From: Heterotrichella gracilis
Lineage: Eukaryota; Sar; Xanthophyceae; Tribonematales; Xanthonemataceae
Assembly: GCA_032358255.1 (NCBI GenBank)
Contig: JAULBX010026496.1
Coordinates: 1 to 64,000 of the forward strand
Reading direction: 5' to 3'
Length of the DNA: 64,000 nucleotides
Numbering within the stretch: the stretch's first letter is position 1; each line of letters begins with the position of its first letter. The notes below the pieces were generated by a model. That model made no database searches. It was not told the DNA's origin and worked only from the letters and a program-made list of their open reading frames with translations. Both the position numbers and the translations under genes were made by a program. Shown piece by piece: positions 1 through 64,000 of the stretch.

Positions 1-29
1 CTCTCACATACCCCTCCCACCTCCCCCAG

Positions 30-1701
30 GTCCCCCTACGCCTGACCACATCCATTCGCTGTCACCGAGGGCGGGCCAGGCGGAACCCCGTGCTGACGTG
101 GACATGGATATCGACTCCAGTGCCCCCTGCAAGGATTCGCGTGTGCGGCCCTTCCAGAGCCCGACAGCTGGCAGGGGTGCGCAGGGAGGGAGCAAGAAGC
201 TGCGCAGCGACGGGGGGGTGGAGGGGAGGGACGATACTGTGGGAGAGGAGGTGGAGGAGGAGGGGGGCCAGGCGGCGCAGCATTACTGGGAGGAACCAGA
301 TCCTGCACGGTAGGGGGAGGGTTTGGCTAGGGTTTGGTATAGGGTTGTGGTGCTATTGGTGGGAGTGCTTTCATCTCACAGATTATCGACGCAGCGATTG
401 GCCTCACTGTCGAGCTGCGATGCACAAAACATGCACACACAGACCCCCTATTTCACCCATTTGCTAGGTCGCTCATTGCTCGCTTCACACGTACATACCA
501 TTCCCTGCCTGCAGCGCGCTTGCCATGCTTGAGCGGGAGATGTCTGGGGTGGCGGGCTACGAGGCAAGGCCAGAGAGCGTTGACCTTGTGCGCACGCTGC
601 TTGAGCGGGAGTGCGCGGCGCAGGCCAGGATGGTGGCGGAGAGGAGAGCGGTGCAGGTGGGTGGGTGGGGTATGCTGGTGTCTGTGTGTGTGCGGGTGAG
701 GGGAGGGCGTATGTGGGGCGGCGGTGGTTGGAGGAGGATGCTTGGTGTGTAGAGTTGTGCGTTTGGTGAGGGTGGGGGGCGCTGGCGCGGCAGCGGTAAG
801 AAGGGGAGTGAGGGAGGCGAAGGTGGGAGGGTCTGTCTACTTGGGGGGATGGAGGTCGCTGCGGTGATGGGAAAAAGATAGGGTTGGGTTGCGTGGAATT
901 GGTGGGGCAGTCAATTGGCCCTTGCAGGGTGGTAAGGGGTTGTCCTTCCCAACATAATTGTACTTGTGCTGACAGCCCATGGTGTGTGTTCCCAGGCGTG
1001 CTCTGTGAGTGACCAAGGGGGGGAAGCCAATCAGGATCCCAGGGGCGGCCTGACTGCCGTGAAGAAGAAGAAAAAGGAGGTCACATGGGGATTGGAGGTG
1101 CGCACAACAACAGGAAAATACTGCCATATTGTACATCAATGCGTGCCTGCCATTTACTGCATGCGCATCCCATGAAACCCCTATGATACCCTTGGCTCCC
1201 CAAACCCGTCCTCACAATTCTTCTACCACTGCAGAAAGGGTCGACCACCCAAAGCCAGGACCCCTTTGACCTTGGCATGTCTCACCTAGCCCACACCGCA
1301 GCCACATTGGCAGGGCAGAGCTGGATCCGGATAAGCAATACCGATGCCATGCACCCCCTCTTATTACCCTAAAAGACACCCTACCCCTGCATTTGCAAAC
1401 CCTCCTCAATACCCTTTACAAGCCGAACTCCACGCAGGAAGACGCGGCCTCTCACAGCCAGGACCCCTCCGAGCTGGGGAAATCCCGCCTGGCCTATACC
1501 GCTGACACGTGGCAGGGCCAGCTGGACCCCGAGAAGCACCTGGGGCCTGGGCGCCATGGGCAGTGGACCACCACCAGCGGCACGGGTACCCAGCCGGGGC
1601 AGGCGTGGGGTGTGGGGGTGGTGTACAGTGGGGGAACGGAGGATGGCGAGGGCAGCTGCCTCAAGCTGCAGGAGGCCATTCGCCAGCAGCAGCTGCGGTG
1701 A
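30..1701 (+). CDS. Uncharacterised protein, 3' part of gene
   Basis: The gene enters from the left edge, so its start is outside the window. Exons fit at 30-309, 515-656, 996-1097 and 1438-1701 (TGA). All junctions are GT-AG and the phases agree. The visible product has a hydrophilic stretch with an acidic run (GEEVEEEGG), an alpha-helical charged segment (LVRTLLERECAAQARMVAER), a lysine run (KKKKKEVTWG) and a compact C-terminal part containing QPGQAWGVGVVYSGG and ending in IRQQQLR. I do not recognise the family; the Lys-rich and acidic parts would suit a nuclear protein, but that is a guess. An in-frame-looking segment at 1235-1276 is treated as a decayed copy of the last exon's start rather than an exon. 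A copy of the exon's later part lies beyond the stop (1764-1846). Confidence 0.6.
1228..1276 (+). repeat. Copy of the start of the last exon, inside the preceding intron
   Basis: The stretch repeats the acceptor and first ~40 bases of the exon that begins at 1438 (compare 1431-1479). Both carry a CAG acceptor followed by an AGCCAGGACCCC core. The copy still has a usable AG but leads to a stop if read through. Confidence 0.6.
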
Positions 1702-2645
1702 TGGGGTGCGGTTGCTGCCGTTCTAGGCAGCTGAGTTCACTTTTCGCCTTCACTTTTTTCTTGGTGGACCACCACCAGCAGCACAGGACGCAGCCTGGTC
1801 AGGCGTGGGGTGTGTGGCTGGTGTATAATAATGGACTGAGTGATGGCTCCAAAAATGGCAGCCATCCTCCGAGATGACCTTTTTCTGAGATGATTATCCC
1901 AGATATCAGCTGGCTACAGTTTCTTGTTTTTTGTCTTTTTCCGGCAAATGCATGGCTAGCCAGTGTTCGCTGGCTAACGCTTGCATTATAAAATATTTAC
2001 CAGGCTAGTAGCCAAGTGGCTGCTGTAGGTTACAATATTTTGTTTTAGTGGCCGTCCAGTTTTTGGCATGTGCGTCCCAGCTGCTAGCACTTCACAAACA
2101 CAATAGTGATGTCGTCAGGGGCCTACATTTAAATCGTTTACAAACACAAAGTGTACTGCTGGCAGGCTGCAAAATTGATTCAAACATCATTTTCACGAAT
2201 CATGCTCATCTCAAAATTATATTCAGGATTTAATCTCAGACAGGCACGCTGCACGCACTGTCCGTAGGCTGGCAATGTCATTGGTATTGTCCCACATAGT
2301 GATGATAATCTGTTAGACTGCCGCATTGCGCGCCTACAACAATGGCACCAGATGGCGTGTTCCCCCAAATGTAACAATTGTTGTCTAAACTTATTAAGTT
2401 TAATAATTTGAAGTTACACCAAGTCTTGAAGACGCACAGACCCAATCACATCAATGTTCGCGCGTTCCCCCAAATGTAACAATTGTTGCTGCAGCTCGCT
2501 TGCCATGATATAGCACCAAAAAGAAATAAATTACTGGCATGCATAAACATTTATAACCCTGAAGTCAAAGCCTGGCTGTTGCGGATTAATGCACGGCGTT
2601 TATACATGTTACCATATAATATGCAATCCCACTGGGCAGCTATGC
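1702..2645. other. Intergenic, with an exon copy and a 25-bp direct repeat
   Basis: The first part holds a copy of the upstream gene's last exon (1764-1846, aligned to 1563-1647). The rest is A/T-richer and I see no gene. A 25-base direct repeat starting GTTCCCCCAAATGTAAC lies at 2359-2383 and again at 2464-2488. Genes on both sides have their 3' ends here (convergent). Confidence 0.55.
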
Positions 2646-4269
2646 TCAGGTCATTACTCCCATGCGTCGGCGGTAACAGGTTCGTGCATCTGAGGCGGTA
2701 TGCAGCCACCTAATCCACTGCTCCCGCTCCTCCCTTGCCTCCCTCACCCAATCACCATGGGTTGGAGTGACCCCAAGGGCCATGCCAGAGGAAGTGCACA
2801 CCACAACGCAGTCCTCGGCATCCACCCCCAGGCTGTACATGCCATAGCGCCCCTTGATGCTGATCTCCTCCACCAGCTCGCCTTGTGACAACTCCTCCAA
2901 TTCATCGATTCCATCAAGGGCCCACTTTGACAGGCGCAGGTTGGGATTGATGGGCACCTGCAGCTGCACGCTGGCCACCCTTTCCGCCTCTAGGAGCGTG
3001 AGGTTGGGCAAGACTGGCAGCACCACCGGCTCGTCCATGAAGGTCAAGCTCAGCTGGCGAAGGTTGGTGAGGCTGGATGGCACCACCACCACCACATTCA
3101 TCCAGCTGAAGCTCAGCTCTTCAAGATGTGTGAGGCTGGGTGGCACCACAGCCTCATCCAGGTGCCCCGAGCTTAGCACATGAAGGTTGGTGAGGCTCGC
3201 CAGGGCTGGGGCCACGCGCTCTATGTTGTTCCAAATCCCCTCGCCGACTCCACCACACAGATTTAGTGATGTCATATGTACGAGGCCTGGAAGGAACGCC
3301 ATGCAGTCAAGTGCCGTGCTCGATTCGCAGTAGATGTAAAGGTTTTGCAGTGATGTGGGGAGGCAGCCTGGCTGCCTAGGCTCCGCCATTCCATGATCAG
3401 GCTCTTGAGCTGAGTGAGTTGCCACAAGGCTGAAGAGATGCCCACGCCCTCCCCCACAGTGAGCTCGAAAGTATTGGAATTCACGATATACAAACTGGTC
3501 AGCGCAGGCTGGTTGGCCAGCATTGAAATGTAGTCCATCCCGTTGTTGGTCAACACTGCGTCGCAAAGTTTGGGGAGGCATGGAAGCTGTGGCCACCAGT
3601 GCTGGGCGCTGGGCTGCTCCCCCCTGACATCCAGATGAAGCTCCTCCAGGTTGACCAGTGCTGCCATGGCTGCTGGCATGGTGGGCGCCACCTGCTCCGG
3701 GGCGGAGCGCAAGCACAGGCGCAGGCAGGTGAGGGAGGTGAGGCGGAAGGTGGCCTCAAGCAGCTGCTGGGTACTCTCCCCAATGAACCCCTGGTGCGCA
3801 CCATCACCATGCGCAAGCCGTGGGCCCATCCTACCGAGAGACGTGATGCACGATGGGTGGAGGCTGTTGAGGACGCGCAGCACGTCACGAGGCTCCCCAT
3901 GCAAGGCCTGGATGCAGCTGGTAGCTCCCAGCCTGGGGCACAGCCAGTCCAGGCATGTTGGCTCGCTGACGTCGTAGCAACACACCTCTGCCCATGCTGC
4001 ACTTGGCCCCGCAAGGGCCTGGAGCCAACGCTTGCACACCAGCTGCAGCTCTGCTTTGTAGAATGTCCTGCGCATCTGGAAGGGGTCTCCCTGCTGCCAC
4101 CCATGGCCAAAGGGGTATGTGTACTCCTGGAAGGGCAGCTCCCCAAGGATGCGCTGCAGCAAGTCGTCTGGCAAGGAGTGTATGGGGTACCTGGAGCGCT
4201 GGTCCAGCTGAGCTGAGCTGAGCTGAGCTGAGCTGAGCTGAGCTGAGCTGAGCTGCTGCCTCTGGCCAT
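2646..4269 (-). CDS. F-box/LRR-type protein, intronless, reading frame split
   Basis: Translation from about 4174 starts with an F-box-like LPDDLLQRILGELPF, then VCKRWLQALAG (typical end of an F-box), followed by leucine-rich repeats such as LTSLTCLRLCLR and LVNLEELHLDVR. Near 3390 the repeats pass into another frame, which continues as LRRs (LTHLEELSF, LTNLRQLSL) to a stop at 2646. F-box/LRR proteins recruit substrates to SCF ubiquitin ligases. The only nearby ATG (4269) is in a third frame and is separated from the F-box by (AGCTG)10. The frame change could be a true frameshift, an assembly error or a tiny intron that I could not find. The absence of introns contrasts with every other gene here. 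It may be a decaying member of an F-box/LRR family. Confidence 0.55.
4206..4255. repeat. Pentanucleotide microsatellite (AGCTG)10
   Basis: Ten perfect AGCTG units lie in the 5' end of the F-box/LRR gene, between the ATG at 4269 and the F-box. On the gene strand they would encode a repeated SSAQL-type peptide. Since the unit is 5 bp, any change in copy number that is not a multiple of three changes the frame downstream. Confidence 0.95.
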
Positions 4270-5716
4270 GGTATCTGTGGACAGTTAGTGGACAGTTTGC
4301 TCAGTGAGCTGGGCAAGTACCTGAAACGACCACCCAATAAAAAGTTGAACACCACGGGTGCTGTGGGCGTGGTCTTAACCATGCCTGACCTGCAGTGAAG
4401 CTACAATAGCGTTTTCACGCTTGGGTACCTTGACCTGTGTTGGGTGTTCAACTGCCACTGTTTTGAAACACCGGGCAGCCACGAGTGCCACTTCGGAAGA
4501 TACAGCTACAAAAGAAAGCTTCAAATTTGGGTACAATGCTGCCCAGCTCAAGGGGCTGAACGGCACGTTTGTCTGCACTGTCTGTGTTGCAAGCATACCG
4601 TCTCCGCCAATGCATGCATGCCAATGCCACCCACCTCACTCCAGGAGCTGACGCACGATACTTCTCCGCAGCAGCCTGAAAGTGATATGGGAGCCGAGTA
4701 TGGAGCAATGAAGTTGATACGAGCAGTAGTTTGTGCGACGTTGAAATGGCTAATAAAAGCAGTGTACGAGAGCAAAGCAAATGTCAATTGATCCTAATGA
4801 GGTCCCAATTCCAGCACCATTTATGTTGAAAATACTGCTTTTCCAGTCACTGACTCACTGAGGCATTGAGGCATGCTGCACAAGATGCACTGAGTGCAGC
4901 AGCAGCAGAGATAGCATAGTATGACATCGTCGGCTTGTTACTGAATGCCTTGTACTCTTTGTAATGCTTGTACTAACAGTGTTACAGACTGGGTAACCGT
5001 AATACAAGGCTTGGCCAGTGATCATGACTGATTCAAAGTCACTGGCCCAGGGCATGGCATGGTGCAAGCCTCTGACACTGACCCATCCGCACAAGGCAGC
5101 AGGCTTTCAGAAATTGTATTGCCCAAAACACGAATGACAACACTAGATCTAGACTTTGAGCTGCAGACCCTCTACTATGTAGGCTAACGGAATCGTCCTC
5201 AGAAGGTCGATATTATTGTTGCAGCTGCAATACTAGTAATGCATTCCTGCACGGTATCAATCGCCATGTCCCCCAGTCAATGAGTGCAATCAGATTAAGG
5301 TGATCCAGGATGCGCCGATGCCTTGCAACACGAGTCAGATTTCAAGATCAAGCTGCCCATTGAAACTGTAGAACATGCTAAAACCCAAATATTGAGTAGA
5401 CTGAGATGTGATTTAATATCTAATACGGTACTTTCTCTATCATTACGTGGCGCATATTGCGTCCCATGTGTGCGCTGCAACGGCACCTATGGCAACAGAG
5501 CCAACAGCTGCTGAAAGTGCCTTCTACTTTACTTGTACCTCCTATTGCCTGTCAGACTGCCCCTTTTGGCTGCAATGTACAGCTCCTCCCCTTAGCGTTT
5601 GTTCTCCTCCTCCCCAATCACCGGTGACTGTAAAGCTAGACCCTAATCCAGTATCACAATCCTCCCAGGGCTGGTATTGCTCCCCCTCCTCCTCCCCGTG
5701 AGAACCACCGTGGTCC
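4270..5716. other. Intergenic, no gene seen
   Basis: This lies between the 5' end of the F-box/LRR gene and the 3' end of the DDT gene, both on the minus strand. Short open frames occur on both strands but none shows a domain, signal sequence or splice-linked partner. It should contain the DDT gene's 3'UTR and the promoter of the F-box gene. Confidence 0.5.
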
Positions 5717-8700
5717 TCAATCCCATCCCTGGTCCCCAGAATCCTCTATTTCATCGTCGGATTCCGACTCCTCCCCCTCTGCGTACTCGCCTTGATCGTC
5801 ACCGCTCCCCTGGTAATCCCCTTGCTGCAATTCCTCTTCATCATCATCCCCCTCCTGGTAAGCCCCATATGTATCCTCCCCGTCGCCTTGATCGTCCAGC
5901 ACTTCTTCATCTCCTTCGACAGTTGGCACTGCACCACACCCACAAACTGTTCAGCTTCCCCATTGAATTTACTAAACCCGAATAGGCAGCGCCCCTTCAC
6001 CATGTAACGGCTTAGTCAGTTTAACCATGTCACGTCCTAGTCCTGGGAGTGAGATCGTTTAACATGTAGCGTCCTAGTCATTTAATGTCAACCATTTAAC
6101 GTCAACCATTTGATTCCCCTCCAATTAATGGTGTACGTGGCCCCCCACCCAAGCCCCCCACCGCCTGCTGCACTTACCCTGCGCCTCCTCCTCCTCCCCG
6201 CCCTGGTTGTCTTCCCCTTCGGCACCAGGCGCTGACCTGCCCCGCCGCAGGCCCAGGCGCACCGCATCCTCTGGGGCAAGGCCGGGGAGGGGGTCCTCCC
6301 TGCAAGGGGAAAACAATGCATGATCAACACAACCCTGTGGAGCATGCTGCTAGAATGAAAAGCTTGCTCACATCAACGCATGGTGCTCTAGCAAGTCAAA
6401 ACGGCCAAAACAATCAATACTTCACCAGCATGAGTATTACTATTGAGGTGCGGGCGTGTACCTGGGTATGCATTCGCAGCATCCATGCATGCGCCTTCCC
6501 TCCCCTCCCAGTTACCTGTGCACGCGTCCCCCCCTTGCCGCCTCCTGCTGCCACTGCATGTTGTTGCTGGCGCGGATGGCCTGCTTGATCTGGTCATCAA
6601 ACGCATCGTAGGTGTAGGACACAGGGGCGCCCCTCCGCCGGGATGACCTGCAGTGGGAGATTTAGGGTTGAGGATTTAAGGTTTATGTGTAGGACAAGGG
6701 GACACCCCTACGCCGGGAGGACCTGGGTCGACTGGGTGGGTGGCGGTGTGTGGTGTGGTGGGGACAAGGGAAGGGTGGAGAGGGGCATTGACGGTGGCAA
6801 GATGGGGGAAGGAGGGTATTCCTCCACCATCGCCCATCCCCACCCATCAAAACATACTCCCTACCTGGGTAAAAAGGGCCACGGTGGGTCTGCATGTATG
6901 CATATCATCATTTTTCTAGAATTGGCACTTGTTGATTATATTGGTACCAAAGCCTGGTGTTTGAAGTGCTATAATTTTTCTCCTCCCACCTATATACCAT
7001 GGCCACCTCCCCCAGAGCCCGCCTGGCCTTGGTCTTGGGTGCTATATATCCATCATTTGCCATTATTCTATACCTATTTATTGTTTCCCCATCCGCACCT
7101 GTCAACCATGACTACCTCCCCCAAAGCCCGCCTGGCCTTGGCCTTAGCCTTGCTGGCGCGCTCAAGCGCTTCGCGGCGCTCGGAAATGGCAACGGGGATG
7201 GACAGGAGCTGCGCGGGGAAAGGGAAAAAGGAAGCGAGAGCGGTGGCAGTGGGAGGGGGGAATGGCATGGAGGAAAACAAGGGGAGTGAGAGCTTTGGCA
7301 GTGGGAGGGGGGCATGGGGTGAGCGCTGTGGCATTGGGATGGGCAGAAGGAGGTAAATGAGCACTGGGGATGGGCCGGGAGTGTGATAGAATATATAATT
7401 ACTGCTCAGCCTTTCAACTTGACAACTATGGACTTATAAGCTACCAACACCACATCCTCTCCAATTGTGTATACATTCAAAATTTGCCTCGCAGGCGTTT
7501 GGGTTGACAACCGATGGTAATAACAGTGCATAGCTGCCGGCGCAGCCCTTAAACCCCAAATCCACCAGGGAAACCCTTAAACCCTAAACCTACCAGCCCA
7601 CTTAGCAGGGCATCCTGCTTCTTCTTGCTGCGCCCCAATTTCTCCCCCAGTCTCTGAAATTCTTCCTCATTTGACGCCACCAGGGTCCAGGGCCCAGGGG
7701 CGGGGACTGGCGCCCTAGATCCCTCCCCAGCTTTCAAAAACTTGGGTTTTCCACCTCGGGCCTTAGCTGGGAATTTCCCCTTGCTTTGGATGGGCTTGGC
7801 TGGAGATTTCATCAGGGATTTGACGAGGAGCTCAGACGGGACCTCCCGATAGAGGCGGATATCTGCACGGGGGGTTGGCAGGGGGCACCTCAATATAAAC
7901 CAACCTTCACACCCTCCTGGAGGGTAACGGTGCGGCCTGTTATGCAGACGTGTTGTAGGGAACGAGCTTGCCCAAATCCAATGTGCATGCTTCACAATGC
8001 TAGCATGCTCATCACCAGCAACAATGAAGGTCCTAATCATACTACCACTACCACGTGCACTACCACACAATGAAGTGAGTTGCAGCATGCACAGACAAAC
8101 GGGCAGGGCCGTACACAACTAGAAAATTAATCATTTTCCCAACAATCCCTGCCGCACACCTGTGGCTGTCTCAAAATCCTGCAGCCAGTACGCCACACCG
8201 CTGGCGTCGCGCCCGAGGGGACCTCGTCGGAAATCCGCCAGCGATTCCACCACCACAGGGGCCTCGACATTAGGTCCCCCGCGGCGGGCGGGGCCCCTAC
8301 TGGTCAGTGGCAGTGGGGGCTTGCGTTGCGGCTTGGCGGGCTGTGCAGCTGCCTCAATCCTGTCCCGGATGTCATTCCGCAGGGCCCGGACCTCGCACAG
8401 CGCCTTGAGGAGCAGTACCCTGTCGAGGACAACTTTAAGTGATACTAGCTTTGGTGATATCACATTGCAAATGTATTGCAAATCTATTACTAATATTGAT
8501 TTTGCAAACCGCCTTGAGCAGCAGTACCCTGTTGAGGACAACATTAATTTTTACTTGTTTTTTGTGATGTTGTTTTGCACAGCGCTTTCAGGAACAACAC
8601 CCTGTTGAGGACAGAGCAGCTCTTGCAATTGGGGGGTTGTGTGTGCTTATTTACATGACAGGATTCAGAACATTGATGGTGACAAGCCAGAACCGGGTGG

Positions 8701-10282
8701 CACAACCTGGCATGTTGTAATTATTCATGTGGCTGTACCCACACCAGGAGGACTTTAATATATCACCATTGTGATATATTAAAGTCCTCCTGCCCACACC
8801 ACCTCATGTGGTGACACGCATGTAGCTAGCTCCCTCACCGCTCGGCGCTGCTGAGGGCTGCATATGCGTGCTTCTCGCCACCCTTGGACGGGTGGAAGGG
8901 GGTGAGTTCATCCTCTGCATATGGGCCCATGTGCGTGCGCAGCTTGAGCGCCAGGTGGTACGCCCAGTTATCGTAGTGGATGTCGGTCTTGGCGCTGATA
9001 CCCTTAAGCAGGGTCTGCAAAGGGGGGGTAGGGAAGGATTAAGTGATGATACCCTTAAGCAGGGTCTGCATGGGGGGTGGGGTTTGGAGTGAGAGACTTT
9101 ACCCTTGAGCAGGGTGGTCAGGTATTGATGCGTGGTTGCGGGTCTGCTTGTCAGCGCCCCCTCAATGTAGCAAGGCTTTTGTGCAGGGATTGTAGAAGGG
9201 ACTCCCTTTACTGAGTAAAAAATGCAACATTTCATAACATTGAACATGGGATTGGCTGCAGTTAGAGATTAATTGATTCCCAATACCAGCAAGCAGACCT
9301 AACAGATCCCCGACAACCCAGATCTGCACTAAACACCTCATCAGCACATTTAACATCCTTATGCGCCCAGGCACCCCCCCATTCCCCAACCCCCAGCCCA
9401 GCCCTTACAATGTGGAGGTCCGCCAGCAAGCCCTCTTCCCCCACCGCCACCACCACCGCCTCCTCAAGCGCCTCCAGGGTAAACCCTAGCCCAGACCCTA
9501 GCCCCAGCTGGGGGGTGAACAGGCGCAGGAAATCGTACACCACTGCCAGCTGCCACATGCCACGGATGCGTTTCAGGTCGGAGGTGATTTGGGCGGGGGT
9601 GAGGTGGCGCTCAGGGGGGATTTGGGAGGGGGAGATCTCTGCGGGGAGGGGGAGGAGGGGGTAAAGGTCTGATGGAGGGGAGGTGTGATGGAGGCTGGGG
9701 GTGGGTGACAAGGGGTTGAGACTTAAGAAAACCTGGGTTAAGATGCTGTGCAGGTCTGGTATGGGAGGGGAGGCAGGGCAGGTGAAGGGAAGGGAGGGAG
9801 AAGACCAGAGTAGGACAAGGTTTCGGCAATGTCGACAGGCTGTGTGGTGCAAGGATCCAGCTACAGGTGGATCCACATTAACTTGCCTGCATCCTTGGGA
9901 TCCCACACGTGCTGCTACCACATGACCTGCACCCACCTTCCTCCAACTCCGACCCCTCCACATTTTCATCATACTCCCCCTGGCCGCTGCTCCCCGCACC
10001 CACATCGCCATCATCCCCAGGCTGCCACCCCCTCTCTGCCCCGCCATTGGACGCAGCCCTGCTGCCCACAGGCTCCCCCTCGCTCCCCGCAGCGATTTTC
10101 CTCTTTTTCACCCCTTGGCGGTGCCCACCACTCCCTATTAAGTCATCCTCATCCAGGTCTTCCGCGTAGGAAATTACTTTGGAGCGCTCCCGGAGGGCGC
10201 CTCCCCGGGATGTGTGGGCCCGCGTGTCGTTTTCTTGTTCCTGGTCTGCGCTGGGTGCTGTTCCTCGCAGCTTGCGGCGCAT
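5717..10282 (-). CDS. DDT-domain chromatin protein (DDR4-like), 9 exons, 618 aa
   Basis: Exons (5' to 3'): 10282-9937, 9638-9409, 9014-8839, 8419-8160, 7862-7594, 7208-7099, 6647-6516, 6299-6178, 5928-5717. Phases agree and the sum is 619 codons. An N-terminal part has a basic/acidic motif (RERSKVISYAEDLDEDD). A DDT domain follows (MWQLAVVYDFLRLFTPQL, FTLEALEEAV, LLADLHI), then WHIM-like stretches: KLRTHMGPY, VLLLKALCEVRALRNDI, SGVAYWLQDFE, IRLYREVPSELLVK. Next comes VASNEEEFQRLGEKLGRSKK and an APVSYTYDAFDDQIKQAI motif before a very acidic tail. This order matches plant DDT-domain proteins of the DDR4 type, which partner ISWI remodellers. Function here is inferred from family. Introns 2, 3 and 6 hold copies of neighbouring exon edges, and intron 3 also holds a hairpin. 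Confidence 0.85.
6999..7045 (-). repeat. Decoy copy of exon 6 end of the DDT gene, with donor
   Basis: This copies the end of exon 6 (7099-7150). Both read KARRALGEV followed by a donor in the same phase (…AG|GTGSGG), so the copy encodes nearly the same peptide and ends in a plausible splice donor. No convincing acceptor for it was found. It lies in intron 6. Confidence 0.65.
8503..8613 (-). repeat. Two copies of the exon 4 acceptor edge of the DDT gene
   Basis: The exon 4 boundary (8389-8433) is repeated at 8503-8542 and, more decayed, at 8571-8613. Each contains the GTACTGCTC(CT)CAAGGCG-like start of the exon and the pyrimidine-rich GTCCTCRACAG acceptor on the gene strand. Copies lie upstream of the true acceptor within intron 3. 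Confidence 0.7.
8746..8791. repeat. Perfect 21-bp inverted repeat with 4-base loop
   Basis: The arms 8746-8766 and 8771-8791 are perfectly complementary (AGGAGGACTTTAATATATCAC and its complement) around CATT. They are flanked on both sides by a direct CCCACACC word. The element sits in intron 3 of the DDT gene. The mTERF intron contains a diverged relative at 22992-23027. It looks like a miniature inverted-repeat element or a hairpin-forming insertion. Confidence 0.8.
9048..9120 (-). repeat. Two copies of the exon 3 acceptor edge of the DDT gene
   Basis: The exon 3 boundary at 9001-9030 (ACCCTTAAGCAGGGTCTGCA on the plus strand) recurs at 9052-9081 and, shorter, at 9101-9120. The copies keep the tgcagACCCTGCT acceptor context on the gene strand. 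Confidence 0.7.
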
Positions 10283-10588
10283 GTCGTTGTCAGGAGGGGT
10301 GCGTCCGAACCTGCGTGCGCCACATTGTGCTCCTGGTTAACACCAAGAGTGGCCATGTGGGCTGTATGCTGGAATATTCAAGCATGATGGGGCATCAAAT
10401 GGTTGTAACTGTAATCCAGTCCCATTTAATGGGGATTGGCACATAGTTGCTTGCGCAGCTGCAGCTGTGTGAGCAAACTGTGCAAAACTTTACTAATCAG
10501 CATCAATAAATGAACATGACATTTAAGCACGTTCAATGCCTGAAAAGCAACCAGTGCATGCCGCAGCGCCATGCTGTAGTGAAGCTAC
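10283..10588. other. Short spacer between two minus-strand genes
   Basis: The spacer contains the DDT gene's promoter/5'UTR and the 3'UTR of the acidic-protein gene. No coding exon linked by phase was found. Confidence 0.45.
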
Positions 10589-11343
10589 CTACTTTTTCTT
10601 AGGTTTTGCAGGCTTCCTCCGCCGCTTCCTGCCCCCATACTCGCCATCAGAGTCATCCTCAGAGTCCGACCCAGAGGCACCACCATCCTCATCAGACAGG
10701 TCGTCTGATAAGCCATCCACGTCCTCCTCAGCGTCTTGCTCCCCATCATACTCGCTGTCATCTGCAGCATTGCCAATAGGAAGATTTTGAGCTTGCTCAG
10801 GCCTGGTGCTTGGCCATACCAGGTATGGGTGTGACAATAAATCATAATTTGTTGTGTAGCCAGGACAAGGTGAAAGCTGGTGCCGGGGTGGATGCACGGA
10901 TATGCATGTACGATCGCTTGCTGGGGACAGCAAGTGCCATGCCAGGGCTTGCTTCCCACTATCCACCAAGCAGTGCAAGGGGTGGGTGCAAGTGTACCTG
11001 CACACATTGACTCAGACACCGGCGTGAGCTCCACATCGCTGTCAGCTTCCGTGGCCTTGCTTGCGCTGTTGGGCGTCCCAGCACCACCAGCCTCATCCAC
11101 CTCTGTAGCTTCAGCCTGGCTCACCACCTGCTGCCCATCACCTGGCTGCTGATCAGTGCTTTGGCCAGCCACATCAATGACACCAGCTCCTGCACTGGGC
11201 TCTGTAGACATGTTGTCCACTTCGTTGTGTTCCCCATGTGCAATGGGTGGTTTTGCTGGGTGAGCATCCATGTCTGTGGGTCTCAACGCAGCTGCAGCTT
11301 CAACAGCAAAGGGCATGGTAGCAGCACCAGCAGCAGCAAGCAT
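10589..11343 (-). CDS. Small acidic protein with basic C-terminal tail
   Basis: Two exons fit, 11343-10998 and 10761-10589 (TAG), giving 172 aa with matching phase. The first exon is low-complexity and Ala/Glu/Ser-rich. The second is strongly acidic (DDSEYDGEQDAEEDVDG and further Asp/Glu/Ser) and ends GRKRRRKPAKPKKK, a classic nuclear-localisation-like basic cluster. Casein-kinase-2-like S-D/E sites are abundant. I chose the ATG at 11343; an earlier in-frame GTG exists and an upstream exon is possible. No family is recognised. A nuclear, perhaps chromatin- or nucleolus-associated role is a guess from composition. It lies upstream of the DDT gene on the same strand but has its own stop. Confidence 0.5.
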
Positions 11344-12861
11344 CCAACAGCTGTGGCTGGTCCTCAGTGACAGCTGCTGCACATTGGGCACTACTGTGGA
11401 CAGCTGCTGTGCACCTGATGTGGGTGGTTGTGGTGGGTTGTGCAGCTGGGATCAGTGGCCAGCTGCAGCAGTGAAGAGTAACACCAAGACCTGCATGTTT
11501 AAGAAGCAACGTCAATGATATCCATGATCTGGCCGTGCACACTGATGGCACAAGCTTTACAAGGAGGTCAAGGGGACGACGGCTTTTGAATACGTGGACG
11601 GACCAAAGCGCCACACGGGCAGATATGACAGCACAGCAACAGCCTATAACGCCACCAAGAGCGGGTAGGGACAACTGAGCACCGAGTGGTGCAGCATCTT
11701 GCAAGTTTTTCGAGTTTCCAGGTGGGTACCTTGTGTTGGGCGATGTCAGGTTGCAATGCTGGCAGCCAGATGCGACGTAGCTATGCTTTAATGCCTGTGT
11801 ATGTATAGCTGCACGACAAATTAGCACGTTGTGTAGCTCGTCCTCGTTAGGACAGAGTGCGTGTGGTGATCTTGAAATACAGGAAGCGTGAACACCACAG
11901 AAGCCGTGGTGGTGGGCAGATCGGCAACCTCGATAGCCCCGTTGTCACACCACGAGCTTATCAGCTTGTCTGCTTGCCTTCTGGTGCAGTAACAACTCTG
12001 AAGCACAAGAATCAAGCCAATTTTTGGCCAGTAGCGTTCAAACGGTGGGGACAACGGCCCTAAACCCTAAATAAATATAATAAATAAATAGCTACGCTCC
12101 TCATCTCAAGAATGAGGGCGTTGGTCGAGGAAGAGACAGAGTGAGAGGGAGCCAGCCTCGGAGGCTGGTCATTGTTGGTGTTGTTGAAAGCAGTCATTAG
12201 TGTATATAAATTCAATTATGTTGACATGCCATCTGCAATTGCGCAGTTACTGCAATATTGAAAAAAAATTGAAAGGAAGGCGCAAATCAGTGGTTATTGC
12301 AAAATGGCATCGAGGCGGAGGCGCACCCAGAAGTAGCAACATTATGAAGATATTTTTTACAGTCAGTAATTCCCTGCATCTTTGTTGAAGAGTTTGGTTG
12401 TCAACGACAACAAACAGCTGCTGTTTTCTGGACGTCTATTTTTTGGCACTGGGCAGTAATGTGCAGCATATGGTGCATGTTTCTCGATATGTGGGTGTAG
12501 GCAAGGGACAAACTCTTGTATATCCAGCGAATATATAGGTTGTCGTCCCCGGGATTATGTGAGGCTTCCAACTGAGTTTAAACTCGACTGCTCACGGCAA
12601 AACTGCAGGTTTATATTGCCACCACACAGTTGGGCGATAGCCCAAAGCTCCACTTCTACAACGCTGGTCCTCAAGATAAGATTCAAGCCGATGTGTCCTT
12701 GTATGCTGTGTCATTCAGCGTGACATCTTGTCACCAGACACCTTTAGCTACACCATACCAAGGGCCGCCAAGGGCACCCATAGTACACTCGTATCGAGGC
12801 CCTGCACCTGCTAAAAGCCACAAGCTGCAACCTTTTAACTTGAAACCGTCGGTTTGCAACG
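11344..12861. other. Divergent intergenic region, no gene seen
   Basis: This separates the acidic-protein gene (minus) and the Hsp33 gene (plus), so it should hold both promoters. 12060-12400 is A/T-rich. A repeat-like patch at 12110-12175 containing AGCCAGCCTCGGAGGCTGG resembles 34100-34160 in the transferrin gene. Confidence 0.5.
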
Positions 12862-15800
12862 ATGTGTGCCTCCCTGCAGCTCCAAACCAGCCGCGCAGGT
12901 CCCTGTAGCCTACAGTGTAGGGCGCCATTCAGCTCGCCAGCACCACACAGGCGCAGCAGGTGCCAGCCGCTGCAGCGAGCCAGGCTGACGGTGGTTGTCA
13001 CCAGAGCCCAGGCAGATGAGGTGTACAGGAGGTGGGTACACCTTACACCCTCGCACCACTCACCGCCAGTGGCACACCTGGTCCATACAGGGTGTATGGT
13101 GAGGGTACCATGTCAGTATGGCAGCCTCCCCACACACCTTTGAACCAGCCAATAGGAGTGCAGAGACCGTAACCCACACCCTATTCACACAGCCAGACAC
13201 AACCCACGCACCCACGCACCTCCTTGAGACCTGTGCCCTTAGCTTGTGCCCGACTGCACTACATGTGTGGTTGTGTCTGACCACCCCCTTCTCCCCCTTG
13301 CAGCTTCTCAGACAACGGGGAGGTCACTGTGCTGGCTGTGAGGGGCACCAACCTGGTCAGGGAGGTAGGAACTGAATAACCTAAGCAGTACCTTGCATAT
13401 TCGTACATACTCGCAGCACCTGCACCCGTCCCACCCCATACCCCTTGCACCTTGGTTTTCTTTTTTTCCGTACCCAACCGTCAGTGTGAATTTGTTCGTT
13501 ATAAACTATTATATTGTATTTGTAGCGTCCTACCACATGCCTCCAGTTTGTGCACACATGTGGGGCACTACTTCTTGGCGTTGACCACCCACCACACCAC
13601 CACCACCACCACCCACCCGCAGGCATGTGAGCGTCACGGCACCGCCCCCACCGCCAGCGCAGCCCTTGGGCGCACCCTCATGGGCACCCTGCTGCTGGCA
13701 TGCTTCAGGCAGGAGGAGGAGACAACGCAGGTAAGGGGCTAGGGTTCACAGGGCAGGGTTCCAGTTTAGGGTTAGTGAGGAGGAGACCACGCAGTTGGGT
13801 GGGGAGCAGTGAGTAGGGTTTAAGAGGGCAGGTTTTACAGGGTAGATCTCATATTGGAGTTCAATGCTCAGGAGCTGAATGCAGGGTTCAGATTTGTGTG
13901 GCCTGCTTCGTCAAAATTACTGGGACCGAAAGGGGCTAGTGCGTAAATCATCAAACCTGGGCAGCGTCTCTGTTGCGTCGTTATAGATTGTGTATCGCTG
14001 GCCCCTTGATGACACAATAAAGTTGGCCTGTTTGCGTCAAAATTACTGGGACCGAAAGGGGCTAGTGCGTAATTGATGAAACCTGGGCAGCGTTTCTGTT
14101 GCATCCTTATAGATTGTGTATCGCTGGCCCCTTGATGACACCAGTAAAGTTGGCCTGTTTGCGTCAAACCTACTGGACCAAAAGGGGCTAGTGCGTAATT
14201 GATGAAACCTGGGCGGCGTCTCTGTTGCATCCTTATAGATTGTGTATCGCTGGCCCCTTGATGACACAGTAAAGTTGGCCTGTTTGCGACAACATTACTG
14301 GGACTGAAAGGGGCTAGTGCGTAATTGATTAAACCTACTGTACCAAAAGGGGCTAGTGCGCAATTTTAAATCTGGGCAGCGCCGCCTCTGTCACAGCATT
14401 CGGTAGAATCTGAGCCAACTCTCTAGTACAGCGAGCACCATTTCACCAAATATGGCCACCGGGTAGCCTATTTCAACCCCTACACTTTCCCCCCTCCCTT
14501 GCAGGTGTACTTCAAGGGCAATGGACCTCTGATGAACATCCAGGTCATTGCGGATGCCAAGGGCAACGTGAAGGGCAAGGTGGGAAACCCCCTGGCTGAT
14601 CCCCCCCTGCGGGCGGATGGCAAGCTCAATGTGGGAAAGGCGGTGGGGCGAGGTGAGGGGCGGGGCAAGGGGTCTGAAGCTGGCTAAAGGGTGGCGCTGC
14701 CATTTGATCATTTGGTCACTAAGAGGTCATAGAATGGCGTTGCTGTACTATACGGTATGAGCATTCAATGTGATCAACGCCAGGGTATGACAGCATTGTG
14801 CCATGGTCACACTTTGGTGATGATGAAATTGATGCTAAGCAAATTGTACCCTCCCCTGGGGCGCACATGTGACTGTGCCTGTGCCCCCCTTGCAGGCATC
14901 CTGTCCGTCATACGCACCCTCCCCTGGCAAGAGGCGCCCTACACAGGCATGGTGCCCATCACTTCCGGGGAAATTGCGGAGGATTTGGCACAATATATGG
15001 TGGACAGCGAGCAAACGAATTCTGCCCTTGGCCTGGGGGTGTCCATCAGTCGGGATGCCAGCGTGCGGGAAGCAGGGGGGTTCTTGATCCAGGTGGGTTC
15101 ATGTCACGGGTTTTGAAAACCTAGATTATGCTGTCTTCTCAGCCACGGCTCGAATGGCCATGTGGCTTCACTTGATGCGCTAGTGCACTGGCCTGTTAGT
15201 TTGGATAATCATTGAGGTGTCTCACATCCATGGACTAGTCTTGCGCCAATCCTCGCCCTAACATGCCTCACATGGGTGCATATGTGTCAATCCCCTACCG
15301 CATGTACCAACACCCCTGCATCAACCATACAAAACCTCTCAAACCCTGCAACTGAGCTGTGTCTTCCTTCTTTCCCACTCCGTGCACAGATCCTCCCCTT
15401 TGCATCCGACGAAACCATCTCCCAGCTGGAATCCAACCTGTCCCAGCTGCCCAGCGTGACAAACATGCTGCACGAGGGGCAGGGCCCGGCAGACATCATC
15501 GCACGGCTGCTGCACAACATGGGGACCAGCGGGCCAGGGTTCTGCCTAAACCCTAGGTAAGGGACTTTGTAGATAGTGCCCTATGTAAGAGGGTCGCCTG
15601 TTGTGTGTCGTGAGTTGTAAGGTGTGCGAATAGATAGCTCTAGGTAAGGGGTGGCCCAAACCCTAAGCAAGGGTTGCACCCAGCTGGATGTGGGTATAGG
15701 CTGCTGCATAGCTGTGAGGCCCTGACCAACACTTGATTTTTTTTTCCGCCCCACACCCACACCGCCTGCTACACGCACACGCACCTAACCACGCTCACCC

Positions 15801-16444
15801 ACTTCCCAGGTACGGCCCCTGCGACGAGGATATGATCAAGGGGCGCATGCGGCGGGCGGTGGCTGCACTTGGGCCTGCGGAGGTGCAGGACATTCTGAAG
15901 ACAGAGGGCAAGATTGAGGTGGGTGCATGGGTTGGTTGCTAGGCAAGCATTACAGGCTGGCCTTGTCAAGGGAAAACTCCCATCTGTATTGCATATGGCT
16001 CAGTGCCAATCCAATTTTGGACTTGCGAATCCAATTATTAGGTGCAATAGCCAAAGTCCCAGGTAGTCATTGCCAATGCTAGCGCCATTGCAAGGGGTTT
16101 CTACTGGCAGAATTGCAGGTGACAACCCTCCGCGCACTCTTTATACTCTGCCTGAAAACCTATTATGGTATAGGGATGACAGTATGGCCCATGGGTATGT
16201 GTTTGTCTGGGACTGTATGTGTTTGTCTGGGACTGTATGGGTATGGTTTTGCCGCCCTGCAGCTGACGACCACTAGCCACCACGTGGGAGTTTTGCGCAG
16301 ACGCCTACCTTGGCTATGGGTTTAGGGTTTAGGGCTGATAGTTGACCTCCAACCCCCCCTCCCTTGCAGGTCACCTGTGAGTTCTGTGCAGACACCTACC
16401 AGTTCACAGAGCAGGAGATTCTGGAGCTCAACAGCACGCCTTGA
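12862..16444 (+). CDS. HSP33: Plastid Hsp33 chaperone (HslO family), 8 exons, 344 aa
   Basis: Exons: 12862-13031, 13304-13364, 13623-13730, 14505-14652, 14896-15092, 15390-15556, 15810-15918, 16370-16444; phases agree. The first ~50 residues are Arg/Ser/Pro/Ala-rich and poor in acids, like a chloroplast transit peptide. The body follows Hsp33: [88 protein letters not shown], then a zinc-region [12 protein letters not shown] near the C-terminus. Hsp33 is a redox-activated holdase. The distal CxxC (CEFC) is present, but where bacterial Hsp33 has CxC this protein has YGPCD with one cysteine, so the classic four-Cys zinc switch is not intact. Intron 3 carries a tandem array. Confidence 0.92.
13775..13800 (+). 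repeat. Copy of Hsp33 exon 3 end
   Basis: GAGGAGGAGACCACGCAGTTGG here repeats the end of exon 3 and its donor (13712-13740, GAGGAGGAGACAACGCAGGTAAG). It is separated from it by telomere-like filler (GGGTTCACAGGGCAGGGTT). Confidence 0.6.
13902..14370. repeat. Tandem array of a ~126-bp unit, 3.5 copies, in Hsp33 intron 3
   Basis: Units begin near 13902, 14026, 14153 and 14278 and share GGGGCTAGTGCGTAA and ATAGATTGTGTATCGCTGG. The spacing is 124-127 bp. A last partial unit ends around 14370. Copies are about 90% or more alike by eye, so the array is fairly young. It makes up most of intron 3. Confidence 0.9.
16282..16312 (+). repeat. Copy of Hsp33 exon 8 start within intron 7
   Basis: GAGTTTTGCGCAGACGCCTACC resembles the exon 8 zinc-loop sequence GAGTTCTGTGCAGACACCTACC (16379-16400). 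It is followed directly by TTTAGGGTTTAGGG telomere-like units and then the real acceptor. Confidence 0.65.
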
Positions 16445-17870
16445 CCCACACCCTTGGTGGCGAATAGGGACATGAGGAAGTCATTGCAAGGGGCTGTAGG
16501 CACTACATGCATCCCCTTCCCGTTCCCAGGTCTTGGCCCCAAGGCAGTGACTCAATGGAGGTATAATTGATGACAATTATGTCTGGTGTTGGATAGGGTG
16601 GCAAGGTCACACACCCTGGCCCCTCACTTCCTGGGGTGGCTCAGGGGTTTCTCACGCCTACTGAGTTTTTTTTTTAATGCTGGCATGGTTGGGGTTTGGC
16701 CAAGCGCTGGCCGAGCTGATAAACCATTAACCATTGAGATGGGTTTTATCGACGCCAAAGTTGGCGTTTTATTTTCATATACCGGTATGAAACACAGTGA
16801 TCGTGTATCCCTTGGGCCATTAATATGAGTGTTCTATTCTCTTCATTCTTCCAAAGTCTCTCATGGGTTGTGAAATAGACACCCTGAGGGTTCTTGTAGG
16901 GTTCTCGGAGAGTTTTGCTCCTCACTGTGTAACAAACATGTACTTCTAGAGTACGGTAATTCTGGAAATCTTTGACAACTTTCATTACTGGGTATGCCTG
17001 TATGGACCACCACGCCCATCAAAGGAGCCTGTAGCGTTCGCATGTCCAGTGGTGGACTGACACCATTCAGCTCAGCATAGTGGTGCATAGCGGCATGTCA
17101 TTGGCTTGGCACACAAGTCAACGGTGCCTCAAAGGAGTGGGCACCTCTAACCCTCGCATTCATGCCAATGAATGCCTGACTGTAACCCTGAAAGTCTTGT
17201 TTGAGTGCCCCGGGTTTGGAATCAGGGCTAGCCCTCATGGTAAAACCCTAGGGTTCCTAAAAAACACCTCCTGACCACACACTCCCGAGACTATGCAACA
17301 CCTTGTTTACACCTACAGCAAGGCAGTTACCCGACAAAGCACGCAGCTTTGCCCTCGAACCACAGGTTTGCCACTCCAGCTGGTACTTGTGCTCAGGTAT
17401 CGAGCTGACAAAGCAACCCCCATATTACGCACGCCATAGTGATTGAGCTCCACCCACTGCGCACTGCAACCCTTCACCTTCCGTGGCTTCTTACACGCGT
17501 GTGTTGCAAGGTAAATTTGCACCCCTCTATGTCGACTTGCCTTTGGCTGTACGCGAGTCGCACAACTGTCGCCTAGCACCAGGTTGAGTACCCTTGCATG
17601 CATATGCCAAGTGCTTGCGAGATGTGGTTAGCAGCCCAGGTTTTACTCCTGGCAGTTACTCTTTGACTTAAAGTTGATACTTAGTCACGTCTCCTTGACC
17701 TGGCCTGGCCATGGACCTACGTCTGCAACCCCTAGATCGCTGTGCATTGGTCTTTCCATCACTCTTACCACAACCCCTCCCCTCACCACCACACAGGCAG
17801 CGACACACCACACACCCAAGTTATACTAGTCCGATAAAGCAGGCTATCAGCACCCACACCAGGAGCAGCC
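16445..17870. other. Intergenic, no gene seen
   Basis: Lies between Hsp33 and the NTF2-like gene (same strand). It should contain the Hsp33 3'UTR and the next promoter. Short open frames show no domain or splice partner. Confidence 0.5.
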
Positions 17871-20800
17871 ATGGTGGCATGGGCAGCCACCACCACCACC
17901 ACCTCATGCCCCACCACCACCACCCTCCAGCGCCGCCACCTGGCACCCACACTCAACTGCCCACCCTCCAGCAGCTACCACCTGTCGTTGCCACAACGCC
18001 AGAGGAGGCCGGGTGGGGGGTCTGCGCTGGGTGGGAGTGTGCGGGGGGTACTGGGGGTGCGGTCGGGGGGCAGGGGGCGGGCATGGAGTGGGAGGACCCT
18101 GGCTGCGCAGGTGAGGTGGTGTGCTGGTGCAAAACCTTACACAGCGCAGGTGGTAGGGTTTACTTGGCCACTAATTGCCCTGTCAGCTATCCAGGGTGCA
18201 CAAAAACTTAGACTAACAAGTCACTTCAAAAAACCCTACGGACACAAAGTCCCTAAAACCCGAAGGCACAAATCCCCTAAACCCTAAGCCACAAAATCCC
18301 AAACACCCCTACTGTACGTCGTGCCCCACTTCTTAGCATGCAGATGTGCAGCCAGACACCTCCAGCACGCTCCAGCCTGCCAGGTTGCACAGAACCCCTA
18401 CGCTATGAACCCTAAAACCCTAACCCACACCCTGCAGGCGGATGTCCAGCCACCCACCTCCAGCACCACCCTCTCAGCCAGCCAGGTGGCGCAGAAGTAC
18501 TACGATGCCTACAATCGGAGGGACATCGACGCGGTGATGGAGTGCATCGCCGATGATTGCGAGTACCAAGACCTGATCTACCAGGACTCCTTCAAGGGGA
18601 AGAAGGCGATCAGGAAATACTTTGAGAAGATTGCGCGCACCGTGCCCCAGGACCTGGCATTTGTGGTGGAGGACATCAGCGGGGGGGAGGGCCTGAAGTG
18701 TGGAGTGCGGTGGTGAGGGGAGGGAACCGGGGACGGCATGTGGCATGAAACTGATAAGAATCACTTGACAAGATTTTACGCATCGATCTTAGGTATCCTG
18801 GTGTTCCTGCGTAGGTCCTTGTTGGATAAAATTGCAACGTTTTTTCATTGGTTGTTTTTATTCTATTTATTCGTGCCGGTGTCTCTGTCCCTTGTACAGG
18901 CACTGCGAGATCGAGGGCCACTTCTTCCCATTCTCAAGGGGAGTAAGCTTCTACGAGGTGAACACACAGGGGGAGATAGTGTTTGCAAGGGACATACCCG
19001 AGCCTGCCTCCAAGCCAGGGGCAAGCGCACTCAAGGTGAGGCCCTGGTGGTGTGCGCTGGATGTGCCGTAGTGTGGCACCTGTGCGCATGTGTGCGGACA
19101 CGACGTGATGGGTATTAAAAGAAATAAGGTAAATTACAGAGTCATTGTCATATTTATGATCTTTATCACCCCTGGCAACATGTGGCACATGGTTCCAAAT
19201 GTGCCTACCCCCTGCGGGTGCATTTGTCCATTTGTGGCAATGTACTCTGAAAATGGTTGACCCATGCTGCGCCCCTACCCTAAAGGGTTTCCTGGGTCCC
19301 TACCTAAGCGTTTGCCCTGTGTCCCTTCCCCAGGCCTTGAACCTGGTTGCCCCCCTTGTGCGCAAGCTGGGCCCCAACGCTGACCCCGCACTGCTGGGGA
19401 GGCTGCCCATCGCTGCGGGAGCCGTGTGGCTGTTCTACACAGGTAAGGGAGGGGCACGCGTGGGGGTGGGAATTGACGGCAACGATGTTGGGGCCATTTT
19501 TAAATTCATAGTAAAATCCTTGCTGTGTGGCTGTTCTACACATACGAGGGAGGGACGTGGGTTGTGATGTCTTGGCACTTGTAGGGGCCAATTTCTGTTG
19601 TTAAAATCCACATTTGTGTCCTTCAATTCCTGGAAGCAATTACATGTTTTGGTTGCCCCCTATTGCGATGCATGGGGGTCGAAACGTCTCATCGCCTTGC
19701 AATTTAACCCGTTGCCATGGCTGTGTCATTTCCCCACGCCAACTCACCCAATTCCCCACCCCCCGCTGTGCGCACTTTTCAAGGAGTCCCCTCACCTGCC
19801 AGCATATGCCACACAATGCATTGCCATGCCAACACTGCATCCCCGTATCACCCACCCCCTGAACCCCCCTCCCCACCACACCACCCGCAGCATACATGGG
19901 CACCATCATGTTTGGCACATGGGCCCCTGGCCTGCCCGCGTGGCAAACCAGCCCTGAGACCCTGCGCGCGGTCTTCAATGAGTCCCTCAACTTCTTCTAC
20001 GTCAACATCGGGCTCAACACCCTAGGCATTACCCTAGTGCCCTCGGTGGCGGAGCATCCTGTTTCGGAGGCGCTGTTCAATCTGGCCAACGCGTTTTCGA
20101 TGATGTTCCTCCCCCTGATGCTGGCGGACCCCAAGGGGAGGAAGGTGAAGAACAAGATCCCGCTGTGGGTGGGGACCATGGTGAGTGGAGAAAAGGGTGA
20201 AATAGTATTTTGTTATGAGGACACTGGCTTGTTTTCCCGGGAGTACAAGGAAATATTGGGTACGTAGAGAACTTCCCATGGACATCTACGCACATAGTCC
20301 CCCTCCCGCCAGTCCTGGCCGATGCTCACCCGCTCAGGATCATCACAGATGTTCATCAGTGTGCCCACCACAATCTGGTCGTTCACATCCTTTGTTGGCT
20401 GCGCACCTGGTGTCAGAAGAGCTGTTCAATTTCATCCAAATCAACCAGAGTTGCTGCCCACGTCTAGCATAGCTGAACCAAATGCTTTATTTGTTTTATC
20501 GCCAGGTGTTGCAGAAATTGCTGGCCATGCTTCCATACCGCAGCTCCTTGCCTTCTACCCTCGCATCTCATGGCATCCCATGTGCACACCATTTGTTCAG
20601 AATGCAGACACATTCCATGACATGACAACTACAACCCCCTTTCTCCGCAGTTCCTGACCAACGTGTTTTTCATCCCCTACCTGGCACTCCGTGCTGCACC
20701 CGAGCCCCAAGGGGAGGAAACCAGTGACGACAGCGATGAGGAGGAAATAGGGGAGCCACCATCCTTCGCCCCTGCGATCGGTGCCGTGGCGATCGTCATC

Positions 20801-21034
20801 GGGCTAATCAGCATCGGATGGGCTGTGGGGGCCAGGTCAGAGTATGGGGATTTGGCCTCGCGGCTGGCGTATTTCCAGGAAACGGTTTCCACCGACAGGG
20901 TTTTCTTTGCGTTTGCTGTGGATCTTGTGCTCTACTCTGTGTGGCAGGCTGTGCTGCTTGAGGGGGCAGCCCCTGGGTACAGGTTTGTGCCTTTCGCAGG
21001 CCTGGCGGCATGGCTGGTCAAGAGGGGGAAGTAG
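17871..21034 (+). CDS. NTF2/SnoaL-like domain fused to multi-span membrane domain, plastid-type
   Basis: Exons: 17871-18110, 18438-18712, 18900-19035, 19334-19442, 19891-20180, 20651-21034; total 477 aa with consistent phases. The first exon is Thr/Ser/Arg-rich and transit-peptide-like (poly-Thr, then RRPGGGSALGG). Exons 2-3 encode an NTF2/SnoaL-like fold: VAQKYYDAYNRRDIDAVMEC, DDCEYQDLIY, FKGKKAIRKYF, then WHCEIEGHFFPFSRGVSFYE and IVFARDIPEPA. This resembles plant chloroplast NTF2-family proteins. The second half has about six hydrophobic segments (for example LPIAAGAVWLFYT, FFYVNIGLNTLGI, AIGAVAIVIGLISIGW, VFFAFAVDLVLYSVW) with an acidic linker (EETSDDSDEEE). Function is unknown. A thylakoid or envelope location is inferred. 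Introns 1 and 4 carry copies of exon edges. Confidence 0.8.
18337..18413 (+). repeat. Copy of exon 2 start in intron 1 of the NTF2-like gene
   Basis: About 75 bp aligns with 18431-18510: ATGCAGATGTGCAGCCAGACACC versus CTGCAGGCGGATGTCCAGCCACC, continuing through CAGCACGCTC and GCCAGGTTGCACAGAA. The copy keeps an AG acceptor. The two are separated by CCCTAAAACCCTAACCC filler. Confidence 0.75.
19521..19561 (+). repeat. Copy of exon 4 end in intron 4 of the NTF2-like gene
   Basis: GTGTGGCTGTTCTACACA followed by a G-rich tract repeats the exon 4 donor boundary (19424-19466). In the copy the donor GT is changed (ACATACGAGGG instead of ACAGGTAAGGG). Confidence 0.75.
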
Positions 21035-21860
21035 GCTGGGGTGACAAATGCAGGCTAAGAATTCAGATGGTTTAATATCCAACTGCACCGCGAAGTCATG
21101 CACGCCCCTGAAGGATCCCTGCGAGCGCTGTTCAAGATGTGGGTCTGGGGAGAGTATTTTGCATTGGAGTCAACCAAATGAACTGCTATTCAGGCAATGA
21201 TTTCATAGTCCTTGATTGCTCAAGATGTGTGATATTATCAGGTATTTTACAGTTGCGGGAGGGTTCGGCCGCGTATACCCTACAGGGTTTAAAAAATATA
21301 TGGGACCAAGTTGGAGGGTTAGTAACACATAGCCATGGAAACAAGCTGCGCAACCATTTTTTGCGCAGCTTGCACCCATTCTCCTGCGGAAAATCAAGAA
21401 TTATTCTGCTTGCTAGATCTGTCAACGTCACCACAAGTGGGCTCCAGTTATGTCTTCTAGAGAACTGCAACATTCACTTTCGAAAATTTATAAAGAGCAG
21501 GTGTGAATGCGCATACTGAATTTGCAAAGTCTTGGAATCCTACCTAAATACTGTAACAGGAGCAAAATACTATAACAGGAGCAAAAACCAGCATCCAATG
21601 TCAGTGACTGGTCCAGGCATCATTGATGTGAAAATTGCCACGGTGTCGCTGCTTTGAGGGCAGGAACAAAGGAACAGATTCTGTTGCTATTGCTTATATC
21701 GACAATTCGCTGCAACCAGCCGCCTAAATGATACAAAGCTGTGCTGGCATTTGGTTGTAAAAACCTGAAGCTGTACATTGAGGAATGGCCTAACGCCCTC
21801 CAACCTAGCTACAACTGCCTGAAATAATGATAGGCCTGCTATGTGCACAATGCCAGCTGA
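21035..21860. other. Convergent intergenic region with a 12-bp hairpin
   Basis: The 3' ends of the NTF2-like gene (+) and the mTERF gene (-) face each other here. A perfect inverted repeat CAAGCTGCGCAA / TTGCGCAGCTTG lies at 21342-21372 with a 7-base loop. No gene is seen. Confidence 0.6.
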
Positions 21861-24702
21861 CTAGTTGGAGACCGCTGCACCCCCCACCCCCCCGCTTCCC
21901 CCTGTGCCACCACCCCCCTTGGCTGCCTTCCTAGGCCACCTGGACCGCCTCTTGGGCCTGTTCTTGCCACCTGGTGCATCTGCAACGCCGCCAGGTGGCA
22001 TGTCCCCACCATCCGATGCGCTGCCAGAGCTGCTGCTGTCCCGCCTGCCAGTGGACCCAATGGCTGCAGACTGAGGGGGCGCCACATGGCGCTGGATTTC
22101 CTGCCCTAAGGAGGGTTTCCTACCCTTACCGCCAGGCTTGCGCTGCAGCCCCTTGGCGGCGCCATGCGGCGGTGGCGCACCAGGTGGCGAGGGCCCAGCT
22201 GAAGCAACAGGAGACACACCCTTTGCTGCGCCCTGATCAAACGGAGCCTCCTGTGCAGCGCCCCTGCTGGCAGTGACCCTGGAAGAAGATTCTGCCCCCT
22301 GGCCTGTGCCTGCTTTGCCCTTGACCCGCGGTAGCTGACTGAGAATCCCCCCCCTGCGTTCTTCCCCCTGTCTCACCCCCTTGCCCCCGCTTTGCCCCAC
22401 CACCGCTTGGGCCGCCCCATGCCCGTGCATCGTGGCCCCACCCCCCTGGTTAGACACCCCTTGCTGGAGCTTGGCGCCCTGGTCATTTGCAGACCCCTGT
22501 GCAGCGGCCCTGCTGACAGTGTTCTCCAGGGGAGATCCTGGTGCCTGCCCTGCGCCTGCTCCACCCTTGACCTGCGGTAGCTGACTGAGAATGCCCCCAA
22601 CATTCCCCCCCCCCTGCCGCACCCCCTTGCCCCCGCTTTGCCCCACCGCCGCTTGAGATGCCCCCTGCCCCCGCATGATGGCCCCACCCCCCTGGTTTGA
22701 GACCCCACGCTGGAGCTTGGCGCCCTGCGGCTGGGGATGCCTGCCCATCCCCACATTGGGCTGCATCTGAAGCCGGGATTTGGCCAACACAGCGGCGAAC
22801 TTTGGCTTGAGCCCAAACTTGGCCCCGTACATGCTCTGCCACTGCAGCTTGAAGACCAGGTACTCCTCCACTAGCACGTTGAGCACCTGAGGGAGAAATG
22901 CAGATAAAGCTTACAACATTATAAGAAAAGATATAAAGTACGGATGTAAAAACCAGAAACTCCAGGTAAGGAACTTGCTTGGCACAGTAGAACCAGGAGG
23001 ACTGAAATGTATCAACTGTGATATATTCCCCCTTGAAATACCTAGGACCCCAAAAGGACAATTGCATCTGCCAAGGGCAAACAACTACACAGGGCTAGGC
23101 AGGGCAAGGATGCAGATTATCACACCAGCGCAGACTAAAAAAGCCAGAAAACAGGTAAAGAACAAGCTGCATTTAGCAGAACATGCACGAGAACAACAAC
23201 AGAACACGCTCAAAACAAAAGGGGTCACATTGCGCACCTGCTCACTGAAATCCTCATCGCTGCGGGTGAACAGGGTGCTGATGGAGTAGGTTTCGGCTAG
23301 CTCCGGCCAGCGGGACATGATGAAAGCGGAGCGGGGACCGATGTAGTTGGCCACCGAAACCACGAAGATCTTGGGGAAGTCCACAACCTCCAGCGGGGAC
23401 TTGCGCAGCACGTCCGTCAGGAAACGCATCTTGGTGTGCAGCGCCCCGGTGCTCATTTTTGCCACGCCTGGGCACCGCCACAAGATGGTGGCCAGGTTGG
23501 TCCCGGTGATGTCATGGCCCTGGAAGAAGTCCAAAACCCTAGTCAAGGGTTCTGCAGCCGCCAGGAGGATGGAGGGATCCGCTGCGATGACCCGATGGTT
23601 GTCTGAGGAACGCAGGCCGTAGCGCCGGAACAGTAGCAGGGTGTTTTTCAGCAGCGCCCGAGGCTCCTCTAGCAAGATCCTGGGGTCTTCAACCGCAGCC
23701 GCGATGATTGCTTCTGTTGGAATCTTGAGGTGGGTCAGAAACCGCATGTTGGCATCGATGGTTGCTGGGGCCAGGGTTAGCAGGGCAGGCTGCCGCCGGA
23801 ACAAAACCCTAACCTGGGGTTCTGTGAACCCTAGGGATTCTAGATGTTCTGCTGACATGGTGATGGCTGGTTGCATCAAAGGGGAGAACAGCTCTGGTCG
23901 CTTTTTGAGTACGCCCAGGAAGCTGTGTTGTGATGTGAGCACAGTCCGAAGGAATGCCACCTGCGATGGGCCACGCACATGTGGGTGAGCGGCAGCAACA
24001 TATCCTGATAAAAAGCAGGGATAAGGTACCGCATGAAGGGAAACTATATCGCATAACATGGATACCATGGGAAGGTGGAATGGAATGCAGAGAGGGCAGC
24101 GGTAGCTATTGCAAACCGTTTCATACCCACATGCCATTGCGCTTGTGTACGGGATCAGTGCATGGTTCCTCAATGACACTTGACGTGCCAATCTACAGAT
24201 AACTTACCTGGCTTTCCAGCTGTTCCAAGCCCATGGTGAGCAGCTGTGGACACCCCTTGACAAGGCCGCCGAGGTCAGACGCCTTGAACCCTAGCCCCAG
24301 AAGCTGAAACCCCAGTGAGGTGACAACCTCAGGAGCCTTAGCCCACCCCTGTGGCTGGGCGTTGGCGACCCTTAGGGTTTCCACTGCCTCCTCCAGGGTC
24401 ATCCCCAGGTGCCGCAGCAGCGTGATGCACCCTTCCTCATCGGGTGCACCTGGCGCTATGCTTGGTAGGGTTGACTGCTGTGCGTGCGTCTCGTGGGTAG
24501 CGGTGGCAGAAGTGGCTGCTTGTGTGCGCAGGTAGTGTGGAGGTAGCCGGTGAGGAGTGAGGTTGTGGGGTGGCCGGTGTGGGAGTGGGCTGTGGGTTGT
24601 GGAAAGAGGCGGTTGTCGAGAGCAAGTGCTGTGAGTTTGTGTGTCTAGGAAGCGGTGTGACCTGGTGCTGGTCCTGGTGGGTGCAGGCAGCAACCGCGTC
24701 AT
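21861..24702 (-). CDS. mTERF-family protein with repetitive Gly/Gln/Pro-rich tail, 747 aa
   Basis: Exons 24702-24208, 23960-23238 and 22886-21861 join in phase 0. The N-terminus is Thr/His/Arg/Pro-rich and acid-poor, like an organelle-targeting peptide. mTERF repeats follow: LRHLGMTLEEAVETLR, LESLGFTEPQVRVLFRRQP, ANMRFLTHLKIP, AAAVEDPRILLEEP, VIAADPSILLAAAEP, ILWRCPGVAKMSTGALHTKM, VVDFPKIFVVSVANYIGPR. mTERF proteins bind organellar nucleic acids and act in transcription termination, splicing or translation. After YGAKFGLKPKFAAVLAKSR the last ~300 residues are disordered, with two 82-residue repeats (each with GGGAxMxGxGA and GGILSQLPxVKG) and a basic end (KNRPKRRSRWPRKAAKGG). The ATG at 24702 is the first in frame; an earlier GTG is ignored. 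Target organelle is not decidable here. Confidence 0.88.
22250..22730 (-). repeat. Two tandem 246-bp coding repeats in the mTERF tail
   Basis: The word GGTAGCTGACTGAGAAT and its surroundings recur 246 bp apart (near 22330 and 22576), equal to 82 codons. The copies keep frame but differ at many codons, and the encoded peptide pattern is preserved. Confidence 0.8.
22992..23027. repeat. Diverged relative of the DDT-intron hairpin
   Basis: CAGGAGGACTGAAATGTATCA followed by ACTGTGATATATT matches the left arm, loop and start of the right arm of 8746-8791, with several changes. It lies in the last mTERF intron. Confidence 0.55.
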
Positions 24703-25475
24703 CTGCACCCACGACAGGCCTTGCCTGCTGCCTTACATCCCCCTGCTGGTATGTATTCCTGACAGCTCTGGTGGGGGAAGGATTCGAGTGCTGTGGCCTG
24801 GCCTATGGTCAGGCGTGCACTGTGAGCTGCTGCTACCCACAGCTTTAGCTGGTTTTCATAGCCATAACAGCAGGCCCTCTCGTCTTAGAACAACTTTGAT
24901 AGGCCTGCAAAGGATAAAAGAGGCTTCATAAACCTGTGTGGGAATAGTGGACTGGGCAAATGTCTCAACGGGTTTTCAATGCAGAGGTGTACATGAACTT
25001 TACCGTTGTGCGACGCAAACTTAAATCAATACGGGTAATTTAATTGGGTTGGCACCAGAATGTTGTAAGAAGAAAGGGCGTTTGGTCTCGAACATTTTGC
25101 ATGCATGCCAATAATTGCATGCAGCTGTGGCCATCAATAGACTGGTCTCAGAAACCCACACCACGACCGCAAACGGCGCAACAGCCAAATAATACTGCAT
25201 TGCACCTGCAAAGGTGCAGGCTTTTTCCTTCGTGATAACTCCTCTTGCTTGCTTGCTTTGCTGCAAGTTCACCCAGTGCTGACGTGGCTTATGAAACACG
25301 TGGCATTGCCACACGCGAACCACCTTTTTTGTGGCAGCCTGGTTCTGGTAGGCGGCCTGGCCTTGTGCACTGCCATGCCGTTGCCTGTGCCTAGTACAAA
25401 CACCTCACACAGTCACTGGGACTGTGCCAAACACTTCTTTCTTGCCCCGTGACTGGTCAACAGACGACAGCCACG
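24703..25475. other. Divergent promoter region between mTERF and bL33 genes
   Basis: About 770 bp separate the two start codons. An AG acceptor-like CAACAG lies 14 bases before the bL33 ATG, so a 5'UTR intron is possible. No coding exon is seen. Confidence 0.5.
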
Positions 25476-26071
25476 ATGAACCTCACCTCAGCCTTCCTGG
25501 GCACCCGCATCAGCACCAGGATAACAACAGCACCCCAGACCAGCAGCAATGCCCCACGGCAAGTAACCAACATGGCCAAGAAGAAGGGAATCCGTGTTAT
25601 CGTGACACTGGAGTGCACGGAGGCTCGCGGCGAGGGCCTCACCCCCTCGAGATATGTGACACAGAAGGTGCGGCTGGGGCAAGGGCACACACAAAAATTG
25701 CTAGCCTTGCAGCTGCATTTGACGTACACACCCTTACACATTGGAATCTTTTGTATTGGGTTGGATGGGATGGGTGCACAGCTATGTTCTCCACAACATT
25801 GCGGTGCCTTGTCTCTGGCCTATGCATGCACCCCCACTTCATTGTGTAATGGGCAGTTATTTGGTTGTGAGTGCTGCTGACAACCTCTACTGCGTTTAAC
25901 TAAGCAATATGTTGACTGTATAGTGCAGAATAGCCGCAGCTTGTTGGCAGGTAGCCGTATTCTGACCCAGTGGTGTGTGTGCAGAACCGCAAGAACACCC
26001 CCGCGCGGTTGGAGCTCAAGAAGTACAACCCCTTCCTCCGGCGGTACACCCTCCACAAGGAGATCAAGTAG
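25476..26071 (+). CDS. PRPL33: Plastid ribosomal protein bL33, nuclear-encoded, 92 aa
   Basis: Two exons, 25476-25667 and 25985-26071 (TAG), join in phase 0. A ~33-residue Ser/Thr/Arg-rich presequence precedes [20 protein letters not shown]. The mature part continues [20 protein letters not shown] and ends [14 protein letters not shown], which is diagnostic for bacterial-type bL33 of the large ribosomal subunit. In land plants rpl33 is usually plastid-encoded; here it carries an intron and a targeting sequence, so it has moved to the nucleus. bL33 sits near the ribosomal E site. The single Cys (LECTEAR) is not part of a zinc-binding CxxC set. A TGTAA word at 26222, about 150 bp after the stop, could be the algal polyadenylation signal. 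Confidence 0.95.
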
Positions 26072-27145
26072 ATCCCCTGGCTCTACTTTTGGGGTAGCAT
26101 GGGGCTACCGCAGTTGATATGGGTTCCGCCTGGCTTGGGTTGTGGGCTACAGCCTCTTGTGTGCAGCTAGCCACAGTGGTTATTTTCAAATTTTGTGGTT
26201 GACGATGGTCAGGCAGCCACTTGTAACATAAACCTCTATTTACGACAGCTGTGCTGAGACTACTCACCGTGCCAGCTGCGGGTGCCAGGACAACGGCACG
26301 GTTTGGTGCCATTGCCACCCCAATGCTGCCATGTGTTCAGAGCAGCACTTGCACCTGCAACAATGCACTCCTGCCATACCTATGACAGCAGGTCATAAAC
26401 AGCACTAGCTGTGCGGAGTGCTGCTAACTGCCAATAGCAAAAGTTCCTCAAGGCAAAGCCAACATGGGTGGGTGGGATAGGATGAGGAATGGGTGTTTGG
26501 AGGGATGCAACGAGCGCTGGGTTGTTAACAATGATTTGGAGGTCCAAAATGACTGCACACCCATCCCTGGGTGCTGTGAACTAGAGTTACATGGGCCCCA
26601 CCTTCAGCTTCACTTCTTGGCCTGTGCCCCAGATTAGGGTTCTGCGTAAACCCTATACCCAACTGCAAGTTATAACCCTATAGGTCCGATCGAACACAGA
26701 GAGATAAATCACGGCAGGCTTTCAAAGCAGCTCGAAACCTATGAACATTCTGGTACACAGTGTGTAGAGTCTCAAGGGTGTGGCTTAGGGCGGCAGCTGC
26801 CATTCACTAGCACACAGCCCGCGCGATTCCTTGTGACGGCTGGCCAGGACATCCGAGTAGTTTAGGCTTGCTGTACAAACTCCAGTAGTGGGCTGCAAAT
26901 ACTGCGAACGTATTAGTGCAAGGTGGGTTCTGGCCTTTTTAAGATCACAGCACCAGGGTAGTCTTAACCCATGGTTGCATGCTATGCATGCATATTTAGT
27001 GCATGCTGGTTAGTGCGTGCAGGCACAGATTTTGCAGGCGCAACTGATAGATAGCACACCTCATATGTTGACCTGTTGAACTTAGAGGTTGTGGCTTTAA
27101 CACGTCACCTGTTGCTCCTTGCAGGTTTGCACCTGGCCTGGTGCC
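26072..27145. other. Intergenic, probable 5'UTR intron end
   Basis: No gene is seen. A good acceptor (TTGCTCCTTGCAG) ends at 27124, 21 bases before the next ATG, which suggests that the following gene has an intron in its 5'UTR. Confidence 0.5.
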
Positions 27146-29165
27146 ATGGCTGGCAGCGACACCCCCACCAAGGAGAAGAAGCACAAGGAGCACAAACACA
27201 AGGAGAAGGTCAAGGAAAAGAAGCACAAAGACAAGGATCACAAGGACAAGAAACACAAACAGAAGCCTGCAAGCAACGAAGGGGTGCCCAGCACAAGCCA
27301 CCAGCCCGCAGCAGCGGCCACTGGCAAGGCACCCTCAGCGAAGCGAGGCAGTGCTGCACTCAACCCTGGTGGCCCGCTGCACGATGAGGGTGCAAAGAAG
27401 AGGAAGCTTGACCTTGACATCCAACCCGCCTCAAGGTGCGATGCTGGGGGTCCCGACCCACACCGTCATGGCCGCATGTGGGTGTGGTGTTCACAGTCTG
27501 ATTGGCATGTCATGGGGTATTGTCTCCCCCCCCCCCAGTACAGCAGGTCCCTGCCAAACTGTATGAACCGTTAGTACCATGGTAAAATTACAACACAACC
27601 CTCATACCACCGCAAAGCATTTCTGCATGGCATCCATAACCAACGACACCCCGGTCCCCGCACAGTGGCGATGAGTATGAATCAGACCTTGACGAGGATG
27701 GTTTCACCGAGGACGAGGAGTATGGTGGCAAAGGAGTGAGCGATGCGTGGCGGGAGGCGGCTAGGGACCCCGACACCGAGCTGTGGCTCATCGAGCTGCC
27801 TGGCGAGGTGGGTGTCGTAGGGTTTAGGGTTTGGGGTTAGGGTTTGGGGCACCAAGGCATCTCCAGCACGTGCCCCGTTGTACAACCTTGACAGTGGGAT
27901 TTCTTGAGGGCTGCGTGGGTATAGGGCGTCGGATTTGTGAAATCCAGGGCATTGGCATGATGTACATTTAGGGTTTTGGGTTTGAGGGCGATGGCCTAGA
28001 GGCGACGGCGAGCAGGCGTGCGTGGGACGGGATAGGGCTTGGCATGAAGGGGATTCATGCATGGTTCATGTGGCATGCCGTGTTGCTAATATACCATAAC
28101 ACCGGGCTAATTGTTTTTGGATGTCAGGGGCCCATCGAGCATGTCAGATAAAGTTCAATCTGGGTGCATGGCATGCATCGATAATTTTTGGTCTGTTGCA
28201 ATGGATTCCATGTGTGCTGCAGGTTGATGTGGATGCGCTGGAAGAGGGGTCGTTGACGGTCAATGACATGGGGCCAGGTGGATGGATGGGGCGGCTAACC
28301 AGCAGCATAGGTATGCCATGCGCCACACACAGTGAAATGCAGTACATCATCCAGGTTGCTGGCGCTCATGTGCATGCTGTTTGGCTTGGAAATGTCATTT
28401 CGCAAGAAAAGGTCTTTTATAATCATTTTACACCATCTCAACTCGGTGTGAAAGTGAGGTACTGAACACCTGAACGCTGTGCGCAGGTGAAAAGCTGGTC
28501 CTTGCGGCCCGGAACGGCGAATCCCTGGGTGGGGTGTACGCCATCCCCGCCTTCAACAACGGGGACAAGCCCACCCTGCTGCCCATCACCACCCACATCA
28601 CCGCACGCAGCAGCGCCCTCCACGACCTGTCAGATGAGGGGGACATGGATGCAGAGGGGAGCAACGGGGACAGCGATGGGGATGGGGATGGTCGGGAGGG
28701 GAGCGGTGGTGCTGTGGTGGGCGGGGGTGCTCGCACCCCTTCCACAGTCGGGGCGCATGAGCCGCGGGCACGTGCATCGCGGCACCAGCCACTTGCATCA
28801 GCTGACACAGGGTATGCGGGTGGCAGTGAGCAGACTGGGGCGCAAGGCGGCAAGGAGAAGAAAAGTAAAAGGCGTCGGGAGGAGGAGGGTCCCCCCAACT
28901 CGGAGTTGAAATCGACAGAGAAGGTACAAACCAGTGGAATGAACATGCTCGTATGGGTCGCTGCAGTGTTGGGGTCCCTGAGAACTTTGCTATCGATATC
29001 GATAGTGTTGTGTTCAATGACAGAATCCGCCTTGTGGGGGAGGTTTGATATGGTGAGATTGTTGCGCCTCTGAGTTTGTATTCACAGACAGTACAGTATG
29101 GAGAAAGTTCCGTGCATCTGAACCTTGTTGTGTGTTTGCAGAAGAAGAAGAAATCGAAGAGTTGA
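27146..29165 (+). CDS. Probable RNA polymerase I subunit RPA34-like, 326 aa
   Basis: Exons 27146-27435, 27666-27807, 28223-28310, 28487-28923 and 29142-29165 join with agreeing phases (327 codons). The N-terminus is a Lys/His/Glu-rich block (KEKKHKEHKHKEKVKEKKHK), then an acidic patch (DEYESDLDEDGFTEDEEY). A globular part follows: ELWLIELPGEVDVDALEEG, LTSSIGEKLVLAARNGES, then PTLLPITTHITARSSALHDL. The last part is acidic and charged, ending KKKKSKS. The ELWLI…P…D…L core and the position between charged tails resemble RPA34/PAF49, the dimerisation partner of RPA49 in RNA polymerase I. This assignment is from pattern only and could be wrong. The final exon encodes just seven residues plus the stop. 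Confidence 0.55.
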
Positions 29166-29762
29166 CCATGCTTGGCATGCATCTGCTTGCCAAGCTGCGG
29201 AGCACCGGGCCGATTCCGAGGCCACACCACTGTGTTGGCAACGTGCATACCGTGTTGCCGAAGGCGCCACTGGTGACTGCAGTCATGCAAGTCCTATGGT
29301 ATCATGCTGCAGCAGTGCCACTACCCTGAAGGGCTTGTCTGCCAAGAGATGAAACTTACATCACAAGGGATCAATAACCATCCTGGGATACGACTCTTTT
29401 GCCTCATTGCCATTGAGCTGAAGCATGGACATTCTTATTCGTATGAAAAATTGCCAAGTTCTGAGGTCATATTTCAAGTTCTGAGGTCAGCACGTTTCAC
29501 CACTGTTGCTGATACACCGTGTGTATGTATGCAGCCCCCTCGGCGCTACCCTAGGTAATTGTTGTGTGAGTCTATGGCTGTAAGCATTGTATTTTGAATA
29601 CATTGCGCTCATCACGGTTGGCCATTCCAAAATCATCGCAGGGCGCTGATTATGTTGCATGGTTGGCAGTAGTCATAAAACTTGTAAAATATAACTTTAG
29701 TAGGCAATATAACCTTAGAAGGCAACTGCGCACTTCATTGAGGCCCACAACTATCTTTGGCT
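29166..29762. other. Convergent intergenic region, no gene seen
   Basis: Holds the 3' ends of the RPA34-like gene and the PIN4 gene. No domain-bearing frame or strong repeat. Confidence 0.5.
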
Positions 29763-30421
29763 TCACTTCCTCCCCTCACAGAGGATGAGATGATAGCCAA
29801 ACTGCGTTTTGATGGGGGCTGACGTCATCTCTCCCACGTTCAGCTGAAAGGCAGCATCGGCAAACGCTCCCACCACGTCTTGCCTTGTCTTCCAGCCAAG
29901 GTCCCCTCCCTGCCGCGCCTTGTCTTCTGAACACTGTTGGGCAACCACATCGAACCGCTCCCCAGCTTGTATCTTGGCCAAGGCTTCCATTATTTTGCTG
30001 TGCTTTTCACACAAGATGTGACGGACCTTGACGGAGGTTGCTGGCTTCAGCTTGCCACTCCTGCAAGTGTGGGACGACGTTTAAAAATAAAATCAGTTGG
30101 TGGGTACCCAAAGTAAGTTGCAACAATGACAGGTGTCTTTACAAGGCAAGCAACCCGACAATTTATTGTCTGCATGTTTGTTGACCACATTGCAGACTGT
30201 CCAGCTTGGCCACATAGTTATGTGGCAGTCCAAGCAACCCAAGGCAAAGTCGTACTGCAGTCCAAGGCATTACGACGATGCATGCATGCATATGCTCATA
30301 GGTCAGCATGCGAAACGTTGCCAGTACATAGCAGGTCCATCGAGCAGCATTATCACCCAGAGGCCTCCTCGCCTCCTTTCTTGGCTGATGAACCACCGCT
30401 GCCGCCTTTATTCTTGCCCAT
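29763..30421 (-). CDS. PIN4: Parvulin-type peptidyl-prolyl isomerase, PIN4/Par14-like, 120 aa
   Basis: Two exons, 30421-30357 and 30060-29763, join in phase. The N-terminus [19 protein letters not shown] is the short Gly/Lys/Ser-rich arm typical of Par14. The PPIase domain follows: [60 protein letters not shown], and the closing [12 protein letters not shown]. The catalytic-site pattern H-I-L-C / C-S / G-Y-H is present. Par14 proteins isomerise X-Pro bonds and act in ribosome biogenesis and chromatin. They lack the WW domain of Pin1, and none is seen here. The length fits the family (~120-130 aa). The start codon gives the family's usual N-terminus. Confidence 0.95.
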
Positions 30422-32633
30422 AGTGTCAGGTTCTCAGGTCCACATAGCTTGCATGCCGGTCAGAACCTATAGGAATAATCTGTTGCTTCAGCCGTTGGTA
30501 TCTGTAGTGTGGAACAAGAGCTGTCGTCTTTTATTTTAATTTATCGCTGCTGTGCTTTGAATATGTACTGTGGAACCCGCAATAATAAGGGGGTGCGAAC
30601 CACCTGGGGGGTGCAAAAGATAAACCCTAGAAAACCCCGCGGTGCAGGTTGCGTGCAGGAGACCAAGGGTGATAGTTGGTTTGGAACGGTCCCATTTGAC
30701 AAATGTTGTGGCAGCAATGCAAGAGTGGTGCCACCAGCCACCACCTTTGCCGCCAAGCAGCAATGCAACCACCGCGTGAATTTGAAGGCTGTGGCGCACG
30801 CCAAAGCCAAGCCGTGGTCTAGACGGCACCAAGTCTGGCATTAGCTGCAGAAATTACACACATTGTGCCATATCAAGATAATGACTGGATTGTTTGACAC
30901 AAAAAGTTCTATTCGCCTGCCGAACGTTGCATTTCAACATTGGTCATTGCCACGATCATTCTAGCAGTGGCTGGGTACATATGCTTTTGTAATGGTACTG
31001 TTTAGAACCACGCAGATGATATGAGATTCTTGCCTGTATACAATTTTCATGTGTGGTTCCTCGACAAGCATGTTGTCCCCAACCAAGCAGCGCAGAAGTG
31101 GGCGGTGACGCCAAGGATGGCATGGAGAACGACTAAAAATACACAGCGCGCCGCAACAGACGGAACGCACCAGAACAGCAACGAAAATGGGGAGTTTTGC
31201 TGCAAAAGATTTTGAAGCTGCTCCCTGCAAAATTATCCGTTCTTTTGCTTTCAAAGCCTTGTTTGCATGGGCACCATTAATGTTAAAAATGTTTATTGCC
31301 CGGTGCTGTGCGCGCTGGGCCATCTCATCATACTGCCTGTACAAGGCTGCATGGCTGCCAGGTGAGAAATTATTTGGCGCACATTCTGCGACCAGCTGGC
31401 CTCTAGGTCTAGAACTTTCATGCCGATGGGCTCTGCCTGAGCTGGTTGCTGTGCACTTTGCCAGGCACTGCGGCGCTAGGCGAGGGCATCCAAAGTGCCA
31501 ACCCATTTTTGGAAGTTGTTCAACTCAACAATAATGCAATGTCCAGTCCCTTGGTGTTGTTTTCAGCAAAAGTTGTTGCCAGACAGCCCGGCGCAGTGGC
31601 GTATAGTACTACCCCATTGTGCCACATACGGTACCCCAGTTGTTATACCCAGCCCCGCACCACGGCCCTACCTTGCAACATGCACATCATTCATCCTATT
31701 ACCCAGCAACACCTTTTTCAACCCAAGCCTTCCCCTCACTCACCCTGGACTCCTCCACCCCATTTCTACACTCTCCTCCACTCCACCATACTGTGTCCTT
31801 ACTGTAGGAGTCCCACACCGTTCACCATTGTCAACTACCTGATGGCTAGTCACTACACCTCCACCTCGTTACTGCGCCGCTTCAATCACGACTTAAGCGT
31901 CAGTTTGTTCTTTTCACCGCAAGGGCACTGCATGTGCTTGGCGTTCGCCTGACGCACGACAGTGACGCCGATGACGCGACAATGACGTCTTTTCCCGTGC
32001 CTGCAGCACAATCTCGACTGCCTGCTCCACGTGGCGAGTGTCGAGCACTCCTGCTGAAGCACACCTGCTGCCTGCCACTGCACAGCACAGGGCGCACTGC
32101 GAGCGCTGTGTACCATCACAGTGTTTGGCACAGGTTTTGCATGCGCAGGGCTGACTAGATCCTTATGGGACGCTCCTAAGGCCCACAGGTGTCGAGGAAA
32201 GTCACAACCCCACTGGAACCTCTACTACTGCAACACCTGTCGTGCTTTGCGAGTGGCAACGCCAACCCACCGCCAGGCCCCTCCACCTACATATTATTTG
32301 CGCAGCCTTATGCTGGGTGCAACAAATACTACAGTACAGCGTACTACAGCGACGACCGACTGCATTGGTGAGTTTGGTGGGAACATGCATGGTTTGCATT
32401 GGAGTTGCAAGTCACCTGGCCCTCCGTTGGGTTGCAGGGTCGGCAGGTTTGCAGCCTTGCAAGGTGCTGACAGCGGCAGTACAAGTAGCATACCAGCAAG
32501 TTCATGGTGTGAACCTACCTGTGTCGGCTGATTCTGGGTCTGACAGCTTCACTTTGGTTCGTGCAGGGCCTTACAAGTGAATTCTAGTTCGAACACCAGA
32601 CTCTGAAACCCCTGACCACCTGCACGAGCGACC
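30422..32633. other. Large divergent intergenic region, no convincing gene
   Basis: Lies between the PIN4 and transferrin starts. The longest open frame (minus, 31506-30961) has no start codon logic, domain or splice partner. The region may hold decayed repeats and both promoters. Metal-responsive control of the transferrin gene would have to be encoded here, but I recognise no element. Confidence 0.4.
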
Positions 32634-40293
<7,660 letters not shown>

Positions 40294-41129
40294 GGTCTCA
40301 CCACAGAAAGCACACCGTGTGTGTATACCCTAGACAGGGGCAATACTACAGTTGAGACACAATATGACTCCTATACTCAGTCAAGATGCAGTGTGGCTCC
40401 TATGTTCCTAATCACACACAATATGCCTCTGGTTGACCACTGCCATTGAAACGGTACCGAGTGCACAAAAGCACCAGGCAGAGTGGAAGGGAATAGAAGC
40501 AAGATGCGCAACATGGATTATGGGGGGGCGCTCTGATAACTATTTCCATTAAGTATTGTCAGGGAATGATTGTACCACATATATTGGTAGAAAATTGTGC
40601 GGGTTTTCCTGCGCAAACGTGGTACCCACTACTGTACTGGGCTATTACAGTTTACATCATGTCCAGCTTGTCTTTGTATGCTAAATGCCACCAGGGGCAC
40701 CAGGGAGGTGTTAGTAATAATGATTTACCCTCCGAACTGCTACTTCCTTGCTGCCCTATCGCATGATCCGGTGCCAGGCGCGGTAGTTGTTGGATGTATC
40801 GTATGTATGACAAGACTTCATTAAGACTTAGCGCAGCTCGTTGTAAAATGCAAACTTACATCCATTTCAATGCTTTGTCGACACATACACAGCAAAACCC
40901 ACACAGTTTGTCGGGGGTACACAGAGCTCTGTGTGCTGATCTTCTTGGTGGGACCCTAAAAACCCTTGCAGGCAAACCCTCCAAGAAAACCCTAGGGCAA
41001 GCTTGATCTTAGAGAGGCTGTAATATTCTGGTAAACCCGCTCCCATAATGTAGTAGGAGCACCCCAGTGATACACCTCACAGACATCGCTAGCGTATACC
41101 GCTTTGGTCGACCGCGCAGAGTTGGAGCC
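40294..41129. other. Intergenic, no gene seen
   Basis: Holds the transferrin 3'UTR and the promoter of the SKIP22-like gene. Only short frames without domains. Confidence 0.5.
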
Positions 41130-44100
41130 ATGCCGAAACTTCGAGTGCGAGCACTGGATGGCCAGACCCACAGGATCGAAGTGCCAGCAGACTGCACCTA
41201 CCTGCAGCTGCAGCAACAGGTGGCCAGTCAGGTGCTCGGATGGGGTGCTGATGCCGCTGGCCAGGTCTCGCTTTCGCTAAACAAGAAGGTAAACTGTTGG
41301 GCTATGCATACATATTACGTGCTTAGACTGGACACGAGGTGTAACACGGCGGTGTGCGAAGCATGGGCGAACAGCGTCCATCCTGTTAAAAACTATGAAG
41401 GTATTTTTGGGCCTGAACTAGCAGCCTTGGACTGCTCTTTCGTGGTCTCCGACACATATGTGTATATGCATGCATGTGAGGCACCTCGATGCCATTGCAG
41501 TTCCGAGCATGTACCAAGGCACCCATGCCCATCATCTCTTGCCTCAGTTACTAAACCACCCCTGCCTTTTTTTCCAGAGTGCGCTGCTGGCTGACACCAC
41601 AACCCCCATCCTGTCCCTGGGGATTCGTTCCGGGGACCTGCTGTGGCTGTTGGAGGGGAGCCAAAACCCTGCAAAACCCTCAGAACCCGGCACTGCCACC
41701 GCTGGATCAGCTTTATGCGGGGCATGTGCAGGGGAAAGAGCCAATGAAGGGAATGGGGAGGGGGGCGCTGTCAAGAGGGTAAAGAGCAGTACCGGTGAGC
41801 CTCAGCCACTGCATCCTTCATGTTTGACACACTGCCGGGTCTGGTTGGCAACATTTCTGAACTTGCAGTGGACATTGGATGGCCTGCAGTGGTAGTGTCT
41901 ATCCCAATGTTCATCTAGCCTGGGTTAATCTGCTGTGATCATCTTATCCTTGGCAATATTGATGTAGGTGGGGGTGCACTGCCTGGCGCTGTCCCTGGGG
42001 ACGCCGAAATGGCAGTGGCATCAGAAACCCCAGCCAAGGGTTTTGACACCAGCAGCAGCGTTTCACCACCACAGCCCACCGCTGCTGGCACAGGCGAAAC
42101 CTCCTCCGGAGAGGCACCAGCAGCACCGTCAAATCATGAGGGGCACCCTACCAATGGGTGCCCTATCCCTAGCAACGTGCAGGGGGTGGAAATCAGCACC
42201 ACGGATGTTGACCAGGGGAGGGAAGATGCTGAAAATGAAGTAGGGAATGACATGCAAGGGGAGGATCAGGAAGCGGCAGCTGCAACAGCTGCCCTCTTTG
42301 CGGAGCCTGCACCCACCAGTGGCGGGCCAGGGTACCTGGCTAGGGTGATGGCCAGCAACGCTGACGTGGCGTCTCCTTACTGGCTGCTGGCCATGGCGGT
42401 GCATGCGGCTATGCTGGAGACAGGATTCACGCCTGCTGGCGACACCCTGGTGAGTGGCGCATCTACCAAATCTGCGGCGGCTTTTATCGTCAATAACATG
42501 TATGTACCTTCCCTATCCCATGTCTTGGGTGGTGGGGCAGGGTGTAGCATGAGGGACTTGTCATGTTGAGGGTTTAGAGGTTTTTGATGGGGCCTCCACA
42601 ATTATTGCATTATAACAAGCGTCCCGGCACAAAAGCCGGATCAGCCTGATGGGGCCTCTGCATAATGTGCAGCGGATCAAGACATTCAGCGAGGCATGTT
42701 TGGTCACCCCCACATTGACCCCTCATTCGTCAACACCCCCGCAGGATGCGTACCGCCTGCCCCACCCCCCAGGCGCCGCCTTCCCCGGCCTCCTCTCCCT
42801 CCCCTACACAGCCCCCGTGGCATCCCCCCCTGGCCCCACCTGCCTGCTGAGGTGCAGCGCCATGGGGGGGTATCTTACTGTGGCGGCCAGCGTAGGAGGG
42901 CATGCACCCTTCCAGGTGGCGCTGTCTTGCAAGGAGTCTGTGGCGCCACAGCAGCCAGGTGGATGGTAGAAAAAGAAAACTCTAGGGTGAAATGACTGCC
43001 TGGGGTAGCATGTGGCATTTTGTACCCCATACTGCGCCGCAGTGTGCTGTCTGCTAGTGCATTGAGTAGACAATTAATGTGTTATCTATGGTTTATTCGA
43101 TCTAGATGGTGCACTGGCTCAAAACTTGGAGGGCATGTAGCTTTCCAGGTGGCGCCGTTGTGCATGGAGAATGTGGCTGTACAGCAGCCACGTGGGTGGC
43201 AAAAACCCTGTTGGGGGTTTGGAAAGGCTGTCCAATTTTCTGCAAAAGACTTGAGGAAACACACATTCTGAAATGCTATTTGCCAATGCAGCTGGATTAG
43301 ACGCCCACTGAATTAGACGCTCGTCCCCTTCCTTGCCACAGGCTCGACTGCCCTCTCGCTCGACTGCCTACCCCACCTTCCTGCCCTGTGGCGCCTGATC
43401 AAGGACAGCATCGCACTGCGCATGCTGGCTGCGGCATGCCACGTGGCGGGCTGTGAGCCACCAGTGGGTCTGCTGCGGCTGCCGCTGGAGCTCAGGGACA
43501 GGATACTGGGGATGCTCCGGGTGAGCAATGCCTGGAATGATGGAAAATAATTGGATCCATCTCAATAGCAATTAAAGAGATGTAGTTTGTTACAAACTTG
43601 ACATTTCAATTACTGCATTGAACGCAACCCTGCACCAACCTGTAAATTTTATCCTCCTCGTGGACAAGGCGTTCTGCGCAATCAGAGCTGTGTTTTCAAT
43701 CATGCTGTGCCCCTGCTCACCCCACAAGGTTGCTTTCCTGTAGCATTGGTACAGTCCGTTCTTCTACCCTAAACCCTCATCCCAAATCCCTAGTCCCCCA
43801 CCGCAGGCGCCAGCCCTGGCCGCAGCCTCCGGCAACCCACACTGAACCCTATACTCCAATCCTTAGACCCAAACCCTAACCCCCCACTGCAGGGTCCAGA
43901 CCTGGCCGCCACCTCTGCCACCTGCCACGAGCTGGGCTATGCTGCATCAACAGACGAGCTCTGGCGCCCACTGTTTGAGGCGGAGTTCAAAGGTACCCTA
44001 AACCCTACACCTCGAAACCTATACCTTAAGCCCTACACCACAAAACCTGAACCTTGTTGAGGCAGAGTCCATAGGGACCCTAATCCCTGACCCTAAAACT

Positions 44101-45136
44101 GATACGGCCTTCAGCTGAGTACAAGGGATACCCTAAACCTCAAAACCCTACCGCTAAGCATTTTCGAGGCGGAGTTCCAAGGTAGGATGCACGCATGGCG
44201 CTTTGCTTGATGCTTCGTGCCAACTCATTCACTGCAAGTTTACCTTTTTCGTGTAGCTGATTTGCACCTTGGCATGAACCTCCTGTCCCATCGGTGTGTC
44301 TTTCAAGGGTGTATAGGACAGGGAGGTGATAGGAATGGGATCAGGGATGCGGATGGGGATGGGAATTTGCGACGAGTTGTGATTGCGGCTGTGACCGTCA
44401 TTGTGCTTGCTCACAGGTGCCACATCAGCAGAGCGCCAGCTGGCGGCGCGGCGGGGATGGAAGTGGGGGTTCGGATTCCTGTGGGGGGAGAGGGCAGCTC
44501 GGCGCAGGCGGGAGGTTGAGATGCGCCAGCGCAGGGGGATGGCCATGCACATGCCTCCCTTCAACCCCTTTGCACCCATGCCAGTGCCGGGGTACAGGGG
44601 GGGTGGGATCACAGGTACGTGGGGTGGAAAGCCCTGAGGATGGGGGTTGGGGAGGAGGTGTAGGGTGAGGGGGGTTTGTGGCAATAAGGAAAAAACTAAA
44701 AAAGATCAGCATTTTTCTCATGGCAGTCAGTGGCTTTGACAGGCTGACTCCGCCAGTGTTTTATGGGAGCATGGTCTCAAGTCAAATGGAGTGCTTTTGC
44801 TGCTAATCAATTATGCCACTTGTCTCATGCCGTGGTAGGCGACGCAAAACAAAGTCCCTCCTTAGGGTTTTAACCCAGCGTGTTTCCCACACAGGCGGTG
44901 ACTTTGACAGGCTCCCTCAGCCATTCCTGGGCGGGGGCATGGGAGGGCCAGGCACCTTCATGTTTCCAGGGGGAGCTGGAAATGCATTGAGAGGGGAGGG
45001 AACAGGGACACTGCCAGGCTTGCCGCCTGGCCCGGGAATGGGCCCCGGCAGAGGGGGACCCTTCCCGGGCAGGGGATTTGGGGGCATCAGCCCATTTGGG
45101 GGCAGCGCACGTCGGCAGGGGTATGGCTGGGAATGA
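41130..45136 (+). CDS. FBXO7/SKIP22-like F-box protein, 8 exons, 596 aa
   Basis: Exons: 41130-41288, 41578-41794, 41968-42449, 42745-42958, 43342-43520, 43893-43992, 44417-44614, 44895-45136; phases agree. A ubiquitin-like N-terminus (MPKLRVRALDGQTHRIEVPA, GQVSLSLNKK, ILSLGIRSGDLLWLLEGS) is followed by a disordered acidic linker and an FP/PI31-like domain (YWLLAMAVHAAMLETGF, GLLSLPY…, GGYLTVAASVGG). Next is an F-box (VGLLRLPLELRDRILGMLR, then CHELGYAASTDELWRPLFEAEF). The basic region and Gly/Pro-rich end (GGDFDRLPQPFLGGG…, GPGRGGPFPGRGF) match the end of FBXO7, SKIP22 and PI31. The protein should form an SCF E3 ligase with SKP1, and the FP domain may link it to proteasome factors. Introns 4-7 contain copies of exon edges. 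Confidence 0.85.
43125..43201 (+). repeat. Copy of exon 4 end in intron 4 of the SKIP22-like gene
   Basis: GGAGGGCATGTAGCTTTCCAGGTGGCGCC…ACAGCAGCCACGTGGGTGGC aligns over ~75 bp with the exon 4 end (42893-42967). The donor context is kept in altered form. Confidence 0.75.
43796..43843 (+). repeat. Copy of exon 6 start in intron 5 of the SKIP22-like gene
   Basis: CCCCACCGCAGGCGCCAGCCCTGGCCGCAGCCTC resembles the exon 6 acceptor and start, CCCCACTGCAGGGTCCAGACCTGGCCGCCACCTC (43883-43930). CCCTAAACCC-type filler surrounds both. Confidence 0.75.
44058..44190 (+). repeat. Two copies of exon 6 donor edge in intron 6
   Basis: GAGGCAGAGTCCATAGGGACCC (44058-44080) and GAGGCGGAGTTCCAAGGTAGG (44166-44187) repeat the exon 6 end GAGGCGGAGTTCAAAGGTACCC (43978-43998). 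The second copy has a plausible donor and would give an alternative exon end if spliced. Confidence 0.7.
44724..44760 (+). repeat. Copy of exon 8 start in intron 7 of the SKIP22-like gene
   Basis: CAGTCAGTGGCTTTGACAGGCTGACTCCGCCAG resembles the exon 8 start CAGGCGGTGACTTTGACAGGCTCCCTCAGCCA (44892-44923), including the AG acceptor. Confidence 0.65.
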
Positions 45137-46407
45137 AGCATGGGTTGCAAGAAAATAACAGCGGGTATAGTGGCACTAGTGCAGCCAGCTGCCTGAATGG
45201 AATGGTGGAGTAAGCGAAAGGGAGTGTATTGCTTGCTGATTTTGGGTGCACTGCACTCGTGTCGATAGCAATCTTTTGCTGGGTTGACAGAAAAGTTCAA
45301 GTGAAAGGGTCATCCGCATGATTGGGGGTGTCTCTTGGACATATCATGCTACGAACACATAGTCAGAGTTGGTGGTATGGTGGGCGAGCCCATTCCCATG
45401 GTGTACAGTAGTTTGGTGTTGACTTTGTTGTTTGGCCAAGAAGCCTAGTAAGACTCCTTCTTGCAAGCATGCTTAATTCTATTGTAGAGATGAGGGATGC
45501 AGCAGGCTGTGTACCATAGTCAAGTACTTGGTATCTAGCAAACCCACTGGATGCGTCGGCATGCCCTGCGCAACTGTGACTTGAAGTCACTTGCAGTGCC
45601 TACATATGGTCACTGATGGGCACAAATATTATTATTCAAGGGACAATGTCATGCCACTTGGCAGGGATTGGTAACACAACCGTTGCATGGTGCTTACAAG
45701 ACAGTGCTGTTGGTCCCCTGCCAGGTGGGTCCACTAATCGTGTTTTTAACTGATTTCAATGCCGAACAGTTTTGTCACCACCGTAAGTTAGGGTCAACAT
45801 CAATCGCCAATCAGGTTCTGACGCACAGGTCCCCATACTATCAGGCTGGTACCCCATTGGGTCAATCAAAGATTGGCCAACAGGCCCGCCATGGGACTCT
45901 GCGCACTTGTGATGCATCCCAATAGTTTGTCCCCTGATTCATGGCAAGCCTTAAGCAGGCTGGGCTCCTTCCAATTGCAGGCTGGACCCCTACCAATTGC
46001 AATTGCCAGAGCCTGACGCAGGGCATGCTAGTCCCAATGTGTTAGCCCCCAAACAGCTGGCACAGCCTCACCCCCCACGATGAGCCCGAGTTGACGCATG
46101 TGGAGACGCCGGTCTGGACGTTGGAGGGTCCCTGCGCGCACACCGGGTTGCCAGGTGATTAGTACCTGTAGCACAGCTTCTGCACGTGGGAGTGCCTAGG
46201 AACGCCAGGAAAGCATGGCCTACACGGCCCGTATTGTATAAGAATAGAAAAGAAAAAATAGCCACTACTGAGTATACGCAGGACCTGGTACACTAATATT
46301 GCACAATGTGTTTGCCCGCAAGAAATCTCTAAAGAAAACTCTATAAAGAAATTGTTTTTTTCACGAAGCATTTCCCGAAAAGAAATGCAATATTGTAATA
46401 TGAACAT
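45137..46407. other. Convergent intergenic region, no gene seen
   Basis: Holds the 3' ends of the SKIP22-like gene (+) and the secreted-protein gene (-). No domain-bearing frame. Confidence 0.5.
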
Positions 46408-48230
46408 TCATGCAGTACATACCACCCCGATTGCGGCTGAGCTTGTCTGGAGCTGTGCGGTGCCCTGGGTGGTGCTCAGCCCCACATTGTTGGTGGTGGC
46501 AGCCACGGTGGTGTCGCAGGCTGGGCCGGGGCACTTGGCGCTGGCCTGCGTGTTGACCCCGGCGGCCACACAGGCATCCCCCGTGCAGGTTGCGGTGCCG
46601 GTGGCGGTGGCGACGGAGGTGGTCTTGGTCACATCCACAGCTGTAGGGGGTGGAAAGGGGAGGTGAGTGGTTCATGGTACACGGTTAAGTGAAGGGGAAA
46701 AAGGGGGTCAGGGGTGAATGGTACATGAATGGCGGGGTTGGTCTTGGCCCTGCTGCCATGCACGCATTGCCTGCGCAAGTGGCGGTGCCGGTGGGGTTGC
46801 TTTTGGTCACTGACTGCTGGCATCCACAGCTGGGAAGGGGGAAGAGGGGGGCTGAGTGATTGTATTGTCACCCGGGCTCAAAGGCGGGGGGGGGGGGTTG
46901 CCTTGCTTAAATCTTCATCTGGAGCGGGGGGAGAGGGCTGTGGGCGACTGGTGGAGAGTGGGCCTCAGTTCAGCTAGTCACATTAGTATCTGTAAAGATA
47001 TCACTGCAACTTAGGTGACATATGCATGCGTGATGGCATCATGATGGCATGGCATGGCATGGCATGGCGTCATGATGGCATGGCATTCAACTTTCATTAA
47101 AATGAGGAAAGTAGCTCACGTGTAGCATATCTCCATGCTTGTACTACCACAGCCTAACACACAAATCATAAGGATTGAGCCAAATACTGGGCACATTCAA
47201 ACACTGCCATCATTGGCAATGCCGCGCCATAGCATCCCCTTCCCACCCATCCAAACCCCACGTTAAGGTTTCTAGCCATAGCACCCCCCGCAGGAACGTG
47301 TACTCACTTGTTCCCACATTCACAGCGCTTGTGCAGTCCGCTGCCTTGCCGGCGCACACCACAGCACCGGTGGAACTGGCACTGGCCTGGGTGCCATCCT
47401 TGGTGGACACCTGGCTGTCGACCGACTTGACCACAGTCCCCGTGTTAGGGTTTGTGTAGGTGGTGTAGGTATCCACGCGCACCTTCAGAAGTGCGCGGGG
47501 CATGCCTGTGGGGCAGAAGGGGGAGGGGTTGGGTTGTCAGCATGGCATGATCTGAAGGGGCGGAGTGTGACCCTTAGCATTGGGTGGGAATCATGGGCTG
47601 TACTACATATCAAATTTTGCAGCTCTTAGGAGTGGGGAGGGCATGGGGCGCACATGTGCATGTGGCACAACCGCATAGTCCAGGGCATACTCCCTCCTGG
47701 GCAGGGTAGCAATAATATTGGACTAGATGGATGCAGCTTTGTGACCCTTGAAACCACAAACTGTGTGACAAAAAGCGCCATTGAATGGAATTTCCAAGCT
47801 AGGCCATTGAGTCTGTGCAGTTGTGGCGCTCAGTAACATCCATGGAAAAAGGAAACAACTATTAAAGATAAGGACAATCCACATGCTGTGATTCAGCTGG
47901 CTATGCACCAGCAAGGCATAGCAGGATTTGTGAATACACAACCAAAAGAAGCCCGGGAGCACTGTTGGGAGGGCAAGAAAACAAGAAACTATCACAGGAA
48001 TCATTCCTGCAGCAGGGATCAAGGAATTCCTTTCAACCCCTCGCATGTTCAGCTCTGGGGACTCACTGCTGTAACACAGTACTAGTACGAGTCCCATTGC
48101 CGCTAACCCCCTCCTCACCTGCCACACATTGCACGCACAGCAGCGCCACCAGGCCACCCACAGCCTTGGAGCGCTGAACGCCGCCAGCTGAACGCCGCCC
48201 CTGCATGCCACGAATCGTACTGTCTCCCAT
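46408..48230 (-). CDS. Small secreted Cys/Thr-rich protein, 3 exons, 180 aa
   Basis: Exons 48230-48119, 47505-47308 and 46640-46408 join with agreeing phases (181 codons). The N-terminus has a basic region and a hydrophobic segment (AVGGLVALLCVQCVAG), a likely signal peptide or anchor. The rest is Thr/Ser/Ala/Val-rich with spaced cysteine pairs: VVCAGKAADC, ATCTGDAC and AKCPGPAC. This looks like a short repeated disulphide-loop motif. The composition would suit a glycosylated extracellular or wall protein. I recognise no family. A copy of the exon 3 start lies in intron 2 (46757-46840). Confidence 0.6.
46757..46840 (-). repeat. Copy of exon 3 start of the secreted-protein gene
   Basis: GGCGGTGCCGGTGGGGTTGC…TTTTGGTCAC…CATCCACAGCTGGG parallels 46583-46650, which includes the exon 3 acceptor. 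The copy is interrupted by small insertions. Confidence 0.65.
47038..47090. repeat. (ATGGC)n simple repeat
   Basis: Repeated GGCATGGCATGGCATGGC with CATGATGGCATGGC on both sides, in an intron. Confidence 0.85.
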
Positions 48231-49480
48231 GTCGCTCTAAAAGCCGAATGGATCACCTGCGGTGCGCATGGAAGAACACAGTTAAACTTTAGACAAATGT
48301 TGTTCAAAGAAAATACGTCGTTATCAGAAGAACCACATGTGCAATTCGACTACAAAGACGCCTGGCAGCTTACCACAAGTCCGACGTGAGTGTGTATACG
48401 TAGTGCTCGAGCAGACTGTGGACTATCCGCTTGACGAACTGCACAAGCCGAAGGCTTACACCAAGCAACTGACTGCCTTTATCTTTGCGCACACAGCAGC
48501 TATTATAGAGATGAACGCCGGTCTGCATGCAGAGGCAGGCAGGGCAGAGCATGGGCACGGAGCTACTGTCTTGTTTCAATGATTGACCATGTGGAGCGTC
48601 ACACGTACCTCAGGCTCCGGCCCGTACAGTGTCGCCTGGTCTGGGGCGCCCCCCGCGGGGCGTCATGTGGCGGCGGCGTTCACCCTACTCTCCGGTGCGT
48701 CATGTGGCGGTGGCGTCCACCCCTCCCCAGAGGACCAGGGTCGACAGCCTCAAATTGCTAAATTACACACAGCCTGTGGCGGCATGTGACTCCTAGCAAA
48801 ACCCTTCCATGGGGTCGACTGCCAGTTTTGCAAGTGGGGCTATTGCTTGTAATGGACCAACAGGAACAGGATCAAAGTACCTCAGGATGACACACCAGCC
48901 TGCTATTCAAGTCCATCTTGACACCACTGGTCCAGGAATTGCACACAAAACATCCCAAAATCTTGCCCAACACAGGTCCCTGCAGCAACAAGCTGGTAAA
49001 TGGCACAGAGATCACACCAACCACACACTGTCAGGGTCCCTATATATACTGCTGTGTCAAGCCACTTAAGTGGCGCACGCATGTAAGCAAGCTCCTGGTC
49101 TGCACACACAAAAAACCAGGCTGTAGTTTGGTGTAAAGGACGTGAAATCTTGCGCGGTAGTTGTGAACCACATCATTCCTCAACTGCCCCGCCTTGGGAT
49201 GGCAATCTCCCAATAAGACCCCCACGGATCCCACACAGCGCGGCCCACGGATTAAACGTTGACCGTCCCAGTTGCTCCTGACTCAACTGCGCTGCTGCGA
49301 CTACCATTAAAAACTGCTCCCCCACAGGCGGCGTATTCCCCATGGGCCCCCCATCCCGGGCAGTAGCTGTTGCCGATCATCATCCCCTGTAGTCATCGGC
49401 CTGTGCCGCCTTCCCTTTATGCAGGAAAGCCATTGGCAATTGTTGCGTCATCACAGCTGCTGCTTCCAGGTGTCATTCCA
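48231..49480. other. Intergenic with a 37-bp tandem duplication
   Basis: CGTCATGTGGCGGYGGCGTYCACCC occurs at 48661 and 48698. Otherwise no gene is seen. The region holds the CD2BP2-like 3'UTR and the promoter of the secreted-protein gene. Confidence 0.55.
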
Positions 49481-52400
49481 TCAGGCCACCGGCGCGTACC
49501 CTCCATCCCGGTACGCATACCACTGTCCCGAAGCAGCATCCCCATACAGCTGGGATTTGGGGTCGTAGTAGCATCCCAGGCTGCCATTGTACCAGTAGCC
49601 CGAGGCCTCGTCATAGGCAAAGCCACCCACATCTGGGGGGGCGCCCTCGGGGGCGGGCAGGGGAGGGGTGGTGGTGGGTTGGTCGAGGGCCGGGTGAGGA
49701 GTGGTGGAGGCTTGGAGGTTCCCTGGCGTGAGGAGTAGGGCGTTAGGTGGGTGGCTGGAGGTACGAGGTGGCAGGAGTGTTGTTCATTGCCCACTTAATG
49801 TGTCATCATTCGCTATCATAAATTCATTCATCAAGGTGTAGGGAGCAGGGCGTGACTAAGCAGGGTGCCCATATTTCGTGAAACCTAAGAAAGTGTTGTT
49901 TGTCAGGGATGGTCCACTTGCATGCACCCACGTGCCCACTGTGGCATGGGCAGCACATTCAGTGGGCGGGTGCCACGGGGATCAGGCAGGCGTTCAGGGA
50001 AGTATGGGCTTTAGCTAGGGTAACACGGCATGCAGTGGGGCAGGACCCTGCTGCACCTTCCCCCTTTTCCCAAACCCGGTAGACCGAGGATGCACACACA
50101 GCAAAACCCTAAACCCGTGATTGACCCGCGCACCTGTTGAGGTATCCCCTGCTCCGCCATTCACCCCATCATGTCCAGCCGCTGCCGCTTGCAAATGAAG
50201 CTCCTCCTGTGGCTGACAGCTGGCAGATGGCACTGGAGGAACCCCCTCCACACCCTCAGAAACCCTCTCCACACCCTCATCGGGGTCTGAATCCCCGTAC
50301 ATGTCCAGGTCAGCATCCACAGCCTGAGGGGCCGCCTCGCTGGCTTCTGAATGGCCCATGTGCATGTCTCCATCGCCATCCTGGGCTGGGTCAGGTCCGT
50401 CCACAGTGCCTGCTGGGGTGCCCTGCCCACAAAAGAAGGAGTATACCATATTAATAGCTGCCAATAAGTACTGTATAGTCACTATTTATACTTTCGCGAC
50501 TCTGAATGTTAGAATGCACTTCTTGCTGCCACTGGTTGGTGCACCACGATACAGGAGCCCTGTACCGGCAACTGCAGAATCACCGATTATGATGAAAATG
50601 AAACAAGCAGGAATAACGGAATATTAAGTTCCTGCAGACCCTACCATTGGGGGTGTTGGGTGGTCAGGAGTGTGGGGTGCTGACGTGGCGAGCTGTGGTT
50701 GGGCGGTGGATGATCCAATGAGGTCAGCCAGGGTGATTTGGCTGGTGGTTTGGCCTAGCTCCCCCAGCATCTCCTCCCTGGTTTCATGATAAATATCATA
50801 GTCCCCATGCGCCATGAGCAGATTGGCGTACTCTGTCAGCCGATCAAACTCCGCCCTGCAGCCAAGTACAACCGATCAGTGGCTGATGTAATTTCTTGGA
50901 ATGATGGCGCAAGGGAGTGACGTCACTGTCCTTCCAATATGCTTGCTGTGAGTTGCAAGGTGTCTCCATAATCCCTGCACACCTGGTCATAAACCCTACA
51001 CCCTAATCATGCTGTACCATACAACACATCTGTTCTGCTGGGGCACCGCATAGTTCCTAAGTTCTACACTCTTAACACATCTTGCGCACACCATCTACCT
51101 CCACCATTAAACGCTGCACATCCTACACCAAACATTCCACCCCAACCCTCCACCCCACACATGTCGTAGCACACCACCCACCTGTTCTGTTTAGGCACCA
51201 CGCGACCCTAAACCCTAATTCAGTCAAAAACCCTAAACCTAAACCCCACACATGTCGTAGCACACCACCCACCTGTTCTGTTCAGGCACCAAGCGGCCCT
51301 AACCCTAATTCAGTCAAAACCCCTAAACCTAGGCCTTAAACATGCTGCAGCACACCACCCACCTGTTATGTTCAGGCACCACGCGCCCCTTCCTCCCTCG
51401 CCCCGCTTTGGCTGCCGGCTCACCGGGTGTGGCTTGCGCTTGGGCCCCCTTCCCCCCGCCGCGCCCTCCCCTTCCCGCCCCACCCGACGATGACGCCCCC
51501 CCTCCCCCCAATCTGCGAAGCGCCTGGTGAACAGTGGCAGAGATGTGGGTGAGCCGTCGAGTGGCGTTCAGGGCTGTTATCTCATTTTAAACAAAACGTG
51601 GGGTTCACAAACTGGGGTTACATGCTGCTTTCAACAAGTGGGTCGGTGGCAGATGAGGCAACCAGGCTTGCCACACAGACCCTAAACCCTAAGCCCAAAA
51701 CCGCACACCCGCACCTCCAGGAGTTTACCCGAACTGCAGTATCCCAGTCCATGCTTGTACGTAGTGCCCAGCTCCACTTTTTCGCCATCACTGCACTGAA
51801 CCCTAAACCCTTACCCTCCGCCCTCCTATCCAGCCCGTCTCCTTGCACAACAGCAGCACTGCCACTCACAACCCTACACCTCCAAACCCCAAACCCTAAA
51901 CCCTCACCTCCAGGACCGTCTCCCCATACTGCAGCATCCCCGCCAGCCGCTGCTTGTATGCGCTCAAGTCCTCGGCATCCACTTCTTCGTCATTATCGCC
52001 CCCCCCTGCCGCAGCCTGCTGGGCCGCGCGAGCAGCCAACCCCTCGTCCACTTCCTCACCTGAAAAGCACGGAAAGCGCAGGGGGGGTTATAGAAGGGAA
52101 GCAGGGAAGCCTACAAACCTCCTTCAAATCCACTAAAACCCTAGTTCCCTCATTATCAAGAAACCCTTGACCCCCAACACCGTGGGTCGTTGCAGCGGCA
52201 TGGCTCAATGACTTGCACTCCCACTAAAGATGGAGTGCATGTCATGCCATGTTCAGTGATGCCATCTTATTTTAAATCTTCGTTTTGGTCACCGAAATTG
52301 GGGCCCTCTACGGCCCTTTTCCTCGTTATAGTGGGGACGAAATCAGGCGTTCGCAGTCCCAAAACCTCGTTTCGCTGGTTCATTACAGTGGGGCAAGAAG

Positions 52401-53863
52401 GATCTCGGATTCCTCGTCTTTCTGGCCGAAATGGGCCCCGACCAGTTCGTTATTTTCAGAGATTTCGCCATATTTTCGTAAATAACGACGAAGATGGCCA
52501 CACTGGCCATGTTACAGAATGGCATACACTCCATCCTGGCAAGTACCTGCCTTGCTAGACCCCCGCCTCAAACCCTACCAAAGCCCCTCACCAAAACCCT
52601 GGACGAGACCCTAGCCCACTCACCTGCCAAGCTGGCCAGCCACGCATCCCCTTCCTCGTCATCCTTGTAGCGTATGTAGGAGCCATCTGGGTCAAAGTAG
52701 CCCTGGCTGCGCTCCTCACGCAGGTGGAAGGGCTCGATGGGGACACCGGCCTGCGGGCAAGGGGCGAACATAAATAAGCAAATAAAATGAACAGATTTAT
52801 TTCCATGAGAGTGTAGCCCTTGGCCCCTTTCCCCCTGCTACAAGTGCAGATGAGGAGAACAGGCCTAGTCGGGAAACCCCCATCCCCCCCTCTCACATCA
52901 TTATAAAGCTCCTCCGGCTCCTCGTAATCCTCCTCGGCATCGGAAATGTCCTCCAGAAAGTCGTTCACCAGCGCGGATTCCTCGTCCTCCCGCCGTGCCC
53001 TCGCCCGCATGGCGGCCGCCAGCTCAGCGGCAGCAGGGTCAGCGGGCACACAGGCGGACAGGCCGGGGGGTAGACGCCGGGGGTGGCCTGCGGGGCAGTG
53101 ACGCCGTTATATATGCAAATTTCATTGTAATGCATCTTACAATATTTACAAGATTTATTCGACAGTCACTTTCAGGGAGCCAACCCGTGCTCACAAGACT
53201 GTTGGGGTGCATATATATACACCAAAAATACATTATTACACAAAAATACATTACAAGACAAGGCTGCTAAGTCGGATCAGCCCCACCATGAAGAATGCCA
53301 CCACAAATGCATCGGTTTTGGGCTTCATTTTGCCTACATAACGCGCTGGTGTGTAGAGACGGCATAAGCAGTGCCAGTACAGGGCTGGTTGGCGCAAGGA
53401 ATTAGGATCGACTGCTAATCTGGCTGTACTGCTGGAAAGCATGGTAAGAAATGCACTCACAAGCCCCTGGTGGGTAAAACCCTACACCCTACCTGGCGAA
53501 GTCCCATCCGGCTCCATCTGCATTGCCATGTGCTGGCGGCAGTCGTCATCGGCGCCTGTGCCACACGCACCACAGCAAGCGTGACTGGAAGTGAGACACA
53601 GGCGACACACGCAAGTGTGAGACAATTGACGAAAGTGCCTGTGATAGACGCATCCCAGTGGGCATGTGCCACGCAGGTGACACCACAGAACCTTCCTAGG
53701 GTACATGGTTTAGGGTTTTGAATTGAGGTATTAGGGTTTCACCTGGCAGAAGCGTGCGGCGCTTCACCACAACCACAGCCTCCAAGGCCTTCCCTTCCAC
53801 ATCAGCAAAGCGCACGCGCTTCTTGGCAGCGCTAGGCGAATCAGCGCCCGGCGAATCAGCCAT
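49481..53863 (-). CDS. CD2BP2/LIN1-like U5 snRNP protein with C-terminal OCRE, 488 aa
   Basis: Exons: 53863-53743, 53555-53493, 53087-52897, 52750-52624, 52059-51908, 51523-51363, 50855-50645, 50422-50134, 49632-49481; phases agree (489 codons). The N-terminus has KKRVRFADVEG. Next come LEDISDAEEDYEEPEELYND and the hallmark VPIEPFHLREERSQGYFDPD…YIRYKDDEEGDAWLASL, found in CD2BP2/LIN1 of the U5 snRNP. A Gly-rich basic linker and FDRLTEYANLLMAHGDYDIY follow, then an acidic region and a C-terminal OCRE-type motif: FAYDEASGYWYNGSLGCYYD, LYGDAASGQWYAYRDGGYAP. Animal and yeast members end in a GYF domain. I see OCRE aromatic repeats and no GYF signature here, as I recall for plant relatives. The role would be tri-snRNP/U5 assembly in splicing. 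Confidence 0.87.
51160..51390 (-). repeat. Three copies of the exon 6 donor edge of the CD2BP2-like gene
   Basis: The true boundary (51338-51390: CACACCACCCACCTGTTMTGTTCAGGCACCACGCG) recurs at 51168-51210 and 51250-51296, about 85-90 bp apart; 51029-51055 is a weaker fourth. CCCTAAACCCTAA-type spacers separate them. Each keeps the CAG|GTGGGTGG donor on the gene strand. Confidence 0.85.
51706..51775 (-). repeat. Copy of exon 5 end of the CD2BP2-like gene
   Basis: CACCTCCAGGAGTTTACCCGAACTGCAGTATCCC…TGCTTGTACG aligns with 51903-51970 (CACCTCCAGGACCGTCTCCCCATACTGCAGCATCCC…TGCTTGTATG). It includes the donor and ~65 bases of exon. Confidence 0.8.
52231..52533. mobile_element. Probable MITE with ~40-bp terminal inverted repeats
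   Basis: The left end TGGAGTGCATGTCATGCCAT… and the right end …ATGGCATACACTCCA are inverted repeats. They match imperfectly for about 40 bp, through GCCATCTT. The interior (CTTCG…CGAAG, TTCG/CGAA-rich) is also loosely self-complementary. No transposase frame. A short target duplication was not certain: an extra GA/TC extends the symmetry at both ends. It lies in intron 4 of the CD2BP2-like gene. Non-autonomous DNA transposon is the best reading. Confidence 0.75.
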
Positions 53864-56480
53864 GGCGCCGCCCAGCTGCCCCACTCTGACAAGGTTTGGG
53901 CTGCACCACTCCAGCGAGGTTTCAGGTGGGCCACACAGCAAGCCTTCAGCTGTCCCCACACCAAACAAAAGGTTTTCACCTGTTGCGCAGCCCGGGGTCA
54001 CCGCTAAGGATGAGGGCTGGGCTCCTGGCACCTTTGGGGACCGCTGCTATTGCCACGCCGCAGCTGCCACTTTTACCGCTGCCCAAGGCACCAGACCACA
54101 CTGAGGGGTTGTGTTCACCCTGTGTGCGGGGACGGGTGTGGGTGGGGTGGCGTGGGATGAGCGCTGGATATGTGCCAGACATGAGAACAAAATTTGCGGG
54201 GAGGGTGCAACTTGATGGTAGGTAGATGGATGTGTAATGCAGAAAACTATGGTGGACCACAAGACGCGTACATGTAACACACGGCACTAACAAGACAGCT
54301 GGCGGTGCATTGCTTGGTACACGCCATTGCAAATGCCGAGGAAAATCTGCAGGCGACGTGAACAAGTAAACAGAGCCCAGTGCACAACTCGGAATACTAG
54401 CAAGCTATACCTTATGATCCCTTCCAGTGAACGGCACTCTAAGCCGACAACGGCTTGAAACTACCGTATATGGTATTGGCAGCCTCACCGCTCGTGGTTC
54501 ACCCACACCCAGCGAGGCAGTGGTGGCGCTGAAAAAGGCACGTACAAGATGGTTTACGCGAATGCGTCCTGCACGCTGAAAAGCTGACACGACCTGGGTT
54601 GTCAGGGAGCGCTTGTAAAAACCAATCTAAGGATGCATGCTTTATGCATGCATATTGACTTGGGTCATTCGTAGGCGAGGTTGCATATGCAAAGTAGACA
54701 AACCGTCCAACCTATAATACGAACAGGGTGCAACAGCATCACGCGCTAAAGCATTGACCAGGGTATGCACGCAAAACAGACAGGGGAGTACACCTGTGGG
54801 TCGAGACCCACTCAAACCCTGTCTAAACCCTAAGGAGCCAACTCAATTGCAGTGTCTGCGGCAGACATTCCGGGCCCGCGGCACACCATGGTTGGACCCT
54901 TTCAAAGCTGGCAGCAGGCCCATTTGAGTGGTCACTGTATACATTCCGGATGGGACTGCTGAAACGGGGCCCGGAATGTGTCTCCTCCAGCTGCAGCAGT
55001 GTGTCACTTAGTCTAGCCCCGCAAACACCCACAGCCATTTGTTGGTTGCTGCTACAAGGCCTTGAGGCCACTAGTGAGAGAAGTCACTGCCGTTTTAGTA
55101 TAGGGGTGATAACCTATCCGATGACATTGTGGGCCGTTCCCCCTCAAGTTTGTAGATTACATCGATCAAGCTAAAGTGCCAAACCAGCAAGCATCATGAT
55201 GCACTAAGCGTCACTAGCGCTGTGAGAATCATATCCCAAAATGCCCCCAGAGAAACTTGTGTACTTGTCCACCAACCAGACCTCGGCATAGTGCTGCCTC
55301 AGGCGAATTTTACGATAGCAAAAACAGGTCAGGGGTACCCTAAACATGACACCCTAGACGCAAAGGCCGGACAGCATCTGATTCACGGTGAAATCACCTG
55401 ACATGGCTCAGAGCCTTGCATGGGTTAAAAGAACGCTGGCCACGAAAAAATCAAAGCACAGTGATCGGCACAGGGTTGACAAACCAAGCTCAACACTGGG
55501 AAGAATGCACAATTTGAGTGAGTGCTAAAACTTGTACACTCACTGACCGTCATTTGATCACCCCTACGTTGCACTGGAACTTGCCATTACTGCGCACATG
55601 GGCATTGAAATTGATCACATTTTGCGCAAGGGCATTGAAACTGATGACATTGAACTTATCGTGCGCCTAATCCACCTGCCCAGCTTCCCAGTACGTGCAC
55701 CTTTCCCTCATTCTTTCCTGCCTAACTTATACACACGAATGGCGGTCAACTACATTGCTAGGTAAGGGTCATGACAGACGGGAGGGTGGTGCAAAAAGAC
55801 ACGGAACTAAACTCAATTTGCGTATAAAGCAGCAACAGCACTAATGCACAGCCATTATGGAAAGAAGTGTCACAAATCCCATCCCTGAGAGGTGGAAAGG
55901 TAGCAGCTGCTGGGTCGGACATCAGATGTTCTCCTCTCACTACGTCCCCCCTAACCTGCTAAAATTGTCCAAGGACAGGGTGCAAACTTAAAACTCTTTG
56001 TAATATTCAACATCAGGCCTAGGACCTCAGCAACAAGTGGACATTCGTTTAGAAAAAAACCTGATTTTTTACTATTTACTATTTTTGTTATCTAAAGCGG
56101 CCATTGTGACCACCCCAATCCTGCTTCAACGCCTGCCAACAATGTAAAACACAACTCACGTTACCGCCTCACGGCACCGAACAGACCCAAAGTGATCCCC
56201 AAGAAGCCTTAAAAGCACTTTAACAAACATTCCCAGCTAGCAAGCACAGCCTCAGTGCGCATGGCAGCTATGAATCCTGAAACGAAAGGTCGACTTCAAA
56301 CCACACACCCAATGCTGTAGCAACTGTGCCTCATGTAACAGTAATCAGACCTGAAGGGGATGGCCAGCCTCCAAGGTCGGCTACCTCTCAACCTCTCTCT
56401 CTCTCTTCCTCACCCACCACCCTCATACTTGCGACGAGGAGCATACTCACTAATTGTCTATTACGCTGTTTCTTTGATGT
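53864..56480. other. Intergenic, 2.6 kb, no gene seen
   Basis: Lies between the CD2BP2-like start and the kinase 3' end (both minus). Several short frames lack domains and splice links. A 14-bp palindrome (TGGGTCGAGACCCA) lies near 54797. The region should carry the CD2BP2-like promoter and the kinase 3'UTR. Confidence 0.45.
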
Positions 56481-59400
56481 TCATTGCGCTGCCATCTCTT
56501 GGAGCTGGTGCAGTACTGCATTAAAGCTGGGGCGCTGCTGGTGGTCGGCGTGCATGCACCTCCTGGCAAGGTCCTGCAGGCACAGGGGGGCACCGAGGTG
56601 AGATGTTTGAAATATTTACTTGAATTATCATCGGATTAATTGGCATGCAGCTCCTGGCAAGGTCCTGCAGGCGGCACAGGGTTGTACATAGGTGAGGCGT
56701 ATTATCATTTTAAACCGTTATTTCCTCTCAAGAAAGTGGTGGTGCACAGGTGGGGTCGACAGGCGCGCACGCACCTCCAGCCCCTGGGGCGTGCCTGGCA
56801 AGAAGGCCAGGCAGGCCTTCATGAACGCAACCTTCGTGATGATCCGAGGGGGGCCACGTGCCGTGCCATGCAATTCTTTGCTTTACCATCTTGAAATTCG
56901 GTGCAACAGCTGTTCAGTCCCAAGGGATAAAACACAGCTTTCCAAACACGCACCTCCAGCCCCTGGGGCGTGCCTGGCGGGAAGGCCAGGCAGGCCTTCA
57001 TGAACGCAACCTTCGTGATGATCTGAGGGGGCCGCATGCCGTGCCAGGCCCGCTGCCCGCACCACATCTCCCACACCAGCACCCCAAATGCATACACGTC
57101 GCAGCTGGGGGTGAGCAAACCCTCAGACAGCATCTCGGGGGGCATGTGGGTGACAGTGCCCTGGCTGGCGGTGGTGATTGACCCGCTCTGCAGCACGCGG
57201 CTGAGGCCAAAGTCCGCCACCTGGCAGATGGATTGGGTGAGTAAATGGTGTGGGAGTAGAGTGGTGTTTGGGAGGGAGTGGGGTATGGTGTGGTGGGAGC
57301 AAACTATTATTGGGGGTGCATCTTGGGCTGCATGTGGGGTGACTGTGCCTTTGCAGCGCCAACCTGACGGACAGGGTTCATAACCTACATCCAGTTAACC
57401 ATGGCCGCACCTTTGCCACTGCATCGTCCCCATTGCTGGTCAGCAGCACGTTCCCCGCCGACAAGTCCCCGTGTATGACTGAGTGCTCGTGCAGGTAGGC
57501 CATCGCTGCTGCAATGTCAGTGGCAACCCGCAGCACCCGCCGCAGCACCGCGGGGGAGGAGCTGTCGGTGGGGTCTGCAAGGGAACATATATTTATTTAT
57601 ATATAATGTCAATGAACACGCGAAATTGTAGTTACTGGACATCAGGAGCCACTCAGTGCTGCACCAAGGCTGGCAAGCCCCTCCTGGCCACCATCCAATC
57701 TGCATAACTGTCCTCGCATAAATCATTAACTTGATGAAGAATTTATAATAAATTGCCATGTATATTCACAACCTGCTGGAACCTATGCAACTAACCCAAC
57801 CAACTGCATGCACCCTACCTTCTCGGAAGCGGCCCCTATCCACCGCGCCCTGCAGCGACCCCCCACCGCAGTACTCCAGCACCATCCACGTCTCGAGCTG
57901 TCCAGAAAAGGTGGTGGCACCGGGGAAGACGCGGCCAGGCCCCGATCCAGAGCTTGTTGAGAAGGTGGTGTGCTTGTAGGTCTGGACGATGTTGGGGTGC
58001 GACAGCTGGCGGCACAGGGCGGCCTCTAGGGCTGGGTCCCCTGTGGAGCCTGAGCCTGAGCCGCTGGCAGACACCCCCTCATTGTGCACCATCACCTGCA
58101 GCCACAGTAAGGGTTTAGGGTTTTCAGAAACAGGGTGTGGGGTTGTGCCGCTGCAAATTAGAAGTGGCTCAGGGTTCAGGGATTAGGGTTTGTAGACCAG
58201 TCTCCAAGGCCAAAGACGCTAAAACAATCCTCAAAAGGCACAACCTGGCATCATTCTTGAAATGTTATATTGGCCCAGGCTGGTAATACTGCACTGCGCA
58301 CACACCTTGACCGCCACCTGGTTCCCGCTCCACAGGCCGCGGTACACGCGGGAACACGGTTTTCCTCCCCGAATTTACATTACAAGCTGGTCAGCTGACC
58401 CGATTCTAACTTTCCCCCTTTTTTAACCTGTTTTAATGTGATCAAACATGCTCACTTAAAATGGTGCTAGGCACTTGTTAGCCTCAATGGCCTCAAATGA
58501 CCCTGCCTGGGAACACTGCTCTGCGCACACACCTTGACCGCCACCTGGTTCCCGCTCCACAGGCCGCGGTACACGCGGCCATACGACCCCGCTCCAATCA
58601 TTGGCCCCAGCTGCACATCAGTGAATGGGTCCCGCTGGGGGGTGGTGGACAGGGAGAAGGTGGAGGAGGTGGAGCTGGTGGAGGTGGCGCTGCTGATGTT
58701 GGCCTGCAGGGGATGGTGGATGGTGGTGGGGGGCGGGGGGTGGATATAGTTGACGATTTAAATATTATATATTTGGCAAATAATTTGCGAAAGGGTAAAA
58801 TGGGTAGCACGAAAATGCGGTAAGCGGCACGACTGGTTGGCCATCTGTCACACTGGAAACAGTGTCAGTCAAGCCTTGGCTCTTGGACTGCGGTGAGGCA
58901 TACCCAGGCATGCTAATCTGGCTTCTACGCTGGAATGCACGTACGTACTTACTTTTTATTTGGCAAAGAATGTTCTATATTGCAGGGGATGTGGGGTGTG
59001 TCCATGTGTGTGTGTGTGTGCGCATTGCGGGGGTGCATCCTGAAGGGTTTAGAGTTTAGGATTTAGGGTACATCCTGGCTGGTCTAGGGTTTAGGGTGTG
59101 GTGTGCGCACCTCCACCACTCCAAAATAGTAGTTGGCTCCCTCCCCTGAGAAGGGCACGTAGTCAGGCACAGCAATGGCGGGCATGTTGGGGCCAAGGGA
59201 GGTGCTATTGCTGGGCCTGGGGGGATGAAAACCAGGGGTGAGGTGGGGTTTAACAACATAAAGAAAAAGAAAAGTTTGTTTAACAGAAACCCATGGAAAC
59301 GTTGTGAACTCCACTAAGTACTGTGCAATCCAGCTTTGAAGCCATGCCTGGGTATGCCTCGCCGCAGTCCAGGAGGCAAGGCTTGCTTGGCACTGTTTCC

Positions 59401-62400
59401 AGCGTGGCAGATGGTGGCCAGCCAGTCGTGCGGCTTACTTTACTACCCATGTCAGCAAAAGTTGTTCATGAAAAAGACAAAATGGACACCACATCCCAAC
59501 AATTTCCAACAGAACGAGTGGGATGGGCCGCATTGAAATGGGACACGGGCGCACACCTGAAAGCCACCTTGTGTATGCTGCCACGCTTGAAAGCTGGGTG
59601 GCAGTGCACTGCAAAGCTGGCACCCACAGCGGCGCAGGCTCGGTACCCCGCAACGCTGTTCTGCAGGGGGGAAGTGGGGGAATTAAGGCTGGTTTAGGGT
59701 GAAAGTGGGGGTGGGGGAGATATGCAGCATTGTTAAGCAGATTGCCTCCTGTGCGTGAGAATACCAAAACCCTAGATTTTAGACCTAAACCCTAGAGTGC
59801 ACTGATGCGCGGTACCCAGCTAGGCTGTTCTGCAGGGTGAGGTGAGGAAATGAGTGCGGGGTTTAGGGTTTGGGGTTAGAGTGGTGTAAGGGTGCACAGC
59901 GTTGCCAAGCAGACTGCAATCATGCGCACGCCTCTTGTGGGGCAAGGATGGTGCATGTGCAGTCCAAAACCCTAAACACTACGTCCTAAACTCTAGTACC
60001 CCACACTGCCTACCGATGGCTTCACCTCAATGGGCCATATGATTATGCACACTGACGTGGAACATGTGGCAAGTCATGGCGGCACATGCCTCGGGGTCGC
60101 GAACCTAAGCATACCCAGCTACACCCTAAATCCTAACCCTACAACCCTAAACCCTACGCCCTAGGCACACCTTGCTGTCAGCTGGCTCCATGAGGTCCCA
60201 GAACTGCCTGCCGATGGCCTCTTCGCGGTCGATACCTGCACGCACGCACCAGGCAGGAGGGTTTAGGGTTCAGGATTTAGGGTAAGGGTTGACCAGCACG
60301 CATGCACCAGTTGGAGGGTTTATAGTTTGGGGTTTGATTGCACGCACACAGTACGTGGGAGGGGGTAGGCCGCAGCAACACGCAGTGGGGTGCATGGCAG
60401 CGGCGCCGTGCTGTGCAAACCCTAAACCCTACGCCCTACGCCCTAAGCCAGCAAGCAGTGGTGTGCAAGGCAGCAGCGCCTTCCTGCGCAACCCTAGAAC
60501 TCTTACTCTGGCTGCATTGCTGCAATGCACGTAGCTAACCAATAAACAGGAGTGTAAACCGACTAGCCAGGCTGGCCCACCACCTCCAAACCAAGCTGAG
60601 GGGCGGGCAGGTGCGCACCTGTGATTCGGGTCCATGCCTCGTTGGCGTACACCACCTCCCAGTTGCTGCCCTCGGCGTTACTCAGCATGACCACACCCTC
60701 AGACAGGCTGTCGGTGGCTCTGCACAGCTGGCACTGCGGGGGGCACGGCGAGAAGCGGCAGCGTTAAAAATGGGGAATGGGAAATGATGTGGTTTGCCCT
60801 TGACACACCTGCCTTCCCGTTGAGTAGTTGGTCATGCTAGCTGCCGTTTTTGAAACGAGCTGCGCTTGTACTTGTGCTTGTAATCTGTTTCCATGGATGC
60901 GGGTGTGGTTGTACAAATTTATTGCTAGCCATTTTTATACGCTAACAGAAATGTTAAATGTATTGTTCTCTAAATGATGAAGAGTTTTGCTGATACTCGG
61001 GATGGTACCCACCTGCATTGCTGCCGCAGCGTTTGCCGCCGCCATGTCCCGCTCCAGCTCCCGCATCACCACCTCGGCAAAATTGCACAGCAGGTTGCAT
61101 TGCTGCGCGTCCAGTGTGCGCGGCTTGCTGTCAATCAAGCACCTGCGGGGAGGGTTTTAGGGTTTTAATGCCATTAGGGTTTTGGGGTTTTAATGTCATC
61201 AGGTTGCACTGCTGCGCGTCCAGCGTGCGCGGCTTGCTGTCAATCAAGCACCTGCCGGGAGGGTTTTAGGGTTTATGTCATCAGGGTTTTGGGGTTTCAG
61301 GGTTGAGGGTCGAGGGTGAGTGGGCCCAGAAGGCAGCTGTGGAGCGGGGTTTGGGTTTGAGGGTCAAAGTGGCAGGCAGGGGTCCAGGTGGCAGCCTGTG
61401 GTGGTTTCTAGTGTTTGGGGTTTTGGCAAAGCTCCACAGCAGCTTGCATTGCCGCACATCCAGCCTTGCCCATGTGGACGCAACGAGTGGTTTAGGGTTC
61501 GGGGACTAGGGTTTCGGGTGCGCGTCCAGGACTGCCCGTGTGGACGCAGCGCATGGTGCGATGAGGTGTTGCTGCTTAGAAGCGCAGCTTCAGACTTTCC
61601 CTAGGGTTTAGGGGTCAGCGTTTAGGGTGTACTTACAGTGTGCCCAGGGCTTCCCCTGTGGACGCGATGAGTGGCGCTGCTGCGTAGAAGCGCATCTTCA
61701 GTCCCGTCACCAACGGGCTGTTCTTGAACCTGCAAACATACGAAAGAGGCGAGGCGTAAGGCAGGCTGTGTCTGGGTACCGTGTCCGGGACTGTGTCTGG
61801 GGACTTTGCATTTGGGTTTAGGGATTTCAACGTACCGGGAGTCTCGCGTGAGGTCCTCCACCAGCAGCACCTCTGGGTTCTCAGACAGGATGGCCCATGG
61901 GTTTAGGGTTGAGGGTGCGAGTTCCAAGGTTTACGTTCAGAAAATCCACATACAAAACAATATAAAATCAAAGTAGGCATACTTTTATTTCATTAAATTT
62001 TATTAAAGTAATTAAAATGTAGCATCAGTACTCACCGAGAGTCTAGGCTCAGGTCCTCCACCAGCAGCACCTCTGGGTTCTCAGGCAGGATGGCCCACGG
62101 GCACATGGCGGTGCACACCCCCGGCTCCCGGTCCCCTTGGCTCCCGGGGATGCCCTGCTTGGATTTCATCCACACCCGATCCGTGTCAACCAGGGTGACG
62201 GCGGAGGCAGGCACCCCGAACAGGCTGCACATGAGCTTGGTGATGTGGTCAAAGCGGGGCTCCGGCTCTGTATCCAGCATGCCTAGGGAGCAAGGGGAGA
62301 GGGATGAGCCGGGCTTAGGGTTTAGAATGTAGGGTTTAGGGCTCGGGGGCTGTGTCCAGCATGCCTAAGGAAGAACAGGGAAACTCAAGTGAATACAAAA

Positions 62401-62980
62401 TTAGGTGCATACATACATATAACCTGGCTTCAAAGCTGGAAAGCAACTACTTACTTACTTACTTACATACATACAAGTGATTCAAGATGGTAAGTGATGG
62501 AGATAAGTGGGTTAAAATAAAAACTGATAAGTGGGGCTAGGGCTCGGGTGTCCAGCATGCCTAGGGAGCATGGGGAGAGTAATAGAGCAGGGTTAGGATT
62601 TAGGCTTGGGCTGTGTGTTCCAGCATGCCTTGCGAGCAAATGGAGAGTAATAGAACGGTGACAGCCCTACCTAGCAAGGTCAGCTTGGCATGCCTGCGCC
62701 TCTCCTTTTCCGCCACCGGCCACCCAGAGTTGTAGGCGGGGATGCACTCAAACCCCTTGGCGGAGTCCATGGATGTCCTGTCATGGGGCAGCACGCCGTT
62801 GCCCTTGCCCCCCACTGTTTGGCCTAGCTCGGCAGTTGTCACCCACCCCGGTATGCCAGGGTTGTACTGCTTGCCAAGGACAGCTGGAGCCATTGGCACC
62901 TCGACGTTTGCGGCCCCTGGCCAACTGAAGGGTTTATTGTCTGGAGAGGGCTTGTCTAGAGAGGGCTTGGCTTGGGCGTG
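56481..62980 (-). CDS. GAF-PAS-TKL protein kinase, at least 13 exons, ~684 aa from first ATG
   Basis: Exons: 62980-62671 (first ATG 62893), 62282-62036, 61729-61637, 61142-61013, 60733-60619, 60235-60171, 59660-59557, 59216-59111, 58703-58533, 58095-57819, 57574-57411, 57220-56954, 56573-56481; phases agree. A GAF domain (FDHITKLMCSLFGVPASAVT, WMKSKQGIPG, MRFYAAAPLIASTGEALGTL) is followed by a coiled stretch (VVMRELERDMAAANAAAA). A PAS domain comes next (WEVVYANEAWTRITGIDREE, IGRQFWDLMEP, NYYFGVVEV), then the kinase: IGAGSYGRVYRGLWSGNQVA with VAVK, LSHPNIVQTYKH, VIHGDLSAGNVLL, VADFGLSRVL, MPPEMLSEG, DVYAFGVLVWEMW, QQRPSFNAVLHQL. It is Tyr-kinase-like (Raf/MAPKKK-type). HRD is HGD, so it is a non-RD kinase. 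The sensor half suggests small-ligand, light or redox input. An upstream Pro-rich exon (63302-63150) may exist, so the start is uncertain. Confidence 0.88.
56647..56690 (-). repeat. Copy of last-exon start of the kinase gene
   Basis: GCAGCTCCTGGCAAGGTCCTGCAGGCGGCACAGGG parallels 56555-56590 (GCACCTCCTGGCAAGGTCCTGCAGGCACAGGG), the exon 13 acceptor region, some 90 bp away. Confidence 0.75.
56751..56880 (-). repeat. ~110-bp copy of exon 12 end of the kinase gene
   Basis: 56770-56872 matches 56949-57051 with only a handful of differences and includes the donor (GGAG|GTGCGTG on the gene strand). It encodes almost the same peptide (VAFMKACLAF). This is a nearly complete decoy exon end 3' of the real one. 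Confidence 0.9.
58293..58352 (-). repeat. Near-identical copy of exon 9 end of the kinase gene
   Basis: About 60 bp (ACTGCGCACACACCTTGACC … GGTACACGCGG) is the same as 58519-58580, including the donor. It encodes RVYRGLWSGNQVAVK again. The near identity points to a very recent duplication. Confidence 0.9.
59807..59842 (-). repeat. Copy of exon 7 start of the kinase gene
   Basis: GCGCGGTACCCAGCTAGGCTGTTCTGCAGGGTG repeats the exon 7 acceptor edge (59639-59669: GCTCGGTACCCCGCAACGCTGTTCTGCAGGGGG). TTTAGGG words follow. Confidence 0.75.
60090..60520. repeat. Telomere-like filler and direct repeats in kinase introns
   Basis: Runs such as CCCTAAATCCTAACCCTACAACCCTAAACCCTA (60124-60157) and GGGTTTAGGGTTCAGGATTTAGGG (60259-60282) flank duplicated words. 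These include CACGCAYGCACCAGxxGGAGGGTTTA (60240 and 60299) and AGTGGxGTGCAxGGCAGCxGCGCC (60382 and 60456). Confidence 0.75.
61196..61275 (-). repeat. Copy of exon 4 start of the kinase gene
   Basis: GGTTGCACTGCTGCGCGTCCAGCGTGCGCGGCTTGCTGTCAATCAAGCACCTGCCGGGAGGG is ~95% identical to 61093-61155. It contains the acceptor and encodes LIDSKPRTLDAQQCN. A third, decayed copy is at 61434-61470. TTTTAGGGTTTT filler lies between. Confidence 0.9.
61459..61600 (-). repeat. Two copies of exon 3 end of the kinase gene
   Basis: CCCGTGTGGACGCAGCGCATGGTGCG…TTAGAAGCGCAGCTTCAG (61532-61592) and CCCATGTGGACGCAACGAGTGG (61469-61490) repeat exon 3 (61653-61700: CCCTGTGGACGCGATGAGTGGCG…GTAGAAGCGCATCTTCAG). Confidence 0.8.
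61832..61905 (-). repeat. Copy of exon 2 end of the kinase gene
   Basis: GGAGTCTCGCGTGAGGTCCTCCACCAGCAGCACCTCTGGGTTCTCAGACAGGATGGCCCATGGG is ~90% identical to 62037-62102. It encodes WAILSENPEVLLVEDLTRDS against WAILPENPEVLLVEDLSLDS in the exon. Confidence 0.9.
62349..62650 (-). repeat. Three copies of the exon 2 acceptor edge of the kinase gene
   Basis: GTGTCCAGCATGCCTARGGAGCA-like segments at 62349-62378, 62547-62577 and 62607-62640 repeat the exon 2 boundary (62268-62300, CTGTATCCAGCATGCCTAGGGAGCAAGGGGAGAG). Each has the CTAG|GCATGCTGGA acceptor on the gene strand. Confidence 0.8.
62452..62475. repeat. (TTAC)n / (ATAC)n microsatellite
   Basis: ACTTACTTACTTACTTACATACATAC in a kinase intron. 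Confidence 0.9.
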
Positions 62981-64000
62981 CTGCAGGCAGAGGAAGGGAT
63001 GATGGTGACGTTTGGAAGGGTACAGCTGGGGGTGAAGGGTTTAGGGTTCAGGTTTTCCAGAGCGGGCTTGGCTTGGGCCTGCTGCAGGCAGGGGAAGGGG
63101 CGGGGTAACACTATGGGGTGACGTTTGGAGCGGGGTCGGCTGGCGGCGAGGGTTCAGGGTTTAGGGTTTTCGAGGATTTGCTGACGGGTGGAGCAGGTAC
63201 AGCTGGCGGTAAGGGTTTAGGGTTGATGGCATAGTTTAGGGGCGAGCTGAAATGGGGAGATATGGAGCTGCTGGCAAGGTTTATGAGTGTAGGGTTGGCC
63301 AAAGGGAAATGGGCAGGGTTGAGGTGGAGGGGGAATGGCTAAAGCTGCTGGCTCTACGCAGCAGCCTGGTTTGCACAATGAGAACGCGGTTTAAACCCTT
63401 GCACCCATAACTGATGGCATAAGGCACAATGCTCAGTTGAGAGCTGACTGCATATCTAGGGGGATGACAGCAGTTGTTCTTGGAAGTGCGCTGCTATTGT
63501 TACTGTTGGCTTTTCCCCAATGACCATCTACTTGCGCTCATATTATACAGCTTGGAGGCTGTTTAGCGTTTTCAAGGGTGTCAAAACGCTGTGCACAACT
63601 GCATGGCATGAAGTGGCATGCGGCACTTCACCCACCCACTCACAAGTTGTTCATACACAAACGGGTCTGCGCGGGGGAGGGACAGTTCAACTAAGTGAGG
63701 CGCACCATTGGCGGCCGCAGACAATCCATGTTCGAAGTGCACGACTACGTGGCAAAGTCATACACATATGTCCTACCGGATGGGCTATGCCAGTCACCGT
63801 GGCAGTTTGCGTCAAATTGGTGGTTGCACAATCTAGCATAGCTGACACAATCTAGCATAGCTGAACGCGATCGCTACCATGGTGGAAGACAGGCTCATCG
63901 AGGGTGCTATTCAGGTGCGTCGGTCTTACCTGCACGTCTGGCCTTGCTGCCACAGGGCGTGCCTCTTTGGACGAGGCGCAGCCCATGATGATAAGGTAAC
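62981..64000. other. Upstream of the kinase gene; repeated exon-edge words, possible Pro-rich exon
   Basis: GGCTTGGCTTGGGCSTGCTGCAGGCAGRGGAAGGG occurs at 62965-62999 and 63067-63101. A GGxxCxGCTGGxGGxxAGGGTT word occurs at 63021, 63126 and 63196 with TTTAGGG units. On the minus strand 63302-63150 reads a Pro/Ala/Ser-rich peptide (LPPAVPAPPVSKSSKTLNPE) that may be an upstream exon. Past 63350 I see nothing identifiable. A short plus-strand frame near the right edge (from 63880) runs out of the window. Confidence 0.4.

Follow-up and report, generated by a model that had tools for sequence, protein, structure and literature searches.

Many introns of the window, the whole 64-kb stretch of DNA that was analyzed, contain direct copies of the edges of their own flanking exons, commonly separated by an unduplicated and often telomere-like filler. 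We regard these copies as probable scars left where staggered double-strand breaks were repaired with errors, a reading to which we give a probability of roughly 55%. The window is nuclear DNA rich in introns, with a GC content of 54%. The gene models were trained on its own sequence and are approximate, with some exons shifted or missed (the true acceptor near 39305 is an example); an initial training with 677 introns was overfitted and discarded. The median lengths given by the window-trained models are 280 bp for introns and 149 bp for exons. A Pfam scan of the predicted proteins confirmed the models, and the recognizable proteins are a GAF-PAS-kinase, Hsp33, an mTERF protein, a SnoaL/NTF2 protein, a transferrin-like protein, and an OCRE-domain protein. 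Rfam gave no match in the window, and no relatives were found among the viral contigs searched. All statistics come from this single 64-kb window, in which the duplication events are not fully independent.

Copies of adjacent exon edges

Self-alignment of the window (score ≥40) returned 24 direct alignments at offsets of 50–150 bp and 23 at 150–300 bp, giving a total of 47, far more than expected by chance, that is partly redundant because the tiles overlap. Four direct alignments were found at 300–600 bp and one at 600–2400 bp, and a single inverted repeat lies within 600 bp, compared with the 47 direct ones. The original prediction stated that introns contain copies of their flanking exon edges, and turned on whether adjacent exons are matched more often than random ones. 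Matches were found in 14 of 152 comparisons between an intron and an adjacent exon, in 2 of 607 with non-adjacent exons of the same gene, and in 2 of 6960 with exons of other genes; inverted intron-exon matches were absent at the same score in this comparison. Ten of the 14 adjacent-exon matches come to 1 bp or less from the exon edge, and six involve donor-side and eight acceptor-side exons.

The prediction is thus confirmed, and the 14 examples that accompanied it are all present. Twelve of them show approximately 70% to 93% identity (1228/1431, 8389/8503/8571, 6999/7101, 18337/18431, 39214/39305, 42893/43125, 51168/51250/51338, 51706/51903, 56770/56949, 58293/58519, 61093/61196, and 61832/62037); the others are 9001/9052/9101 and 16282/16379, the latter read by eye. 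One set of scores for 8389, 8503, 6999, 16282, and 18337 was left out as self-matches arising from overlapping comparison windows. The copies are 22–134 bp long, in agreement with the 25–110 bp first reported, and by inspection most of them retain the splice-site AG or GT, as had been noted (exceptions are 19522 and 44057). By the present models about eight to nine genes are affected, fewer than the "at least ten" of the earlier claim. The copies are of graded age, and their divergence, from 7 to 30%, rules out an assembly artefact. The individual loci are listed in Table 1.

Table 1. Exon-edge copies and related duplications in the window
Span	Strand	Feature	Identity and remarks
1226–1538	+	Exon-start copy, acceptor side, in intron (1226–1337); real edge in 1430–1538	73%; 92-bp filler with CCCTAAA
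1563–1825	+	Last-exon sequence copied into 3′ flank	87%
6609–6725	-	Exon edge 6609–6650; intron copy 6684–6725	83%; 33-bp filler, mostly TTTAGGG-like
6977–7145	-	Exon-edge copy, 6977–7036/7084–7145	84%; 47-bp AT-rich filler
8395–8613	-	Acceptor-side edge 8395–8452; intron copies 8504–8561 and 8577–8613	83–84%
8997–9115	-	50-bp unit, 2.4 times, at exon edge (9001/9052/9101)	
16280–16400	+	Hsp33 last-exon start 16371–16400; upstream copy 16280–16309	24/30 bases, by eye
18336–18504	+	Exon-start copy 18336–18402; real edge 18434–18504	77%; 31-bp filler with AACCCTAAAACCCTAACCC
39193–39355	+	Copies 39193–39264 and 39284–39355, the latter holding the acceptor; cleanest case	86%
42895–43205	+	Donor-side edge 42895–42972; intron copy 43128–43205	79%, ungapped
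43781–44184	+	One exon with acceptor copy (43781–43829/43868–43915) and donor copies (43975/44057/44163)	82–91%
50992–51390	-	91-bp tandem array ending in exon edge (51380); telomere-type repeats in units	TRF, BLAST
51669–51993	-	Edge copy, 51669–51788/51860–51993	71%, gaps counted
56552–56696	-	Edge copy, 56552–56602/56643–56696	83%; AT-rich filler
56768–57049	-	Kinase exon donor-side edge 56947–57049; downstream copy 56768–56871	93%
58271–58578	-	Kinase exon edge 58498–58578; copy 58271–58351	93%; 146-bp unduplicated filler
61076–61463	-	GAF exon acceptor edge 61088–61190; near-perfect tandem copy 61197–61297; remnant 61425–61463	92% and 82%
61834–62101	-	Exon end (final 66 bp) with donor GT (62034–62101), copied at 61834–61901	90%
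62252–62654	-	Acceptor edge, four copies (62252, 62339, 62529, 62603)	80–85%
62952–63224	-	Edge repeats 62952/63053/63196; TTTAGGG in units	75–93%

Fillers and telomere-type repeats

The usual layout is copy, filler, copy (D-F-D′), in which the filler is unduplicated and measures from 6 to >200 bp. It matches neither flank in 16 of 19 pairs (exceptions are 19421, 59638, and 62252), including pairs whose copies are 90–93% identical, and therefore most of the duplications are not plain tandem duplications with decay. The 75-bp filler of the 56768 pair, for example, is unduplicated and resembles neither flank. Plain tandem units with abutting copies occur at 61088 (match 103, offset 109), at 62952, and in the arrays 51139 and 13899. 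Mismatches between copies are present at all codon positions (18.7%, 14.7%, and 11.3% for the third, second, and first positions over all pairs, some of whose frames are approximate), and several pairs have frame-breaking gaps. Such drift is expected when constraint acts on one copy, with the other mostly neutral. Detectable duplication footprints occupy 18% of the analyzed intron bases (4,672/25,724), so the proposal that the copies lengthen introns is a fair reading. Read by eye, the intron at 61252–61636 contains shuffled fragments from the exons on either side.

Permutations of the 7-mer TTTAGGG/CCCTAAA occur 550 times in the window, compared with 52 expected. Introns hold 15.9 of them per kb, exons 1.9, and intergenic DNA 2.7, and about half of the introns (43/84) contain at least one telomere-type repeat. 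This packing of introns was absent from the original prediction. Clusters of such repeats lie within 60 bp of exon edges in 36 cases (26.3 ± 3.7 expected, p = 0.006), and 7 of the 15 short fillers (≤60 bp) carry a repeat (1.6 expected, p = 0.0006). Coverage of intron bases by the repeats is 7.9% within the duplication footprints, compared with 3.0% elsewhere (circular-shift p = 0.0004). In the Hsp33 filler, GGGTTTAGGGTTTAGGG is located shortly 3′ of the copy at 16280–16309, and both GAF-exon copies (61088–61190 and 61197–61297) have telomere-type repeats in their interior. Two junctions are in register. At 61901/61902, CCATGGG is followed by TTTAGGG, where the original continues CACATGG. Between 39193 and 39284 the whole 19-bp filler is telomeric (TCCAAAACCCTAGACCCTA) and reads on into the second copy, with CCCTA followed by AACC at 39283/39284. 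Several of the youngest pairs (56768 and 58271) have AT-rich, non-telomeric filler, which counts against the break-repair reading.

We also considered the telomere-type repeats as splicing signals. The strand bias (272 sense C-rich and 199 antisense 7-mers; 41 and 34 clusters), with the C-rich form slightly favored at acceptors (11 versus 4), is too small to explain the repeats, and this candidate was rejected.

Proposed break repair and its rivals

In the proposed mechanism, offset nicks would flank a segment D of about 25–110 bp and produce a staggered double-strand break. Fill-in of both overhangs would leave D on each broken end, which would account for the direct orientation of the duplication. 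A filler F, often a few telomeric repeats, would then be added, plausibly by telomerase acting on the 3′ overhang, and end joining would convert X-D-Y into X-D-F-D′-Y. Where D has one or both ends within an intron, one copy would suffice for splicing and the other could be skipped; the event would then be tolerated and the intron would gain D+F. We infer the staggered breaks, the fill-in synthesis, and the participation of telomerase and end joining, and likewise that copies were gained and not lost. The supporting observations are the direct-only geometry at 50–300 bp, the mostly unduplicated filler, the graded ages, and the links to adjacent exons and to telomere-type repeats. Local break repair, already suggested in the original prediction, fits best, and the geometry is that of staggered-break tandem duplication. 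Under a simple polarity prediction for telomerase, TTTAGGG should directly follow D or CCCTAAA directly precede D′; the counts, 13 cases against 10 (p = 0.68), did not support this.

Slippage or unequal exchange could instead have generated short tandem duplications without breaks, the intronic part of each unit having decayed until just the constrained exon-edge part can be recognized, and the telomere-type repeats being an independent feature of introns. We consider this possible but rather unlikely. The two arrays 51139 and 13899, together with 61088, have the form of ordinary tandem repeats (in 51139 and 61088 with telomere-type repeats within the unit); they speak against break repair and are explained equally well by slippage or unequal exchange; 62952 also consists of complete tandem units. 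At 58271 the decay lies in the intronic part, where 6 of 47 intronic-called bases differ compared with none of 34 exonic-called bases. However, the young pairs 56768, 58271, and 61834 have fillers unlike their flanks although their copies are 90–93% identical, and the telomere motifs are non-randomly tied to the footprints.

Polymerase theta would be expected to copy templated filler in both orientations. Only direct copies occur, and the "templated filler" part of the original prediction is therefore not supported. Template switching or theta-type insertion of nearby sequence into junctions would suit the local origin and variable length of the copies, and the shuffled remnants seen in the intron at 61252–61636, but with no inverted adjacent-exon copies and one local inverted repeat against 47 direct ones (score ≥40), we find it improbable. 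Slightly less credible still is the idea that selection preserves the copies because they serve as alternative or mutually exclusive exon ends. Retention of AG or GT in most copies, the ungapped alignment of several pairs, and the differences at 46558/46748 (eight at third, three at first, and none at second positions) agree with it, whereas the mismatches at all codon positions and the frame-breaking gaps do not. A mobile element or introner family inserting near splice sites, with F as the element and D as a long target-site duplication, is very improbable: D-F-D′ is formally such an insertion, but target duplications of 60–100 bp are atypical of mobile elements, the fillers vary widely in length (as given above), and repeats more than 600 bp apart are almost absent from the window, in which no introner-type sequence family across introns was found.

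Precise intron gain by tandem duplication was tried and rejected. The identity between donor and acceptor registers was 14.0 of 50, compared with 14.1 for the null, and the intron at 56574–56774 was the sole, weak outlier; matching registers do not flank the introns, and gain of this kind is not what the window shows.

Whether exon edges are targeted was judged against random placement of events, on condition that the insertion leaves the coding sequence intact. This null gives 10.2 ± 2.4 edge events of 28 (about 37%), whereas 19–23 were counted, namely 16 edge events plus seven that the gene model scored as disrupting. On inspection, three of these seven (6977, 56768, and 61088) proved to be edge events, and the remainder touch exons. 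Pairs that contain an edge stay recognizable longest because one copy remains constrained as coding sequence, and a detectable life 2–4 fold longer for such pairs raises the expectation to 15–19.5. Much of the apparent targeting is thus explained by geometry and detection bias, and a real edge excess, modest in size, is possible. It is doubtful, and offered tentatively, that recurrent telomerase-linked repair preferentially hits exon-intron boundaries and so lengthens introns, leaving edge duplications, telomeric filler, and repeated decoy splice sites; breaks arising from transcription or splicing may be an example of such a preference.

The control of intron length is a poorly understood question. 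In the Chlamydomonas-Volvox group, introns are long and lack the usual short peak, and a comparative study left the driver unknown (PMC8226300). Break-repair scarring could be one route of intron growth in the present genome. A graded record of insertions in introns, dated against the constrained exon copy, would make the question directly testable, and the insertion process would be expected to keep generating decoy splice sites. It would also connect telomerase, or factors that process telomeres, with the routine repair of breaks within genes.

Comparison with known systems

The original prediction knew of no standard element class that would explain the copies. This is right for elements, but a standard class of mutation exists, namely the short tandem duplication at staggered breaks. 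Tandem duplications at breaks with 3′ overhangs are produced by CST-Pol alpha fill-in followed by end joining (PMC8355091, PMC5730883), which is the closest experimental parallel; CST is a telomere complex. In horse, rodents, and primates, telomeric repeats are inserted at breaks, with direct target duplication at about 5–16% of loci (PMC7215372, PMC2246262), and among rice insertions of 10–1000 bp some are tandem or partially tandem duplications (PMC7407515). These are the closest evolutionary parallels, and combined with fill-in duplication they would jointly explain the D-F-D′ layout, the telomeric filler, and the direct orientation.

The staggered-break duplications, both those of CST-Pol alpha and the "patch-mediated" rice insertions, resemble the present ones in direct orientation, sizes of tens to hundreds of bp, close spacing, and multiple rounds, whereas here most pairs have an unduplicated, often telomeric filler and the pairs that persist are linked to exon edges. 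Mammalian interstitial telomeric sequences share the short internal telomeric stretches, the occasional direct target duplication, and the absence or rarity in exons. In contrast to human telomeric insertions, 31% of which are intronic in line with random insertion (PMC7215372), the repeats here have an approximately sixfold higher density in introns than in intergenic DNA and lie near exon edges. Intron gain by tandem genomic duplication of an AGGT-containing segment (PMC3443670) likewise duplicates segments spanning splice sites, but here introns lengthen, and donor and acceptor do not generally lie inside matching copies in register. The gap-filling insertion between direct repeats reviewed in the same article has the same layout, whereas the repeats here are long (25–110 bp) and the intron pre-existed. 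In the open literature searched we found no description of this intron pattern in green algae, which is weak evidence of novelty as subscription papers were mostly outside the search. The separate ingredients are known elsewhere; their density and the link between introns and telomere-type repeats look unusual.

Telomere-type stretches in introns

Approximately 100 short TTTAGGG/CCCTAAA stretches are scattered through the introns of the window, where their density is about sixfold that of the intergenic sequence. Both strand orientations are present, and the stretches are commoner in the vicinity of exon edges.

Examples of intronic telomere-type stretches
Position	Location
16318-16334	intron
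38120-38223	intron
51189-51246	intron
60123-60156	intron

Inspection by eye of the intron at 61252-61636 revealed pieces of both the upstream and the downstream exon in shuffled order, with TTTAGGG stretches standing between these remnants. This arrangement suggests several successive events.

Other repeats in genes

The Hsp33-like gene carries an intronic tandem array at 13899-14336 (3.5 copies of a 126-bp unit, 92% matches), and the mTERF gene has an in-frame 246-bp tandem duplication (22228-22727) in its long C-terminal coding exon. The perfect 22-bp inverted repeat at 8745-8792, which lies in an intron and encloses a loop of 4 bases (CAGGAGGACTTTAATATATCAC), is possibly a small inverted-repeat element. 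Mismatches in the repeat at 46558-46794 number eight, three and zero at third, first and second codon positions, respectively; it is probably an internal protein repeat, with one exon probably overlooked by the gene model.

Transferrin-domain gene

The gene at 33107-40293 encodes a transferrin domain (Pfam E=6e-20). The transferrin family occurs in some green algae.
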